Assembly (NCBI RefSeq): GCF_005144475.1
Contig: NZ_SWJZ01000018.1
Location: 1 to 62,142, forward strand
DNA from: Rhodobacter capsulatus
GTDB taxonomy: Bacteria > Pseudomonadota > Alphaproteobacteria > Rhodobacterales > Rhodobacteraceae
DNA length: 62,142 bases
Direction of reading: 5' to 3'
How positions within the stretch are numbered: position 1 is the stretch's first letter; each line of letters opens with the position of its first letter. Of this stretch, positions 1 through 62,142 are shown piece after piece. The position numbers and the translations under genes were made by a program. Below the pieces are notes generated by a model that was not told the DNA's origin, did no database searches, and saw only the letters and a program-made list of their open reading frames with translations.

Positions 1-38
1 GACCGGACCCGGGGGCCGAAGGACCCCCGGGTCCGGTC
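1..38. terminator. GC-rich perfect hairpin at the window edge
   Basis: Fifteen-base arms (1-15 and 24-38) pair perfectly around an eight-base loop. No T-run follows on the plus strand. It may be the 3' end of a gene lying to the left, or a structural repeat; the sequence does not decide. Confidence 0.4.
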
Positions 39-175
39 CGGCACTCCCGAGACAGCGTTTCGACAGCAGATCGTCGCCCGGCGTCTTCGCCGCATCCGCG
101 GCAGTCGGTTTCCCGATGCCGCCGGGGCTGTTTCGGGTCTCGCGGCAGTTTTTCGTCCGACCGTGCATTTTCCTC
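39..175. other. Non-coding stretch before the tRNA promoter
   Basis: I see no gene here. It is GC-rich and lies between the edge hairpin and the promoter-like hexamers of the first tRNA. Confidence 0.4.
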
Positions 176-204
176 TTGCAGGCCCCGGCGCGATTTCATA
201 AATC
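176..204 (+). promoter_or_regulatory. Probable sigma-70-type promoter of the tRNA-Gly pair
   Basis: TTGCAG (176-181) lies 17 bases before TAAATC (199-204), which would put the transcription start about 15 bases before the first tRNA. No other promoter-like pair stands out upstream. Confidence 0.45.
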
Positions 205-224
205 CCCCCTCACCGAAAGGCAGC

Positions 225-299
225 GCGGGCGTAGCTCAGGGGTAGAGCATAACCTTGCCAAGGTTAGGGTCGTGAGTTCGAATCTCATCGCCCGCTCCA
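225..299 (+). tRNA. tRNA-Gly (anticodon GCC), copy 1
   Basis: The 75-nt gene folds as a tRNA. A 7-bp acceptor stem joins GCGGGCG to CGCCCGC, the D-arm contains GCTCAGGGGTAGAGC, the anticodon loop is TTGCCAA with GCC at positions 34-36, the T-loop is TTCGAAT, and CCA is encoded. It decodes GGC and GGT. An identical copy follows 54 bases downstream. Confidence 0.97.
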
Positions 300-353
300 A
301 TCGGAACCCGGTCGCAAGACCGCACCTCAGGCCGCAAGGCCATCGCCAAGGAA

Positions 354-428
354 GCGGGCGTAGCTCAGGGGTAGAGCATAACCTTGCCAAGGTTAGGGTC
401 GTGAGTTCGAATCTCATCGCCCGCTCCA
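354..428 (+). tRNA. tRNA-Gly (anticodon GCC), copy 2
   Basis: The sequence is identical to the first copy over all 75 nt, including the encoded CCA. The 54-base spacer holds two small hairpins (GGTC-GCAA-GACC and GGCC-GCAA-GGCC) that could help processing. Both tRNAs are probably cut from one precursor that ends at the terminator directly downstream. Confidence 0.97.
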
Positions 429-466
429 GACGAAAAACCCTCCCCTCGGGGAGGGTTTCGTCTTTT
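429..466 (+). terminator. Rho-independent terminator of the tRNA-Gly transcript
   Basis: A near-perfect stem (GACGAAA...CCCTCCC with GGGAGGG...TTTCGTC) is followed by TTTT, immediately after the CCA of the second tRNA. It separates the tRNA transcript from hisB. Confidence 0.85.
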
Positions 467-531
467 CGGCTTCCCGCTTAACATCCGCCCCTGCCCGCCC
501 TATAAGGCGCTGAAACCAGCAGGAGCAGCCG

Positions 532-1119
532 ATGCGGACAGCCACGATCCATCGCAAGACCGCCGAGACCGAGATCTCGGTGACGGTGAACCTTGACGGC
601 ACCGGGGTCTACAAGAACGCCACCGGCGTCGGCTTTTTCGATCACATGCTGGATCAGCTGTCGCGGCATTCGCTGATCGATCTCGACATCACCGCCAAGG
701 GCGATCTGCATATCGACGATCACCACACCGTCGAGGACACGGGCATCGCGCTCGGCCAGGCCTTGACCGCGGCTTTGGGCGACAAGCGCGGCATCCGCCG
801 CTACGGGCATTTCGTCCTTGCGATGGATGATGCGCAGGTCGCTTGCGCGCTCGATCTGTCGGCGCGGCCGTTTCTGGTCTGGAATTGCGATCTGCCGACG
901 CAAAAGATCGGCAGCTTCGATTGCGAGCTGGTGCGCGAGTTCTTTCAGGCGCTGTCGACGCATGGCGGGATCACGCTGCATGTCGACCGCGTGCATGGGG
1001 TGAACAGCCACCACATCGCCGAGGCCGCGTTCAAGGCGGTCGCCCGGGCGTTGCGGATGGCGGTCGAGCCCGATCCCCGGATGGCGGGCGTTCTGCCCTC
1101 AACGAAAGGGGCGCTCTGA
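532..1119 (+). CDS. hisB: Imidazoleglycerol-phosphate dehydratase
   Basis: HisB dehydrates imidazole glycerol phosphate to imidazole acetol phosphate, a late step of cytoplasmic histidine synthesis. The 195-residue protein has the usual length of the monofunctional enzyme. It carries the two metal-binding signatures HHTVED (residues 64-69) and HHIAEAAFK (160-168), which bind manganese in this family. A ribosome site (CAGGAG) precedes the ATG. The stop overlaps the hisH start by one base (TGATG), so the two are probably translationally coupled. The other late his genes, hisA-hisF-hisE, lie 29 kb away. Confidence 0.96.
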
Positions 1120-1760
1120 TGAGCCTGACGGTTCTGGTCGATTACGAAAGCGGCAACCTGCATTCGGCGCAAAAGGCCTTTGAACGCATGGCGCGCGAGG
1201 CCGGGCATGGCACGGTCGTCGTCACCTCGGAGCCCGATGTGGTGGCGCGCGCCGACCGGATCGTGCTGCCGGGCGACGGGGCCTTTCCGTCCTGCCGGGC
1301 GGCGCTGATCCGGCACAGCGGGCTGTTCGAGGCGGTGGACGAGGCGGTGACCCGCCGCGCCGTGCCCTTCATGGGGATCTGCATCGGCATGCAGATGCTG
1401 GCGACGCGCGGGCTGGAATTCGAGCCCACCCCGGGTTTCGGCTGGATCGGCGGCGAGGTGGTGCGGATCGCGCCGACCGATGCCACGCTGAAGGTGCCGC
1501 ATATGGGCTGGAACGATCTGGTTCTGGATCACGCCCATCCGGTGCTTGACGGCATCACGACGGGCGATCATGCCTATTTCGTGCATTCCTATCATTTCGT
1601 GGTGGAAAACCCGGCGCATCGGCTGGCGCACGCCGATTATGCGGGCGCGATCACCGCGATCGTCGGGCGCGACAACATTGTGGGCACGCAGTTCCACCCG
1701 GAGAAATCGCAGCGCACCGGGCTGCGGATCCTCTCGAATTTCCTGAGCTGGAAACCGTGA
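1119..1760 (+). CDS. hisH: Imidazole glycerol phosphate synthase, glutamine amidotransferase subunit
   Basis: HisH releases ammonia from glutamine and feeds it to HisF, which forms imidazole glycerol phosphate and AICAR. The 213-residue class I amidotransferase has its nucleophile in GICIGMQM (Cys88) and the His-Glu pair in HPEKSQ (about residues 193 and 195). The start is the ATG overlapping the hisB stop. Its partner gene hisF is at 31.6 kb and not adjacent, although the two proteins must form one complex. Confidence 0.95.
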   Translation: MSLTVLVDYESGNLHSAQKAFERMAREAGHGTVVVTSEPDVVARADRIVLPGDGAFPSCRAALIRHSGLFEAVDEAVTRRAVPFMGICIGMQMLATRGLEFEPTPGFGWIGGEVVRIAPTDATLKVPHMGWNDLVLDHAHPVLDGITTGDHAYFVHSYHFVVENPAHRLAHADYAGAITAIVGRDNIVGTQFHPEKSQRTGLRILSNFLSWKP

Positions 1761-1767
1761 GGGATTT

Positions 1768-1880
1768 CGCCTCGGCTTTCGCCGAGGCGACCCGGCGGGG
1801 GCTCCGCCCCGTCGTCCATTGGTTCTTGAACCAATGGCGCCCCAATGGACGCCCCCCGGGATATTTGCAGCAAGATAAAA
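1768..1880 (+). repeat. 3'-end dispersed element after hisH, with several hairpins
   Basis: The stretch contains a 9-bp hairpin (1768-1789), a G-run/C-run hairpin with loop TCC (1797-1810), a perfect 10-bp hairpin (1816-1837), and the dispersed core CCCGGGATATTTG-N3-CAAGATAAAA ending at 1880 in plus orientation. It lies between the convergent hisH and DUF2892 genes and probably ends transcription or stabilises the hisH mRNA. See the findings for the other copies. Confidence 0.7.
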
Positions 1881-1893
1881 GCAAGCCCGAGGT

Positions 1894-2103
1894 TTACTTC
1901 GCCTCGAAGGCGCAGCCGGGCTGGAAGCCGAGTTTGCCCAGAACGATCGCGGCCGGGCAGAAGCCGGTGAAGGCCGACTGGATCAGGTTCAGGCCGATGA
2001 AGACGGTGAACCACAGGAAATACGTCGACACGGTCCAGGTCAGCACGACGCTGAGCAGAACCATGATCCCTGCAAAGACAAGAACGGCGCGGTCAAGGGT
2101 CAT
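1894..2103 (-). CDS. Small inner-membrane protein, DUF2892 family (YgaP-type)
   Basis: The 69-residue protein is made mostly of two hydrophobic segments (about residues 6-28 and 31-52). It has the FTGFCP motif typical of the DUF2892 membrane domain, which also forms the anchor of the rhodanese YgaP. No rhodanese domain is present. The function of stand-alone members is unknown. The gene is convergent with hisH and divergent from copA. The ATG at 2103 is the only good start. Confidence 0.8.
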   Translation of the reverse strand: MTLDRAVLVFAGIMVLLSVVLTWTVSTYFLWFTVFIGLNLIQSAFTGFCPAAIVLGKLGFQPGCAFEAK

Positions 2104-2185
2104 CGGAAGCCTCCGGTTGCGGATGTCATTGCCCCTCAGATAGCATCGCCGCCCTACAAATTCAAGTTCTCGAATATTTCAGCGC

Positions 2186-2216
2186 TTGACCTTGCCGCGC
2201 GGCGGCGCAACTGAAG
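2186..2216 (+). promoter_or_regulatory. Possible CueR/HmrR-type copper-responsive promoter of copA
   Basis: CTTGACCTTGCC matches the left half of the usual CueR/HmrR site. TTGACC (2186-2191) is followed by a 19-base imperfect dyad with 7 of 9 pairs, the spacing used by MerR-family activators. The right half is weak, the -10 (CTGAAG) is poor, and the implied start would fall on the ribosome site, so this is only suggestive. Confidence 0.3.
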
Positions 2217-2233
2217 GGCAAAGGGAGAGCGCC

Positions 2234-4654
2234 ATGGCCAGCACCAGCTTCATCGTCGAGGGGATGCATTGCGGCGCCTGCACCGGACGGGTGGAACGGG
2301 CGTTGCAGGCGGAAGCGGGGGTCACGCTGGCGGCGGCCAATCTGATGGCGCGTTCGGTCCGGGTCGCCTTCGAGCCGCCCGCCAGCGCCGAGACGCTGGC
2401 CGAGGCGCTGGCGCGGGCGGGCTATCCGATTGCGCAGGCCGAGACCTGTCTGGGCTTTGATGCCCCGCCCGAGGCCGGAAAGGTTGTGGCGGCGTTGCAG
2501 GCGACGCCCGGGGTGCTCTCGGTCCGGATCCTTCCCGAGGGCACGGCGCGGATTTCCTATGCGCAGGGCGCGGTGGCGCCCTCGGAGCTGGTGCGGATCC
2601 TGGGCGCGCTTGGGGTGCAGGCCCGGGTGATCAGCGCCACACCCGCCCCCGCCCCGGTGGCCGAGCGGCAGGCGGCGGAAGCCGCGCGGCTGAGGGGCCA
2701 GGTCCTGCTGTCGGCGCTTCTGACCGCGCCGGTCTTCTTCCTTGCCATGGGCCCGCATCTTTACCCACCGCTGCACCACGCACTTGCCCGGGCCATCGGC
2801 GAGGACGGGATGCAGAACCTGCAATTCTTCTTCACCACGCTGGTTCTGGCCTTTCCGGGGCGGGTCTTCCTGCGCCTTGGCCTGCCTGCCCTGTTTCGGC
2901 TTGCCCCCGAGATGAACGCGCTTGTCGCGCTTGGCGCCTTGGCCGCCTGGGGCTATTCGGCGCTGGTCGTGCTGGTGCCGCAGATCCTGCCGCCCGGCAC
3001 CTTTGACGTTTATTTCGAGGCGGCGGCGGTGATCGTGACGCTGATCCTGCTGGGCCGCTGGCTTGAGGCGCGGGCCAAGGGGCAGGCGGGCGAAGCGATC
3101 TCGCGGCTGGTCGCGCTGCGCCCTGCCACGGCGCGGGTGCAGCGACCGGGCGGCACGGTCGAGCTGCCCGTCGCGGAACTCGCCCCCGGCGATCTGGTCG
3201 AGCTGGCCCCGGGCGGGCGGGTCGCGGTGGATGGGATCGTCACCGAAGGCCATGGATTCGTGGACGAAAGCATGCTGACGGGCGAACCCGTCCCGGTCGG
3301 GAAAGCCCCGGGCCAGCCGGTCACCGGGGGCACGGTGAACGGCACCTCGGCGCTGGTTTACCGCGTCACCGCGACCGGGGCGGATACGGTGCTCTCGCGC
3401 ATCATCGCGCTGGTCGAAGCCGCGCAGGGGCAGAAATTGCCGGTGCAGGCGCTGGTCGACCGAGTCACCCGGGTCTTCGTGCCGGTGGTGATGGCGCTGT
3501 CCACCCTGACCTTCGCGGTCTGGTTCGCGTTGGGGCAAGGGCTTGCGCCCGCGCTGGTCGCGGCGATTTCGGTGATGATCATCGCCTGCCCCTGCGCGAT
3601 GGGGCTGGCGACGCCGGTCTCGATCCTGGTCGGCACCGGGCGGGGGGCGGAGCTGGGCCTTCTGTTCCGGCGCGGCGATGCGCTGCAACGGCTGGCCGAG
3701 GTGAAAACCCTTGCCTTCGACAAGACCGGCACCCTGACCGAGGGGCACCCGGCGCTGACCGATCTGTTCGTCCTTCCGGGCCTGACCGAAGCGGATCTTT
3801 TGCGGCTGGCCGCCGGGGCCGAGGCGCGGTCCGAGCACCCGCTTGCCCGCGCCTTGGTGCAGGCGGCCGAGGCGGCGGGGATCGCCCCCGCCCGCGCCCG
3901 CAAGGTGGTGGCGACGCCCGGCCGGGGCCTGTCGGCCGAGGTCGAGGGGCGGCAGATCCTGCTCGGCAATGCCGTCGCATTGACCGAGGCCGCGATCGAC
4001 CCGGCCCCGCTGCTGGCGACTGCCGAAACCTTTGCGCAGGATGGCAAAACCCCGGTTCTTGTGGCGCTGGATGGCATGCCCGTCGCGGTGCTGGCGCTCG
4101 CCGATCCGCTGAAACCCCATGCCGCCGCGGCCGTCGCGGCGCTGGTGCGCGAGGGGATCGCCGTGGCGATGATCTCGGGCGATGTCGCGGCCACGGCCGA
4201 GGCGGTCGGGCGGCAGCTGGGCATTTCGCGCGTCATCGCGGGCGTGCTGCCCGCGGGCAAGGTCGCGGCGCTGACGGCGATGAAGGACACCGGCGCCGTG
4301 GCCTTTGTCGGCGACGGGATCAACGACGCCCCTGCCCTTGCGGCGGCCGATGTCGGGCTGGCGCTGGGATCTGGCACCGATGTCGCGATCGAGGCGGCCG
4401 AGGTGGTGATCGTCGGCGCCGATCCGCGCGGGGCCGCCCGCGCGGTGGTGCTCTCGCGCGCGGTGATGCGCAACATCCGGCAGAACCTGTTCTGGGCCTT
4501 CGCCTACAACGCCGCGCTGATCCCGGTCGCGATGGGCGTTCTGGTGCCCTTTGGCGGACCTGGCCTGTCGCCGATGCTGGCCGCCGCGGCGATGTCGCTG
4601 TCGTCGGTCTTCGTCGTCACCAATGCCCTCAGATTGCGCCGCGCCGCCGCCTGA
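2234..4654 (+). CDS. copA: Copper-exporting P1B-type ATPase
   Basis: CopA pumps Cu(I) out of the cytoplasm across the inner membrane at the cost of ATP. The 806-residue protein has an N-terminal heavy-metal domain with GMHCGAC (Cys13, Cys16) and a second such fold at about 75-140 that lacks the CxxC pair. The membrane CPC motif is at 452-454, the phosphorylated DKTGT at Asp496, SEHPLA follows, and GDGIND is near 693. The ATG at 2234 follows AAGGGAGAG and gives a standard N-terminus. A second copper ATPase, CcoI at 21-23 kb, serves the oxidase, so this one is more likely for detoxification or periplasmic copper supply. Confidence 0.93.
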   Translation: MASTSFIVEGMHCGACTGRVERALQAEAGVTLAAANLMARSVRVAFEPPASAETLAEALARAGYPIAQAETCLGFDAPPEAGKVVAALQATPGVLSVRILPEGTARISYAQGAVAPSELVRILGALGVQARVISATPAPAPVAERQAAEAARLRGQVLLSALLTAPVFFLAMGPHLYPPLHHALARAIGEDGMQNLQFFFTTLVLAFPGRVFLRLGLPALFRLAPEMNALVALGALAAWGYSALVVLVPQILPPGTFDVYFEAAAVIVTLILLGRWLEARAKGQAGEAISRLVALRPATARVQRPGGTVELPVAELAPGDLVELAPGGRVAVDGIVTEGHGFVDESMLTGEPVPVGKAPGQPVTGGTVNGTSALVYRVTATGADTVLSRIIALVEAAQGQKLPVQALVDRVTRVFVPVVMALSTLTFAVWFALGQGLAPALVAAISVMIIACPCAMGLATPVSILVGTGRGAELGLLFRRGDALQRLAEVKTLAFDKTGTLTEGHPALTDLFVLPGLTEADLLRLAAGAEARSEHPLARALVQAAEAAGIAPARARKVVATPGRGLSAEVEGRQILLGNAVALTEAAIDPAPLLATAETFAQDGKTPVLVALDGMPVAVLALADPLKPHAAAAVAALVREGIAVAMISGDVAATAEAVGRQLGISRVIAGVLPAGKVAALTAMKDTGAVAFVGDGINDAPALAAADVGLALGSGTDVAIEAAEVVIVGADPRGAARAVVLSRAVMRNIRQNLFWAFAYNAALIPVAMGVLVPFGGPGLSPMLAAAAMSLSSVFVVTNALRLRRAAA

Positions 4655-4764
4655 GCATCGGCGAAGCTCCGCCCATTGTCGCCCGGGCGTGGAAAATTCC
4701 TTTGCCGCAGGGATCACGGCTCGGTATCAGGGCTGAAACGAACCCGTGAGCGACTGGAGGCCAC

Positions 4765-5232
4765 ATGCTGTCCCGCCGATCCCTGCTGTTGAGCTTTGGT
4801 GCCGCCCTGGCGCTTTCGGCTTGTGGTACGGGCCGTCAATCTTCGAAAAACCCGCCCGATGGCCTGCTGAAAGCCGGTGAAAGCCCCGCGATGCGGGCGA
4901 AGATCAACCGCTGGGCCGATCATTACGACGTGCCGCGCAGCCTGGTGCACCGGATCGTGCAGCGCGAAAGCGGCTACAATCCGGGCGCCCGCAACGGCCC
5001 CTATTACGGGCTGATGCAGATCCATCCGCGCACCGCGGGCACGATGGGCTTTGACGGCTCTGCCGCGGATCTGCTCGATGCGGATACGAACCTGAAATAC
5101 GGGGTGAAATACCTGCGCGGCGCCTGGATGTGCGCCGATGGCAGCGAAAGCCGCGCCGTAAGCTGGTATGCCAAGGGCTATTACTACGAAGCCAAGCGCC
5201 GCGGCATTCTGGAAGACGTCGGGCTCGCCTGA
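4765..5232 (+). CDS. Lytic transglycosylase SLT-domain lipoprotein
   Basis: The protein probably cleaves the glycan strands of peptidoglycan to give anhydro-muropeptides. The 155-residue chain starts with a lipoprotein signal peptide ending in the lipobox LSAC (Cys20). A single SLT fold follows, with the catalytic glutamate in QRESGYNP (Glu68), then YYGLMQIHPRTAG and KYGVKYLRG, both typical of the family. It is short, just signal plus catalytic domain. A ribosome site (CTGGAGG) fixes the start. A terminator separates it from the convergent ABC permease gene. Confidence 0.88.
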   Translation: MLSRRSLLLSFGAALALSACGTGRQSSKNPPDGLLKAGESPAMRAKINRWADHYDVPRSLVHRIVQRESGYNPGARNGPYYGLMQIHPRTAGTMGFDGSAADLLDADTNLKYGVKYLRGAWMCADGSESRAVSWYAKGYYYEAKRRGILEDVGLA

Positions 5233-5252
5233 ACCGCCGCCAGATCTGCCTG

Positions 5253-5287
5253 AAAAGCCCCGCCGGACCCTGTCCCGCGGGGTTTTT
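5253..5287 (+). terminator. Rho-independent terminator after the transglycosylase gene
   Basis: The arms AAAAGCCCCGC and GCGGGGTTTTT pair around a 13-base loop, with five Ts at the end on the plus strand. The A-run on the left arm allows it to work for the convergent permease gene too. Confidence 0.75.
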
Positions 5288-5292
5288 CCGTC

Positions 5293-7800
5293 TTAATCCT
5301 GTGCCCGCAGCACCTGCGCCGGCCGCACCGAGAGCGGGCGCGCCGCGAACAGCGTGCCCGCCGCCAGCACCGCCACCATGCCGCCCAAAACGATCCCCCC
5401 GGCCGAGACCGGATCGAAGCGGAACGACGCCTCCATCACGAAGCGCAGCACCGCCCATCCGGCCAGGGCCCCCACCGCCACCGCAATCGCCCCCGAGGCC
5501 GCGCCAAGGATCAGCGCCCGCAGCGCAAAGGACCAAAGGATCAGCCCGCGCGTCGCGCCCAGCACCTTGAGCAGCGCGGCTTCCCGCGCGCGGGCCTCTT
5601 CGCCCGCCGCCGCCGCGCCCAGAAGCACGGTGAAGCCGGTCAGCAGCGTGACCGAGGCCGCCAAAGCCACCGCCTGCGCGATCGAGGCCAGCGCGTCACT
5701 GACCCGCGCCATCGCCTCGCGCACCGGAATGGCGGTGACGGTCGGGAAGTCTTTCGAGAGCGCGCGCAGGATCGGCGCCTCGTCCGCGGGGGGCGCGTAG
5801 ATCGTCGCCAGTTCGGTATGCGGCGCCCCCGAAAGCGCATTGGGCGAAAAGGTCAGCACGAAACCGATCCCCATCGTCGAAAAATCGACATCGCGGAACG
5901 AGGCGATCCCGGCCTCGATATCCCGCCCAAGAATGTTCACCGTCAGCCGGTCGCCCAGCTTCAGCCCCAGTTCCGCGGCCTCCTTGGCCGAGACCGAGAC
6001 CAGCGGCGGCCCGGCGTAATCCTTGGGCCACCATTGCCCCTCGGTCAGTTTCTCGCGCGGGGCGTCCGCAAAGGTCACGCCACGGTCGCCGCGCAGCACC
6101 CAATGCTCGCCCGCGACCTTGCGCGCGTCCTCGCCGTTGATCTTCGTCAGGATGCCGCGCAGCATCGGCACGGTATCGACGCGCGAGACGCCCGCGAAAT
6201 CCTGCATCCGGTCCACCAGCGCGGCGCGTTCGGGCGGCGGAATGTCCATCAGGAAGAAGGCGGGGGCGAGTTTCGGCAGGTCTTTCGCGATGGCGCCGCG
6301 CAGCCCGCTTTCGACCTGACCGACCGCGGCCAGAACCGACAGCCCAAGGCCCAGCGCCAGAATGACCGCCGTCGCCTCGGATCGCGGCGCACCGATGGCG
6401 GCCAGCGCCGCATGCAGCGCCGGAAACCGCGCGCTGCGCGGGCCAAGGCGCCGGGCCAGACGGCGGATGCCCGCGGCCGCCAGCGCCAACGCCACAAGCG
6501 CCCCGGCAACGCCGCCCAAAGTGCCCAGCGTCAGCGCGGGCAGGCCCGAAAACGCCACCGCCGCGCCCAGCAGCATGGCCGTCAGCGCGCCGATCAGCAC
6601 CAGCATCCCCCAGCCCGGCAGGCCGCGCCGGGCCGTCTGCGCCTCGCGGTAAAGCGTGGCGGCGCGCAGTTCGGACAGCTGCGCCAAAGGCCAAAGCGCG
6701 AAGATCGCCGCCGTCAGCGTGCCGTAAAGCGCGGCCTCGAGCAGCGGGCGGGCGGCAAGCGTCACCGTGACCGGCACCGGCATCGCGGCGGCAATCGGGC
6801 CCTGCGCCGCCAGCACCAGCGCCGCGGCCAGCGCCAGCCCCGCCGTCACCCCCAGCGCCGTCAACGCGGCGAGCTGGATCAGAAACGCACCGCGGATCGT
6901 CGCCCCCGAGGCGCCCAGCGCCCGCAGCGTGGCGATGGTGGCGGCCTTGCGCGCGATCCAGGCCTGCACCGTGGCAAAGATGCCGACGCCCCCCACGGCC
7001 AGCCCGGCGAGCCCCACCAGCACCAGGAAAGAGCCGAGCCGGTCGGTGAACCGCTCGACCGAGGGGGCGGCGCGGCGCGCATCGCTCCAGCGCATCCCGG
7101 CGCCCTCGAAGCGCTTTTGCGCCGCGGATTTGAGCGCGGGCAGGCTTTGCCCCTCGGGCAGGGTCAGGCGGTATTGCGTTTCGTAAAGCGAGCCGGGGTT
7201 CAGGAGCGGCGTGCGTTCCAGCGCCGAAAGCGCCACCACCGAGCGCGCGCCAAAGGCCATGCCCGCCCCGCCCGCATCGGGTTCGCGCAAGAGCCGCGCC
7301 ATGAAAACGAACGCCTGCCCGCCCAGCTTGAAGCGGTCGCCCGGTTGCAGCGCCAGACGCTCGGCCAGCACCGGATCAAGGAAAGCACCGGGCAGACCGC
7401 CCTGCCCCGCCAGCGCGGATGTGCCCACCGGCGGATCCAGCACCACCTGCCCGACGAGCGGCCAGTTTTCGTCCACCCCCTTGAGCTGCGTCAGCGCGGT
7501 TTCCGCGCCGTCGCCCGTGCTGGCCATCGAGCGCAGATCGACCACCTCCGAGATCCGCTCGCCCTGCGCCGCGATCCAGTCGCGCTCGGGGCCGGTCGCA
7601 CGCCGATAGGTGAATTCCAGCTGCGCCTGCCCGCCCAGAAGCACCGCGCCCTGATCGGAAAGCCCCGCCCGGATCGCCTCGCGCACCAGGCCGACGGCGG
7701 CGATGGCCGCCACGCCCAGCATCAGGCACAGAAGAAAGATCCGGAACCCCTTGATTCCGCTGCGCAGTTCCGCGCGGGCGATGGACAGGGCGAGCCTCAT
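5293..7800 (-). CDS. ABC transporter permease, FtsX-like (YbbP type)
   Basis: This large inner-membrane permease of 835 residues is the partner of the ATPase encoded just upstream. It has an N-terminal membrane helix (about 17-40), a long extracytoplasmic region, three helices of a first FtsX domain (about 255-375), further hydrophobic segments (about 395-450), a second soluble region, and a final FtsX domain (about 700-835). This is the layout of YbbP-type proteins. Its start overlaps the ATPase stop (ATGA). The substrate is unknown; proximity to tesA is conserved in E. coli and suggests a lipid or envelope role, which is inference. Confidence 0.88.
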   Translation of the reverse strand: MRLALSIARAELRSGIKGFRIFLLCLMLGVAAIAAVGLVREAIRAGLSDQGAVLLGGQAQLEFTYRRATGPERDWIAAQGERISEVVDLRSMASTGDGAETALTQLKGVDENWPLVGQVVLDPPVGTSALAGQGGLPGAFLDPVLAERLALQPGDRFKLGGQAFVFMARLLREPDAGGAGMAFGARSVVALSALERTPLLNPGSLYETQYRLTLPEGQSLPALKSAAQKRFEGAGMRWSDARRAAPSVERFTDRLGSFLVLVGLAGLAVGGVGIFATVQAWIARKAATIATLRALGASGATIRGAFLIQLAALTALGVTAGLALAAALVLAAQGPIAAAMPVPVTVTLAARPLLEAALYGTLTAAIFALWPLAQLSELRAATLYREAQTARRGLPGWGMLVLIGALTAMLLGAAVAFSGLPALTLGTLGGVAGALVALALAAAGIRRLARRLGPRSARFPALHAALAAIGAPRSEATAVILALGLGLSVLAAVGQVESGLRGAIAKDLPKLAPAFFLMDIPPPERAALVDRMQDFAGVSRVDTVPMLRGILTKINGEDARKVAGEHWVLRGDRGVTFADAPREKLTEGQWWPKDYAGPPLVSVSAKEAAELGLKLGDRLTVNILGRDIEAGIASFRDVDFSTMGIGFVLTFSPNALSGAPHTELATIYAPPADEAPILRALSKDFPTVTAIPVREAMARVSDALASIAQAVALAASVTLLTGFTVLLGAAAAGEEARAREAALLKVLGATRGLILWSFALRALILGAASGAIAVAVGALAGWAVLRFVMEASFRFDPVSAGGIVLGGMVAVLAAGTLFAARPLSVRPAQVLRAQD

Positions 7801-8465
7801 GCCAGCCGCCCGTCCGTCAGACGCACCAGACGGCTGCAGCGCGCGGCAAGATCCGGGGCATGGGTGACCAGCACCAGCGTCGCCCCGGTTTCCGCCTGCA
7901 GGGTGAACAGAAGCTCGATGATCGCCGCACCATTCGCCGCATCGAGATTGCCGGTCGGTTCGTCGGCCAGAAGGATCGCCGGGCGCGGCGCGACGGCGCG
8001 GGCCAGCGCCACGCGCTGCTGCTCGCCGCCCGACATTTCCGACGGATAATGGTTGCGCCGATGGCCCAGCCCGACCCGGGCCAGTTCCGCCTCGGCGCGC
8101 GGCAATGCATCCTTTGCCCCGGCGATCTGCAGCGGCAGGGCGACGTTTTCCAGCGCGGTCATCGTGGGGACGAGGTGGAAAGACTGGAACACGATCCCCA
8201 TGTTGCCGCGACGGAAGCGGGCCAGATCATCCTCGCCCAGCGCGGTCAGATCGCGGCCCAGCGCCATGACCTGCCCCGAGGTGGCGCGTTCCAGCCCGCC
8301 CATCAGCATCAGGAGCGACGACTTGCCCGACCCGGACGGCCCCACCAGCCCCACGCTTTCGCCGCGCAGGATATCGAGCGTGATGGCATGCAGGATCTCG
8401 ACGGGACCGGCATTTCCGGCCAAGGTCAATCGCGCGTCGGCAAGGGAGAGAACGATGTCGGTCAT
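7797..8465 (-). CDS. ABC transporter ATPase (YbbA / LolD-like)
   Basis: This is the ATP-binding subunit for the FtsX-like permease encoded next. The 222-residue protein has Walker A GPSGSGKSS (42-50), the signature SGGEQQR, and Walker B ILLADEPTGNLD, the form typical of the LolD/MacB/YbbA subfamily. The chosen ATG at 8465 gives the normal N-terminus MTDIVLSL. The gene is divergent from tesA with only 37 bases between the proposed starts, so promoters must overlap. Confidence 0.92.
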   Translation of the reverse strand: MTDIVLSLADARLTLAGNAGPVEILHAITLDILRGESVGLVGPSGSGKSSLLMLMGGLERATSGQVMALGRDLTALGEDDLARFRRGNMGIVFQSFHLVPTMTALENVALPLQIAGAKDALPRAEAELARVGLGHRRNHYPSEMSGGEQQRVALARAVAPRPAILLADEPTGNLDAANGAAIIELLFTLQAETGATLVLVTHAPDLAARCSRLVRLTDGRLA

Positions 8466-8502
8466 CTGGGCCTGTCTGCAAAGGGGATCAGTCGGATATG
8501 GG

Positions 8503-9162
8503 GTGCGGCGGCGGCTGGGCAAGGCGGGGCTTGCGGGGATTTTCGCGCTTGTGATCGGCGGCGCGGCGGCGGCCGAGCCGGTGACGCTGCTTGCCGTGGG
8601 CGACAGCCTGACCCAGGGCTACGGGCTGGATCCGGATCAGGGGCTGGTGCCGCAGCTGCAGGCCTGGCTGACGGCGCGGGGCGCCGAGGTGACGGTGATC
8701 AATGCGGGGGTGTCGGGCGACACGACATCGGGCGGGCGGGCGCGGCTGGGCTGGTCACTGACGCCCGAGGTCGATGCGGTGATGATCGCGCTTGGTGGCA
8801 ACGACATGCTGCGCGGACAGCCGCCCGCGCAGGCGCGCGCGAACCTCGACGCGATGCTGGCCGAGGTGAAAGCGCGGGGGCTGCCGGTGGCGTTGGTCGG
8901 GTTGAAGGCGCCCGGCAATTACGGCCCGGACTGGCAGGCCGGTTACGATGCGATCTGGCCGGAGCTTGGGGCGCGCTATGGCGCCGTCGTGGTGCCCGAT
9001 CTGCTGGCGCCGATCGCCGCGAAGACGCCCGAGGCACGCGCGGCTGAGGGGCTGATGCAGGGCGACAACATCCACCCCTCGGCCAGGGGGGTGGGGCTGG
9101 TGGTCGGCGCCCTGGGGCCGAAGGTATTGGACTTGCTGGACCTTGTGAAGCCTGCGCCCTGA
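8503..9162 (+). CDS. tesA: Periplasmic acyl-CoA thioesterase / lysophospholipase, GDSL family
   Basis: TesA hydrolyses thioester and ester bonds of long acyl chains, usually in the periplasm. The signal peptide runs from MRRRLGKAG to AAAAEP. The four SGNH blocks follow: GDSLTQGYGL (Ser35), NAGVSGDTTSGG, GGND, and DNIHP with Asp188 and His191. I chose the GTG at 8503 because it begins exactly at a signal peptide. An in-frame ATG at 8455 would add 16 residues and overlap the divergent ATPase gene, so it is less likely. A 3'-end dispersed element follows the stop. Confidence 0.88.
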   Translation: MRRRLGKAGLAGIFALVIGGAAAAEPVTLLAVGDSLTQGYGLDPDQGLVPQLQAWLTARGAEVTVINAGVSGDTTSGGRARLGWSLTPEVDAVMIALGGNDMLRGQPPAQARANLDAMLAEVKARGLPVALVGLKAPGNYGPDWQAGYDAIWPELGARYGAVVVPDLLAPIAAKTPEARAAEGLMQGDNIHPSARGVGLVVGALGPKVLDLLDLVKPAP

Positions 9163-9177
9163 AACCGCGGTCGACAA

Positions 9178-9201
9178 GGGCGTATTTGGGCCAAGAAGAA
9201 A
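9178..9201 (+). repeat. Dispersed 3'-end element, single copy after tesA
   Basis: GGGCGTATTTG-N3-CAAGAAGAAA lies 15 bases after the tesA stop and touches the end of the convergent MFS gene. It is in plus orientation, matching tesA, and unpaired here. Confidence 0.75.
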
Positions 9202-10404
9202 TCAGCGGTTGCGGTCAAGCGCGATCAGCAGCGCGGCACCGATCAGCGAAAGCGCCGCGCCAAGGAAGGCGGCAAGGCCATAGCCGCCAAGGCTGGTGCC
9301 AAGCGCGAAGCAGGTGGCGGAAAAGGCGTCGCCCGCCAGTTTTTGCAACGCCATCAGCGAGGCGCCCGCGCCGGGGCGCTCGGCCATCAGGTCCTGCAGA
9401 TAGGCCATTGGCTGGGTCAGCACGATGGCGCCGCCGATCGCACCAGACAGCGTCAACGCCCAGACGGCGGGGGTCTCGGCCAGAAGCGGGATGCCCGCCA
9501 GATGGACGGCGTAGAGAAACGTGCCCAGCGCGATCAGATGGGTGCGTTTGACCCTGGTCGCAACGAAGGGCAGCGCCAGCATGAAGGGCACTTCAAGCCC
9601 GGCCATGAGGCCCGCGTAAAGCGCGGTGTCAGAGGCGCCGCGAAACGGAATGCCCGCGAAAACCAGCCCGACGACGACCATGTAAAGCATCACCGCGCCG
9701 TTGATCGTGCCCAAAGCCAGAACCCGGATCAGCACCTGCGGATGGGCGATCTCGGTCAGCGCTTCGCGGAACGAAAGGCCCGAGGGCACGTCTTCCCAAT
9801 GGGTTGCGCCGTCGCGCGGCCAAAGCCGGACGGTCAGCCCCAGCATCAGCACTGCCAAGACAAGGCAGACCGGATAGATCGCGGTGAGGGGGGTGTCGCC
9901 CTGAAACACCACCGACCAGATCGGCAGCACCACGACCCAGGGCAGCGCGAAAAGCGCGCGCAGGGTCGACAGGATCGCGGGCCGGTCGGCCTCGGGCTGG
10001 GTGGTGGCGGCCAGGCGGGCAAGCGCGAAGATCTGCCCGAAGATCGCGCTGGAGATCGGCAGCAACAGCGCATGGGCCAGAACGAAGGCGGGGGTGGCGG
10101 GGGCAAGGGCCATCAGCGCCGTGCCCAGCGTCAGCGCGGTGACGGTGGTCAGCGCGATGGCGCGGCGGTTGGCGCGCTGATCGGCCAGAATGCCGAAGCC
10201 GACCGAGGTGGCGACGGCGACCAGCGAGGCCAGGATCAGCAGCGCCGAAAACGCATGGTCCGAGAGGCCGAAGACCTTCACGGCAAGCGAGGACACATAG
10301 GGCGCGATCGTCGCGGCATGGGCGCCGAAAAGCACAAGCAGGCCGGCGGCCAGCATCAGGGTGCGGTCGCGCAGGATCGGGCGGAAGGGGGCGGCGAGGG
10401 ACAT
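9202..10404 (-). CDS. MFS transporter, possibly a sugar-efflux type
   Basis: The 400-residue inner-membrane protein shows about twelve hydrophobic segments in two halves. The loop after helix 2 contains GILADQRANRRAI, a form of the MFS motif A. Overall size and the 12-helix plan fit the major facilitator superfamily; the sequence looks closest to sugar-efflux (SetA-like) members, but that is from memory. It lies 38 bases after the FAD-oxidase gene on the same strand and may be cotranscribed with it. The substrate cannot be read from the sequence. Confidence 0.8.
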   Translation of the reverse strand: MSLAAPFRPILRDRTLMLAAGLLVLFGAHAATIAPYVSSLAVKVFGLSDHAFSALLILASLVAVATSVGFGILADQRANRRAIALTTVTALTLGTALMALAPATPAFVLAHALLLPISSAIFGQIFALARLAATTQPEADRPAILSTLRALFALPWVVVLPIWSVVFQGDTPLTAIYPVCLVLAVLMLGLTVRLWPRDGATHWEDVPSGLSFREALTEIAHPQVLIRVLALGTINGAVMLYMVVVGLVFAGIPFRGASDTALYAGLMAGLEVPFMLALPFVATRVKRTHLIALGTFLYAVHLAGIPLLAETPAVWALTLSGAIGGAIVLTQPMAYLQDLMAERPGAGASLMALQKLAGDAFSATCFALGTSLGGYGLAAFLGAALSLIGAALLIALDRNR

Positions 10405-10442
10405 GCGGCCTGATGCGCCTGGCAGAGGCGATTCTCAACCCC

Positions 10443-11819
10443 CTACGGCAGCACCTTGCCGGGGTTGAGGAGGCCCTTGGGGTCGAGCGCCGCCTTGATC
10501 GCGGCCATCATCGCCAGCGCGACCGGGTCTTTATGCGCCGCCATGGTGGCGCGTTTCGAAATCCCCACCCCGTGTTCGGCACTGAAACTGCCGCCCAGGG
10601 CGACCGCCTCGGCGCTGACCCGGGCACGGATCGCCTTGGCCAGCCCGGGGTCGGGACGCGCGGGGTAAGCGGTGTAATGGATGTTGCCGTCGCCCAGATG
10701 CGCGATCACCAGCTCCTCGGCGCCGGGATCAAGCGCGGCCAGCACGGGCGTCATCCGGGTCAGGAAAGTCTCCAGCCGGTCGAGCGGCAGGGCGATGTCG
10801 CAATCGACGATGTCCGGCGTGGTGAAGGTGATCTCGGCCGCCGATTCGCGCATCTCCCACAGCTTGCGGCGCTGCGTGGCCGATTGCGCGATCACCGCTT
10901 CGGTCACCTGCCCCGCCTCCAGCGCGGCACCCAGCAGGGCTTCCAGCGCGGCGACCGGATGGGCGCCGGGAATGGTCGTCGCGGTCTCGATCAGCACATT
11001 GACCGGGCGGGGGGCATAGGGACAGGCGAGCGCCGGTTTCAGCCGGGCAAGCCGCGCCATGTAGCGGTCGGGCATGAATTCAAACGCCTCGACCGCGCCG
11101 CCGGTGCCGGATTGCACGGTGTTGAGCAGCGCGAGCGCCTCGGACAGGCTCTCCAGCCCGACCAGCGCGGTTGCGTAGGCCGTGGGCGCGGGCACCAGTT
11201 TCAGCACGGCAGCGGTGATGATGCCCAAGGTCCCCTCGGCCCCGATGATCAGATCGCGCAGGTCGTAGCCGGTGTTGTCCTTGTGCAGGCCGGTCAGCCC
11301 GTGCCAGATCCGGCCATCGGCCAGAACCACCTCCAGCCCCAGACACAAGGCCCGGGCCGAGCCGTAGCGCAGCACATTCGAGCCGCCCGCATTGGTGGAC
11401 AGAAATCCCCCCACCATCGCCGAGCCCTTGGCCCCGAAGCTCAGCGGAAAGGCCAGCCCCTGCCCGGCGGCAAGATCCTGCAGGGTTTCCAGCACCACCC
11501 CGGCTTCCGCCACCACCGTCCGCGCGGCGGGGTTCAGATCGCGGATGCGGGTCATGCGGGCCAGCGACAGCATCAGCGCGCCGGGCGCATAGGTGCCGCC
11601 GTTCAGCCCGGTGTTGCCGCCGACGGGCACGACCGGCGTGCCGGTCTGATGCGCCAGCCGCAGGACCGCCGCCACCTCCTCGGTCGTGCCGGGGCGGACA
11701 ACGGCCAGGGGTTCCCAGGTATAATGCCCGGTCCATTCGCGGCCATGGGCCAAGGCTTCGGCCCCGCGCAGAACCTGCGCAGGGCCGAGAATTTCGCTCA
11801 AACGGTCAAGAAGATCCAT
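10443..11819 (-). CDS. FAD-linked oxidase (GlcD / D-lactate dehydrogenase type)
   Basis: This is a flavoprotein dehydrogenase of the VAO family acting on a D-2-hydroxy acid such as lactate, glycolate or 2-hydroxyglutarate. The 458 residues contain the FAD-binding segment VVPVGGNTGLNGG, IGAEGTLGIIT in the middle, and the C-terminal HLGDGNIHY and FSAEHGVGISKR that shape the active site. I chose the ATG at 11819, because an in-frame start 15 codons upstream falls inside a dispersed palindrome. The exact substrate is undetermined. Confidence 0.88.
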   Translation of the reverse strand: MDLLDRLSEILGPAQVLRGAEALAHGREWTGHYTWEPLAVVRPGTTEEVAAVLRLAHQTGTPVVPVGGNTGLNGGTYAPGALMLSLARMTRIRDLNPAARTVVAEAGVVLETLQDLAAGQGLAFPLSFGAKGSAMVGGFLSTNAGGSNVLRYGSARALCLGLEVVLADGRIWHGLTGLHKDNTGYDLRDLIIGAEGTLGIITAAVLKLVPAPTAYATALVGLESLSEALALLNTVQSGTGGAVEAFEFMPDRYMARLARLKPALACPYAPRPVNVLIETATTIPGAHPVAALEALLGAALEAGQVTEAVIAQSATQRRKLWEMRESAAEITFTTPDIVDCDIALPLDRLETFLTRMTPVLAALDPGAEELVIAHLGDGNIHYTAYPARPDPGLAKAIRARVSAEAVALGGSFSAEHGVGISKRATMAAHKDPVALAMMAAIKAALDPKGLLNPGKVLP

Positions 11820-11850
11820 CGGATCGCCCGGGGCTTTGGCCGCGCTTTTG

Positions 11851-11902
11851 CGTATTTGCACCAAGAAGAAACGGCATGGGTTTCTTCTTGGCCCAAATAC
11901 GC
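11851..11902. repeat. Paired dispersed element (palindrome) after hemC
   Basis: Two copies of CGTATTTG-N3-CAAGAAGAAA face each other around a short loop and form a long hairpin. The minus-oriented copy begins 22 bases after the hemC stop and matches its direction. The plus copy has no plus-strand gene ending beside it. The pair probably terminates hemC transcription before the FAD-oxidase gene. Confidence 0.75.
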
Positions 11903-11924
11903 CCTTTGCGCGGGGGCGGCAGGC

Positions 11925-12878
11925 TTAGCGCCAGCAGAAGAAATCCGCGGGCGCCTTGGCCAGCAGCTGCTTCGCCAGCTCCGCGCCAAGGGCCACGCCA
12001 TCGGCGGCCGGACCACGGATCTCGCCGGTGATCGTCTCGGAGCCATCGGGACGCAGGATCTCGCCGCGCAGCCAGATCTGATCGCCTTCCAGCACCGAAA
12101 GACCGCCGATCGGGGTCTCGCAGGAGCCGTCGAGCGTCAGAAGGAAGCTGCGTTCGCAAGCCAGACGCAGCCCCGAGGGCGCGTGATGGATCGCATCGAG
12201 CAGCATCTTCGCGCGGGTATCGGCCTCGCGGCGTTCGATCCCGATGCAGCCCTGCGCCACGGCGGGCAGCATGTCTTCGGGCTCGATCGCGGATTTCGCG
12301 ACGTCGGACATGCCCAGACGGTTCAGACCGGCGAGCGCGAGGAAAGTGGCATCGGCCACGCCTTCGCCCAGTTTCTTCATCCGCGTCTGCACGTTGCCGC
12401 GGAATTCGACCATCTTCAGATCGGGGCGGCGCGCCGCAAGTTGCGCGCGACGGCGCAAGCTGGAGGTGCCCACCACCGCGCCCTCGGGCAGCTCGGCGAG
12501 CGAGTTGTATTTCATCGAGACGAAGGCATCGCGGGTGTCTTCGCGCGGCAGGTAGCAGTCGAGGATCAGCCCCTCGGGCTGAAGCGTCGGCATGTCCTTC
12601 ATCGAATGCACGGCGATGTCGATCGAGCCCGCCAGCATCGCCTCTTCGATTTCCTTGGTGAAAAGGCCCTTGCCCCCCACCTCTTTCAAAGGCTTGTCGG
12701 CGGCGATCAGCGCCGCGTTGTCGCCCGAGGTCTTGATCACGACGATCTCGAAGGCCTCTTCGGGCAGATCGAAGGCGGCCATGAGCCGCGAGCGGGTCTC
12801 AAAGGCTTGCGCGAGCGCCAGAGGGCTGCCGCGGGTGCCGATCTTCAGCGGGGCGTTGGGCGAGGGCATCTGTTCCAT
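11925..12878 (-). CDS. hemC: Porphobilinogen deaminase (hydroxymethylbilane synthase)
   Basis: HemC condenses four porphobilinogens into hydroxymethylbilane for heme and bacteriochlorophyll. The 317-residue protein begins [14 protein letters not shown] after a short leader. It has the substrate arginines in [12 protein letters not shown] and the dipyrromethane cofactor cysteine in GSCETPIGG (Cys253). The start could be the ATG at 12878 or the one three codons later. It is divergent from hemE, the next but one enzyme of the pathway, and both could answer to the CrtJ/PpsR-like site between them. Confidence 0.95.
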
Positions 12879-12923
12879 GCGCTTGGCATAACCGCGTCAG
12901 ATTGCCCGCGCAAGCTTTACAAG

Positions 12924-12941
12924 TGTCAACAGTGCTTGACA
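12924..12941. promoter_or_regulatory. CrtJ/PpsR-type palindrome TGT-N12-ACA between hemC and hemE
   Basis: TGTCAA-N6-TTGACA is a perfect inverted repeat that fits the TGT-N12-ACA consensus of CrtJ/PpsR, the aerobic repressor of photosynthesis genes. Its right half is the -35 hexamer of the proposed hemE promoter, so binding would block RNA polymerase. Confidence 0.65.
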
Positions 12942-12965
12942 TTCAGCCGCAGGGGACGCTGTTAA
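12936..12965 (+). promoter_or_regulatory. Probable hemE promoter
   Basis: A perfect -35 hexamer TTGACA (12936-12941) is followed after 18 bases by TGTTAA (12960-12965). The implied start is about 15-20 bases before the hemE ATG, leaving room for the ribosome site AAGGAGG. Confidence 0.5.
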
Positions 12966-12988
12966 GGGGCAAGAAGGAGGCCCTCCAA

Positions 12989-14023
12989 ATGACCGACAAG
13001 ACGATCCTGCGCGCCCTCAAGGGCGAAGTTCTTTCCACGCCGCCGGTGTGGCTGATGCGGCAGGCGGGCCGTTATCTGCCCGAATACCGCGCCACCCGCG
13101 CGCAGGCGGGCGATTTCCTCTCGCTGTGCTACACGCCGGACCTGGCCGCCGAGGTGACGCTGCAGCCGATCCGCCGTTACGGCTTTGACGCGGCGATCCT
13201 GTTTGCCGACATTCTGCTGCTGCCGCAGGCGCTTGGGCTGGATCTGTGGTTTGAAACCGGGGAAGGCCCCCGGATGTCCACCGTGACCTCGATGGAGGGC
13301 GTCAAGGGCCTGAAGGGCAAGGACGACATCCACGAGAAGCTTGCCCCGGTCTATGAGACCTGCAAGATCCTGTCGCGCGAGCTGCCGAAGGAAACCACCT
13401 TCATCGGCTTTGCGGGCATGCCCTGGACCGTGGCCACCTACATGATCGCGGGCCGCGGCTCGAAGGATCAGGCCGCCGCGCACAAGTTCAAGGACACCGA
13501 CCGGGCGGCCTTCTCGGCGCTGATCGATGCGGTGACCGTGGCGACGATCGAATACCTCTCGAAACAGGTCGAGGCGGGCTGCGAAGTGGTCAAGCTCTTC
13601 GACAGCTGGGCCGGGTCGCTCAAGGGCCAGGATTTCGAGGATTTCGCGGTCGAGCCCGCCCGGATCATCACCGCCGAGATGAAGCGCCGCTTCCCCGGCC
13701 TGCCGGTCATCGCCTTCCCGCGCGAGGCGGGCAATGGTTACATCGGCTTCGCCGAGAAGACCGGGGCGGATTGCGTCGCCATCGACAATTCGGTTTCGCC
13801 CGACTGGGCGGCGGCGAATGTGCAGATGGGCAAGACCTGCGTGCAGGGCAACCTTGACCCGTCCTACATGGTGACCGGCGGCGAAGCCCTTGTCGAAGCG
13901 ACGAAAAAGGTCGTCGCCGCGTTCAAGAACGGGCCCCATATCTTCAACCTCGGCCATGGCATCACCCCCGAGGCGAACCCGGACAACGTCACCCTGCTGA
14001 TGGAAACCATCCGCAAGGGCTGA
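12989..14023 (+). CDS. hemE: Uroporphyrinogen decarboxylase
   Basis: HemE removes four carboxyl groups from uroporphyrinogen III to give coproporphyrinogen III in the cytoplasm. The 344-residue protein has the standard length and the signature [14 protein letters not shown] near the start (21-34), followed by [13 protein letters not shown]. The ATG at 12989 follows a strong AAGGAGG. The longer in-frame extension upstream would run through the promoter and is not used. A dispersed element and a terminator follow the stop. Confidence 0.97.
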
Positions 14024-14030
14024 GCGCGCA

Positions 14031-14073
14031 GGGCGTATTTGGACCAAGAAAAAGGGGGCCGCGAGGCCCCCTT
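14031..14073 (+). terminator. Dispersed element fused to a terminator after hemE
   Basis: GGGCGTATTTG-N3-CAAGAAAAA (14031 on, plus orientation) runs directly into a hairpin of AAAGGGGGCC, loop GCGA, and GGCCCCCTTT (14051-14072). It sits between convergent hemE and the helicase gene, and the A- and T-flanks allow termination in both directions. Confidence 0.75.
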
Positions 14074-14093
14074 TGCATGTCTGGCGCAGCGGT

Positions 14094-16079
14094 TCAGAAG
14101 CTGCGCGGTTTTTTCGGGCCGGGCTTGCCCGCGGGTTTCGCGCCCGGCTTGGCAAAGCTTTTCGCGCCGTATTTCGGCGCCGGTTTGCCCTCTTTCGCGG
14201 CGGCGCCATGGCCGCCTTCGCGCGCCCAGGGGGCGGCCTTGCGGGGTTTCGGCGCCGGGGCGTCGCCCACGGGCTTGCGGGCCGGACGCTCGGCTTTCTC
14301 GAACCGCTCGGCGCGTTCGGGGCGCTCGGCCCCCTCTTCGCGCGGCGGGCCCTTGCGATGCGGCTTCAGCGCGGGCTTGTCGCCATAGCTGCCGCGCGGC
14401 GCATAGGGTTTCTTCTCGTAGGGCTTGCGATCGCCGGTCTTGGTCCAGCGGTCAGGCTTCGGCGCCGGACGGTCGAGGCCCTCGGGCATGCCCGGCAGAT
14501 TTTCCACCGTGCATTTGCCTTCCATCACCCGGTCGGCGCCCAGACCCGCCTCGAAGCGGTCGGCCATCGATTCATGGATCTGCACGAAGGTCTCTTGCTG
14601 CATCACCCGGATCATCCCGATGTCGCGCCGGGTCAGATCGCCCGCGCGGCACAGCATCGGCAAAAGCCATTTCGGATCAACCCACTGGTCATGACCCATC
14701 GAGAGCCGATACCAGCGCGCGGCGCCGAATTCCTCGCGCGCGCGGGGCTTCGGCCCCTCGCCCACGGTGACGGCGATCACATCCTCGGGCGCGGTGCGGG
14801 CGGCGCGGAAATGGCGCAGCACGGCGGCGGCCAGCTGCTTCGGCTCATGCGTTTCCAAAAGCCGGGCGATGGCGTCAAATTCCTCGGCCGTCGCGGGCTC
14901 GACCAGCGCCGGTTCCGTCAGCAGACGTTCCTGATCGCGGGCCAGAATATCCTCGGGCGTCGGCGCCCCTTCCCAGGTCACCGAGACCTGCGCCTCGCGC
15001 AGCAGCCGCTCGGCCTTGGCGCGCACGTTCAGCGGCACGACAATCGCCGACAGCCCCTTGCGCCCGGCCCGGCCGGTGCGGCCCGAGCGGTGCAACAGCC
15101 CCTCGCGGTTCATCGGCAGATCGGCGTGAATCACCAGCTCCAGCCCCGGCAGGTCGATGCCGCGCGCGGCGACGTCGGTCGCAATGCAGACCCGCGCCCG
15201 GCCATCGCGCATCATCTGCAGCGCGCGCGAACGTTCGTCCTGCGTCAGCTCCCCCGACAGCGCCACGACCGAGAAGCCCCGGTTCAGAAGCTTGCCCGTC
15301 AGATGCGTCACCGCCGCCCGGGTCGAGCAGAACACGATGGCGCGCTCGGCCTCGTGCAGGCGCAGCAGGTTGACGATGGCGTTTTCCCGGTCGGACCGGT
15401 CCACCAGCACGCCGCGATAGTCGATATCGGCATGGCTTTCGCGCGACGACACGGTGGAAATCCGCTCCGCCTCGCGCTGGAAGGTCTGCGCCAGCCGCTC
15501 GATCTCGCGCGGGACCGTCGCCGAAAACATCAGCGTGCGACGCCCCTCGGGCGCGGATTCCAGAATGAATTCCAGATCTTCGCGGAAGCCCATGTCGAGC
15601 ATCTCGTCGGCCTCGTCCAAGACGACGGCCGAGAGCGCCGACAGATCCAGCGCGCCGCGGCGGATGTGATCGCAGATCCGCCCGGGCGTGCCCACAACGA
15701 TATGCGCGCCGCGTTCCAGCGCCCGGCGCTCGGCGCGGGCATCCATGCCGCCGACGGCGCCGGTGATCACCGCCCCCGCCTTTTCGTAAAGCCAGCTCAG
15801 CTCGCGGCTGACCTGCACGGCCAATTCGCGCGTCGGCGCGACAACCAGCGCGCGCGGCAGATCCGGATAAGGCGAAATGCCGTTTTCGCCCAAAAGCTCG
15901 GCCGAGATCGCCAGCCCGAACGCCACCGTCTTGCCCGACCCCGTCTGCGCCGAGACGAGGAGATCCCGTCCGGCCAGCTCGGGGCGCGTCACCGCGTCCT
16001 GAACGGGCGTCAGGGCATCATAGCCCCGCGCGGACAGAGCCTCGGCAAGCGCCGCGGGAAGATGGGGGAAGTCGGTCAT
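14094..16079 (-). CDS. DEAD-box ATP-dependent RNA helicase with basic C-terminal tail
   Basis: The protein unwinds RNA duplexes, probably in ribosome assembly or mRNA decay. The 661 residues include AQTGSGKT (motif I), APTRELA, GTPGRICDHI, VLDEADEML (II), FSATV (III) and HRSGRTGRAGRKG (VI). A DbpA-like RNA-binding domain follows (about 460-540). The tail of about 110 residues is rich in Lys, Pro, Arg and Gly and probably disordered. The domain order is that of DeaD/CsdA proteins. The start at 16079 gives MTDFPHLPAAL, typical of the family. Confidence 0.92.
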   Translation of the reverse strand: MTDFPHLPAALAEALSARGYDALTPVQDAVTRPELAGRDLLVSAQTGSGKTVAFGLAISAELLGENGISPYPDLPRALVVAPTRELAVQVSRELSWLYEKAGAVITGAVGGMDARAERRALERGAHIVVGTPGRICDHIRRGALDLSALSAVVLDEADEMLDMGFREDLEFILESAPEGRRTLMFSATVPREIERLAQTFQREAERISTVSSRESHADIDYRGVLVDRSDRENAIVNLLRLHEAERAIVFCSTRAAVTHLTGKLLNRGFSVVALSGELTQDERSRALQMMRDGRARVCIATDVAARGIDLPGLELVIHADLPMNREGLLHRSGRTGRAGRKGLSAIVVPLNVRAKAERLLREAQVSVTWEGAPTPEDILARDQERLLTEPALVEPATAEEFDAIARLLETHEPKQLAAAVLRHFRAARTAPEDVIAVTVGEGPKPRAREEFGAARWYRLSMGHDQWVDPKWLLPMLCRAGDLTRRDIGMIRVMQQETFVQIHESMADRFEAGLGADRVMEGKCTVENLPGMPEGLDRPAPKPDRWTKTGDRKPYEKKPYAPRGSYGDKPALKPHRKGPPREEGAERPERAERFEKAERPARKPVGDAPAPKPRKAAPWAREGGHGAAAKEGKPAPKYGAKSFAKPGAKPAGKPGPKKPRSF

Positions 16080-16160
16080 ATGGGGGGGGCTTTCGCTACA
16101 ATCAAAGCGCAGCCCATACGCCCAATCTCCCCGAAAGGAAAGCCCCGTTCTGGCATCACG

Positions 16161-16228
16161 GCAAATATCCCGCTTTCACCTTGGCCAAATATCCCGGGGG
16201 GCGGCGCAGCCGGGGGGCAGAGCCCCCC
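16161..16228 (-). repeat. Dispersed 3'-end element in a divergent spacer
   Basis: A minus-oriented core TTTCACCTTG-N3-CAAATATCCCGGG (16174-16200) is joined to a G-run/C-run hairpin with loop AGA (16212-16228). A partial second copy, CAAATATCCCG, lies just before it (16162-16172). No minus-strand gene ends here: both neighbours start at this spacer, which breaks the rule seen for the other copies. Confidence 0.65.
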
Positions 16229-16283
16229 TCCCCGGTTGCCTTTTTGCGCCGCGGGCGCAAGAATGCCGCAAACGGAGGGTTCC

Positions 16284-16685
16284 ATGCGCAAGCTGATCGT
16301 GTTCGGTGTTCTGGCTCTGGCCGCCTGCGGCACGCCGCAGGAACAATGTATCAACCGCGAAACCCGCGAGATCCGGCATCTGCAGGACATGCTCGACGAG
16401 GTCGAGGGCAATCTGGCGCGCGGCTACGCCTATGAGGATTACGACGTGCCGATGACGCGCTGGGAACAATGCGGCACCGACGTGATCCGCCGCGGCAACG
16501 GCACGGTGATCGAAAAGCCGCGCATGTGCATGGAAGATTACACCGTCACCCGCACCCGCGAAGTGGCGATCGATCCGGTCTCGGAACGGCGCAAGCGCGA
16601 CGGGCTGCGCGACAAGATCGACGAGCTGACCCCCGTCGCCAATGCCGCGATCCGCGCCTGCAAGGCGGCCTATCCCGAGGAATAG
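16284..16685 (+). CDS. Small lipoprotein of unknown function
   Basis: The 133-residue protein has a clear lipoprotein signal (MRKLIVFGVLALAACG, lipidated Cys15). The mature part is charged, with four further cysteines (two in EQC contexts, one in MCMED and one in IRACKAAY), which could form disulfides in the periplasm. Two stretches, about 25-50 and 100-125, look helical. I do not recognise a named family. The ribosome site CGGAGGG supports the ATG at 16284. The stop lies 18 bases from the end of the convergent methyltransferase gene. Confidence 0.75.
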   Translation: MRKLIVFGVLALAACGTPQEQCINRETREIRHLQDMLDEVEGNLARGYAYEDYDVPMTRWEQCGTDVIRRGNGTVIEKPRMCMEDYTVTRTREVAIDPVSERRKRDGLRDKIDELTPVANAAIRACKAAYPEE

Positions 16686-16703
16686 GCCCCCTCGCGCCAG
16701 CTG

Positions 16704-17768
16704 TCAGCGCCGCCGCCGCACCACCCGGCGCGCGGCGGGATCGGGCGCGGGCTTGGCCGGTTTCGTCGCATGCGCCACCGGACGCTCGGCCCGGAAGATG
16801 CGGAAGGCGCCGTCGCGGCCGCTGGGCGGGGTGATTTCCGTCACCTCGTGGAAGCATTCGCGCAGCACGGCTTCATAGGGCAGATGCCGGTTCGCCACCA
16901 TCCAGAGCGTCCCCGAGAGCGACAAAAGCCCCGCCGCGGCGCGGATGAAGGCCACGCCCAGCCCCGGATCGGCGGCGCGGCTGGTGTGGAAGGGCGGGTT
17001 CATCACCACGGCCATCGGACGCGTCTCCAGCTTCACCTGCGTCGCATCGGCCCAATGAAACCGCGCCCGCGGATCGGTCACGTTGCGCGTCGCGCAGTCC
17101 AGCGCGGCATGGTCCGCCTCGATCAGGTCGATCTGCTCGACCCCCTTGCGCGTCAGAACCTGCGCCGCAAGCCAGCCCCAGCCCGCGCCCAGATCGACCA
17201 CCCTTGCGGGCAGCGTCTCGGGCAGGCAGGCGGCGAGCAGCGCCGAGCCGCGGTCGATGCCATCGGCCGAAAACACCCCGGGCAGCGTGGTGAAGCCGGG
17301 CGCGGGCTGCAGCGGCCGCGCCTCCCAGCCCGCCAGCGCGCCCGGCGTGGCGGCAAAGCGGAAGATCTTGCCATGCGCCTTGGCGATCGGCTCCGAGATC
17401 GGCACGAGCGCGCGCAGATCTTTCAGCAGCGAATCGATGCCGTCGGTCTTCAGCCCGTCGACCCAGATCGGCCCGCCCGGCACGACGCGGGCGCAAGCCT
17501 CGGCCAGCAGCGCCCGCGCCTCGGCCTTGGCGCGCGGCACGAAGATCACGGCCGCGGCAAAACCGCGCTCCTCGGTCGCGGGCGCGACGGCATGGCCGCG
17601 CGCGGCCAGCGCCACATGATCGGGGCAGAACCCCTGCACCAGCTGCAGCCGGTCCTTTGGCAGATCGGACAGGTCGGTCTCGGCGGTGGGACGGTAAACG
17701 ACGATCCGCCCTTCGGACGGCAAAGCTTCGGGCGCCTCAAGCGCCAGCGACAAACGGGGATGGCTCAT
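16704..17768 (-). CDS. rsmC: Class I methyltransferase, RsmC-like rRNA (guanine-N2) type
   Basis: It probably methylates guanine N2 of 16S rRNA using SAM. The 354 residues have two methyltransferase-like halves as in RsmC: a degenerate N-terminal one, and a catalytic C-terminal one with the SAM motif VVDLGAGWGWLA and the adenine/guanine N-methyltransferase motif VMNPPFHTS. A basic Arg-rich tail ends the protein. It follows clpS on the same strand by 21 bases. The exact target base is inferred from family membership only. Confidence 0.82.
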   Translation of the reverse strand: MSHPRLSLALEAPEALPSEGRIVVYRPTAETDLSDLPKDRLQLVQGFCPDHVALAARGHAVAPATEERGFAAAVIFVPRAKAEARALLAEACARVVPGGPIWVDGLKTDGIDSLLKDLRALVPISEPIAKAHGKIFRFAATPGALAGWEARPLQPAPGFTTLPGVFSADGIDRGSALLAACLPETLPARVVDLGAGWGWLAAQVLTRKGVEQIDLIEADHAALDCATRNVTDPRARFHWADATQVKLETRPMAVVMNPPFHTSRAADPGLGVAFIRAAAGLLSLSGTLWMVANRHLPYEAVLRECFHEVTEITPPSGRDGAFRIFRAERPVAHATKPAKPAPDPAARRVVRRRR

Positions 17769-17789
17769 CAGATCGGAGGGGTGCCCCCC

Positions 17790-18143
17790 TCACTCCTTTT
17801 CCATGGTGCATTGCAGCGGGTGCTGGTGACGGCGGGAAAAATCCATCACCTGCGAGACCTTGGTCTCGGCCACCTCGAAGGAATAGACGCCGACGACGGC
17901 CAGCCCCTTCTTGTGCACGGTCAGCATGATCTCGAAGGCCTGGGCATGGGTCATGCCGAAAAAGCGCTCCAGAATGTGCACGACAAATTCCATCGGCGTG
18001 TAATCGTCGTTCAGCAGCATGACCTTGTACATCGGCGGCCGGGCCGTGCGGGGCGCGGTCTTGACCGCAAGTCCGGCCTCGCCCGTACCATCCCCCTCGC
18101 CGTCTCCGGCGCGAGGGGCGCTGAGGTAAAGAGGGTGAAGCAC
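17790..18143 (-). CDS. clpS: ClpS, adaptor of the ClpAP protease
   Basis: ClpS binds N-degron substrates and hands them to ClpA. The core has the diagnostic [21 protein letters not shown] and [12 protein letters not shown]. The C-terminus is [18 protein letters not shown] chose the GTG at 18143 because GGAGGA lies at the right distance and the reading upstream of it has no family-like features; this gives 117 residues with a typical unstructured N-terminus. clpA is not in the window. Confidence 0.9.
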
Positions 18144-18316
18144 GGGCAGTCCTCCGCAGTGTCGAAAGGGTCGAATCGGTGTCAAATATCCATGATCGCA
18201 GGGAATCGTGGATCCGGGGATCAATATAGGACCATGGCGCGGCAAGAAAAGCCAGTGCGGCGCATCTTGCCAACCGCGCGCCCCGGCGTCAGGTTGACCG
18301 CGCAAGGAGAGCCCCG

Positions 18317-19027
18317 ATGACCCTGACCACGATCGGCTTCGACGCCGATGACACGCTTTGGCACAACGAGCGGTTCTTTCGCCTGACCCAGGCGCGGTTT
18401 CACGACCTGCTGGCCGATCACGCCGAGACCGCGGATCTGGAACAGCGCCTGCTGGCCGCCGAGCGCCGCAACGTCGGCGCCTATGGATTTGGCGTCAAGG
18501 GCTTCACCCTGTCGATGATCGAGACCGCGATCGAGGTCAGCGCGGGCCGCGTGCCCGCCGCGGTGATCGGCGAGATCCTGGCGGCCGGGCGCGAGATGCT
18601 GGCGCATCCGATCGAGATCCTGCCCCATGCCCGCGAAGCGGTCGAGGCGCTGTCGGACCGCTACCGGCTGGTGCTGGTGACCAAGGGCGATCTGCTCGAT
18701 CAGGAACGCAAGCTGGCGCAATCGGGCCTCGGCGATCTTTTCGACGCGGTCGAGATCGTCTCGGACAAGCGCCCCGACACCTACCGCGCGGTCTTCGCGC
18801 GGCACGGCACCGGCGCCGATCAGGGGCTGATGGTGGGCAATTCGCTGAAATCCGACGTGCTGCCGATGCTCGAGGCGGGCGGCTGGGGCGTGCATGTGCC
18901 GCACGAGATGACCTGGGCGCTGGAACATGCGGCCCCGCCCGCGGCGCATCCGCGCTTTGCCGCGCTGCCGGATCTGGGCGGGCTGACGGGGCTTGTCGGC
19001 GCGATCGAGGCAGCCGCCAAAAGCTGA
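18317..19027 (+). CDS. HAD-superfamily hydrolase (YjjG-like phosphatase)
   Basis: A soluble phosphatase of 236 residues. The nucleophile motif is [12 protein letters not shown] (Asp8 and Asp10), motif II is LVTKGD, and motif III/IV is VSDKRPDTY with later [10 protein letters not shown] helical cap lies between residues 18 and 90. Relatives hydrolyse nucleotides or small phosphates; the substrate here is not readable. The ribosome site AAGGAGAG supports the start. It is divergent from clpS. Confidence 0.85.
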
Positions 19028-19227
19028 TCGGCGCCGGGCAACCACAACCTCTGGCATGCATCCCCGCCGCCGCCGCAACATGTTGACGGAATTCAGCCCT
19101 GCGTTGCACGAACGCCTCAGTTGAAGCCTTTGAATCTTCGTGGTTTTCAGCACCGGGAAGCCGTGCTAATCTTGCCGCCAAGTCCCAGACCACAACGGGG
19201 CACATAGAGGCAGTAAGGGCAGTTATC

Positions 19228-20850
19228 GTGACCAGGCTGACGCACTGGGGCCTTTCGGGGCTTTTGGCAGTATTCTTGGCTCTTCTTCCGGTGGCGCTTT
19301 CGGCGGCACCGTTTGCGGCCTATGTGATGGACGCCCGCACCGGCGAGGTTCTTTACGAAAAGAACGCCGACACGCGGCTTCACCCGGCCTCGCTGACCAA
19401 GATGATGACGCTTTACATCGCGTTTCAGGCGATCGAGTCGGGCGAGGCGAGCCTTGACACGATGGTGACGGTCTCGGCCAATGCGGCCGGTCAGGCGCCC
19501 TCGCGGCTGGGCCTGCGCACCGGGCAAAAGATCGCGCTGCGCTATCTGATCCGCGGCGCCGCGATCAAGTCGGCCAACGATGCCGCCGCGGCGATCGGCG
19601 ATTTTCTGGGCGGCGACGAGGCGCGTTTCGCGGCGCGGATGAACCGCACCGCCAAGGCGCTTGGCATGAAGAACACCACCTTCAAGAACGCCAACGGGCT
19701 GACGAAGCCGGGGCACCTGTCGACCGCGCATGACATGTCTCTGCTCGGCCGCCACCTGCTTTACGATTTTCCCCAATATTACAACCTGTTCTCGCGCCGG
19801 ACCGCAGATGCGGGCATCGCCCATGTGGCGAATACGAACCGCCGCTTTCTGGACGCCTACGAGGGCGCGGACGGGATCAAGACCGGCTACACCGTGCCCG
19901 CGGGCTTCAACCTGACCGCCTCGGCGCAGCGCGGCAACAAGCGCATCATCGCGACGGTCTTCGGCGGCACCTCGCCCGCGGCGCGCAATGCGAAGATGGC
20001 CGAGCTGCTCGATCTGGGCTTTGAGCGCGCGCCGGGCAAGGTCAATGCGCAAAAGCCCGAGCCGCCGATGCTGATGGCCAATGCCGACAGCGACATCGCC
20101 GGTCCGCAGGTCGACGCCGCACAAACGGCCGAAGACGGCGACGAGGAGGCGGTGAAACTCGCCGCCGCCGCCGCCGGGGCCGCGACCGTCGCCGCCCGCG
20201 CCGCCGCCCCCGAAGAGGTCGCCCCCGAGACCGTGGAGCTTGCCGGCCTTGCCCGCAGCCCGCGCCCGCAGGCCCGCCCCGCCGCTGCGCCCGAGCCGGA
20301 AGACGCGCCGGTGCAACTGGCCGCCGCCGCCCCCGAACCGGCCCCCGAAGCCGAGCCTCTCGAACAGGTCACCGCGCCGCAGCCCGAGACGCTGGCGATG
20401 ATCGAACCCGCCGACGAAACCGTCGAGGCGCAGGGCGACACCGATCCCTCCGGTCCGGTCTTCATCCAGACCGCCACCGCGCAGCCCGAAACCCTGGCGC
20501 TCGGCTCCTCGGCGCAGGTGCCGCGCAACGACACGGTGATTCTCGCCGCGCTGACGCCGCCCGCGCCGATGCCCGAAGGCAAGCGCGAGGTCGTCGCCCG
20601 CGCCTCTTCCTCGGGCGGGCGCAACTGGGGCATCAGCCTTGGCAAATATCCGTCGCAATATGCCGCCGAACAGGTGCTGCTGAAAACCGCGCTGATGGAA
20701 AGCACCGCGCTGTCGCAGGGGCTGCGCAAGGTCGCCACCCGGAAATCGGGCTATGACGCGCTCTTTGTCGGGCTCAGCCGCGGCGATGCCGATCTGGCCT
20801 GCGCGCGCCTTGCCGCCCGCGCGGTCGATTGTTCGGTGATCGGGCCGTAA
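19228..20850 (+). CDS. D-alanyl-D-alanine carboxypeptidase (PBP5/6 family) with SPOR domain
   Basis: This periplasmic enzyme trims the terminal D-Ala from peptidoglycan stems. It starts at a GTG and has a signal peptide ending at LSAAPFAA. The serine peptidase motifs are SLTK (Ser55-Lys58), SAN (115-117) and KTG (218-220). A long Ala/Pro/Glu-rich linker (about 270-455) joins the catalytic part to a C-terminal SPOR domain (about 460-540), which binds denuded glycan at division sites. The total of 540 residues is longer than classical DacA because of the linker and SPOR. Confidence 0.92.
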   Translation: MTRLTHWGLSGLLAVFLALLPVALSAAPFAAYVMDARTGEVLYEKNADTRLHPASLTKMMTLYIAFQAIESGEASLDTMVTVSANAAGQAPSRLGLRTGQKIALRYLIRGAAIKSANDAAAAIGDFLGGDEARFAARMNRTAKALGMKNTTFKNANGLTKPGHLSTAHDMSLLGRHLLYDFPQYYNLFSRRTADAGIAHVANTNRRFLDAYEGADGIKTGYTVPAGFNLTASAQRGNKRIIATVFGGTSPAARNAKMAELLDLGFERAPGKVNAQKPEPPMLMANADSDIAGPQVDAAQTAEDGDEEAVKLAAAAAGAATVAARAAAPEEVAPETVELAGLARSPRPQARPAAAPEPEDAPVQLAAAAPEPAPEAEPLEQVTAPQPETLAMIEPADETVEAQGDTDPSGPVFIQTATAQPETLALGSSAQVPRNDTVILAALTPPAPMPEGKREVVARASSSGGRNWGISLGKYPSQYAAEQVLLKTALMESTALSQGLRKVATRKSGYDALFVGLSRGDADLACARLAARAVDCSVIGP

Positions 20851-20873
20851 GCCCGGCCCTGCCCGCGACAAGA

Positions 20874-20944
20874 GCGTATTTTTGCCAAGAAGAAACCCGG
20901 ATCCCTGAAAAAGAGGTCCGGGTTTCTTCTTGGTCCAAATACGC
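20874..20944. repeat. Paired dispersed element between convergent genes
   Basis: Two inverted copies of the CGTATTT...CAAGAAGAAA core face each other. The inner arms extend by GGGTCCGG-like bases, so the whole 71-base stretch folds as one hairpin. The plus copy follows the carboxypeptidase stop by 24 bases, and the minus copy follows the ccoS stop by about 14. It probably ends both transcripts. Confidence 0.8.
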
Positions 20945-20957
20945 CCTTTGCGCCGTG

Positions 20958-21116
20958 TCAGCTTTTGGGACGGTCGTCGTATTTGCCCGACAGGATCCGT
21001 TCGGCATCGCCCTTCGGGTCGTCATATTGCCGGGCGCGCAGCGACCACAGGAAGGCGACAAGGCCGAAACCGCCCAGAAACAGCGAGATCGGGATCAGAT
21101 AGGTCAGGACCGACAT
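20958..21116 (-). CDS. ccoS: cbb3 oxidase maturation protein CcoS
   Basis: CcoS is needed to fit heme and copper cofactors into cbb3 oxidase. The 52-residue protein is a single membrane helix (about 4-27, LIPISLFLGGFGLVAFLWSL) followed by RQYDDPKGDAERIL, which is the conserved FixS/CcoS signature. It is the last gene of ccoGHIS and starts 17 bases after ccoI. It is short enough to be missed by gene callers. Confidence 0.92.
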   Translation of the reverse strand: MSVLTYLIPISLFLGGFGLVAFLWSLRARQYDDPKGDAERILSGKYDDRPKS

Positions 21117-21133
21117 CTTGGGCTCCGTTCGGG

Positions 21134-23362
21134 CTATTTCAGCCGCATCGAGTTCAGCGACACAGTAATCGACGAGGTGGACATCGCCAAGGCCGCCGCG
21201 AGCGGCGTGGCAAGACCCACCAGCGCCAGCGGCACGGCGACGACGTTATAGGCGGCGGAGATCACGAAATTCTCCTTGATCCGGCGCCGCGCCTGTCCGG
21301 CGATGCGCAGGGCATCGCCCACCGGCGCCAGATCGGCGCCCAGAAGCACGATGTCGGAGGCCGTGCGCGCCGCATCGAGCGCCGAGGCGGGCGAGATCGA
21401 GACATGCGCCGCCGCCAGCGCCGCGGTGTCGTTGAGCCCGTCGCCCACCATCAGGACGCGCCGCCCCTGCCCCATCAGATCGGCCACAAGCGCCGCCTTT
21501 TCGGCGGGCAGCGTGCCCGAATGCCATTCGGTGATGCCCAGCTTGCCCGCAAGCGCCGAGACCGCCGTCTCGACATCGCCCGAGACCATCAGCACCCGCT
21601 TGCCCTGCGCGGTCAAAAGCGCCACCGCCTCGGCCGCGCCCAGACGCAGGTGATCCGAGAAGCGGAAGGTCACCGGAGCGGCCTGCCCCAGCCGCAGATG
21701 CGTGGAGGTGCCATCGCAGGGCGCGGCACCGACCCAGTCGGCCCGGCCCAGACGCAGCGCCAGACGGCCCAGCCGCCCCTCGATGCCGAAGCCGGGCACC
21801 TCGCGCAGATCATCGAGCGCGACGGGGCGGATTTCGCGGGCTTCGGCCGCCGCCACCAGCGCCCGCGCCAGCGGATGCGAGGAGGCCTGCGCCAGCGCCG
21901 CCGCAACCGAGAGGGTTTCCTCCTCGATCGTGTCGAGCCCTTCCAGAACCGGCGTGCCCATGGTCAGCGTGCCGGTCTTGTCGAAAACCACCGTATCGAC
22001 CTCGGCCAGCCGTTCAAGCGCGGTACCGTCCTTGATCAAAAGCCCCTTGCGGAAGAGCTTGCCCGAGGCCGCGGTGATCACCGCGGGCACCGCCAGCCCG
22101 AGCGCGCAGGGGCAGGTGATGATGAGGACGGCGGCCGAGATGTTGACGGCAAAGCGCAGATCGCCGCCCGTCGCCCACATCCAGTAGCCGAAGGCGGAGA
22201 ACGAGAGCGCATGCACCAGCGGCGAATAGGCCCGCGCGGCACGTTCGGCCAAGGTCGTGTAGCGGGTCTTCGCGCTTTCGGCCATCGCCACCAGATCGGC
22301 CATCCGGTGCAGCGAGCTGTCCTTGCCCGCCGCGGTGACACGCAGCGTCAAAGGTCCGGTCAGGTTCACCTCTCCGGCGGACAGCATCGTGCCCGGGCCG
22401 ACATAGACCGGCAGGGTTTCCCCGGTCAGAAGCGAGCGGTCGGTTTCCGACGTGCCCAGGGTCACCTCGCCATCGGCCGGGATGCGGCCGCCCGGGCGCA
22501 CCCGGATCAGATCGCCGGGCTTCAGATCGGCCACCGGCACGACGGTTTCGACGCCCTCGCGCAGCAGCGTCGCGCGGGGGACTTCGAGCGCCGCCAGCTC
22601 CTCGGCGGCGGAGCGCGCCACGGCGCGGGTGCGGTAGTCAAGATAGCGGCCGACGAGCAGGAAGAAGGACAGCATCACCGCCGCGTCGAAATAGGCGTGA
22701 TGGCCGTGGTTCATCGTCTCGAAGATCGAGATCGAGGAGGCGAGGATCAGCGCCAGCGAGATCGGCACATCCATGTTGACGCGGCCGTGTTTCAGCCCGC
22801 CCCAGGCCGAGGCGAAGAAGGGCTGGCCGACGAAGACCACGGTGGGCAGCGCGATGGCGGCGGAAATCCAGTGGAACATGTCGCGCGTCGCGGCCTCGGC
22901 GCCCGACCAGACCGCGATCGACAGAAGCATGATGTTCATCATCGCGAAACCGGCGACGCCGATCCGCATCAAAAGATCCCTGCCCCGCTTGTCGGTTTCC
23001 GTCGCCGAGAGCATGCCGGGGTCCAGCTCATAGGCCTCGTAGCCGATCTTGCCGAGCGCCTCGACCAGCGCCTCGGCGGTCACCCCCGCCTCGGCATCGA
23101 CCGAAACGCGCTTCAGCGTCAGGTTGACCCGCGCCGAGCGCACGCCCGGCTGCGCCTCCATCTCGCGTTCGACATCGGTGATGCAGACCGCGCAATGGGC
23201 GGTGGGCAGCGACAGCATGATCCGCGCCCCCTTGATATCGCCCGATTTCGCCAGATCTTCGGCCGAGGGCGCGGCAAGGCAGGCCGGGCAGGCGGAAGCG
23301 GACAGGTGATCTTCGGTGACCCCCGCAGGGGAGGTCACCGACGCAAGGGGGGCAGCGGTCAT
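21134..23362 (-). CDS. ccoI: Copper P-type ATPase for cbb3 assembly, CcoI/FixI
   Basis: CcoI moves copper across the inner membrane for the CuB centre of cbb3 oxidase. The 742-residue protein has an N-terminal CPAC (25-28), then a metal-binding domain with AHCAVC (57-60). About eight membrane helices are present, with CPC at 417-419, DKTGT with Asp461, SSHPLA, and GDGLNDTAAL. Its place in ccoGHIS distinguishes it from CopA at 2-5 kb. The start lies 5 bases after the ccoH stop, suggesting coupling. Confidence 0.94.
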   Translation of the reverse strand: MTAAPLASVTSPAGVTEDHLSASACPACLAAPSAEDLAKSGDIKGARIMLSLPTAHCAVCITDVEREMEAQPGVRSARVNLTLKRVSVDAEAGVTAEALVEALGKIGYEAYELDPGMLSATETDKRGRDLLMRIGVAGFAMMNIMLLSIAVWSGAEAATRDMFHWISAAIALPTVVFVGQPFFASAWGGLKHGRVNMDVPISLALILASSISIFETMNHGHHAYFDAAVMLSFFLLVGRYLDYRTRAVARSAAEELAALEVPRATLLREGVETVVPVADLKPGDLIRVRPGGRIPADGEVTLGTSETDRSLLTGETLPVYVGPGTMLSAGEVNLTGPLTLRVTAAGKDSSLHRMADLVAMAESAKTRYTTLAERAARAYSPLVHALSFSAFGYWMWATGGDLRFAVNISAAVLIITCPCALGLAVPAVITAASGKLFRKGLLIKDGTALERLAEVDTVVFDKTGTLTMGTPVLEGLDTIEEETLSVAAALAQASSHPLARALVAAAEAREIRPVALDDLREVPGFGIEGRLGRLALRLGRADWVGAAPCDGTSTHLRLGQAAPVTFRFSDHLRLGAAEAVALLTAQGKRVLMVSGDVETAVSALAGKLGITEWHSGTLPAEKAALVADLMGQGRRVLMVGDGLNDTAALAAAHVSISPASALDAARTASDIVLLGADLAPVGDALRIAGQARRRIKENFVISAAYNVVAVPLALVGLATPLAAALAMSTSSITVSLNSMRLK

Positions 23363-23367
23363 TGGGC

Positions 23368-23823
23368 TCAGCCTTCGACGAAGAAATCGAGGCGCTGCCG
23401 GAACAGCACCCCGTCCGCGGATGTGGCAGAAAGGTGGATCAGCCAGGCCCCGGGGGCAAGGCTGAGGGGCGCGGAATAGACGCCGTCGGTCCGGGTCATC
23501 TGCGGTTTGCGGTCATCCGCGGCCATGGTGGTGCGGCCGACCAGAACCTCGAGCTGGCCCAGCGGCGCGGGGTTCCCCGCCCGGTCGCGGATGTCGAGGG
23601 TGAGCAGACCGTTCGCGTAGGCGGGCTTCACCGTCCAGCCAAGCCGCTCCTGCGCGGCGCGGTCGGCGTCGAAGGTCTGCGAGGCGACATAGGAATTCGC
23701 CACCTCGAGCCCCGGGAAGGTCTTCACCGCCTGCACCGCCATCGTCACGTTGACGGCGATGATCAGCCCGAAGAAGGCCACGAACATCAACAGGACCTTG
23801 CGGCCGGTCAGCGGTTTCGCCAT
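23368..23823 (-). CDS. ccoH: cbb3 oxidase assembly protein CcoH/FixH
   Basis: CcoH is an inner-membrane protein that associates with cbb3 oxidase during assembly. The 151 residues have one N-terminal membrane helix (about 10-31) and a periplasmic FixH domain, with WTVKPAYANGLLTLDI in the middle and PGAWLIHLSA near the end. I chose MAKPLTGRK at 23823; the reading upstream overlaps ccoG. It lies one base after the ccoG stop. Confidence 0.92.
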   Translation of the reverse strand: MAKPLTGRKVLLMFVAFFGLIIAVNVTMAVQAVKTFPGLEVANSYVASQTFDADRAAQERLGWTVKPAYANGLLTLDIRDRAGNPAPLGQLEVLVGRTTMAADDRKPQMTRTDGVYSAPLSLAPGAWLIHLSATSADGVLFRQRLDFFVEG

Positions 23824-23824
23824 C

Positions 23825-25285
23825 TCACTTGCCCTTGCCATTGAAGACGGTCCCGGCCGAATCCGACACCGGCTCGTCCTCGCCCACCTGTTCGACCCAG
23901 ATCATGATCTCGGTCCGCTTGGCCCCGGCAAGATCCGACGCGGGACCAGCATCGAGATAAAGGCGCTGGTTGTAAAGCTGGTCGGCGGGCACGGTGATCG
24001 TGTCGCCCTCGACCCCTTCCAGCGTCAGTTTCAGCGCCTGGGTTTCCTCGTAATCCGCCGTCGTGGCCGAGATGCGGAAGGTTTCTTCCGAACCGTGCTT
24101 GTTGCGGATGCGCAGGGTGTAGATGTTGCGGATCGTGCCGTCCGATTGCGTCACGAACAGCGGATCACGGCTGGGCGTGACGTTGAAGTCGAGCGGCGAG
24201 CGCAGGAAGAGCCCCACCACCAGCGCGATGCCGAAGCCCGCCCAGAGCGTGAAGTAAAGCAGCGTGCGCGGCCGCAGCACGTGTTTCCAGATGTTGGTGA
24301 CCTTGTTGCCGGCGCGTTCGCTCGTTTCGTCCTTCAGCGCCATGTAGCCCACCAGGCCGCGCGGCTTGCCGATCTTGTCCATCATCTCGTTGCAGGCGTC
24401 GATGCACAGCCCGCAGGTGATGCATTCGAGCTGCTGGCCGTTGCGGATGTCGATCCCCATCGGGCAAACGTTGACGCAGGCCATGCAATCGATGCAATCG
24501 CCCTGCCCCTCGGCCAGTTTCTCGTTCTTTTGCAGCTTGCCGCGGGGTTCGCCGCGCCAGTCGCGATAGGCGATGGTGATCGTGTCCTCGTCCATCATCG
24601 CGGCCTGAATGCGCGGCCAGGGGCAGGCATAGATGCACATCTGTTCGCGGGCGAAACCGCCAAAGGCAAAGGTCGTCGCGGTGGCGATGGCGATGGTGGT
24701 GTAAGCGATCGGCGAGGCGTCGCCGGTGAGAAGATCGGAAAGCAGCGTCGGCGCATCGGTGAAATAGAACACCCATGCCCCCCCGGTGGCCAGACCGATG
24801 AACAGCCAAAGCCCCCATTTGATCAGCCGCTTGCGGATCTTCTCGGCGTTCCAGGCCTGACGGTGCAGGCGGATGCGGTTGTTGCGGTCGCCCTCGACCC
24901 AGCGTTCGACAAGGATGTAAAGATCGGTCCAGACCGTCTGCGGGCAGGCATAGCCGCACCAGACCCGGCCCAGCGCCGAGGTGAACAGGAACAGCCCAAG
25001 CCCCGCCATGATCAGAAGGCCCGCGACGAAGTAGAATTCGTGCGGCCAGATCTCGAGCCCGAAGAAGAAGAAGCGCCGGTTGCCAAGATCAAGCAGAACC
25101 GCCTGATCGGGCAGCGCCGCGCCGCGGTCCCAGCGGATCCAGGGCGTGATGTAATAGATGCCCAGCATCAGCGCCATCAGCACCCATTTGAGCGAACGGA
25201 ACTTGCCGGAAATGCGTCGGGGGAAAATCGGTTCACGCGCAAAGTAAAGCGGCGCGTCGTCGGGACTTGGTTGATTGGCGCTCAC
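23825..25285 (-). CDS. ccoG: cbb3 accessory protein CcoG/FixG (RdxA/RdxB family), polyferredoxin
   Basis: CcoG is a membrane-bound iron-sulfur protein thought to reduce copper for insertion into cbb3 oxidase. Several helices lie in the first half, with GYACPQTVW and YACPWPRIQ. Two ferredoxin-type clusters follow, CIDCMACVNVCP and CITCGLCIDACN, and an Ig-like C-terminal domain ends the protein. I chose the GTG at 25285, preceded by GGAG, giving 486 residues from SANQPSPDD; the in-frame stretch upstream covers the promoter region. It is the first gene of ccoGHIS. Confidence 0.9.
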   Translation of the reverse strand: MSANQPSPDDAPLYFAREPIFPRRISGKFRSLKWVLMALMLGIYYITPWIRWDRGAALPDQAVLLDLGNRRFFFFGLEIWPHEFYFVAGLLIMAGLGLFLFTSALGRVWCGYACPQTVWTDLYILVERWVEGDRNNRIRLHRQAWNAEKIRKRLIKWGLWLFIGLATGGAWVFYFTDAPTLLSDLLTGDASPIAYTTIAIATATTFAFGGFAREQMCIYACPWPRIQAAMMDEDTITIAYRDWRGEPRGKLQKNEKLAEGQGDCIDCMACVNVCPMGIDIRNGQQLECITCGLCIDACNEMMDKIGKPRGLVGYMALKDETSERAGNKVTNIWKHVLRPRTLLYFTLWAGFGIALVVGLFLRSPLDFNVTPSRDPLFVTQSDGTIRNIYTLRIRNKHGSEETFRISATTADYEETQALKLTLEGVEGDTITVPADQLYNQRLYLDAGPASDLAGAKRTEIMIWVEQVGEDEPVSDSAGTVFNGKGK

Positions 25286-25465
25286 GGGTGTCTCCGTTGG
25301 CTGGGCTCCGTCCTGACGGGATTGAACAGGAACGGGCCGGGTTTGCAACTGCACCTTAAAGCTATATTGCCGATGCAGCTTTTTGGACGTGCGTTCCCCG
25401 GATCGGGGCATTTCGGCCAGTGTGTCCCCTTGATCGACAGGGCCAGGGGGCAGATATGCTGAAAC

Positions 25466-25538
25466 GCACCGACGCCCCGGGAAACGCGCGAACAGGACGG
25501 GGCGTCGGTGCTTCCCGGGGGGCAGGCACCCCCCCGGG
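25466..25538. terminator. Two strong hairpins between ccoP and ccoG
   Basis: A 13-bp stem (25466-25478 with 25499-25511) and a second stem of CCCGGGGG with CCCCCGGG (25514-25538) follow the ccoP stop on the minus strand. Neither has a long T-run. They separate ccoNOQP from ccoGHIS and may reduce read-through. The rest of the 267-base spacer (25286-25552) has no gene and no clear FNR box. Confidence 0.6.
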
Positions 25539-25552
25539 ATCAGGTTTCGCTG

Positions 25553-26446
25553 TTACTGGCCGCCGCCAAGGCTGTGGACGTAGGACGCCACGGCCCGGAT
25601 CTGCGCCTCGCTCAGACGCGGTTTCGCGCCCGGCTCGGCCCAGCTCCACGACGGCATCACGCCGCCCCGGCCATACTGGATCGTGCTGGTGATCGTCGCC
25701 GCATCGCCGCCATAAAGCCAGATCCCGTCGGTGAGGTTGGGCGCGCCCATCTCCACCAGGCCCTTGGCGTCTTCGCCGTGACAGGCGACGCAGTTTTCGG
25801 CAAAGACCTGCTGACCGGCCCCCGCCCGGGCTTCGTCGGCCGTCTGCCCCGAGATCTTCAGGACATATTGCACGACGTCGTCGATCTGCGCCGGTTCAAG
25901 CAGCTCATCGGTCAGATGCGCCGGCATGTTCGCCACCGGCAGCGTGTCCGGGTCTTTCGGGTCGCGGATGCCGTGCTTGATGTTGGTGTAGATCGTCTCG
26001 ATCGCGCCGCCATGCAGCCAGTCGCCATCAAGCAGGCTGGGGAAGCCCGCGTTGCCGCCCGCCCCCGCACCGTGGCACTGCGCGCACCAGGTGCGGAACA
26101 CCGCGGCGCCCGCGTTGCGGGTGTAGGTCACCAGCTCCGGATCGGCCGCGATCGCGGTCAGCTCCGTCGCCACCAGCTTGTCTTCCACCGCCTTGTTCAT
26201 CTCGGCGAATTTGGCGATGTCCTTTTCGACATCGGCGCGGGTCGAAGACCCGAGCACCCCCGGCGTCGCCCCCGAGGCGAAGATCGGCCAGGCCGGCATC
26301 GCGATCGAATAGGCCACACCCCAGACGATGGTGGCGTAGAAGGTCCACAGCCACCAGCGCGGCAGCGGCGTGTTCAGTTCCTCGATGCCATCCCACTGGT
26401 GTCCAGTGGTCTGCACCTCTTTCTTGGTCGTCGGTTTTTTGCTCAT
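25553..26446 (-). CDS. ccoP: cbb3 oxidase diheme cytochrome c subunit CcoP
   Basis: CcoP takes electrons from soluble or membrane cytochromes c and passes them to CcoO. The 297-residue protein has one or two N-terminal membrane helices (about 31-55) and a periplasmic part with two heme c sites, CAQCH (121-125) and CVACH (219-223), with axial Met candidates at NMPAH and VMPSW. I chose the ATG at 26446 after AGGAGG; a GTG two codons upstream is weaker. It is the last gene of ccoNOQP. Confidence 0.96.
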
Positions 26447-26491
26447 CTCCACGCCTCCTTACCGCGTGGCGCCGTCGTCGTGTCCGGGGGG

Positions 26492-26668
26492 TCAGCCCTG
26501 GCCACGATCGGCGGGTTTGTCTTCATGGCGGAAAGGGATGTTCGCGATATCGTCGTGAACCTTGGACGAGCCGGGCCGGAAGGCCCAGATCACGGCACCG
26601 ATGAAGGTGAGCAAAAGCGCAAGCGCCGCCCAGCTGTCGGCGAATTCACGCAGGATATGATAGTCCAT
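26492..26668 (-). CDS. ccoQ: cbb3 oxidase small subunit CcoQ
   Basis: CcoQ stabilises the cbb3 complex and, in some species, signals oxygen status. The 58 residues begin MDYHILREFADSWA, then have one membrane helix (about 10-29) and the charged tail FRPGSSKVHDDIANIPFRHED, typical of FixQ proteins. It lies between ccoO and ccoP with 11 and 45 bases on either side, and is easily missed because of its size. Confidence 0.93.
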   Translation of the reverse strand: MDYHILREFADSWAALALLLTFIGAVIWAFRPGSSKVHDDIANIPFRHEDKPADRGQG

Positions 26669-26679
26669 CCCCAGCTCCT

Positions 26680-27408
26680 TCAGCGACTTGCCACGGGTTG
26701 GAAGGTCGAGAAATCGACCATCGTGCCGAGCACCTGCAGATAAGCCACCAGCGCATCCATCTCGGTCAGACCGGGCTGACCGTCGAAGTTGCGGATGTTG
26801 ACCTTTTCGCCATAGCCCGCCAGCAGCGTGGCGCTGTCGGCGTTCGGGTCCGCCTGGGCGACGAAGTCGGCCTTGGCCGAGGCGATCATCTCCGAGGTGT
26901 AGGGCACGCCCACGAGCGCATCGGTGCTGACGCGATCTTCGATCCAGGTGCTGTCAAGCGGCACTTTGGCCAGATAGCCGTAGCTCGGCATCACCGATTC
27001 CGGCACCACCGATTGCGGGTTCGACAGGTGTTCGACATGCCACGCATCCGAATAGCGGCCGCCCACGCGGGCGAGGTCGGGCCCCGTCCGCTTCGAGCCC
27101 CACTGGAACGGATGGTCATACATCGATTCCGCCGCCAGGCTGTAATGGCCATAGCGTTCCACCTCGTCGCGCATCGGGCGGATCATCTGCGAGTGGCAGA
27201 CATAGCAGCCCTCGCGGATGTAGATGTCCCGCCCGGTCAGCTCGAGGGGGGTGTAGGGACGCATGCCCTCCACCTTCTCGATGGTGTTTTCCAGATAGAA
27301 CAGCGGCGCGATTTCCACGATGCCGCCGATGGTGACGACGAGGAAGGCGAAGATCAAAAGCAACGTCGCGTTCTTTTCCAGAACGTGGTGTTTGTCCATG
27401 ATTGACAT
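26680..27408 (-). CDS. ccoO: cbb3 oxidase monoheme cytochrome c subunit CcoO
   Basis: CcoO carries electrons from CcoP to CcoN. The 242-residue protein has an N-terminal membrane anchor (about 13-38) and a periplasmic heme c site, CYVCH (68-72). The conserved [19 protein letters not shown] and a later MPSYGYL, whose Met is the likely axial ligand, mark the FixO family. The start MSIMDKHHV is chosen; an ATG three codons on is possible. It follows ccoN by 12 bases. Confidence 0.96.
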
Positions 27409-27420
27409 CTGCGTTGCTCC

Positions 27421-29019
27421 TTATTCCGCCGGAACCGCAACGGCGAGATTGGCCGTCTTCGGTTGTTTCGCGACCGTGGCCCAAAGGTTGTAGGCCATGA
27501 TCAGACCGCCGGTCAGATACAGCACACCACCGACGCCACGCACGACGTTCATCGGGAACTTGGCGCCCACGGTGTCGGCAAAGCCGTTCACCAGGAAGCC
27601 CTGCGCATCGACTTCACGCCACATCAGGCCTTCCATGATGCCCGACACCCACATCGAGGAGGCGTAAAGCACGATCCCGATCGTGGCGAGCCAGAAGTGC
27701 CAGCTGACCAGTTTCAGCGAGTAAAGCCCCGAACGGCCCCACAGGCGCGGCGTCAGGAAGTAGAGCATGCCGAAGGTGATCATGCCGTTCCAGCCCAGCG
27801 CGCCCGAATGCACGTGACCGATGGTCCAGTCCGTGTAGTGCGAGAGCGAGTTGACCGCCTTGATCGACATCATCGGGCCTTCAAAGGTCGACATGCCGTA
27901 AAAGCCGATCGAAACCACCATCATCCGGATCACCGGATCGGTGCGCAGCTTGTCCCAGGCGCCCGAAAGCGTCATCAGGCCGTTGATCATGCCACCCCAG
28001 GACGGCATCCACAGGATCACCGACATCACCATGCCCAGCGTCGAAGCCCAGTCCGGCAGCGCGGTATAGTGCAGGTGGTGCGGACCGGCCCAGATGTAGA
28101 GGAAGATCAGCGCCCAGAAGTGCACGATCGAGAGCTTGTAGGAATAGACGGGACGCTCGGCCTGTTTCGGCACGAAGTAATACATCATGCCAAGGAAGCC
28201 CGCGGTGAGGAAGAAGCCCACGGCGTTGTGGCCGTACCACCATTGCGTCATCGCATCCTGCACGCCCGCCATCAGCTGCACCGACTTGGTGCCGAAGATC
28301 GAGACCGGGATGGCCAGGTTGTTGACGATGTGCAGCATGGCGATCGTCACGATGAAGGACAGGTAGAACCAGTTCGCCACGTAGATGTGGGGTTCCTTGC
28401 GCTTGAAGATCGTGCCGAGGAAGGCGATCAGATAGGCCACCCAGACCACCGCGACGAGGATGTCGATATGCCAGTTCAGCTCGGCATATTCCTTGCCCTG
28501 CGAGCCGCCCAGCACATAGGAGGTCGCGGCGGTGACGATGATCAGCTGCCAGCCCCAGAACACGAACCAGCCAAGGCTGGTGCCGCCGAACAGGCGCGCC
28601 GCCGAGGTGCGCTGCACGACATAGAAGGCCGAGGCGATCAGGGCGTTGCCGCCGAAGGCGAAGATCACCGCCGAGGTGTGCAGCGGACGCAGACGCCCGA
28701 AGTTCAGCATCCCGTTGCCGAATTCAAGGTTCAGCGCGGGAAAGGCAAGCTGGAAGGCGATGACGACGGCCACGAGGAAGCCGACGATCCCCCAGAAGGT
28801 GGTTGCGATCACGCCGGCGCGGATCACGCCGTCGAAATACTCGTCTTTCGAGGGTTTGGCGTCCCCCATGGTGCGCAGCACCCAGATGAACGCGATCACG
28901 GCCGCAAGCGCGACCTCGACCATGTTCACCATATACGGCAAATCTCGCGCCTGACTGGCGGCGTAAGCGGCAATAGCCGCCACGACGCCAAGCGCGACAA
29001 GCTTGACGTAATCCCACAT
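27421..29019 (-). CDS. ccoN: cbb3-type cytochrome c oxidase catalytic subunit CcoN
   Basis: CcoN reduces oxygen to water with high affinity at a heme b3-CuB centre in the inner membrane and pumps protons. The 532-residue protein has about twelve helices. Heme and copper ligands are visible in [30 protein letters not shown], and the pair of His in [13 protein letters not shown]. The start [10 protein letters not shown] gives a length matching my memory of the R. capsulatus protein; the longer in-frame reading is rejected. An FNR-type box lies 105 bases upstream. Confidence 0.97.
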
Positions 29020-29123
29020 GTTTTTTGCGTCCCTTCGCGTTTTTAATTCCCGCACCGACGATTCGGCCGGAGCAGGAAATCTCTCTCTCTTGTTCTTTGT
29101 GACTTCAGGGTATGACACCCGCT

Positions 29124-29137
29124 TTGACCTTGATCAA
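29124..29137. promoter_or_regulatory. FNR/FnrL-type box upstream of ccoN
   Basis: TTGAC-CTTG-ATCAA matches the FNR consensus TTGAT-N4-ATCAA with one change. It lies 105 bases before the ccoN ATG. FnrL control of ccoNOQP is established in Rhodobacter, and this is the most likely site. Confidence 0.75.
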
Positions 29138-29138
29138 A

Positions 29139-29151
29139 CTCTTGACAAGAG
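29139..29151. promoter_or_regulatory. Perfect 13-base palindrome next to the ccoN FNR box
   Basis: CTCTTG-A-CAAGAG is a perfect inverted repeat one base from the FNR box. It could be a second operator or chance. I do not recognise its regulator. Confidence 0.35.
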
Positions 29152-29196
29152 GATGCGACCGTTCGTCGCACCGTGTCACGGTGTCCACTTGAAAGC

Positions 29197-29238
29197 TTGA
29201 TCCGCGTCAAGGCGTGACCGGACGGAACCCGTTAATTT
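29197..29238 (+). promoter_or_regulatory. FNR/FnrL-type box and -10 of the universal stress gene
   Basis: TTGAT-CCGC-GTCAA (29197-29210) is centred 41.5 bases before the start implied by TAATTT (29233-29238). This is the spacing at which FNR activates class II promoters. The gene starts 24 bases after the implied transcript start. Confidence 0.65.
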
Positions 29239-29268
29239 AAGGACAGAATCGGCACATGGAGGGGTCAC

Positions 29269-30108
29269 ATGGCCTACAAAACAGTTTTGACGATTGTGAC
29301 GGATGTCTCACAGGCCCGGCTCCAGCTTGAGTCGGCAATGGCGGTGGCTCGCGCCGAAGATGCCCATCTGGAAGTGCTTTGCATGGGCGTCGACCGGACC
29401 CAGACGGGCTATTATTACGCGGGGGCCACGGCCTTCGTGCAGCAGGAAGTTCTGGACCGCGCGCAAGATGAGGCGCGCGAGCTGGAACGGACGATGCGCG
29501 AGCGTCTGGCGGGCGAGGAAATCCGCTGGAGCAGCGAGGCCGTGGTGGCGCAGATCGGCGCGATCGCGACCGTCGTCGGGCTGCGCGCCCGCTTTGCCGA
29601 TCTGGTGGTGATGGGGCATCCCTATGGCAAGGGGCGTGGTCAGGAACTTGAAGCCGCGGTCGAGGCCGCGCTGTTCGAGGGGCAATCGCCGGTGATGATC
29701 ATGCCCGATGCGGCGGTGCCGTCGCTGGCGCCGCGCCGCGTCGTGGTGGCCTGGAACCAGTCGAACGAGGCGATGAACGCGATCCGCAAGGCGCTGCCGC
29801 TGCTCAAGGCGGCGACGCTGGTGGACATCACGGTGATCGACCCGCCCGCGCATGGACCGGAACGGTCCGACCCGGGCGGACAGCTGAGCCAATGGTTGGC
29901 GCGGCATGGCGTGAAGGTCGAAGTGTCGGTTCTGGCCAAGACGCTGCCGCGGATCTCGGATGTGATCAACCGCCATGTGCGCGACACCTCCTCGGAGATG
30001 GTGGTGATGGGCGCCTATGGTCACTCGCGCTTCCGCGAGGCGATTCTGGGCGGTGCCACGCGCAACATGCTGGAAATGGCCGAAGTGCCGGTCCTGATGG
30101 CGCATTGA
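29269..30108 (+). CDS. Universal stress protein with two Usp domains
   Basis: The 279-residue soluble protein is a tandem of two UspA folds (about 1-140 and 150-279). The second carries the nucleotide-binding signature GAYGHSRFREAILGGATRNML. The first has only the weaker VMGHPYGKGRGQE, so ATP binding may be limited to the C-terminal half. A similar ORF of about 277 residues divergent from ccoN is known in related bacteria. The FNR box at the -41.5 position suggests induction at low oxygen. The molecular role is unknown. Confidence 0.9.
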   Translation: MAYKTVLTIVTDVSQARLQLESAMAVARAEDAHLEVLCMGVDRTQTGYYYAGATAFVQQEVLDRAQDEARELERTMRERLAGEEIRWSSEAVVAQIGAIATVVGLRARFADLVVMGHPYGKGRGQELEAAVEAALFEGQSPVMIMPDAAVPSLAPRRVVVAWNQSNEAMNAIRKALPLLKAATLVDITVIDPPAHGPERSDPGGQLSQWLARHGVKVEVSVLAKTLPRISDVINRHVRDTSSEMVVMGAYGHSRFREAILGGATRNMLEMAEVPVLMAH

Positions 30109-30137
30109 ACGAACGACGACTGCCACTCACGCAACGG

Positions 30138-30168
30138 AACGGCGCCCCGCGGGGCGCCGCTTCATTTT
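30138..30168. terminator. Terminator after the universal stress gene
   Basis: The self-complementary GGCGCCCCGCGGGGCGCC (30141-30158) is followed by TTCATTTT on the plus strand. It lies between the convergent stress-protein and DUF2147 genes. Confidence 0.7.
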
Positions 30169-30182
30169 CGGCGCAAGCCGGA

Positions 30183-30566
30183 TCAGTTCACCTTGGTCCA
30201 GGCCTGCGCCTTGCAGATCAGCCCGCCCGCGACGCAGCCCGAAAGCTTCATCGCGCTGCCTGAAAGCGCGATCTTGCCGATGTAGATCTTGTCGTTCGAA
30301 GGCCGCCAGACCTTGCCCTCATAGGTGCCCGGCCCCTTCGGCACCATGTCGATGACGATCTGCCGGCCGACATTGGGCGAGTCGTAAGGCCCCGTCTCCT
30401 TGAACGATTTCACGATCGTACCGCAAAAGGCCGGACCGCAGGGGGCGATCTTCACATGGGCATAGGCGCCGTCATCGGGCTGGGTCTGCCACAGCCCCTC
30501 GATCGGATCGGCCGCGGCCATCCCCGCCACAAGGCAAAGCGCCGCCGCCATCAGGGTCGTCTTCAT
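30183..30566 (-). CDS. Secreted DUF2147 protein
   Basis: The 127-residue protein has a signal peptide (MKTTLMAAALCLVAGMAAA). A small beta-rich DUF2147 domain follows, with EGLWQTQPDDGAYAHVKI at its start, GKVWRPSNDKIYIGKI, and LSGCVAGGLICKAQAW at the end. Four cysteines in the mature part may form two disulfides in the periplasm. The function of the family is unknown. The ATG at 30566 follows GGGAGGAG. It is divergent from hisA. Confidence 0.85.
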   Translation of the reverse strand: MKTTLMAAALCLVAGMAAADPIEGLWQTQPDDGAYAHVKIAPCGPAFCGTIVKSFKETGPYDSPNVGRQIVIDMVPKGPGTYEGKVWRPSNDKIYIGKIALSGSAMKLSGCVAGGLICKAQAWTKVN

Positions 30567-30703
30567 CGGTGTCTCCTCCCGGTTTCCCTGCGCGTCATTG
30601 CGACACAGAGCCCGATTCCCGGCAAGCCTGACGTGACGTTGACCCGGACTTGGCAAGCGCCGCCGCCCATGGCAAGAGGCGGGCAGCGACAAGGAGCCAG
30701 CCC

Positions 30704-31423
30704 ATGATCCTCTACCCCGCAATCGACCTCAAGGACGGCAACTGCGTGCGGCTTTTGCACGGCGAAATGGACAAGGCCACGGTCTTCGGCACCGACCCGG
30801 CGGCGCAGGCGGCGAAGTTCGAGGCGGCGGGCTGCGCCTGGGTGCATCTGGTCGATCTCAACGGCGCCTTCGCGGGCGAGCCGGTGAACGGCGCCGCGGT
30901 CGAGGCGATCCTCGCCCGCATCACCGTTCCCGCGCAGCTGGGCGGCGGCATCCGCGACATGGCGACGATCGAGCGCTGGCTGCAAAAGGGCCTTGCGCGG
31001 GTGATCCTCGGCACGGTGGCGGTGGAAAACCCGGACCTCGTGCGCGAAGCGGCGAAGGCCTTCCCCGGTCAGGTCGCGGTCGGCATCGATGCGCGCAACG
31101 GCAAGGTGGCGACCAAGGGCTGGGCCACGGAAACCGACGTGCTGGTGACGGATCTGGCGCAAAGCTTCGAAGATGCGGGCGTTGCCGCGATCATCTACAC
31201 CGACATCCTGCGCGACGGCGCGATGACCGGCCCGAATATCGAGGCGACCGAGGCCCTTGCCCGCGCCGTCTCGATCCCGGTGATCGCCTCTGGCGGCGTG
31301 TCGTCCCTGCCCGATCTGATCGCGCTGCGCGACACCGGCGTGATCGCGGGCGCGATTTCGGGCCGCGCGATCTATGATGGCGCGCTTGATCTGACGGCGG
31401 CGCTTGCGGCGCTGAAGGCCTAG
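30704..31423 (+). CDS. hisA: Phosphoribosylformimino-AICAR-ribotide isomerase
   Basis: HisA isomerises ProFAR to PRFAR, the step before HisHF. The 239-residue beta-barrel protein starts [18 protein letters not shown], with Asp8 as one catalytic residue. It contains [15 protein letters not shown] and [12 protein letters not shown], the phosphate-binding loops. The second catalytic Asp is in [10 protein letters not shown]. The ribosome site AAGGAG fixes the start. hisF follows after a 170-base spacer filled by a dispersed repeat. Confidence 0.96.
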
Positions 31424-31536
31424 GGGGGGCGCTGCCCCCCGTCCCTGCGGGACTCCCCCCGGGATATTTGTGGCAAGATAAAGGGGCCTTGTTTTATCTT
31501 GCCACAAATATCCCGGGGTGCGGGGCAGAGCCCCGC
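31424..31536. repeat. Composite paired dispersed element between hisA and hisF
   Basis: In order there is a G-run/C-run hairpin with loop GCT starting on the hisA stop (31424-31440), a small GTCCC-TGC-GGGAC hairpin (31441-31453), two inverted copies of CCCGGGATATTTG-N3-CAAGATAAA (31457-31518), and a closing hairpin GCGGGGC-AGA-GCCCCGC (31520-31536). It lies between two plus-strand genes, so only hisA ends here. It may separate hisA from hisF-hisE. Confidence 0.75.
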
Positions 31537-31593
31537 GTCCAGCGCTTTCCAAGCCGCGTGACGCCCGCTAGAAAGGCGCCAAAGGAGTGCCCC

Positions 31594-32355
31594 ATGCTCA
31601 AGACGCGCATCATTCCCTGCCTCGACGTGGCCGATGGCCGCGTGGTGAAAGGCGTGAACTTCGTCAACCTGATCGACGCGGGCGACCCGGTCGAGGCGGC
31701 CAAGGCCTATGACGCGGCGGGCGCGGATGAGCTGTGTTTCCTCGACATTCACGCCACGCATGAAAACCGCGGCACGATGTTCGATCTGGTGACCCGCACT
31801 GCGGAACAATGCTTCATGCCGCTGACCGTGGGCGGGGGCGTCCGGACGCACAATGACGTGCGCGCGCTGCTTCTGGCGGGCGCCGACAAGGTGTCTTTCA
31901 ACTCCGCCGCCGTCGCCAATCCCGATGTGGTGGCCGAGGCGGCCGATCGTTTCGGGTCGCAATGCATCGTCGTCGCGATCGACGCGAAGACGGTGGAGCC
32001 GGGCCGCTGGGAGATCTTCACCCATGGCGGGCGCAAGTCGACCGGCATCGACGCGGTGGACTTTGCGCGGCACGTCGAAGCCAGGGGCGCGGGGGAAATC
32101 CTGCTCACCTCGATGGACCGCGACGGCACAAAGGCCGGATTCAACCTGCCGCTGACCCGCGCCATCGCCGATGCGGTGAAGATCCCGGTGATCGCCTCGG
32201 GGGGCGTCGGCACGCTCGATCACTTGGTCGAGGGCGTGACCGAGGGCCATGCCTCGGCCGTTCTGGCCGCCTCGATCTTCCATTTCGGCACCTATACGAT
32301 CGGCGAAGCGAAAGCCCACATGGCCGCCGCCGGCATTCCGATGAGGCTTGCATGA
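31594..32355 (+). CDS. hisF: Imidazole glycerol phosphate synthase cyclase subunit
   Basis: HisF closes the imidazole ring with ammonia channelled from HisH. The 253-residue beta-barrel begins [20 protein letters not shown], with catalytic Asp11. It has [12 protein letters not shown] and [12 protein letters not shown] as phosphate loops, and the second catalytic Asp in [11 protein letters not shown]. The start follows AAAGGAG. The stop overlaps the hisE start (ATGA). Confidence 0.97.
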
Positions 32356-32663
32356 CCGCGCTTTCCCGTCTGGCCGCCACCGTCGAAGCCCGCAAGGGCG
32401 CCGATCCCGACAGTTCCTGGACCGCGAAGCTTTTCGCCAAGGGCCCGGAAAAATGCGCCGAGAAATTCGGCGAGGAAGCGGTCGAGGCGATCATCGCCGC
32501 GGTGAAGAACGACCGCGAAAATCTGGTCTATGAGGCCGCCGACGTGCTCTACCACCTCGTTGTGATGCTGGCCGCGCGCGACGTCACGGTGGACGAGGTT
32601 CTGGCCGAACTCGACCGCCGCGCGGGCGTTTCGGGCCTTGCGGAAAAGGCCGCGCGGGGCTGA
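32352..32663 (+). CDS. hisE: Phosphoribosyl-ATP pyrophosphohydrolase
   Basis: HisE removes pyrophosphate from phosphoribosyl-ATP, the second step of histidine synthesis. The 103-residue helical protein contains [17 protein letters not shown] and [14 protein letters not shown], the acidic metal-binding helices of the MazG-like fold. It is a separate gene, not fused to hisI. Its ATG overlaps the hisF stop by four bases. Confidence 0.95.
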
Positions 32664-32733
32664 AAGGTCGCGGGCGAAGGCGCTTGCAAAATCCCCCCCT
32701 GCCCCGCAGGCTGAGGCAAAGCGGGAGGGGAAA

Positions 32734-33036
32734 ATGAACGACACAGCCAAGGGGTATTGGGTCGGCCATGTCACCGTGGACGATCCGCAGGCCTATCAGG
32801 CCTACCGCGCCGCCAATGCCGCCGCCTTCGCGAAATATGGCGCCCGTTTCCTTGTCCGCGGCGGCGCGATGGAGGTGGTGGAGGGCGATCTGCGCCCCCG
32901 CACCATCGTCATCGAATTTCCAAGCCTCGCCGCCGCCCGCGCCTGTTATCTCAGCCCGGAATACCAGCACGCGCTGGCGCTGCGCACGCCGGTCTCCGAC
33001 GCCGACATCTGTATTGTGGAAGGCTGGATCGGCTGA
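32734..33036 (+). CDS. DUF1330 family protein
   Basis: The 100-residue soluble protein has a dimeric ferredoxin-like fold predicted from family membership. KGYWVGHVTVDDPQAYQAY at the start, FLVRGGAMEVVEGD in the middle, and IVIEFPSLAAARACYLSPEYQ near the end are the DUF1330 hallmarks. No enzyme activity is known for the family. GGGAGGGG precedes the ATG. The stop lies only three bases from the convergent aroC stop, so no room exists for a terminator. Confidence 0.88.
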   Translation: MNDTAKGYWVGHVTVDDPQAYQAYRAANAAAFAKYGARFLVRGGAMEVVEGDLRPRTIVIEFPSLAAARACYLSPEYQHALALRTPVSDADICIVEGWIG

Positions 33037-33039
33037 GCC

Positions 33040-34140
33040 TCAGCCGATCTTGCCGCGGACGCCGCCGGTCTGGGCGCGATCCAGAAGCAGGTGATCCAGG
33101 ATCACGCAGGCCATCATCGCCTCGGCCACCGGCACGGCGCGGATGCCGACGCAGGGGTCGTGACGGCCCTTCGTCACCACCTCGACCGGCTCGCCCGCGG
33201 TGTTGATCGAGCGGCGCGGCGTCAGGATCGAGGAGGTCGGCTTGACCGACATCCGCACCACGATCGGTTGCCCGGTGGTGATGCCGCCCAGGATGCCGCC
33301 CGCGTGGTTGCTCAGATATTCGGGCCCGTTCGGCCCCATCACGATCTCGTCGGCATTGTCGGTGCCCAAAAGCGCCGCCGCCGCCATGCCCTCGCCGATC
33401 TCGACGCCCTTGACCGCGTTGATCGTCATCATCGCCGCCGCCAGATCGCTGTCCATCTTGGCATAGATCGGCGCCCCCAGCCCCACGGGGCAGCCCGTCG
33501 CCACCACCTCGATCGCCGCGCCGACCGAGTTCTGGTCCTTGCGGATCGCGGCCAGATAGTCGCTCCACTCCGCCACCGCCGCGGCATCGGGCAGGAAGAA
33601 CGGGTTGCGCAGGATTTCCGCGGCATCGAAATTGGCCCGGTTCAGATGTTTCTCGCCCATCTGCACCATGTAGCCGGTGATCGTCAGACCCGGCACCAGC
33701 GCCTTCAGCACCGCCTGCGCGACGCCGCCCGCCGCCACCCGCGCCGCGGTTTCCCGCGCCGAGGACCGCCCGCCGCCGCGCGGATCGCGCAGCCCGTATT
33801 TCTGGTGATAGGTGATGTCGGCATGGCCGGGGCGGAACTGCCGCGCGATCTCGCCGTAATCTTTCGACCGCTGGTCGGTGTTCTCGATCATCAGCTGGAT
33901 CGGCGTGCCGGTGGTGCGTCCCTCGAAGGTGCCCGAGAGGATCCGCACCCGGTCGGGTTCCTGCCGCTGCGTCGTCATCGCCGATTGGCCGGGGCGGCGG
34001 CGGTCCAGAAACACCTGGATGGCCTCTTCGGAAATTTCGATGCCGGGCGGGCAGCCGTCGACCGTGGCGCCGAGCGCAGGCCCGTGGCTTTCGCCCCAGG
34101 TGGTGACGCGGAAGATGTGACCGAAGCTGTTGAACGACAT
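33040..34140 (-). CDS. aroC: Chorismate synthase
   Basis: AroC makes chorismate from EPSP using reduced FMN, the last common step of aromatic amino acid synthesis. The 366-residue protein starts [20 protein letters not shown], the N-terminal signature. It has [18 protein letters not shown], with the conserved arginines, and [13 protein letters not shown]. The length is standard. The ATG at 34140 is the only start giving the family N-terminus. AroA, the preceding enzyme, is at 60-61 kb. Confidence 0.97.
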
Positions 34141-34277
34141 GGGGCCCTCCGTTTGCATCCGCCATAAGCCAAGGCCGCGCGCCGATAAAGCGCGAATTGC
34201 CCCGCCCCCCGGCCGGTTTCGCCCCCCCGGCGCCGCAAGCACCGGATTTATCCCCGGGATTCCGCAGGCTTCACGAC

Positions 34278-34290
34278 TTATCCACGATAA
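34278..34290. promoter_or_regulatory. Palindrome TTATC-CAC-GATAA upstream of the ybjN-like gene
   Basis: A perfect 5-3-5 inverted repeat lies 130 bases before the next gene, in the 280-base spacer between divergent aroC and ybjN. It includes a near-match to a DnaA box. It is the only clear structure in the spacer (34141-34420), which has no gene. The binding protein is unknown. Confidence 0.35.
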
Positions 34291-34420
34291 TCTGCTTTAC
34301 ACAGGGGTCTGCAGGCCCCACGATATCTTGTAGGGACGGCAGGGAAAACTGCCGCTCATAGTGGCCCTTGCGAATCCTAGCGGGGCTCTTTGATGGGCAT
34401 ACAGGCAAGCAGGGACGCGC

Positions 34421-34924
34421 ATGGCACTGAGCGAAGATTTCCTGGACGGCTCCGATCTGCATCCGATTGATGTGGTCGAAAGCGTCGCGCTTGCCTATGA
34501 TTGGGAATTCGACCGCGTCGCCCATGACCAGATCGCGATGACGGTCGAGGGGCAGTGGCGGTCCTATGCGATCACCCTCGCCTGGTCGGACAGCGAAGAG
34601 ACGCTGCGGCTGATCTCCACCTTCGAGATCGACCCGCCGAAAGACCGCGAAGCCGCGCTTTACGAACTTTTGAACGCGATCAACGACCAGTGCTGGACCG
34701 GCGCCTTCACCTTCTGGTCGGCGCAAAAGCTGATGGTCTGGCGCTATGGTCTGGTGCTGGCGGGCGGTCAGATCGCCGCGCATGAACAGATCGACCGGAT
34801 GATCCGCTCGGCGCTGACGGTGTCGGAACGCTTCTATCCGGCGATGCAGCTGGCCACCTGGGGCAATGAAACCCCCGAGGCGGCGATGAAAGTCGCCATT
34901 GCCGAGGCTTACGGCCGCGCCTAA
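34421..34924 (+). CDS. YbjN domain protein
   Basis: The 167-residue soluble protein matches the YbjN family, which has an alpha-beta fold similar to secretion chaperones. Recognisable segments are LAYDWEFDRVAHDQIAMTVEGQW, LRLISTFEIDPP, LLNAINDQCWTGAF, and the RSALTVSERFYPAMQLATWG tail. E. coli YbjN affects motility and stress response, but its mechanism is unknown. It lies 24 bases before proC, in a five-gene plus-strand row. Confidence 0.82.
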   Translation: MALSEDFLDGSDLHPIDVVESVALAYDWEFDRVAHDQIAMTVEGQWRSYAITLAWSDSEETLRLISTFEIDPPKDREAALYELLNAINDQCWTGAFTFWSAQKLMVWRYGLVLAGGQIAAHEQIDRMIRSALTVSERFYPAMQLATWGNETPEAAMKVAIAEAYGRA

Positions 34925-34948
34925 TCTCCCGCCAAAAGGGGGATTGCG

Positions 34949-35761
34949 ATGGATTTTTCCGATATCGAGGCCCGCGGGCTGGTGCTTCTGGGCTGTGGCA
35001 AGATGGGCTCGGCGCTGCTGTCGGGCTGGCTGCGGCAGGGGCTTGCCGCTTCCGCCGTGCATGTGGTCGAGCCGTTTCCGAGCGACTGGCTGACGGCTTC
35101 CGGCGTGGCGCTGAACGGCGCCCTGCCCGCCGCGCCCGCCGTGGTTCTGGTGGCGGTGAAGCCGCAGATGATGGCCGAGGCACTGCCGGGCCTGCAGGCG
35201 ATGGGCGGCGGCGCGACCTTGTTCGTCACCGTGGCCGCGGGCACGACGCTTGCGAAATATGCTGCGATTCTGGGCGCTTCGACGCCGGTCGTGCGGGCGA
35301 TGCCGAACACCCCCGCCGCGATCGGCCGCGGCATCACCGCGATCTGCGGCAATGCCACCGCCACGCAAGCGCATCTGGATCTGGCCGAGGGGCTTCTCTC
35401 CGCCGTCGGTCAGGTGGTGCGGCTGGAGGGCGAGCAGCAGATGGATGCGGTCACCGCCGTCTCGGGTTCGGGCCCGGCCTATGTCTTTCACCTGATCGAG
35501 GCGCTGGCGGCGGCGGGCGAGGCCGAGGGGCTGCCCGCGGATCTAGCGATGACACTGGCCAAGGCCACCGTCGGCGGCGCCGGGCAACTGGCGGAAGACG
35601 CTGCCGAAAGCCCGGCGCAATTGCGGGTCAACGTCACCTCTCCGGGCGGCACCACGGCGGCGGCGCTGGCGCATCTGATGGACCCCGAAACCGGCTTTCC
35701 GGCCCTGTTGCAGCGCGCCGTCAAGGCCGCCGCCGACCGCGGCCGGGAGCTGGGCCAATGA
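34949..35761 (+). CDS. proC: Pyrroline-5-carboxylate reductase
   Basis: ProC reduces pyrroline-5-carboxylate to proline with NAD(P)H. The 270-residue protein has the nucleotide loop GCGKMG (15-20), VRAMPNTPAAIGRGIT, and the dimerisation and substrate motif VSGSGPAYVFHLIEAL. The C-terminal RVNVTSPGGTTAAAL is the family signature. The stop overlaps the csaA start (ATGA), so translation is probably coupled. Confidence 0.95.
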   Translation: MDFSDIEARGLVLLGCGKMGSALLSGWLRQGLAASAVHVVEPFPSDWLTASGVALNGALPAAPAVVLVAVKPQMMAEALPGLQAMGGGATLFVTVAAGTTLAKYAAILGASTPVVRAMPNTPAAIGRGITAICGNATATQAHLDLAEGLLSAVGQVVRLEGEQQMDAVTAVSGSGPAYVFHLIEALAAAGEAEGLPADLAMTLAKATVGGAGQLAEDAAESPAQLRVNVTSPGGTTAAALAHLMDPETGFPALLQRAVKAAADRGRELGQ

Positions 35762-36096
35762 GCGAGATCAGCTACGACGACTTCGCCAAGGTCGATATCC
35801 GCGTCGGCCGCATCGTCGACGTGCAGCCCTTCCCCGAGGCGCGCAAGGCCGCCTACAAGCTTTGGGTCGATTTCGGCCCGGACATCGGCGTGAAGAAATC
35901 TTCGGCGCAGGTGACGGCGCATTACACGCCGGAAACCCTGATGGGCCGGCAGGTTCTGGGCGTCGTCAACTTCCCGCCGCGCCAGATCGGGCCGTTCCGC
36001 TCCGAAGCTTTGGTGCTGGGCCTGCCCGATGAAACCGGCGCCGTGGTGCTGATCGGGCCGGGGCAAGAGGTGCCGCTCGGGGGAAGGATGTTCTGA
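35758..36096 (+). CDS. csaA: CsaA-type tRNA-binding-domain chaperone
   Basis: The 112-residue protein is a stand-alone OB fold of the EMAP/tRNA-binding type. FAKVDIRVGRIVDV, ARKAAYKLWVDFG, SSAQVTAHYTPETLMGRQVLGVVNFPPRQIGPF and SEALVLGLPDE match CsaA closely. Bacillus CsaA is a dimer with export-chaperone-like activity; its role here is unproven. The gene is sandwiched by overlaps on both sides (ATGA with proC, TGATG with the dehydrogenase). Confidence 0.93.
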   Translation: MSEISYDDFAKVDIRVGRIVDVQPFPEARKAAYKLWVDFGPDIGVKKSSAQVTAHYTPETLMGRQVLGVVNFPPRQIGPFRSEALVLGLPDETGAVVLIGPGQEVPLGGRMF

Positions 36097-37037
36097 TGCG
36101 GGTTCTGGTCACGCGGGCGCTGACGCCCAGGGTCGCGGCGATCCTGCGCGACGACTTCGCCGCCGAGTTTCGCACGATCGACGCGCCGATGACATTGGCC
36201 GAGGCGCAGGACGCGCTGGCCAACTATGACGCGGTGCTGCCGACCCTGGGCGATGCCTTGCGGGCCGAGGCCTTCACCGGCCCGATCCGCGCGAAATTGC
36301 TGACGAATTTCGGCGTCGGCGTGAACCATATCGACGTGGCGGCGGCCAAGGCGGCGGGGCTTGCGGTGACGAACACGCCCGGCGCCGTCACCGATGCCAC
36401 GGCCGATATCGCGATGACGCTTTTGCTGATGTCGGCGCGGCGCGCGTCGGAAGGCGAGCGGATGCTGCGGGCGGGCACCTGGACCGGCTGGGCGCCGACG
36501 CAGATGCTGGGCGCGCATGTGACGGGCAAGCGGCTGGGCATCATCGGCATGGGCCGGATCGGTCAGGCGGTGGCGCGGCGCGCCCATTTCGGCTTCGGCA
36601 TGCGGGTCGGCTATGCCGCGCGCAGCCCGAAGAGCCTTGATTTCCCGGCCCAACCGCTCCCCCTGCCCGATCTTCTGGCGCAATCGGATTTCGTCGTTCT
36701 GGCCGTGCCCGCAACGCCCGAGACGCGCCACATGATCGGCGCGGCGGAACTTGCCCTGATGCCCCCCCACGCGCATCTGATCAATGTCGCGCGCGGCGAT
36801 GTGGTCGATGAGGCCGCGCTGATCGAAGCCCTGCAGACGGGCCGGATCGGCGGCGCCGGGCTTGATGTTTACGAACGCGAGCCCATCGTCCCCCCGGCCC
36901 TGACCGCGCTTCAAAACGTCACGCTGCTGCCGCATCTGGGCACCGCGACCGAGGAGGTCCGCGATGCCATGGGGCTGATGGCGGTGGAAAATCTGCGCGC
37001 CTTCCGTGACGGCACGCCGCTGCCAAACCCTGTATGA
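36096..37037 (+). CDS. D-2-hydroxyacid dehydrogenase (glyoxylate/hydroxypyruvate reductase type)
   Basis: An NAD(P)H-dependent enzyme of 313 residues that interconverts 2-oxo and D-2-hydroxy acids. The nucleotide loop is GIIGMGRIGQ. The catalytic triad is visible as Arg in NVARGDVVDE, Glu in DVYEREP, and His in LLPHLGTAT. The form is closest to D-glycerate dehydrogenase. It follows csaA with a one-base overlap, so proC, csaA and this gene make a tightly coupled unit. Confidence 0.88.
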   Translation: MRVLVTRALTPRVAAILRDDFAAEFRTIDAPMTLAEAQDALANYDAVLPTLGDALRAEAFTGPIRAKLLTNFGVGVNHIDVAAAKAAGLAVTNTPGAVTDATADIAMTLLLMSARRASEGERMLRAGTWTGWAPTQMLGAHVTGKRLGIIGMGRIGQAVARRAHFGFGMRVGYAARSPKSLDFPAQPLPLPDLLAQSDFVVLAVPATPETRHMIGAAELALMPPHAHLINVARGDVVDEAALIEALQTGRIGGAGLDVYEREPIVPPALTALQNVTLLPHLGTATEEVRDAMGLMAVENLRAFRDGTPLPNPV

Positions 37038-37094
37038 AGGCTTGACGACAGCCGCGGCCCGGAAGAATTTGACCCCGACCCTGGGGGAGCCTTC

Positions 37095-38213
37095 ATGTAT
37101 CAGCCAGCCATCACCGCAACCGGCGTCTTCGTGCCGCCCGATGCGATTTCGAACGATGACCTTGTGGCCGCGTTCAACGCCTATGCCGACCGGTTCAACG
37201 CCGCGCATTCGGACCAGATCGCCGAAGGCGAGATGAGCCCGATCGAGCATTCCTCGTCCGAATTCATCCTGAAGGCCTCGGGGATCGAGAACCGCTATGT
37301 GATGGACCGCAAGGGCGTTCTGGACCCCGACCGGATGTATCCGGCGCTGCGGCAACGCTCTGACGACGAGCCCGGGATCATGGCGGAAATGGCCGTGGAC
37401 GCCTGCCAAAAGGCGCTGGCGAAGGCCGGGCGGACGGGGGCCGAGGTCGATCTGGTGATCTGCGCGGCGTCCAACATGGAACGCGCCTATCCGGCCGTCG
37501 CCATTGAAATTCAGCAGCTTCTGGGCGCCAGCGGCTTTGCCTTCGACATGAACGTCGCCTGTTCCTCGGCCACGTTCGGGATTCAGGCGGCCGCCGACAT
37601 GATCCGGGCGGGCTCGGTGCGGCGTGCGCTGGTGGTGAACCCGGAAATCACCTCGGGGCATCTGGAATGGCGCGACCGCGACTGCCATTTCATCTTCGGC
37701 GACGTGGCGACGGCGGTGCTGATCGAGCGGCAGGAAGATGCCGCGCAGGGCTTCGCGATCCGCTCGGTGAAATGCGCGACCGAGTTTTCCAACAACATCC
37801 GCAACAACAACGGCTTTTTGCGCCGCACCCGGCCCGACGGGCTGGCGGATCGGCGCGACATGCAATTCATGCAGGAGGGCCGCAAGGTCTTCAAGGAAGT
37901 GCTGCCGATGGTCTCGGCGCATATCCTGAGCCATCTGGACACCGAGGGCGTGGCGGCCAGCGATCTGAAGCGGCTCTGGCTGCATCAGGCGAACAAGACG
38001 ATGAACGATTTCATCGGCCGCAAGGTGCTGGGGCGCGATCCGGAACCGGGCGAGCAGCCGAACATCTTGCAGGAATTCGCCAATACCTCCTCGGCCGGGT
38101 CAATCATCGCCTTTGACCGGTTCTCGGATGACATGGCGCCGGGCGAGACCGGGCTGATCTGCTCTTTCGGCGCGGGCTATTCGGTCGGCTCGGTGATCGT
38201 GGAGCGGTTCTGA
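37095..38213 (+). CDS. Beta-ketoacyl-ACP synthase III-like condensing enzyme
   Basis: A thiolase-fold enzyme that condenses an acyl-CoA with malonyl-ACP or a related donor. The 372 residues carry the FabH triad: Cys156 in NVACSSATF, His in WLHQANKTMND, and Asn in FANTSSAGS. It is about 50 residues longer than housekeeping FabH, with an extended N-terminal part, so it may have a special acyl substrate. It starts 57 bases after the dehydrogenase gene. Confidence 0.85.
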   Translation: MYQPAITATGVFVPPDAISNDDLVAAFNAYADRFNAAHSDQIAEGEMSPIEHSSSEFILKASGIENRYVMDRKGVLDPDRMYPALRQRSDDEPGIMAEMAVDACQKALAKAGRTGAEVDLVICAASNMERAYPAVAIEIQQLLGASGFAFDMNVACSSATFGIQAAADMIRAGSVRRALVVNPEITSGHLEWRDRDCHFIFGDVATAVLIERQEDAAQGFAIRSVKCATEFSNNIRNNNGFLRRTRPDGLADRRDMQFMQEGRKVFKEVLPMVSAHILSHLDTEGVAASDLKRLWLHQANKTMNDFIGRKVLGRDPEPGEQPNILQEFANTSSAGSIIAFDRFSDDMAPGETGLICSFGAGYSVGSVIVERF

Positions 38214-38224
38214 AACAGCCGGTT

Positions 38225-38387
38225 CGGGCGGATCAGGAAAGGCACCGCCTTTCCCCGCCCGTCGGTGCGACGCCATCCCAAGACCGTTTGCCCCAAGCCC
38301 GAACAAAGGCCGGCGCCCGACCCGGCGGGCGAGAAGCGCCCGCCGAGGGCGGGGCGGGCGCTGGCCGGGACGCTTTGGCGTCCGGCC
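38225..38387. terminator. Hairpin-rich spacer between the KAS III and gcvP genes
   Basis: A nested stem (38225-38261: CGGGCG with CGCCCG around GGAAAGG with CCTTTCC) follows the KAS III stop. A stem of GGCGGGC with GCCCGCC comes after it, then GGCCGG(G)ACGC with GCGTCCGGCC (38363-38387). The two genes converge, and these probably end both transcripts. No gene is seen in the 233-base spacer. Confidence 0.6.
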
Positions 38388-38446
38388 TGACAAGGGGACA
38401 GGATACGCATGGCCGAGGCACGGGCCTCGGCCAAGACGGGCAGCTC

Positions 38447-41281
38447 TTATTCCGCCGCCCAGTCCGCCACCGGCGGGCAGGTGCAGACCAGATTCCGGTC
38501 GCCATAGACGTTGTCGACACGCCCCACCGGCGGCCAATACTTGTCGACGCGGAAGGCCCCGGGCGGGAAACAGCCCTGCTCGCGCGAGTATTTCCGATCC
38601 CATTCCGCCACCAGATCCTCGACCGTATGCGGCGCGTGATGCAGCGGGCTGTCCTCGGCGGCAATCCGGCCCTCGGCCACGTCGCGCACTTCTTCCCGAA
38701 TGGCCAGCATCGCGGTGATGAAGCGGTCGATCTCGGCCTTGGTCTCGCTTTCCGTGGGTTCGACCATCAGCGTCCCCGCCACCGGCCAGCTCATCGTCGG
38801 CGCGTGAAAGCCGTTGTCGATCAACCGCTTGGCGATGTCATCCACGGTCACGCCCACTTCGGCAAAGGGGCGGGTGTCCAGGATGCATTCATGCGCCACC
38901 CGGCCCCGGTTGCCCATGAAGAGGATCGGGTATTCAGACTTCAGCCGCGCCGCGATGTAGTTGGCGTTCAAGATCGCCACGCGGGTCGCCTGCGCCAGAC
39001 CCTCGCCCCCCATCATCAGGCAATAAGCCCAGGAAATCAAAAGGATGGACGCCGAGCCATAGGGCGCGGCAGACACCGCCCCGGCCTTGCCGTCGGTCTC
39101 CACATGGCCGGGCAGATAGGGCGCCAGATGCGCCTTGACCCCGATCGGCCCCATGCCGGGACCGCCGCCGCCATGCGGAATGGCAAAGGTCTTGTGCAGG
39201 TTCAAATGGCTCACGTCCGAGCCGCATTCGCCCGGCTTCACCAGCCCGACCAGCGCATTCATGTTCGCGCCGTCCATATAGACCTGCCCGCCAAAGCGAT
39301 GGGTGATCGCGCAGATCTCCTTCACCGTTTCCTCAAACACGCCATGGGTCGAGGGATAGGTGATCATGCAGGCCGCCAGCCGATCCCCCGCCTGTGCCGC
39401 CTTGTCGGCGAAATCCTCAAGATCCACGTCGCCATTCGGCGCGGATTTGACCACGACCACCTTCATCCCCGCCATCGCCGCCGAGGCCGGGTTGGTGCCA
39501 TGCGCCGAAACCGGGATCAGACAGACATCGCGTTGGCCCTCGCCGCGGGCGCGGTGATAGGCGGCAATCGTCATCAGCCCGGCATATTCGCCCTGCGCGC
39601 CGGAATTCGGCTGCATCGAGAACGCGTCATAGCCGGTGATTTCGCACAGCTTCGCCGTCAGATCCGCGATCATCTCGGCATAGCCGCCCGCCTGATCGGC
39701 CGGAACGAAGGGGTGCAACGAGTTGTAACGATGCCAGGTCAGCGGCGCCATTTCCGCCGCGGCATTGAGCTTCATCGTGCAAGACCCCAAGGGGATCATC
39801 GCCCGGTCGAGCGCCAGATCGCGGTCCGAAAGCCGCCGCATGTAGCGCATCATTTCCGACTCGGCGCGGTTCATCTGAAAGACCGGATGCGTCAGATAGT
39901 CGGTTTCGCGCAGCATTTCCGCCGGGAAGCCAAGGGTTTGCCCCATCTCCGGCACGGATTTGATGCCGAAACTGTCCAGAAGCCGCACCAGCACGTCTTC
40001 ATCGGTCAGCTCGTCGATCGAGATGCCGACGCGCCCCTCGCCCACCTTGCGCAGGTTGATCCCGTGTTGGCGCGCGGCGGCCATGATGCCCTGCTGCCCC
40101 ACGCCCACCCGCACGGTGATCGTGTCGAAAAACGCCTGCGGCGCCACATCGGCGCCCGCGGCCACCAGCGCATCGCGCACCCGCACGGCGTTCAGATGCA
40201 CCCGCTCGGCAATCGCGCGCAGACCCTTCGGCCCGTGGAAGACCGCGTAGAAGCTGGCGATGACGGCCAGAAGCGCCTGCGCCGTGCAGACGTTCGAGGT
40301 CGCCTTTTCGCGCCGGATATGCTGTTCACGCGTTTGCAGCGACAGCCGGTAGGCCTTGTTGCCGCGCGCGTCGATCGACACGCCGACAATCCGCCCCGGC
40401 ATCGTGCGCTTCAAGGAATCGCGGCAGGACATGAAGGCCGCATGCGGACCGCCAAAACCCATCGGCACGCCAAAGCGCTGCGCCGATCCGACCGCAATAT
40501 CGGCCCCCATCGCGCCCGGTTCCTTCAGCAGGCACAAAGCCAAAAGGTCGGTCGCCACCACCGCGATCGCCCCCGCCGCATGCAGCATCGCGATGTAATC
40601 GGTGAAGTCGCGGACATGGCCATAGGTGCCCGGATACTGGAAAATCGCCCCGAAAACTGCATCGGGCACCAGCTCGTCGGGCTGGCCCTTGACGATCTCG
40701 ATCCCGAACGGTGCGGCCCGGGTTTCGAGCACCGCCACCGTCTGCGGATGCAGGTTGAGATCGACAAAGAACGCCCGCGCCTTCGACTTGGCAGAGCGTT
40801 CCGCCATCATCATCGCCTCGGCCGCGGCCGTCGCCTCGTCAAGCAGGCTGGCATTCGCCACCGGCAGCCCGGTCAGATCGGCGACCATGGTCTGATAGTT
40901 CAACAAAGCCTCCAGCCGGCCTTGCGCGATTTCCGGCTGATAGGGCGTGTAGGCGGTATACCAGGCCGGGTTTTCCAGCACGTTGCGCTGGATCGCGGGC
41001 GGCGTCGCGGTGCCATAATAGCCCTGCCCGATCAGCGAGGTCATCACGGCATTCTTTTTCTGCACCTCGCGCAGCTTGTCGTGCAGCTCGTGCTCGGTCA
41101 TCGGCGGCCAGGACAGCGGCGCCGCCTGACGGATCGCCTGCGGCACCGTCTCGTCGATCAGCGCGTCGAGGCTTTGCACCCCCACCACCTTGAGCATCTC
41201 CGCCATCTCGGACGGGCTTGGCCCGATGTGGCGGCGGTTGGCGAAATCGTAAGGGTCGTAATCGGTGGGGGCGAAGCTCAT
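38447..41281 (-). CDS. gcvP: Glycine dehydrogenase (decarboxylating), P-protein
   Basis: GcvP decarboxylates glycine and loads the aminomethyl group on GcvH. The 944-residue PLP enzyme is a fused alpha-beta form. It begins [14 protein letters not shown]. The PLP-binding lysine is in [16 protein letters not shown], and [10 protein letters not shown]-like [13 protein letters not shown] marks the middle. The ATG at 41281 gives [13 protein letters not shown], and an ATG 11 codons upstream is less likely. It is the last gene of gcvTHP and follows gcvH by 13 bases. Confidence 0.96.
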
Positions 41282-41294
41282 GTTTTTACTCGAT

Positions 41295-41657
41295 TTATCC
41301 GATAAAGTCCTCATAGGCGCCCGCGGACATGTAGTCCTCGACCGCCGCCAGATCGGCGACCTTCATCTTGAAGAACCAGGCCTCCATCGGCTTTTCATTC
41401 ACCAGCGCGGGGGTGTCGGGCAGCGCCTCGTTCACTTCGACGATCTCGCCTGCAAGCGGCGCCAGAATGTCGGAGGCGGCCTTGACCGATTCGATCACCG
41501 AGACCTCGTCGCCCTTTTCGACCTTGCGGCCCACCTCGGGCAGCTCGACGAAGACCACATCGCCCAGCTGCTCGCTGGCATGTTCGGTGATGCCGACGAC
41601 GACAAGGTCGCCCTCGACGCGCAGCCATTCGTGTTCGGGGGTGTAACGGATCGCCAT
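41295..41657 (-). CDS. gcvH: Glycine cleavage system H protein
   Basis: GcvH is the lipoylated carrier that shuttles the aminomethyl group between GcvP, GcvT and the L protein. The 120 residues contain [13 protein letters not shown] at the start and the lipoylation site in ESVKAASDI (Lys59). A clear AGGAG precedes the ATG. It lies between gcvT and gcvP in the operon. Confidence 0.97.
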
Positions 41658-41666
41658 CGTTGGCTC

Positions 41667-42776
41667 CTATCGCTTGTAGCTGGTGGGATGGAAAGGCAGG
41701 TCGGTAACGCGGGCGGGCAGCCGCTTGCCGCGGACCTCGCCGTAAACGGTGGCGCCGGGGGCCAGACCCGCGGGCAGGAAGGCCATCGCCATCGGCCCGT
41801 CGATCGAGGGGCCAAAGCCGCCCGAGGTGACCCGGCCGATCGGGCTGCCGCCCGCGGCTTCGGCATAGATCTCAACACCTTCGCGCATCGGCGCCCGGCC
41901 CTCGGGGCGCAGGCCGATGCGCTTGCGGGCGGGGCCTGCGGTCAATTCCGAAAGGATGCGGTCGGCGCCCGGAAAGCCGCCTTCGCGCGCGCCACCGCTG
42001 CGCCGGGCCTTCTGGATCGCCCAGGCGAGCCCGGCCTCGACCGGCGAGGTTTCGGTGTCGATGTCATGGCCGTAAAGCGGCATCCCGGCTTCAAGCCGCA
42101 GGCTGTCGCGCGCGCCAAGGCCGATCGGTTCCACCTCCGGCATCGCCAGAAGCGCGCGGGCAAAGCCCTCGATCACGCTTTCGGGGACCGAAATTTCAAA
42201 GCCGTCCTCGCCGGTATAGCCCGAGCGCGAGACCCACAGATCGACGCCCTCCCAAACGAAGCGCGCGGTGTCCATGAACCGCATCGCGGCGACGCCGGGG
42301 ACCAACCGCGCCAGCGCGGTTTCCGCCAGCGGGCCTTGCAGCGCCAGCAGGCCCCGCCCCTCGACCACGGTCACGCCCGGCACATGGGCGCGCAGATGCG
42401 CGATGTCGGCCTCGGCCATCGCGGCATTGACGACCAGAAACAGATGATCGCCGCGGTTCGCCACCATCAGATCATCCAGAATCCCGCCCGCGGCATTGGT
42501 GAACATCGCATAACGCTGCCGGTTCAGCCCCAGCCCGGCGATATCGACCGGCACCAAAGCCTCCAGCGCCGCCACCGCTTCGATCGGCAGGATCACCTGC
42601 CCCATATGGCTGACGTCGAACAGCCCGGCCGCGGCGCGGCTGTGCAGATGCTCTTTCAGCACCCCCATCGGATATTGCACGGGCATGTCCCAGCCCGCAA
42701 AGGGGACCATCTTCGCCCCCAATTCCACATGCAGATTGCAAAGCGCCGTGCGCTTCAAGCCCGTATCCCCGGCCAT
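41667..42776 (-). CDS. gcvT: Aminomethyltransferase, glycine cleavage T protein
   Basis: GcvT transfers the methylene group from GcvH to tetrahydrofolate, releasing ammonia. The 369-residue protein begins RTALCNLHVELGAKMVPFAGW. It has LFDVSHMGQV and YTGEDGFEI, which contribute to folate binding. The start at 42776 gives the family N-terminus; the reading upstream runs into the riboswitch. It is the first gene of gcvTHP, with a glycine riboswitch in its leader. Confidence 0.96.
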   Translation of the reverse strand: MAGDTGLKRTALCNLHVELGAKMVPFAGWDMPVQYPMGVLKEHLHSRAAAGLFDVSHMGQVILPIEAVAALEALVPVDIAGLGLNRQRYAMFTNAAGGILDDLMVANRGDHLFLVVNAAMAEADIAHLRAHVPGVTVVEGRGLLALQGPLAETALARLVPGVAAMRFMDTARFVWEGVDLWVSRSGYTGEDGFEISVPESVIEGFARALLAMPEVEPIGLGARDSLRLEAGMPLYGHDIDTETSPVEAGLAWAIQKARRSGGAREGGFPGADRILSELTAGPARKRIGLRPEGRAPMREGVEIYAEAAGGSPIGRVTSGGFGPSIDGPMAMAFLPAGLAPGATVYGEVRGKRLPARVTDLPFHPTSYKR

Positions 42777-42830
42777 CGCATCCCCCAAGCCGGAAACCCG
42801 GCACCGAATCCCTGGACTTTCGTCCGCTCG

Positions 42831-43000
42831 ATGCCCCCCCTGTCCCTGCCTGTCGGCGCCTGAGATCGTTATCCCTTCGGCGGACCCGTTTCGGGTCACT
42901 CTCCAGAGTTCTTTGTCAGAACGGTCCTTTTGCCTGAGAGTTTACCGGGGCGGTTGCTCCTTCGGCCCTGACCTTGCGGCCAGCGTCTCCCGATCCTGAC
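42831..43000 (-). ncRNA. Tandem glycine riboswitch in the gcvT leader
   Basis: The first aptamer contains GCCGAAGGAGCAA (minus strand, 42966-42954) and CTCTCAGGCAAAAGGACCG (42940-42922). A linker stem CTCTGGAGAG (42908-42899) follows, then a second aptamer with CCGCCGAAGGGATAACGA (42883-42866), CTCAGGC (42864-42858) and GGGACAGG. These are the conserved cores of the cooperative glycine riboswitch, which turns gcv expression on when glycine is high. About 55 bases remain to the gcvT ATG for the expression platform. Confidence 0.9.
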
Positions 43001-43006
43001 GCCCCT

Positions 43007-43036
43007 GATCTAGCCCGTCGTGCGACACTCTGGCAA
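43007..43036 (-). promoter_or_regulatory. Probable gcvTHP promoter
   Basis: On the minus strand TTGCCA (43036-43031) is followed after 18 bases by TAGATC (43012-43007). The implied start at about 43000 is exactly where the riboswitch RNA should begin. Confidence 0.5.
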
Positions 43037-43094
43037 GAGGGAAAAACAAATCCGACGCTTCCGCGATAAAATCCGACACCTTCGCGCCAGAGCA

Positions 43095-43120
43095 ACAAAA
43101 AAGGGCCGGAAAACCGGCCC
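43095..43120 (-). terminator. Rho-independent terminator of gltX
   Basis: On the minus strand a perfect GGGCCGG-TTTT-CCGGCCC hairpin (43120-43103) is followed by TTTTTTGTTG. It lies downstream of the gltX stop and the dispersed element, and ahead of the gcvT promoter. Confidence 0.85.
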
Positions 43121-43124
43121 CCCC

Positions 43125-43171
43125 TTTATCTTGCCCCAAATATCCCGGGGGTCTGGGGGCAGCGCCCCCAG
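43125..43171 (-). repeat. Dispersed 3'-end element after gltX
   Basis: A hairpin CTGGGGGC-AGC-GCCCCCAG (43171-43153) is followed on the minus strand by CCCCGGGATATTTG-N3-CAAGATAAA (43150-43125). The order and orientation match gltX, whose stop is 4 bases away. A true T-run terminator comes next, so the element itself is not the only terminator here. Confidence 0.75.
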
Positions 43172-43174
43172 CCG

Positions 43175-44503
43175 TCACGCCTTGGCGCGGACCTTCTGCA
43201 TCAGCGGCATCAGATCGGCCATCTCCGGCCCATGCGCCTGACCGGTCAAGGCCTTGCGCAGCGGCATGAAGAGCCCCTTGCCCTTGCGGCCCGTGGCGTC
43301 CTTGACCGCGGCGGTCCAGGCGGCCCAGCTATCCTTGGCAAAGGGCAGATCGGGCAGAAGCGCCAAAGCCACGGCGACGAATTCGGCATCTTCCGGGTCG
43401 ATCACCGCCTCGGCGCCCTCGATCACCAGCTCGGCCCAATGCGCCAGATCCGAGAGTTTGTCGATGTTCTTCGAGGCGACGGCCCAGAAGTCGCGCGCCA
43501 GATGCGGCGGGATGCCCAGCTTGCGGATCTCGTCTTCGACCCTCTCGAAGGGCAGATGCTGGTTGCGCGCCCGCGTCAGCGGGATCAGATCTTCGGGGTC
43601 GAATTTCGTCGGCGCCGCGCCGAATTGCGACAGATCGAAGCCCTCGGCGATCTCGTCGAGGCTCATCCGCAGCTCGACCGGCTGGCTCGATCCGAGCCGC
43701 GCCATCAGGCTCAACAACGCCTCGGGCGCAATGCCATTCGCCCGCAGATCGCGGATCGAGAGCGTGCCAAGCCGTTTCGACAGCTCCTCGCCCTTGGCGC
43801 CGGTCAGCAGCGAATGGTGCGCGAAACTCGGCGGCACGCCGCCCAGCGCTTCCATGATCTGGATCTGCGTCGCGGTGTTCGTCACATGGTCGGCGCCGCG
43901 CACGATATGGGTCACACCCATCTGGATGTCATCGACCGAGGAGGCGAAGGTATAAAGCACCTGCCCGTCGGCCTTGATCAGCACCGGGTCCGAGACAGAG
44001 GCCGCATCGATCGAAATGTCGCCGATGATGCCATCATGCCATTCGATCCGGGTCTGATCGAGCAGGAAGCGCCAGTAGCCGTCGCGGCCCTCCTCGCGCA
44101 GCCGCGCCTTGTCCTCGGCCGACAGTTTCAGCGCCGCGCGGTCATAGACCGGGGGCTTGTGCATGTTCAGCAGTTTCTTGCGCTTCAGGTCAAGCTCGGT
44201 CGGGCTTTCGAAACATTCGTAGAACCGCCCCACCCCGCGCAGGCTTTCCGCCGCCGCCTCGTAGCGGTCAAAGCGCGCCGACTGGCGTTCCTCGCGGTCC
44301 CAGGTCAGGCCCAGCCATTCCAGATCCGCTTTCAGCGCGTCCACATATTCCTGCTTCGAGCGTTCCTGATCGGTATCGTCGATGCGCAGGATGAAGGTGC
44401 CGCCGGCCTTGCGGGCGACAAGATAGTTCATCAGCGCGGTGCGCAGGTTTCCGACATGGATATAGCCGGTCGGCGAGGGGGCAAAGCGGGTAACGACGGT
44501 CAT
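43175..44503 (-). CDS. gltX: Glutamyl-tRNA synthetase
   Basis: GltX charges tRNA-Glu with glutamate. The 442-residue class I synthetase has the HIGH-box variant in SPTGYIHVGNLRT (16-19 HVGN), RIDDTDQERSKQEY, and the KMSKS-box variant ELSKRLG. The C-terminal anticodon-binding half is helical. It is shorter than E. coli GltX (471) but within the alphaproteobacterial range. The ATG at 44503 begins exactly at the family N-terminus. Many alphaproteobacteria have two gltX genes; which one this is cannot be told. Confidence 0.94.
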   Translation of the reverse strand: MTVVTRFAPSPTGYIHVGNLRTALMNYLVARKAGGTFILRIDDTDQERSKQEYVDALKADLEWLGLTWDREERQSARFDRYEAAAESLRGVGRFYECFESPTELDLKRKKLLNMHKPPVYDRAALKLSAEDKARLREEGRDGYWRFLLDQTRIEWHDGIIGDISIDAASVSDPVLIKADGQVLYTFASSVDDIQMGVTHIVRGADHVTNTATQIQIMEALGGVPPSFAHHSLLTGAKGEELSKRLGTLSIRDLRANGIAPEALLSLMARLGSSQPVELRMSLDEIAEGFDLSQFGAAPTKFDPEDLIPLTRARNQHLPFERVEDEIRKLGIPPHLARDFWAVASKNIDKLSDLAHWAELVIEGAEAVIDPEDAEFVAVALALLPDLPFAKDSWAAWTAAVKDATGRKGKGLFMPLRKALTGQAHGPEMADLMPLMQKVRAKA

Positions 44504-44603
44504 CGGGCTCTCCTGTAGACCTTCTGCTCTTTCACAGGCGGGGCGTTTTGTCCATATCTGGCAGGGGGAACCCCGCCCGCGCGGGAATGAAGGAGCCGTG
44601 AAG

Positions 44604-45008
44604 ATGCTGCGATGGACCGGCCGCGAGGCGCCAAGCCTTGCCGAGATCGAGGCGATGGCGGAAGCCGCCCGCGCCGCCCTGCCCGAGGCGTTCCGCGCCC
44701 CCGCCGCCGCGGTGGTGCTGCGGGTCGAGGATTTCGCCGCCGATGCGGTGCTGGACGACATGCAGATCGAAGACCCGTTCGAGCTGACCGGGCTTTACGA
44801 GGGCGTGCCGCTGACGGAGAAATCGGTCTTCGACCCCAGCGGGCCGGATGTGATCTGGCTGTTCCGCCGTCCGATCCTGGATGAATGGGTCGGGCGCGGC
44901 GATGTGGCGCTTGATGCGCTGGTGGCGCATGTCTTCGTGCACGAACTGGCGCATCATTTCGGCTGGTCGGATGACGATATCGCCCGCATCGACCGCTGGT
45001 GGGAGTGA
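44604..45008 (+). CDS. Small zincin-like metallopeptidase (Zincin_1/DUF1025 family)
   Basis: The 134-residue soluble protein has a C-terminal HELAHHFGWSDDDIARID motif, with zinc ligands His113 and His117, catalytic Glu114, and a third ligand probably in the following acidic stretch. This HExxH-xx-GxxD form marks the minimal Zincin_1 family. The natural substrate is unknown. The ATG at 44604 sits 8 bases after GGAG; a GTG two codons earlier is too close to it. It is divergent from gltX. Confidence 0.85.
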   Translation: MLRWTGREAPSLAEIEAMAEAARAALPEAFRAPAAAVVLRVEDFAADAVLDDMQIEDPFELTGLYEGVPLTEKSVFDPSGPDVIWLFRRPILDEWVGRGDVALDALVAHVFVHELAHHFGWSDDDIARIDRWWE

Positions 45009-45052
45009 ACGGGGCCGCCCGGCCGGACCGCCCCGCTGTCGCTTTGCGCCGT

Positions 45053-46042
45053 TCAGGCGGCGTCGGTGATCTCCATCCGCACCAGCGTCTGGTTGAGCAG
45101 GATGTAAGCGATCTCGCCGAAGGTGACCGGGCCGGTAAAGGCGCCGGTGCGCTGGCCTTCCAGCTCGCCATAGAGATAGTTCAGGATGCAGTTGCAGGAA
45201 TATTGCCCCGCGCCCGCCGCGCCCGCGCCCTGCGCAAAGGCCTGCGCATAGGAGCCCAGCGCATTGGCCAGCCGATATTCCACCCCGGCCACGACCGGGG
45301 CATAGAATTTCACCTCGCCCGCCGCGACATCGACCGACTGGATCGAGACATTGACCAGCGCGCCCGCATAATTCGCCACCAGTGGCAGACGGGTGTCGAT
45401 GCCGTTTTCGGTGATGTAGCTCGCCAGATCGACCTCGGCCCCGTTGACCGTCGCGGTCTTCGCCGCAAAGCCGCCCTCGGCGAAGCTGAAGGTCAGTTTC
45501 GCATCATCGCCCTGCGCGAAGATGTTGAGAATGTCGAGATCGATCGCCACGCCCTCGGGCAGGGCGACATGCAGCAGCACCGCGCCTTCGTCATGGCCCT
45601 TGCCGGTGGCGCCGTCGAAGACCTTCGGGGCCTTCTTGCCGATGTCGTCCAGATGCACGCCGGTGATCCAGCCCGCCAAGGGCTGATCGAAGAGGCCCGG
45701 CCAGGTCTGCCCGTCCACCGCGAATTGCGAATGCGCGACCGAGAAGGCCGGGATCATGATCATCGTGACGCCGCCGGGCTGGTAGCCTTCGGCGATGCGG
45801 GGCAGCTCGTCCACCCACAGATGCCGCGGCGTGGCGCCGCTGGCCTTGGGGAAGGTGGTGCAGAAAAGCTTGTCGCGCACCACCGCGCCGCCGTCCTCGG
45901 TGACGAAATAGACGGTGGTGCCGCCGATCCACGCCCCGCGCGGCAACTGCGCCAGAAGCGATTCGTCGCCCGCGATCGCCATCACGTCGCCCGCTTCGAT
46001 CCGTTTGGCCGCTTCCGCGACCGAGAGCATTTCGTTCTTCAT
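45053..46042 (-). CDS. Uncharacterised protein, DUF6976-like, with a FIST-like C-terminus
   Basis: The 329-residue protein has no signal peptide or membrane segment. The N-terminal part contains LAQLPRGAWIGGTTVYFVTEDGG. A middle part follows with VHLDDIGKKAPKVFDG. The end is QYSCNCILNYLYGELEG then TGPVTFGEIAYILLNQTL. The GEI...NQT ending recalls the C-terminal domain of FIST sensory proteins, which bind small ligands. I think it corresponds to Pfam DUF6976, from memory. It follows a 69-residue gene by 13 bases. No function is known. Confidence 0.7.
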   Translation of the reverse strand: MKNEMLSVAEAAKRIEAGDVMAIAGDESLLAQLPRGAWIGGTTVYFVTEDGGAVVRDKLFCTTFPKASGATPRHLWVDELPRIAEGYQPGGVTMIMIPAFSVAHSQFAVDGQTWPGLFDQPLAGWITGVHLDDIGKKAPKVFDGATGKGHDEGAVLLHVALPEGVAIDLDILNIFAQGDDAKLTFSFAEGGFAAKTATVNGAEVDLASYITENGIDTRLPLVANYAGALVNVSIQSVDVAAGEVKFYAPVVAGVEYRLANALGSYAQAFAQGAGAAGAGQYSCNCILNYLYGELEGQRTGAFTGPVTFGEIAYILLNQTLVRMEITDAA

Positions 46043-46055
46043 CGGTCGTCTCCGT

Positions 46056-46265
46056 TCAGAATTTCGCCGCATCGGCCAGCGCAAAGGGGTTCTTCGCCAC
46101 AAAGTCCCGCAATTCCCCGACTTTTCCGGCCAGCGCCGCCGGCGCCTCCGCGACTTCGCGGCGCAACCGCGAGATCAGGATGCGCGTGGCAAGCGAGGCC
46201 GACGACAGATCGGAAGTGCCGGTAAGAACCCGCTTCCAGCGCGGATCGGACAGGTCGGGAATCAT
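46056..46265 (-). CDS. Small conserved-looking protein of unknown function
   Basis: The 69-residue protein is soluble and probably helical, with LATRILISRLRREVAEAPAAL and a final KNPFALADAAKF. I do not recognise a family. It is preceded by GAGGAG at good distance. It is the first gene of a two-gene minus-strand unit with the DUF6976-like gene, and a CRP/FNR-type palindrome lies 18-33 bases upstream of its ATG. Confidence 0.65.
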   Translation of the reverse strand: MIPDLSDPRWKRVLTGTSDLSSASLATRILISRLRREVAEAPAALAGKVGELRDFVAKNPFALADAAKF

Positions 46266-46282
46266 GTTTCTCCTCCTCAGGA

Positions 46283-46298
46283 TGTGACGCGGATCACA
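46283..46298. promoter_or_regulatory. Perfect CRP/FNR-superfamily palindrome TGTGA-N6-TCACA
   Basis: TGTGACGCGGATCACA matches the CRP consensus exactly in both arms. It lies 18 bases before the minus-strand 69-residue gene and 111 bases before pfkB on the plus strand. It is too close to the small gene to sit at -41.5 for it, so it may act as an operator there or serve pfkB. Confidence 0.6.
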
Positions 46299-46408
46299 CC
46301 AGCAATGCGTTAAAGACCGGTTTCCGCCCTTCCCCCCCGCGCGTGAACCTGCAATGTTAGCGCCAAAGACCCGAAACCGGCCCGCGCGGGCCGCAAGAAA
46401 GACCCGGC

Positions 46409-47356
46409 ATGACCGCCATTCTGACCGTCACCCTGAACCCCACCGTCGATCTTTCGATCCACGCCGATCAGGTCGCCCCCGAACGCAAGCTGCGCTGCAC
46501 CCGCCCCGAGACCGACCCGGGCGGCGGCGGGCTGAACGTCAGCCGGGCGATCTCGGCGCTCGGCGGGCATTCGACGGCTTTCGTGGCGCTCGGCGGGCCG
46601 ACCGGCGACAAGGTCATGCATCTGCTGGCCGAACAGGGGATCGGCCTGGCTCCCTTTCCGGCCCCCGGCGAGACGCGGCAAAGCCTGACCGTCACCGATG
46701 CGGCGACGGGCGAGCAATACCGCTTCGTGATGCCCGGCCCGACCTGGTCCACCAGCGACGTGACGAAGGTGATGGACCGCATCGCGAAGGCGGCGCCGGA
46801 AAACGGCATCGTCGTGCTCTCGGGCAGCCAACCGCCGGGCGTGCCCGACGATTTCCCGGCGCGGCTGGCGACGAAGATCTCCCGCACCCGGGCGCGGTTC
46901 TTTCTGGATACCTCGGGCAAAGCGCTGCACCAGCTGCTGACCGCCGGGGCGAAGCCCGTCGACGTGCTGCGGATGGATGACCTCGAAGCCGAGGATCTGG
47001 CGGGCCGCGCCCTGCCCGCGCGCGCCGACAGCGCCGATTTCGCCCAGGATCTGGTGCGTCGCGGCATCGCCCGCGCGGTCGTGGTGGCACGCGGCGCCGA
47101 TGGCAACGTGCTGGCGACCGAGACCGAACGCTGGGTGGCGCAGGCGATTCCCGACAAGGTCGTGTCCAAGGTCGGCGCGGGCGACAGTTTCGTCGCCGCC
47201 TTCACCCTCAGCCTCGGCCGCGGCCTGGCCCTGCCCGAGGCGCTGCGCTGGGGCGCGGCGGCGGCGGCGGCGGCGGTGATGACGCCCGCCACCGACCTCT
47301 GCACGCTTGCTGATGTGAAACGGCTTTTGCGCAGCTCGACGCTCGAGAAGATCTGA
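46409..47356 (+). CDS. pfkB: 6-phosphofructokinase, PfkB family (Pfk-2 like)
   Basis: A ribokinase-fold kinase that phosphorylates fructose 6-phosphate or a related sugar phosphate. The 315 residues contain KLRCTRPETDPGGGGLNVSRAI, GEQYRFVMPGP, VLSGSQPPGV and the catalytic VGAGDSF. These segments match E. coli PfkB well, better than FruK. The start MTAILTVTLNP is typical. A composite repeat follows the stop. Substrate assignment rests on similarity only; FruK or LacC type activity is possible. Confidence 0.85.
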   Translation: MTAILTVTLNPTVDLSIHADQVAPERKLRCTRPETDPGGGGLNVSRAISALGGHSTAFVALGGPTGDKVMHLLAEQGIGLAPFPAPGETRQSLTVTDAATGEQYRFVMPGPTWSTSDVTKVMDRIAKAAPENGIVVLSGSQPPGVPDDFPARLATKISRTRARFFLDTSGKALHQLLTAGAKPVDVLRMDDLEAEDLAGRALPARADSADFAQDLVRRGIARAVVVARGADGNVLATETERWVAQAIPDKVVSKVGAGDSFVAAFTLSLGRGLALPEALRWGAAAAAAAVMTPATDLCTLADVKRLLRSSTLEKI

Positions 47357-47376
47357 GGCCCGAAAACCGAGGGCGA

Positions 47377-47517
47377 GGGGGGCTCTGCCCCCCGGCTGGC
47401 GCCCCCCCGGGATATTTGCCCCAAGGTGAAAGCAGACAGGATTTGCCCTTTCACCTTGGGACAAATATCCCGGGGGGTGAATTTTGGCGCAGCCAAAAGA
47501 GGGGGGCCGCGCCCCCC
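47377..47517. repeat. Composite paired dispersed element between pfkB and znuB
   Basis: In order: a hairpin GGGGGGC-TCT-GCCCCCC (47377-47393), two inverted copies of CCCGGGATATTTG...CAAGGTGAAA (47403-47476), a hairpin TTTTGGC-GCA-GCCAAAA (47482-47498), and a hairpin GGGGGGC-CGC-GCCCCCC (47501-47517). The layout is nearly symmetrical. pfkB and znuB converge here, and each half has the orientation of its own gene. Confidence 0.8.
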
Positions 47518-47525
47518 TGCCCGGC

Positions 47526-48311
47526 CTAGGTCTTGCGCCGCACCATGAGGGTGAGCGCAAAGATCCCGGCCGCCACCGCGACGATCGACGGCCCTGCCGG
47601 GGTGTCGAACGCAAGCGAGGCCTGCAACCCGCCCAGCACCGCCAGCGCGCCGATCAGGGTGGCGCCGAGCGCCATCGTCTCGGGGCTGCGCGCCAGTTGC
47701 CGCGCCGCCGCGGCGGGCACGATCAGCAGCGCCGCGATCAGCAGCGCGCCGACGATCTTGATCGCCACCGCCACCGTCAGCGCCAGCGCCAGCACCAGCA
47801 CCAGACGCTCGCGCCGCGGATCAAGCCCCGAGGCCTGTGCCAGCTCCTCGTTCACCGTCGCGGTCAAAAGCCCCTGCCAGCGCCAGGCCAGCACCGCCGC
47901 GACCAGCGCCGAACCGCCCCAGATCACCCCCAGATCGGCCCGGCTGACCGCCAGGATGTCACCGAAAAGAAAGGCCGAAAGATCGACGCGCAGCCCGGAC
48001 AGGAACGAGGCCGCGACCAGCCCGAAGGCCAGCGCCGAATGGGCCAGAACGCCCAGCACCGTGTCCATCGCATGGCCGCGCCCCGACAGGCTGGCCACCG
48101 TCAGCGCCATCGCCAGCGCCACGGCGAGCGTGCCCAGATAGACCGAGAGGCCAAAGCCATAGGCCAAAGCCACGCCAAGGATCGCGGCATGCGCCGTCGC
48201 ATCGCCGAAATAGGCCATGCGCCGCCAGATCACGAAAGACCCCAAAGGCCCGGTCGCCAGCGTCAGCCCGACGCCGCCCAGCGTCGCGCGGGTCAGAAAA
48301 TCGTCAAGCAT
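47526..48311 (-). CDS. znuB: Zinc ABC transporter permease ZnuB
   Basis: ZnuB is the membrane channel of the high-affinity zinc uptake system. The 261-residue protein has about eight hydrophobic segments. It has the ABC-3 family features FVIWRRMAYFGDATAHAAILGVAL near the start, VNEELAQASGLDP in the cytoplasmic loop, and IVGALLIAALLIVPAAAARQLA. The start overlaps the end of znuC by eight bases, indicating coupled translation. Confidence 0.93.
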   Translation of the reverse strand: MLDDFLTRATLGGVGLTLATGPLGSFVIWRRMAYFGDATAHAAILGVALAYGFGLSVYLGTLAVALAMALTVASLSGRGHAMDTVLGVLAHSALAFGLVAASFLSGLRVDLSAFLFGDILAVSRADLGVIWGGSALVAAVLAWRWQGLLTATVNEELAQASGLDPRRERLVLVLALALTVAVAIKIVGALLIAALLIVPAAAARQLARSPETMALGATLIGALAVLGGLQASLAFDTPAGPSIVAVAAGIFALTLMVRRKT

Positions 48312-49101
48312 CGGCACGGCACTCCGGTCCATGCACATGCGCAGAGGGATGCGGCTTGTGCGGCGCGGCGGGGTCGTGACCGTGACCCTCGTCCTCTTCG
48401 TGGTCATGGTCGTGCACATGGCGGTACAGCGCGAAGGCCCCGCCCGTCCCCAGCCCGAACAGCGCGCGATATTCCGGCGCGGCGGACACCACCTTGGGCG
48501 TGCCCGCGCAGCAGACATGACCGTTGAGGCACACGACCCGGTCCGAGGACGCCATCACCACATGCAGATCATGGCTGACCATCAGCACCGCGGCGCCGGT
48601 CTCGGCCCGGACCTCCTCGATCAGCCGGTAAAAGGCCGCCGTGCCGGGTTGATCAAGCCCCTGCGTCGGCTCGTCGAGGATCAGAACCTGCGGCGCGCCC
48701 AGCAGCGCGCGCGCCAGCAGCACGCGCTGGAACTGCCCGCCCGAGAGCCGCGCCAGCGCCCGCGCACCAAGACCCGGAACGCCGACCCGGGCCAGCGCCG
48801 CCGCCGCCGCGGCGTCACAGACGCGCTTGGGCAGCGACAGGAAGCGGCGCACCGTCATCGGCAGACCGGCGTCGATATGCAATTTCTGCGGCACATAGCC
48901 GATGCGCAGCCCGGGCGCGCGGGTGACCCGCCCGGTCGCCGCCGGTTCGAGCCCGATCAGCGCCCGGATCAGCGTCGATTTCCCCGAGCCGTTCGGCCCG
49001 ACGACGGTCACGATCTCGCCCGGGGCCAGAGCGAAATCGACCCCCGTCAGCACCACCGCCTCGCCGTGCCGCACGGAAAGATTTTCGGCCGAAATCAACA
49101 T
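48304..49101 (-). CDS. znuC: Zinc ABC transporter ATPase ZnuC with a His-rich tail
   Basis: ZnuC drives zinc import through ZnuB. The 265 residues have Walker A GPNGSGKST (35-43), the signature LSGGQFQR, and Walker B VLILDEPTQGLDQ. The last 45 or so residues form a His/Asp-rich tail (HVHDHDHEEDEGHGHD and more) likely to bind zinc in the cytoplasm. The ATG at 49101 is two bases after the zur stop. A tail of this kind is less usual on the ATPase than on ZnuA. Confidence 0.93.
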   Translation of the reverse strand: MLISAENLSVRHGEAVVLTGVDFALAPGEIVTVVGPNGSGKSTLIRALIGLEPAATGRVTRAPGLRIGYVPQKLHIDAGLPMTVRRFLSLPKRVCDAAAAAALARVGVPGLGARALARLSGGQFQRVLLARALLGAPQVLILDEPTQGLDQPGTAAFYRLIEEVRAETGAAVLMVSHDLHVVMASSDRVVCLNGHVCCAGTPKVVSAAPEYRALFGLGTGGAFALYRHVHDHDHEEDEGHGHDPAAPHKPHPSAHVHGPECRADA

Positions 49102-49103
49102 GG

Positions 49104-49607
49104 TCACGCCGGACCTTCCGCGCGGGCGCGGCAGGCGGGGCACAGGCCCACCGCCTCGAAACTGGCGCGCTCGACGGCAAAGCCAAGCGCGCCCGCGACC
49201 TGATCCAAAGCCGCCCGCACCGGCGCCGCCTGCGCCTCGGCCACAGCGTCGCAATCGCGGCAGATCAGGAACACCGGCGCATGGGTTTCCCCGGGATGCA
49301 TGCAGGCGGCAAAGGCGTTGAGCCCCTGCACCCGATGCGCCAGACCGGCCTCGACCAGGAATTCCAGCGCCCGATAGGCCACCGGCGGCTGATTGCCGAA
49401 GCCCTCGGCGGCCAGACGGTCAAGCACCTCATAGGCGCCCATCGCCCGGTGTGCTTCCAGCAGGATCTGCAACACCCGCTTGCGCACCGGGGTAAAGCGC
49501 AGGCCCCGCCGCGCCGCCTCGGCCTCGGCCCGCGCCAGCGTGTCGCCCGCGCAATGGGCGTGGTCGTGATGCGCGAAGGCGCGGCCCGGATCGGTCTTGC
49601 CGTTCAT
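49104..49607 (-). CDS. zur: Zinc uptake regulator Zur (Fur family)
   Basis: Zur represses znu genes when zinc is plentiful. The 167-residue protein has a His-rich N-terminus (HHDHAHCAGD), the winged helix RRGLRFTPVRKRVLQILLEAHRAMGAYEVLDRL, and the structural zinc site in CRDCDA with CPACRA. These mark the Zur branch of Fur. Its gene is divergent from znuA with a 15-base palindrome between them, and it heads zur-znuC-znuB. Confidence 0.93.
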   Translation of the reverse strand: MNGKTDPGRAFAHHDHAHCAGDTLARAEAEAARRGLRFTPVRKRVLQILLEAHRAMGAYEVLDRLAAEGFGNQPPVAYRALEFLVEAGLAHRVQGLNAFAACMHPGETHAPVFLICRDCDAVAEAQAAPVRAALDQVAGALGFAVERASFEAVGLCPACRARAEGPA

Positions 49608-49633
49608 GTTACTCTATCACATTTTGCTTGACT

Positions 49634-49648
49634 TGTTATCTCATAACA
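49634..49648. promoter_or_regulatory. Zur-like operator between zur and znuA
   Basis: TGTTAT-CTC-ATAACA is a perfect inverted repeat similar to alphaproteobacterial Zur boxes (GTTATNNNATAAC). It lies 27 bases before the zur ATG and 44 before the znuA ATG, so one box can control both directions. Confidence 0.75.
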
Positions 49649-49691
49649 TAGAGAACCGGCACCCGACCTGCAAGCCTTGCCGAGGACCCCC

Positions 49692-50651
49692 ATGAAACGC
49701 CCCGCCCTGACCGCCCTGCTTCTGTCCGCCCTTGCCGCACCGGCCTTTGCCGAGGTGCCGAAGGTGGTGACCGACATCCCGCCGGTGCAAGCGCTGGTCG
49801 CGCAGGTGATGGGCGATCTGGGCAGCCCCGCGGTGCTGCTCGAACAGGGCGGCAACGCGCATGACTATCAGCTCAAGCCCAGCCAGGCCGCGGCGCTGCA
49901 AGAGGCCGATCTGGTGCTTTGGGTCGGGCCCGAGATGACGCCCTGGCTGGATCGCGCCATCGACGGGCTGCAGGGCCCGGGCAAGGCGCTGGCGCTGCTG
50001 GATGCGCCCGGAACGTTGCTGCTTGATTTCGGCGGCAAGCCGCATGTCGGCGGTCCTGAAGGCCACGATCACGACGGGCACGATCACGACGGGCACGATC
50101 ACGGGGAGCATGGCGAAGACCACCACCACGAGGGGCTTGACCCGCATGCCTGGCTCTCGCCGGTGAATGCGGGCACCTGGCTGACGCTGATCGGCTCGGA
50201 ACTGGCGCGGCGCGACCCTGAACATGCCGCGACCTATGTGGCGAATGCGGCGCAGGCGCGGCTGCGGCTGGCGATGCTCGACGCGAAACTGATGGCGGAT
50301 CTTGCTCCGCTCAAGGGGCGCCCCTTCGTCACCTTTCACGATGCCTATGGCTATTTCACCGCCCATTACGGGCTGAGCTCGGCGGGGTCTGTGTCGATGG
50401 GCGATGCGGCCGAGCCGGGCGCCGCGCATCTGAGCGCGCTGCGCGCCAAGCTGACCGCGACTGCGGTCGTCTGCGCCTTCCCCGAGGCGAACCACGATCC
50501 GAAACAGATCGACATGCTGCTGGAGGGGACGACGGTGAAACGCGGCGCGGCGCTTGACCCCGAGGGCTCGACCCTGACCTATGGCCCCGCGCTTTACGAC
50601 CAGGTGCTCTCGGGTCTCGGCCAGGCGATGCGCGATTGCCTCGCGCCGTAA
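49692..50651 (+). CDS. znuA: Zinc ABC transporter substrate-binding protein ZnuA
   Basis: ZnuA captures zinc in the periplasm for ZnuBC. The signal peptide ends at LAAPAFAEV. The 319-residue cluster 9 binding protein has zinc ligands in HDYQLKPSQ, the His after LDPHAWLSP and VTFHDAYGYF. A long loop (about 122-145) is made of repeated HDHDG units, typical of ZnuA zinc chaperoning. It is divergent from zur across the Zur-like box. Confidence 0.95.
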   Translation: MKRPALTALLLSALAAPAFAEVPKVVTDIPPVQALVAQVMGDLGSPAVLLEQGGNAHDYQLKPSQAAALQEADLVLWVGPEMTPWLDRAIDGLQGPGKALALLDAPGTLLLDFGGKPHVGGPEGHDHDGHDHDGHDHGEHGEDHHHEGLDPHAWLSPVNAGTWLTLIGSELARRDPEHAATYVANAAQARLRLAMLDAKLMADLAPLKGRPFVTFHDAYGYFTAHYGLSSAGSVSMGDAAEPGAAHLSALRAKLTATAVVCAFPEANHDPKQIDMLLEGTTVKRGAALDPEGSTLTYGPALYDQVLSGLGQAMRDCLAP

Positions 50652-50704
50652 TCCCTTGTTCTTTTGGGCCTTCCGTGCTGGAGTAAGACCAAGCGGGAGG
50701 CCCC

Positions 50705-51703
50705 ATGACATCAGATATCCGCCATTTCGGCACCACCGCCACCGGCCAGCCGGTCGCGGCGATCACGCTGCGCGCGGGCGAGCTGACCGCGCGCATCCTG
50801 ACCTTTGGCGCGACGCTGCAGGATCTGCGGCTGGCGGGCACGCCCTGGCCTTTGGTGCTGGGGTCGGACCTGCTTTCGGCCTATGAACAGCGCCTGCGCT
50901 GGTGCGGCGCGGTGGTCGGGCCGGTGGCGAACCGGCTGTGGCGGGCACAGGTGACGCTGGACGGGCGGCTTTGGCAAGCCCAGCCCAATGACGGCGCGAA
51001 CCTGCTGCATTCGGGCGCCGAGGGAATCTCGCAGCGCATCTGGACCGTGGAAACGGCCAGCGCCGCGGCGGTGACGCTGCGCCTTGATCTGCCCCATGGC
51101 GCGGCGGCGCTGCCCGGCAACCGGGTGATCCGCGCCACCTATCGGCTGGTGCCCCCGGCCACGCTGGAAATCACGTTGGATGCCGAAACCGATGCGCTGA
51201 CGCTGATGAACCTGGCGCATCACCCCTATTGGAACCTGGACGGCACGGCGACGACGGCGGGGCACAGCCTGTCGGTCGCGGCCGATCAGATCCTGCCCAC
51301 CGATGCGGAAAACCTGCCGCTGGCCCCGGTGCCGGTCGAGACGCTGAACCTTGATCTGCGCCCCCCCCGCCCGCTGCCCGACCTGCCCCCCGTCGATCAC
51401 AATTTCTGCCTGTCAGGCAAGGGCTTGCGCCCCGTGGCGCAGCTGACGGGCGCAAAGGGCGTGTGCCTTGATCTGCACAGCGACGCGCCGGGGCTGCAGG
51501 TCTATGACGGCCGCGCGCTCGCCTCCGCCCCCTTCCCCGGGCTGATGGGCAGCCCCTATGGCGCCCATGCCGGGGTGGCGCTGGAGCCGCAGCTTTGGCC
51601 CGATGCGCCCCGCCATGCCGATTTCCCGCCGATCACGCTTGCGCCCGGCACGCCTTGGCGGCAACGTAGCGCCGTGCACCTGACCCGCCGTCCCGCCGCT
51701 TGA
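50705..51703 (+). CDS. galM: Aldose 1-epimerase (mutarotase)
   Basis: GalM interconverts the alpha and beta anomers of free aldoses such as glucose and galactose. The 332-residue protein has the catalytic His in NLAHHPYWNL, AGVVGPVANR-like GAVVGPVANRL near the N-terminus, and LEPQLWPDA near the C-terminus holding the catalytic Glu. GGGAGG precedes the ATG. It lies 9 bases before a GbsR/MarR-type regulator gene, suggesting one transcript. Confidence 0.9.
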   Translation: MTSDIRHFGTTATGQPVAAITLRAGELTARILTFGATLQDLRLAGTPWPLVLGSDLLSAYEQRLRWCGAVVGPVANRLWRAQVTLDGRLWQAQPNDGANLLHSGAEGISQRIWTVETASAAAVTLRLDLPHGAAALPGNRVIRATYRLVPPATLEITLDAETDALTLMNLAHHPYWNLDGTATTAGHSLSVAADQILPTDAENLPLAPVPVETLNLDLRPPRPLPDLPPVDHNFCLSGKGLRPVAQLTGAKGVCLDLHSDAPGLQVYDGRALASAPFPGLMGSPYGAHAGVALEPQLWPDAPRHADFPPITLAPGTPWRQRSAVHLTRRPAA

Positions 51704-51712
51704 AGAGGCCCC

Positions 51713-52222
51713 ATGACCGCGCCTGCCCCCTCGGATCTGACGCAGCTTTTCGCCGATCTGGCCAGCGCCTTCGGCCTGAGCCGCGCCGCCGGGCAGTGCC
51801 TGGCGACGATCTGGCGGGCCACCGACACCCCCTCGGCCGAGGATCTGGCGACGGGGCTTGGCCTCTCACGCTCGAATGTTTCGGTCGCGCTCAAGGAATT
51901 GCGTCAGGCCGGGCTGGTGCAGGTCAGCCGCAAGCCCGGGCTGCGGCGCGATTTCTTCACCGCCGATCCGAACCCCTGGGCGCTGCTGCGCGCGGGTCTG
52001 GCGGAACGGCACCGGCGCGAGATCGCACCGCTGATCGACCGGATGACCGCCCTTGCCCAGGCCGAGGACGACACGCGGATGCAGGATCTGGCCGAAATGG
52101 CCGGGGCGGCCTCGCAGTGGTTTTCAAAGCTGATGCGCCGCGATCTGACGGAGCTGATGCAGACGATGGGCGCCGACCGCCCCGAGAAGAAGGCGAAGAA
52201 AAAGCACCGGCCCGAGAAGTGA
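51713..52222 (+). CDS. GbsR/MarR-type transcriptional regulator
   Basis: The 169-residue protein has a winged helix-turn-helix (about 15-80) with AEDLATGLGLSRSNVSVALKELRQAGLV, the form found in GbsR-like repressors. A helical region follows (about 85-145) and a Lys-rich tail. Such regulators often sense betaine or choline, but the ligand here is unknown. It is probably cotranscribed with galM. The target genes are not identified. Confidence 0.82.
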   Translation: MTAPAPSDLTQLFADLASAFGLSRAAGQCLATIWRATDTPSAEDLATGLGLSRSNVSVALKELRQAGLVQVSRKPGLRRDFFTADPNPWALLRAGLAERHRREIAPLIDRMTALAQAEDDTRMQDLAEMAGAASQWFSKLMRRDLTELMQTMGADRPEKKAKKKHRPEK

Positions 52223-52228
52223 GCCCGC

Positions 52229-52846
52229 CTACCGCCCGCCCTGCGCCGCGCGTTTGGGCGCGGCAATCGTGCCCGGGGCGATATCGGTGAACCGCGCGGT
52301 GGGCTCGTCCATCAGATCCTCGATGAAGATCGACACCAGCTGGCTGCGCGTCGAGACCCCGGCCTTGCGGTAGATCGACGCCGTCTGCGCCTTCACCGTG
52401 CCTTCCGACGTGGCGCGCAGACCGGCAATCTCGGCCAGGGTCAGCCCCTTGATCGCGAACAGCGCCACTTCGCGCTCGGCCGCGGTCAGCCGCCATTCGG
52501 CGAAGCGCTCGCTCAGCAATTCGGCAAAGGCGGTCGAGGCGCGGCGCAGTTTCTCGGTCGCCACCTCGGCCTCGTGCCGGGCCAGAAGCAGCGCCTGCGC
52601 GCCGAAGACCAGCCCCAGCACCAGCCCGAGCGCGGCCGAGATCTCCATCGCCTCGCGCAGTTTCCAGTTGATCGGGGCGACCTCGATGCCCAGCACCGAA
52701 AACACGATGTCGGAGACGAAGAACAGCGCGGTCACCGTCTGGACAAGGAACAGCGGCAGCAGCGCGACGCGCAGGTTCAGCCAGGCCGGGCGCCGCCGCG
52801 GGCCTTGCGGCGGCGGGGAAAGGTCGGTCGGATCGGTCGGGGCCAT
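52229..52846 (-). CDS. Membrane-anchored LuxR-type helix-turn-helix regulator
   Basis: The 205-residue protein has two membrane helices (about 24-48 and 66-88), then a helical linker (about 92-115), then a GerE/LuxR DNA-binding domain (about 118-178) with LTAAEREVALFAIKGLTLAEIAGL and SEGTVKAQTASIYRKAG. There is no receiver or autoinducer domain, so the membrane part or a partner must be the sensor. It follows the PepSY-like gene by six bases, and the two probably work together. Confidence 0.85.
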   Translation of the reverse strand: MAPTDPTDLSPPPQGPRRRPAWLNLRVALLPLFLVQTVTALFFVSDIVFSVLGIEVAPINWKLREAMEISAALGLVLGLVFGAQALLLARHEAEVATEKLRRASTAFAELLSERFAEWRLTAAEREVALFAIKGLTLAEIAGLRATSEGTVKAQTASIYRKAGVSTRSQLVSIFIEDLMDEPTARFTDIAPGTIAAPKRAAQGGR

Positions 52847-52852
52847 GATCGG

Positions 52853-53323
52853 TCAGGTCCCGTCCGGCCCGGCCCCCGCGGGGCCGCCGGGCCCGGGGCC
52901 GCCCGAATGCCCCGGACCACCGGGGCCGCCGTCCGGACCGCCCGGACGCCCGGGACCCTCGGGACGCGGCCGGTCGGCGCCCGGCATCTCGCCGGGCCGC
53001 AGTCCGGGCGGAGGGGCCATGCCCCCCGGCCGCAGCCCGGGCGGCGGGGCCATCCCGCCCCGACGCGGCGCGGGCTCGGTGAAATCGCGCAGCACCTCGC
53101 CGTTGCGGGGGTCGATCACCACTTCGCGCAGGCCCGCGCCGCCCTCGGCGACGATCCGCACCCGACGCAGCCAGGTGGTCGAGACCTCGATCGAGCGGTA
53201 GCCCTCGGCCTGCATCTGCGCGACGATCCCGGCCTGGGTCTCGGCGCGGGCGGCAAGCGCCCCCAGCGCCAGGCTCAATGCCAGCGGCGCGACGGGGGCA
53301 AGGCGGGGCAGGCGCGATCGCAT
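52853..53323 (-). CDS. Secreted PepSY-like protein with a Pro/Gly-rich tail
   Basis: The 156-residue protein has a signal peptide (to about residue 28, ARAETQ). A short PepSY-like domain follows (about 29-90: IVAQMQAEGYRSIEVSTTWL, LREVVIDPRNGEVL). The last 65 or so residues are almost all Pro, Gly, Arg and Met, with two tandem GGMAPPPGLRP repeats, and are probably disordered. PepSY domains often inhibit or modulate partners in the periplasm. It lies just before the membrane LuxR gene. Function inferred only. Confidence 0.72.
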   Translation of the reverse strand: MRSRLPRLAPVAPLALSLALGALAARAETQAGIVAQMQAEGYRSIEVSTTWLRRVRIVAEGGAGLREVVIDPRNGEVLRDFTEPAPRRGGMAPPPGLRPGGMAPPPGLRPGEMPGADRPRPEGPGRPGGPDGGPGGPGHSGGPGPGGPAGAGPDGT

Positions 53324-53656
53324 GATCTCACTCCGAAAAAGGCGCGCCCCTCCCGCAGGATCGGGGCGCGCTCAGGAACCGCCGGACGCGGGCGCGCCCT
53401 GGCGAAAGCAGTACATCTGTCCGGGCCCCCCGACAACGGCCGCGCGCATCGTGAGTGGCGGCCCGGTCCGGTGTCGAGGTCAGTCCAGCGGCAGACCGGG
53501 CCGGGCCCCGCCCGTCCGATCCGCCCGTCACGTCTGGGGGACGGGACACCGATCTGTCGCCCGCCGCCGCCGGAAAGGCAATTCAGCGAAAGGTATAAAC
53601 CGGCGAAGGTGAGGCGGAAATCCGCGCCATAAACTTTGGTGTAGGGGCCGAAAACG
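53324..53656. other. Non-coding stretch with a possible promoter
   Basis: I see no convincing gene. On the minus strand TTTCCG (53620-53615) lies 17 bases before TATACC (53597-53592), a possible promoter for the PepSY-like and LuxR genes, though about 270 bases from the first ATG. The rest is GC-rich with several short inverted repeats. Confidence 0.35.
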
Positions 53657-53684
53657 CAAAAGCGGCGCCCCGGGCGCCGCCTTT
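53657..53684 (-). terminator. Rho-independent terminator of trpB
   Basis: On the minus strand GCGGCGCC-CGG-GGCGCCGC (53680-53662) is followed by TTTTGCGTTTTC. It lies 24 bases after the trpB stop and ends the long minus-strand gene row. Confidence 0.75.
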
Positions 53685-53707
53685 GTCGAGCCAGTCCGCC
53701 GGGCGGA

Positions 53708-54940
53708 TCAGATCTTCATCTCGACGCCCAGATGCTTCGCCACGGTGAAGATGTCCTTGTCGCCCCGCCCCGACAGGTTGATCACGATGATGTGGTCTTT
53801 CGGCAGACCCGGCGCGATCTTCATCACATGCGCCAGCGCATGGCTGCTTTCCAGCGCCGGGATGATGCCTTCGGTACGGCAGCAGAACTGGAACGCCTCC
53901 AGCGCCTCCATGTCGGTGATCGAGACATATTCCGCCCGCTTGATGTCATGCAGCCAGCTGTGTTCCGGCCCGATCCCCGGATAATCAAGCCCCGCCGAGA
54001 TCGAATGCCCTTCCAGGATCTGCCCGTCCTCGTCTTGCAGAAGATAGGTGCGGTTGCCATGCAGCACGCCCGGCCGCCCGCCGGTCAAGGACGCGCAATG
54101 CTGCATCCGGTCATCGACGCCCAGCCCCCCGGCCTCGACCCCGATGATCCGCACCGACGGGTCATCGAGGAACGGATGGAACAGCCCCATGGCGTTCGAG
54201 CCGCCGCCGACACAGGCGATGATCGTGTCGGGCAGACGGCCTTCGCCCTCCTGCTCCTCCAGCTGCCAGCGGGTTTCCTTGCCGATGATCGACTGGAAAT
54301 CGCGCACCATCGCCGGATAGGGCGCAGGCCCCGCGACGGTGCCGATGCAGTAAAACGTGTCGCGCACATTCGTCACCCAGTCGCGCAACGCGTCGTTCAT
54401 CGCGTCCTTCAGCGTGCCCCGCCCCGAGGTCACCGGCACCACCTCGGCGCCCAGAAGCTTCATCCGGAACACGTTCGGCGCCTGACGTTCGACGTCGGTG
54501 GCGCCCATGTAAACAATGCATTGCAGCCCGAACTTCGCGCAAACGGTGGCCGTCGCCACGCCATGCTGACCGGCGCCGGTCTCGGCGATGATCCGGGTCT
54601 TGCCCATGCGCCGGGCCAGCAAAATCTGCCCGAGCACGTTGTTGATCTTGTGCGCGCCGGTGTGGTTCAGCTCCTCGCGCTTGAGGTAAACCTTCGCGCC
54701 CCCCAGCTCCTCGGTCATCCGCGGCGCGAAATAAAGCGGCGAGGGACGGCCGACGTAATGCTTCCACAGCGCGTCCATCTCGGCCCAGAAGGTCGGGTCG
54801 GTCTTGGCGTGCTCATACTGCGCCTCAAGCTCAAGGATCAGCGGCATCAGCGTCTCGGACACGAACCGCCCGCCATGAATGCCGAAGCGGCCGTTGTCAT
54901 CCGGAGCCGTCATGAAACTGTTGAGCCGATCTTCCGCCAT
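53708..54940 (-). CDS. trpB: Tryptophan synthase beta chain
   Basis: TrpB joins indole and serine to tryptophan with PLP. The 410-residue protein has the PLP lysine in [15 protein letters not shown], the [13 protein letters not shown] loop, and the [10 protein letters not shown] phosphate site. The start at 54940 follows AAGGGGAC; a Met nine codons later is also possible. trpA is not directly downstream in this window. It belongs to the row rpsA-ihfB-lapA-trpF-trpB. Confidence 0.96.
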
Positions 54941-55008
54941 CGCCGTCCCCTTTGTCCTTCACGCGCCAACAGCAGATAGCGCGCCCCCCCCTCGGGGTAA
55001 AGTTCCTG

Positions 55009-55056
55009 TTTCTTCTTGGCACAAATACGCTGGGGGTCCGGGGGTGAAACCCCCGG
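55009..55056 (-). repeat. Dispersed 3'-end element after trpF
   Basis: On the minus strand, a CCGGGGG-N5-CCCCCGG hairpin (55056-55038) is followed by GCGTATTTG-N3-CAAGAAGAAA (55030-55009). The order and orientation match trpF. It lies in the 117-base spacer before trpB. Confidence 0.7.
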
Positions 55057-55057
55057 C

Positions 55058-55729
55058 CTACCCCTGCGCCGCCGCGACAAAGGCGGCCATCCGGGCGGCC
55101 TCCTTGACCCCGGGCGCGCTTTCGACGCCCGAGGAGACATCGACCTGAAGCGCCCCGGTCAGCCGCACCGCATCGCGCACGTTCTCGGGCGTCAGCCCGC
55201 CGGCCAGCATCCACGGACGTTGCCAGACCCGGCCCGCAATCAGCCGCCAATCGAAAGCCAGCCCGTTGCCGCCCGGCAGCGCCGCGCCCTTCGGCGCCTT
55301 CGCATCGACCAGGATCTGATCCGCCACGGCCTCGTACTCGGCGATCGCCGCCAGATCGGCCGCCTCGGCCACGCCGACGGCCTTCATCACCGGCAGGCCG
55401 AAGCGCGCCTTCACCTCGGCCACCCGGGCAGGGCTTTCCTTGCCATGAAGTTGCAGCATGTCCAAGGGCACCGCCGCGGTGATCGCCTCCAGAGCCGCGT
55501 CATCGGCATCGACGACCAGCGCCACCTTGGCCAGCCCCACGGGTGCGGCAAGCGCCAGGTCGCGGGCGGCGGCGATCTCCAGATGGCGGGGGGAGCGGGG
55601 GAAAAACACAAGGCCGATGTAGCCCGCCCCCGCCGCGGCGGCAGCCTCCACATCGGCCGGTGTTCTCAGCCCGCAGATCTTGCAGCGCACCCCGCCGGGG
55701 CGGCCACGGTTGATGGCGACGGTGACCAC
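55058..55729 (-). CDS. trpF: Phosphoribosylanthranilate isomerase
   Basis: TrpF isomerises phosphoribosylanthranilate in tryptophan synthesis. The 223-residue beta-barrel has the catalytic cysteine in [14 protein letters not shown]. It has [22 protein letters not shown], and [13 protein letters not shown], the phosphate loops. A GTG at 55729 with TGAGGG upstream is chosen; the GTG at 55690 would start just before the catalytic motif but lacks a ribosome site. It starts 7 bases after lapA. Confidence 0.93.
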
Positions 55730-55736
55730 GGCGCCC

Positions 55737-56093
55737 TCAGGCGCGGGGCTTGTCGAGCAGCGCCAGAACCTCGTCTTTCGGGCCTTGCGTCTTTTCCTTC
55801 AGCCGGCCCAACTCGCGCTCCAGCGTCGCGGCCTGTTTCGTCGCCTTGCGGGCGGTCTTGCGAAAGCGATGCTCGCGCAGATATTCCCAGACGAAGCCGA
55901 CGCCCAGCCCCAGCAGCATCCCGCCGAAGAAGACGAAGAACAGCGGCACCGGCAGATGCAGGTTGAAGCCGACAAAAGCCTCGATCTCGGAGGTCAGCAG
56001 ACTGAGCGTCACCACCTCGCGGTTGGACATCGCCAGCGTCACCAGAACGAGGATGAGGCAAGCCAGGAACAGGTAGCGGATCGCGCGGAACAT
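55737..56093 (-). CDS. lapA: LapA-domain membrane protein
   Basis: The 118-residue inner-membrane protein has two helices (about 5-24 and 48-69) flanking the LapA (DUF1049) motif [12 protein letters not shown] basic coiled-coil-like tail (about 75-110) follows. In E. coli LapA works with LapB in control of lipopolysaccharide synthesis; no lapB is adjacent here, so the role is only inferred. It sits between ihfB and trpF with gaps of 6 and 7 bases. Confidence 0.88.
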
Positions 56094-56099
56094 CGGGTC

Positions 56100-56387
56100 T
56101 TACTCCTCTACCCCGTTCAGCCGGTCGCGCAGAAGCTTGCCGGTCTTGAAGAAGGGCACGTGTTTTTCATCGACCGCGACCGATGTGCCGGTGCGCGGAT
56201 TGCGCCCGGTTCTAGCGTCCCGTTTCTTCACCGAAAAGGCGCCAAAGCCGCGCAGCTCGACCCGATCACCGCGGGCCATCGCCTCGATGATCTCGTCGAA
56301 GATCGTGTTCACGATCTTCTCCACGTCGCGCTGAAACAGATGCGGATTCTCTTCGGCGATCTTGGCGATCAATTCAGAGCGGATCAT
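56100..56387 (-). CDS. ihfB: Integration host factor beta subunit
   Basis: IhfB pairs with IhfA to bend DNA at promoters and recombination sites. The 95-residue protein begins [20 protein letters not shown] and has [21 protein letters not shown], with the proline-containing beta arm that enters the minor groove. It follows rpsA, as is usual in proteobacteria. The spacer upstream has a terminator, so its own promoter is expected within 56388-56611. Confidence 0.96.
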
Positions 56388-56611
56388 GCGTCATCTCCCC
56401 CGTCACCCGGCTCGACCCGGACTGGTTCTTGCCCAGACTATAGGGGGAATTTTCCGCGACACAAACAGCAATGGCTTGGAAAGGCGGGAAATTATCGCCT
56501 GCCATCGCGGTTTCGGCCCCGATCTGCGGCGCTCGGACGCAGTCCTCCATCGGCTGACCCTGCGGAAAGGCGGTTTCAGCCCCGATGCGCAACCCCGTGG
56601 CGAATCGCACA

Positions 56612-56642
56612 AAGGAAAAGGCCCCGCAAAAGCGGGGCCTTT
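56612..56642 (-). terminator. Rho-independent terminator of rpsA
   Basis: On the minus strand AAAGGCCCCGC-TTTT-GCGGGGCCTTTTCC forms a perfect stem with a T-run. It lies 20 bases after the rpsA stop. Confidence 0.85.
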
Positions 56643-56662
56643 CCGATCCCTTGCGGGAAAGA

Positions 56663-58342
56663 TTATTCGCGGCCCTTGAGCGCGGCGCCAAGGATGTCGC
56701 CGAGCGAGGCGCCCGAGTCGGACGTGCCGTATTGTTCCACGGCTTCCTTCTCTTCGGCGATCTCGCGCGCCTTGATCGACACGCCCAGCTTGCGGGTCTT
56801 GCTGTCGATGTTGACAACGCGCACGTCGACGTGATCGCCGACCTGGAAGCGCTCGGGGCGCTGGTCGGCACGGTCGCGGGCCAGATCCGAACGGCGGATG
56901 AAGGACTTCATGCCGTTGTATTCGACCTCGATGCCGCCGTCTTCGATCGCGGTGACGTTCACGGTGATGACCGAGCCACGTTTCACGCCATCGACCGCAT
57001 CCGAGAAGGTGTCGGCATCCAGCGCCTTGATCGAGAGCGAGATGCGTTCCTTGTCGGTGTCGACTTCGGTGACCGCCGCGCGCACGACGTCGCCCTTGCG
57101 GTATTCCTGGATCGCTTCTTCGCCGCGCTTGTCCCACGACAGGTCGGACAGGTGCACCATGCCGTCGATGTCGTTTTCGAGGCCGATGAACAGACCGAAT
57201 TCGGTGATGTTCTTGACTTCACCCTCGATCACCGTGCCGACCGGATGGGCATCGGCGAAGGCTTCCCACGGGTTGCGCAGGCATTGCTTGAGGCCCAGCG
57301 ACACGCGGCGTTTCGCGGTGTCGATCTCGAGCACCATGACGTCGACTTCCTGCGAGGTCGAAACGATCTTGCCGGGGTGCACGTTCTTCTTGGTCCAGGA
57401 CATTTCCGAGACGTGAACCAGACCCTCGACACCGGCTTCCAGCTCCACGAAGGCGCCGTAATCGGTGATGTTGGTGACGCGGCCCTTGTGGACCGAGCCC
57501 AGCGCGAATTTGGTTTCCACCGAATCCCACGGGTCGTTCAGCAGCTGCTTCATGCCGAGGCTGATGCGGTGGGTGTCCTTGTTGATCTTGACGACCTGGA
57601 CCTTGACGGTCTCGCCGATCGTGAGGATCTCCGACGGGTGGTTGACGCGGCGCCAGGCCATGTCGGTGACGTGCAGCAGGCCATCGACGCCGCCGAGGTC
57701 AACAAACGCACCGTATTCGGTGATGTTCTTGACCACGCCGTCGACGATCTGACCTTCGGTCAGGTTGCCGATGACTTCGGCGCGCTGTTCGGCTCGCGAT
57801 TCTTCCAGGATGGCGCGACGCGAGACAACGATGTTGCCACGGCGACGGTCCATTTTCAGGATTTGGAACGGCTGTTTCAGACCCATCAGCGGGCCGGCAT
57901 CGCGCACCGGACGGACGTCCACTTGCGAGCCCGGCAGGAAGGCCACGGCGCCGCCCAGATCGACGGTGAAGCCGCCCTTGACGCGACCGAAGATGGCGCC
58001 ATCGACGCGCTCTTCGCTGGCATAGGCTTTTTCGAGACGGTCCCAGGCTTCTTCGCGACGGGCTTTCTCGCGCGAGATGACGGCTTCGCCACGGGCGTTT
58101 TCGACGCGATCGAGGTAAACTTCGACCTCGTCGCCGACGGCGATCGAGGGAGCTTCACCGGGATTCGCGAATTCTTTCAGATCGACGCGGCCTTCCATCT
58201 TGTAGCCGACGTCGATGATGGCCTGGCCCGCCTCGATGGCGATGACCTTGCCCTTGACGACCGATCCCTCTTGCGGGGTGTCGATCTCGAAGCTTTCCTT
58301 CAGGAGGGCTTCGAATTCTTCCATGCTAGCTTTGGCGCACAT
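56663..58342 (-). CDS. rpsA: 30S ribosomal protein S1
   Basis: S1 brings mRNA to the 30S subunit. The 559-residue protein has six S1/OB repeats; repeats 3-6 have the clear pattern GxVxNITxYGAFVELxxGVEGLVHVSEMSW. The C-terminus is SGASLGDILGAALKGRE, typical of alphaproteobacteria. I chose the ATG at 58342 because KASMEEFEALLKESFE then follows as in relatives. An in-frame ATG at 58378 also has a good ribosome site and would add 12 residues. Confidence 0.95.
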   Translation of the reverse strand: MCAKASMEEFEALLKESFEIDTPQEGSVVKGKVIAIEAGQAIIDVGYKMEGRVDLKEFANPGEAPSIAVGDEVEVYLDRVENARGEAVISREKARREEAWDRLEKAYASEERVDGAIFGRVKGGFTVDLGGAVAFLPGSQVDVRPVRDAGPLMGLKQPFQILKMDRRRGNIVVSRRAILEESRAEQRAEVIGNLTEGQIVDGVVKNITEYGAFVDLGGVDGLLHVTDMAWRRVNHPSEILTIGETVKVQVVKINKDTHRISLGMKQLLNDPWDSVETKFALGSVHKGRVTNITDYGAFVELEAGVEGLVHVSEMSWTKKNVHPGKIVSTSQEVDVMVLEIDTAKRRVSLGLKQCLRNPWEAFADAHPVGTVIEGEVKNITEFGLFIGLENDIDGMVHLSDLSWDKRGEEAIQEYRKGDVVRAAVTEVDTDKERISLSIKALDADTFSDAVDGVKRGSVITVNVTAIEDGGIEVEYNGMKSFIRRSDLARDRADQRPERFQVGDHVDVRVVNIDSKTRKLGVSIKAREIAEEKEAVEQYGTSDSGASLGDILGAALKGRE

Positions 58343-58454
58343 GCGTTCAAGTTTCCTTTGTATGGGTTTTCTGGCCATGCGGTTGGCTCCGCCGGTCTTT
58401 CGTTGCGTATGTCACAAGGGGGCAGACCTGCGCCTGCCCCCCGTGGACGTGGCC

Positions 58455-58483
58455 CCTATAGGCGGGAATCGCCTGTGGGGCAA
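58455..58483 (-). promoter_or_regulatory. Probable rpsA promoter
   Basis: On the minus strand TTGCCC (58483-58478) lies 17 bases before TATAGG (58460-58455). The start would be near 58448, giving a leader of about 105 bases. The spacer contains an inverted repeat AGGCG-ATTCC-CGCCT. Ribosomal protein S1 is known to control its own mRNA in other bacteria. Confidence 0.5.
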
Positions 58484-58503
58484 GGGTTTTCGGCCCCGGC
58501 GCC

Positions 58504-59136
58504 TCAGTCGATCCGCGTCACCAGCTCCGAAAGCGGCTTGCGCACCTTCTTCATGCCGGCCAGCCAGTCGCCCTCGGCGGCGCGGTAGCCCAGCGGCATC
58601 AGCGTGACCGAGCGCAGACCCTTGGCGCGCAGGCCAAGGATGTCATCGACCGCGGCCGGGTCGAAGCCCTCCATCGGGGTGGCGTCGACCTCAAGCTCGG
58701 CCGCCTGCGCCAGCGCGATGCCGAAGGCGATATAGGCCTGATGCGCGGCATGGGCGGCGTTCACCTCTTCGGTGCGGGCCAGATACATCGCCTTGAGGTT
58801 GTCGTAATAGGGCTGCACCATCTCGCGCGGGATCGCCCGCTCGGTCACATGCAGATCGACGACAGCGTCGATGCGCTCGGCGGTGTAATTGTCCCAGGCG
58901 GCAAAGACGACCAGATGCGAGCCGTCCACGATCTGGGTCTGGCCGAAAGCCGCGGCGGAAATCTTCGCCCGCAGCTCCTTGTTGGTGATCACCAGAATTT
59001 CAAAGGGCTGCAGCCCCGAGGAGGTCGGCGCCATCTGCGCCGCGGTCAGAATCTTTTCGACCTTGTCTTCGGAAACGGCCTTGGCCGGGTCCATCTTTTT
59101 CGTCGCATAGCGCCAGTTCAGGGTATCGAGCAGCAT
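58504..59136 (-). CDS. Nitroreductase-family FMN oxidoreductase
   Basis: The 210-residue protein reduces nitro compounds or quinones with NAD(P)H in the usual family activity. NWRYATKKMD at the start, AAQMAPTSSGLQPFEILVI in the FMN site, and MPLGYRAAEGDW near the end are the signatures of the NfsB/YdgI group. The ATG at 59136 gives the normal N-terminus. It lies between cmk and rpsA on the same strand, interrupting the common cmk-rpsA pair. Confidence 0.9.
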   Translation of the reverse strand: MLLDTLNWRYATKKMDPAKAVSEDKVEKILTAAQMAPTSSGLQPFEILVITNKELRAKISAAAFGQTQIVDGSHLVVFAAWDNYTAERIDAVVDLHVTERAIPREMVQPYYDNLKAMYLARTEEVNAAHAAHQAYIAFGIALAQAAELEVDATPMEGFDPAAVDDILGLRAKGLRSVTLMPLGYRAAEGDWLAGMKKVRKPLSELVTRID

Positions 59137-59215
59137 CGAGGGGCATCCTTTCGCGGTTGAGCGTGTGGCCCCAAGATAGGCGCACAGCCGCACGACGCAA
59201 CGAAAGCTTCTGCGC

Positions 59216-59803
59216 CTATTTGCACAGCCGTTCGGACACCACCGCGCAGGCCGCCGCGATCGCGTCCTCGATGCTCATGTCCGAGGTGTCGATCACCACG
59301 GCATCCGCAGCGGGGCGCAGCGGCGCATCGGCCCGGGTCATGTCGCGCGCGTCGCGCTCCTTCACCTCGGCCAGCACCTGCGCGGCGTCGCCACCCACCT
59401 CCAGCCAGCGCCGATGCGCCCGCACCTCGGGGCTGGCGGTGACGAAGAGCTTCACCTCGGCTTCGGGGCAGATGACGGTGCCGATGTCGCGCCCATCCAG
59501 CACCGCGCCGCCCGCGCGGCGGGCAAAATCGCGTTGGAAATCAAGAAGCGCCTGCCGCACTTCGGGGATGACGGCGACCTTCGAGGCCGCCTGCCCCGCG
59601 TCCAGCGTGCGCAGATCGTCGCGCGCCAGATCCTCGGGCGTCAGCCCGCGCGCGGCGGCCACCGGATCGCCGCCCTTGACGCCGACCGCCCGGTAAAGCG
59701 CCCCGGTGTCCAGATGCGCAAAGCCGAACCGTTCGGCCACGGCGCGGGAAATCGTGCCCTTGCCAGCGGCGGCAGGCCCGTCGATCGCCACGGTGAACAT
59801 CAT
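59216..59803 (-). CDS. cmk: Cytidylate kinase
   Basis: Cmk phosphorylates CMP and dCMP. The 195-residue protein has the P-loop [11 protein letters not shown] (8-18), [10 protein letters not shown], and [14 protein letters not shown] in the NMP-binding domain. It is a little shorter than E. coli Cmk (227). The start could be the first or second Met (59803 or 59800). It follows aroA, as in many alphaproteobacteria. Confidence 0.95.
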
Positions 59804-59837
59804 CTTGAACCTCGCACGGGCTTCAACGTTGCAGTTT

Positions 59838-59890
59838 GCGTATTTTGACCAAGAAGAAAACCATGGGCTTCTTCTTGGCGCAAATACGCC
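59838..59890. repeat. Paired dispersed element between cmk and aroA
   Basis: Two inverted copies of GCGTATTT...CAAGAAGAAA face each other with CCATGG at the centre, so the whole 53 bases fold as one hairpin. The minus copy follows the aroA stop by 10 bases. The plus copy faces the start of cmk and has no gene end beside it. The right arm continues into CCTTT. Confidence 0.78.
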
Positions 59891-59899
59891 CTTTCGACC

Positions 59900-61243
59900 T
59901 CAGTCCCGGGTGATGCTGGCGCCAAGATCGCGCATCAGATCCTCGAAGACCGGGAAGGAGGTGGCGATCGGCGAGCCGTCATCGACCGAAATCGACTCCT
60001 GGCTGACAAGGCCGAGCACCAGGAAGCTCATCGCGATGCGGTGGTCGATATGGGTGGCGACGGTGGCGCCGCCGGGCACGCCCTCGGGCCCAAGCCCGTG
60101 CACGATCAGCGTGTCCTCGTCTTCCTCGACACGGACACCGCAGGCTTCCAGCCCGCGCGCCATCGCCGCGATGCGGTCGCTTTCCTTCACCCGCAGCTCA
60201 TGCACGCCGCGCATCACGGTGGTGCCGGTGGCGCAGGCGGCCAAAGCGGCCAGCACCGGATATTCGTCGATCTGCGCGGCGGCGCGCTCGGCCGGCACCT
60301 CGATGCCCGTCAGGGCCGAGTGGCGCACGCGCAGATCGGCAACCGGCTCGCCACCCTCCTCGCGTTCATTGAGGAATGCGATATCGGCGCCCATCTCGCG
60401 CAGCGTGATGAAGAGCCCGTTGCGGGTCGGGTTCTGGCTGACCCCCGGCACAAGGATGTCCGAACCCGGCACCAGAAGCGCCGCGCAGACCGGGAAGGCG
60501 GCCGAGGACGGATCGCGCGGCACCGCCACCTCTTGCGCCACCAGTTCGGGCTGGCCCTGCAGGGTGATCCGGTTGCCCTCGGGCGTGGCCTCGACCGTCA
60601 CCTCGGCGCCAAAGCCGCGCAGCATCCGTTCGGTGTGATCGCGGGTCGGCGTCTTTTCGATCACCACGGTTTGCCCCGGCGCGTTGAGCCCCGCCAGCAG
60701 CACCGCCGATTTCACCTGCGCCGAGGCCATCGGCGTCGTGTAGGTGACCGGCACCGGCTCGGCCGCGCCGACCAGCGTCATCGGCAGCCGCCCGCCCGCG
60801 CGCCCGTAAGACCGCGCGCCAAACAGCGCCAGCGGATCGGTCACCCGCCCCATCGGGCGCTTGCGCAGGCTCGCATCGCCGGTGAAGGTCGCGGTGATCG
60901 GGCTGGTCGCCATGCAGCCCATGATCAGCCGCACGCCGGTGCCCGAATTGCCGCAATCGATCACCTCGGCAGGCTCGGCAAAACCGCCGACCCCCACCCC
61001 CTCGACCGTCCAGGCGCCCGGGCCGGTGCGGGTGACGGTGGCGCCAAAGGCCTGCATCGCCTTCGCCGTATCCAGCACGTCCTGCCCCTCGAGCAGCCCG
61101 GTGATCCGCGTCGTGCCCACCGAAAGCGCGCCCAGGATCAGCGCGCGATGCGAGATCGACTTGTCGCCCGGCACCGCGGCCACGCCCGAAAGCGGGCCGC
61201 CCTTGCGCGACGTCATGCGGATGGGGGAACCGTGAGCGGACAT
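59900..61243 (-). CDS. aroA: 3-phosphoshikimate 1-carboxyvinyltransferase (EPSP synthase)
   Basis: AroA makes EPSP from shikimate 3-phosphate and PEP. The 447-residue protein begins with [17 protein letters not shown], then has [13 protein letters not shown] and [10 protein letters not shown], and ends with the [13 protein letters not shown] block. The Gly-Ala-type substitution CGNSGTGVR with SLRKRPM resembles the class II variants, but that needs alignment. The ATG at 61243 follows GGGAGG. Its product is the substrate of AroC at 33-34 kb. Confidence 0.95.
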
Positions 61244-61305
61244 GAAAGCCTCCCTGAATGTCAGGGCCCTGTTAGCGCACCGCGCCCCGACCGAAAAGCC
61301 CCGCG

Positions 61306-61329
61306 TTTCTTCTTGGCGCAAATACGCCC
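61306..61329 (-). repeat. Dispersed 3'-end element after trmB
   Basis: On the minus strand GGGCGTATTTG-N3-CAAGAAGAAA begins eight bases after the trmB stop and has its orientation. It lies between trmB and aroA and is unpaired here. Confidence 0.72.
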
Positions 61330-61336
61330 GCGCGGC

Positions 61337-62062
61337 TCAGGGCTTGCGGAAGGTGGCGTAATCGGGCACGCGGCCTTCGCGCAGGGCCTTTTGCTCGTAG
61401 CGGGTCGAGAGCCAGTCGTCCCAGGGCGTGCCGGAATGGGCGACAAGGTCAAACCCGGCCTTCGGCGCCTCGATCAGCGCTTGCTCCATGTAATTCGGGA
61501 TGTCGGTGGCGACGCGGAATTCGGCGCCCGGGGCAAGGATGCGGTGCAGCGCGCCCAGATAGCCCGGCGTCACGAAGCGGCGGCGATGGTGGCGGCGCTT
61601 GTGCCAGGGGTCGGGGTAATTCAGGAAGGCCTTGGCGATGCAGCCCTCGGGCAGCACCTCCATCACGTCGCGCACGTCGCCCGGCCAGATCGCGACATTC
61701 GAAACGCCCGCCGCGCGGATCTTGCCCAGAAGCATCGCGACGCCGTTGATGAAGGGCTCGCAGCCGAGGATGTTCACCGCCGGGTTGCGCGCGGCCATAT
61801 GGACCATATGCTCGCCGCCGCCGAAGCCGACCTCCAGCCAGAGCGGCGCGTCCTTGCCGAAGATCGTGCCGGGATCAAGGATCTCGCGGCCCGGGTTGTC
61901 CTCTTTCGAGATGCCGCCGGGGGTGAGCGAGGCCAGATCCTCGCTGATATAGGTCTTTTGCGAGGCCCGCATCGTCTTGCCCGAACGGCGGCCATAGAAA
62001 TTGCGCCACTCCGGTTGCGGGGCGGGCGCGGCGGTCTCGGGGGTTTCGGGGCTCTCGGTCAT
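61337..62062 (-). CDS. trmB: tRNA (guanine-N7-)-methyltransferase
   Basis: TrmB methylates G46 of tRNAs with SAM. The 241-residue protein has the SAM motif LEVGFGGGEHMVHMA, the NYPDPWHKRRHHRRRF signature, and FRVATDIPNYMEQAL. The start MTESPETPE at 62062 gives a short acidic N-terminal leader, common in the family. It is the first of the minus-strand row. What lies upstream is cut off by the window edge. Confidence 0.94.
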   Translation of the reverse strand: MTESPETPETAAPAPQPEWRNFYGRRSGKTMRASQKTYISEDLASLTPGGISKEDNPGREILDPGTIFGKDAPLWLEVGFGGGEHMVHMAARNPAVNILGCEPFINGVAMLLGKIRAAGVSNVAIWPGDVRDVMEVLPEGCIAKAFLNYPDPWHKRRHHRRRFVTPGYLGALHRILAPGAEFRVATDIPNYMEQALIEAPKAGFDLVAHSGTPWDDWLSTRYEQKALREGRVPDYATFRKP

Positions 62063-62124
62063 GGGGCTGCGCCTTAGGGCCCAAAGGGGCCCCCGGTCAA
62101 GAGGGATGCGCTGCGATGATTTCG

Positions 62125-62142
62125 CCTCGGGCAAGCCCGAGG
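62125..62142. terminator. Hairpin at the right edge of the window
   Basis: CCTCGGG-CAAG-CCCGAGG is a perfect 7-bp stem ending at the last base. It may be the terminator of a minus-strand gene that lies beyond the window; metK would be typical, but this cannot be seen. Confidence 0.4.

Follow-up and report, generated by a model that had tools for sequence, protein, structure and literature searches.

The stretch analyzed here (the window) comprises 62,142 nt of Rhodobacter capsulatus DNA (GCF_005144475.1, NZ_SWJZ01000018.1, positions 1–62,142, forward strand). A short bipartite sequence recurs in the gaps between its genes, including those after hemC, hemE, hisA, aroA and trmB. The original prediction had described this sequence as TATTTG-N3-CAAG at about a dozen loci. 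All of the copies it listed exist, but the sixth base is not fixed; it is mostly G, and also T, C or A, and the true core is TATTT-N4-CAAG. The sequence of the N3 gap varies from copy to copy. With up to two mismatches to TATTTGNNNCAAG, the window contains 26 matches versus 14.2 expected, the largest number in 100 shuffles being 24. Fourteen of these matches are exact, two more are changed at base 6 alone, and one is damaged (16179–16191). The two sets of flanks noted earlier are indeed present. Left and right flanks are coupled within a copy, and they resolve into three dialects inside the R. capsulatus genome: A (GCG...AAGAAA), B (GGGA...ATAAA or ATGAA) and C (GGGA...GTGAAAG), the dialect bases lying at about −3 to −1 and +13 to +18 relative to the core. 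The features of the window are as follows.

1862–1874, + strand: B-type single copy (CCCCCCGGGA-TATTTGCAGCAAG-ATAAA) in a convergent gap
9183–9195, + strand: A-type single copy with a tesA-like gene on one side and a convergent gene on the other, the distances to the two gene ends being 20 and 6 bases
11853–11865, + strand: A-type, left arm of a converging pair in the gap that separates hemC from the next gene in tandem, antisense to that transcript
11887–11899, − strand: A-type, right arm of the hemC pair, 25 bases past hemC
14036–14048, + strand: A-type single copy, 12 bases past hemE
14054–14071, + strand: terminator-like hairpin GGGGGCC-GCGA-GGCCCCC, then TTT, directly after the hemE copy
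16179–16191, − strand: damaged copy in a divergent gap, one gap base lost; the core is intact in genome G326
20877–20889, + strand: A-type, left arm of a pair, after a D-Ala-D-Ala carboxypeptidase gene
20929–20941, − strand: A-type, right arm, after ccoS
31465–31477, + strand: B-type, left arm of a pair, after hisA in a tandem gap
31498–31510, − strand: B-type, right arm of the hisA pair, antisense to the hisA transcript
43130–43142, − strand: B-type single copy, followed by a hairpin with TTTTTT in the direction of the copy
47413–47425, + strand: C-type, left arm of a pair in the gap between a pfkB-type gene and znuB
47455–47467, − strand: C-type, right arm of the pfkB-type/znuB pair
55015–55027, − strand: A-type single copy in a tandem gap
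59841–59853, + strand: A-type, left arm of a pair, antisense to the aroA transcript
59874–59886, − strand: A-type, right arm of the aroA pair, 13 bases past aroA
61312–61324, − strand: A-type single copy, 12 bases past trmB

Five converging pairs, which are inverted repeats, account for 10 of the 16 intact copies. Almost all copies had been described as following a stop codon in the direction of the gene, and this holds for 13 of the 17 in the window; the arms starting at 11853 and 59841 and the arm ending at 31510 are antisense, and the damaged copy in its divergent gap is the remaining exception. In the window, Rfam covariance models at gathering thresholds recognized only two tRNAs and a glycine riboswitch, with no match to the element, and none of the papers listed in a literature search describes a TATTT-N4-CAAG element at gene ends.

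A search of the whole genome with at most one mismatch gave 317 matches (166 + 151) versus 51 (26 + 25) for the reversed pattern. Gap and orientation counts were taken from 1.6 Mb of the 4.22 Mb genome, sampled in stretches, with our own uncurated gene calls, by which 86.6 % of the sequence is coding. In this sample there are 168 copies of TATTT-N4-CAAG and 5 of the reversed pattern, and despite the high coding density only one of the 168 lies inside a called gene. Gaps of 30 bases or more between called genes hold 156 of these copies, and the other 12 fall outside the gap counts. The share of gaps with copies is 41/132 for convergent, 54/536 for tandem and 6/210 for divergent gaps (convergent versus tandem, p=1.5×10−8; tandem versus divergent, p=8×10−4). 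The six divergent gaps carry copies where no gene ends. At one of these, upstream of acetolactate synthase, an attenuator would account for the copy, but the predicted fold of the RNA before it is no stronger than in shuffled sequences (z=0.72).

The orientation of the copies does not follow the gene as had been claimed. Tandem gaps of the sample hold 43 sense and 40 antisense copies, and single tandem copies of the R. capsulatus genome are 14 sense versus 11 antisense (p=0.69; 26 versus 20 when pooled). Where a gap holds two copies, the arms face each other (53 '><' versus 2 '<>'), and most facing pairs are near enough to form one long hairpin. Since single tandem copies lie both ways and facing pairs hold both orientations, a strictly gene-oriented 3′-UTR RNA element finds no support here. 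The random orientation that the original prediction had set against itself was found in part, with one trace of direction remaining: in tandem A-type pairs, G occupies position −4 in 21 of 22 sense copies and 7 of 21 of the others, a position picked post hoc in the R. capsulatus genome together with loci chosen for A-type copies.

The element is accompanied by secondary structure. Over 36 gaps with single copies, the folds next to the element are stable, as expected of intrinsic terminators; the best 36-nt fold has a median of −23.2 kcal mol−1 versus −16.3 kcal mol−1 after base shuffling. The corresponding values are −18.6 and −14.8 kcal mol−1 for element-free gaps (150 sampled of 373). Unlike ordinary intrinsic terminators, the tandem A-type pairs showed no T-rich tail on the expected downstream side (sign-flip p=0.99, n=20 pairs); T runs occur at some single copies. 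Fifty of the 77 pairs from the R. capsulatus genome entered the pair list, and among the pairs listed the two arms share a dialect in 45 of 50 (69 of 74 in other genera). This sharing would equally be expected if selection acted on a hairpin in the RNA or if hairpins were copied as units. No covariation of gap bases between arms was seen in 45 own pairs and in 65 of the 74 other-genus pairs, namely those from genomes with at least two pairs; the other-genus gap bases lean toward mismatch (p about 0.05), a trend carried by one genome, G518. A helical phasing of pair spacing, hinted at by the 50 listed own pairs, is gone across genera (spacing 42–68). By eye, the B/C form appears composite, with a GC-rich hairpin joined to the core by a C-rich linker, a layout kept in both orientations, and loop sequences recur between copies. 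One pair, used as an 86-base BLAST query against plasmids and phages, a weak test, gave no match.

Comparison with relatives showed a highly conserved core. Three collinear relatives of the window, not picked for carrying the element, were aligned; alignments failing to span the element were left out, which kept 14, 14 and 11 of 16 (14/16, 14/16 and 10/11 in reverse). TATTT shows no substitutions and five gaps in 195 positions, and CAAG no substitutions and two gaps in 156, whereas N3 has 39 changes and one gap in 117 positions (34 %). The flanks changed at 7.6 % and 10.8 %, and fourfold sites differ at 13–24 %. A wider ortholog set of 62 alignments, 59 of which retain the core and which includes loci selected for A-type copies, gave substitutions at 0/305, 1/246 and 62/185 positions for TATTT, CAAG and N3, respectively. 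The earlier view of a dispersed element that follows genes, rather than a repeat placed at random, is upheld; the element is strongly conserved in sequence and lies beside strong hairpins. Individual copies are gained and lost between near relatives, and those copies are thus dispensable. The pair at 47413–47467 is missing from the pfkB-type/znuB gap of the three nearest relatives. After one and the same gene, sister species can carry different dialects in the same position; at the place of the 1862–1874 copy, GAGG...ATGA is found in G327 and G328, and G326 carries the A dialect. The hairpin at 14054–14071 after hemE persists in near relatives without the element, and among the relatives compared it may stand alone, next to one copy or flanked by two. 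Among the genomes sampled, the element is confined to the Rhodobacteraceae (70 of 120 genomes have no match), many of which carry it at up to hundreds of copies per genome. Other genera have their own dialects; for example, CTCAGTGAA has 21 copies in G016 and a single match in 60 other genomes searched.

We tentatively propose, with less than even confidence, that this is a cis element of transcript ends, specific to the Rhodobacteraceae, that may be read by a trans factor and help to end or insulate transcription. In its favor are the excess of copies over the reversed pattern, the bias in gap type, the scarcity within genes, the folds beside single copies, the unsubstituted core, the in-place change of dialect, the hemE hairpin that occurs with or without the element, the lack of gap covariation between arms and the G016 dialect. 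Pair spacing without helical phase, the absent T tail, the six divergent gaps with copies, the shared dialect of paired arms and the dispensability of copies gained or lost between near relatives count against it, and the search for a factor, which covered Y1_Tnp, gave no candidate. A reading at the RNA level, which we consider somewhat unlikely, would make the element part of the transcript, either by itself or in a paired hairpin whose gap stays unpaired; there it would protect from 3′ exonucleases, serve as a site for RNase III or RNase E, or bind a protein near the 3′ end. The match in dialect that lets the stem pair, the G at −4 in sense copies and the strong folds beside single copies all agree with this, but antisense single copies are about as frequent as sense ones and the gap bases of the arms do not covary. 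Binding of a chromosome-structuring protein, or of a topoisomerase that relieves supercoiling where genes end, much as gyrase does at REP/BIME sites, would fit the convergent enrichment and the use of both orientations; a core that is sharp, bipartite and split into dialects does not resemble a loose A+T preference, and we regard this as highly improbable.

Two further explanations invoke the spread of the sequence itself. REP/BIME elements are short dispersed extragenic repeats that follow genes, are often paired and are associated with RAYT (TnpA-REP), and the present element resembles them in all but the last respect. A REP-like mobile repeat without a host role, with the B/C composite copied around, would account for the layout and recurring loops seen by eye and for the apparent gain of the pair at 47413–47467. 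We judge it quite unlikely, as the core is unsubstituted at orthologous places where neutral decay predicts about 13–24 %, the gap sequence differs among copies, the R. capsulatus genome has no Y1_Tnp (RAYT), and of the 12 genomes among the 120 that encode Y1_Tnp, 10 gave no match to the element. Rhodobacterales produce gene transfer agents, and biased DNA exchange could keep a sequence as it does the uptake sequences of Neisseriaceae and Pasteurellaceae. Uptake sequences too have dialects, and those of the present element differ by genus. Kingsford 2007 (PMC1852404) describes DUS/USS of these families gathering in terminators as '+−' pairs, a facing-pair bias and setting like those seen here. 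The likeness to DUS/USS extends to the many copies and large genomic over-representation, the facing pairs that make hairpins, the convergent-gap enrichment and the variants by taxon (PMC1852404, PMC2397512). Nevertheless, uptake signals lie within coding sequence at 47–70 % in five Pasteurellaceae (PMC2346458), and the scarcity of our element within genes argues against a simple role in DNA uptake. The free spacer within the core and the three dialects in one genome also differ from DUS/USS, and we find this explanation very unlikely.

Returning to the proposed cis element at transcript ends, the putative trans-acting factor would recognize about 22 bp. Since single copies are found in either orientation, it probably reads them as double-stranded DNA. 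From its position next to the hairpin, the bound factor could hold RNA polymerase or seal the gene end from either side, as a roadblock-type helper of termination, and the dialects would track its specificity. Like intrinsic (Rho-independent) terminators, the element's hairpins follow stop codons, some with T runs; unlike them, the element is a common sequence, and the hairpin can exist without it. TTF-I, Reb1 and mTERF are eukaryotic roadblock proteins that are bound at gene ends and stop RNA polymerase. The likeness to these lies in the proposed mode of work and is an analogy only. On that analogy, we think it possible but unlikely that a dedicated, sequence-specific Rhodobacteraceae factor with co-evolving dialects binds by gene-end hairpins and stops or insulates transcription, as a bacterial counterpart of the roadblock terminators.

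Bacterial terminators are thought to have no common sequence except for embedded uptake sequences, and PMC5217627 calls a shared terminator sequence unexpected outside USS genomes. The element could improve the prediction of terminators in Rhodobacter and its relatives, and R. capsulatus, itself a carrier, allows direct testing. If the proposal is true, it would point to an unrecognized termination or genome-insulation factor in this important group.

We surveyed the placement of the element, the bipartite sequence TATTT-N4-CAAG, across 1.6 Mb with 1425 called genes, counting gaps of at least 30 bases. There were 168 copies and 5 matches to the reversed-pattern control; a single copy lay inside a called gene, whereas all 5 controls did. 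Copies were found in 41 of 132 convergent, 54 of 536 tandem and 6 of 210 divergent gaps, and the gene-end placement claimed in the original prediction is borne out. The six divergent gaps do not fit a gene end. Closeness to the stop codon also held (in tandem gaps, a median of 40 bases from the stop codon to the start of the first copy), but the claimed fixed orientation relative to the gene did not: tandem-gap single copies were mixed, 14 reading with the gene and 11 against it. Gaps with two copies were of the converging kind ('><') in 53 cases and of the opposite kind ('<>') in 2. From the gap-type counts and the orientations of tandem single copies, the element therefore belongs to gene ends, independent of the gene's direction.

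Of its 16 intact copies, the window has 10 in five converging pairs, each pair forming a long stem between its two arms; there is also one damaged copy.

16179-16191, damaged copy of the element

Left and right flanks are coupled in dialects, of which the source genome (4.22 Mb) has three kinds.

Dialect A, GCG...CCAAG-AAGAAA
Dialect B, GGGA...GCAAG-ATAAA or GGGA...GCAAG-ATGAA
Dialect C, GGGA...CCAAG-GTGAAAG

Both arms carried the same dialect in 45 of the 50 pairs listed, out of 77 in the genome. Core bases 6-8 are free to vary, and they did not covary between arms (paired in 26, 19 and 32 of 45, versus 24.0, 19.1 and 30.4 when shuffled); a second test likewise gave no covariation. By eye, most single B and C copies have a G+C-rich hairpin and a C-rich linker before the element, on a side set by the element's direction, whatever that of the gene. 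Folds beside single copies were strong, with a median of -23.2 kcal/mol (36 gaps) against -16.3 for base-shuffled sequence; for element-free gaps (150 sampled of 373) the medians were -18.6 and -14.8. One divergent-gap A-type copy, approximately 330 bases upstream of acetolactate synthase (source-genome contig C58, 16945-17617; locus L027), aligns with copies at loci of R. capsulatus and of R. viridis. An attenuator is conceivable there, but the RNA before the copy folds no better than shuffles.

Ten genes adjoining window copies were named by NCBIfam, some below the curated cut-off: tesA-like, hemC, hemE, D-Ala-D-Ala carboxypeptidase, ccoS, hisA, pfkB-type kinase, znuB, aroA and trmB. Rfam, searched over the window, gave no match to the element at gathering thresholds. 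It did identify the following.

42912-43002 (-), glycine riboswitch, sharing its gap with a B-type copy at 43130
225-296 and 354-425 (+), two tandem tRNA genes with equal scores

By sequence, the source genome is near Rhodobacter capsulatus; its HemE is 97% identical to that of G326, 98% to that of G327 and 99% to that of G328, its three nearest relatives. The window copies were aligned to the matching sites of three collinear relatives, none chosen for the element. TATTT was substituted at 0 of 195 positions (5 gapped) and CAAG at 0 of 156 (2 gapped), while 39 of 117 gap bases had changed. The element flanks differed by 7.6% and 10.8%, and fourfold sites by 15.8%, 13.2% and 23.8%. The outcome was the same with the relatives as reference (TATTT 0/190, CAAG 0/152, gap bases 39/114). 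An unsubstituted core beside changing gap bases and fourfold sites indicates that the core is under strong selection or drive and that the gap is free.

Dialect bases can switch in place. At 1862, GGGA...ATAAA in the source genome is GAGG...ATGA in G327 and G328 and GGCG...AAAAAG in G326; at 31465, both pair arms are altered together in G328. Whole copies also come and go. The three nearest relatives lack the C-type pair at 47413-47467 in the corresponding gap. The hemE element is present in the source genome, G327 and G328, absent in G326, G322 and G319, and present again in farther genus members; in two genomes a copy stands on each side of a terminator-like hairpin. Near relatives retain this hairpin with or without the element.

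A search of other genomes, as the original prediction had proposed, found RTATTT-N4-CAAGRNGAA in 50 of 120 Rhodobacteraceae genomes (at least 10 matches in 30; control matches 0), where genomes with zero matches may carry other dialects. In a class-wide draw of 142 genomes, none of the 141 besides the source (one of the same family) had more than 3 matches; their total was 23, versus 13 for the reversed control. Right halves differ by genus (AAGAA, ATGAA, AGGAA, AAAGA, AAAAA, AAGAT), and the dialect CTCAGTGAA had 21 copies in genome G016 and one match in one other genome (61 searched). Full pairs occurred in 29 of 199 genomes; when 74 pairs from 24 genomes were compared, 69 had the same right half on their two arms. 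In some convergent gaps of G016, its own dialect GTATTTNNNGCTCAGTGAA faces A-type copies (by eye). Several pairs of genome G518 have a common loop sequence like TAAGAGCACTC, a recurrence that suggests copying of whole hairpins; in 10 G518 pairs, mismatches between the arms at the gap bases exceed chance.

At a further set of loci, two inverted copies of the element, separated by approximately 140-210 bases, flank a conserved hairpin that looks like RNA, CGGYCATCGGC-N6-GCCTNTNCCG.

Locus L122, around 1501 (G000:C154:42746), bracketed RNA-like hairpin; also in L102, L104, L105, L106, L107 and L115

In the four loci whose proteins were inspected (L102, L105, L107 and L115) an acyl-CoA dehydrogenase-like gene lies before it and a thiolase gene after, with mostly a protein read as GST-like between these genes. 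L102 had no Rfam match to E 10, a chance match aside. The hairpin is possibly a new small RNA or leader.

A REP/RAYT-type element was considered and is improbable: the source genome has no Y1_Tnp (RAYT), and among the 120 genomes the 12 that carry Y1_Tnp include 10 with no element match. By analogy, the closest counterpart is DNA uptake signals. Kingsford 2007 (PMC1852404) describes '+-' uptake-signal pairs as terminators, and a 2026 survey places uptake motifs of such kind in Neisseriaceae and Pasteurellaceae (PMC13020248). The uptake signals of five Pasteurellaceae are, however, 47-70% genic (PMC2346458), against 1 of 168 copies for the Rhodobacteraceae element. Unlike a classical terminator, tandem A-type pairs lack a T-rich tail, which was looked for and not found. 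For PNPase-dependent 3' ends of R. sphaeroides, PMC7866481 reports no MEME motif in the 15 nt upstream. Among the papers listed, judged by titles and abstract openings and including few subscription papers, none names the element, so a description may exist elsewhere.

As an alternative, the element may act at the RNA level: dialects are matched between the arms of pairs, and in tandem A-type pairs a G stood at -4, a position picked post hoc, in 21 of 22 copies reading with the gene versus 7 of the 21 others. Selection on two blocks around an unconstrained spacer, the coupling of dialect bases across 1.5 to 2 helical turns and the use of both orientations suggest that the element is a DNA site, which a putative trans-acting factor would recognise. 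Its place beside hairpins suggests that the element may help to end or insulate transcription.
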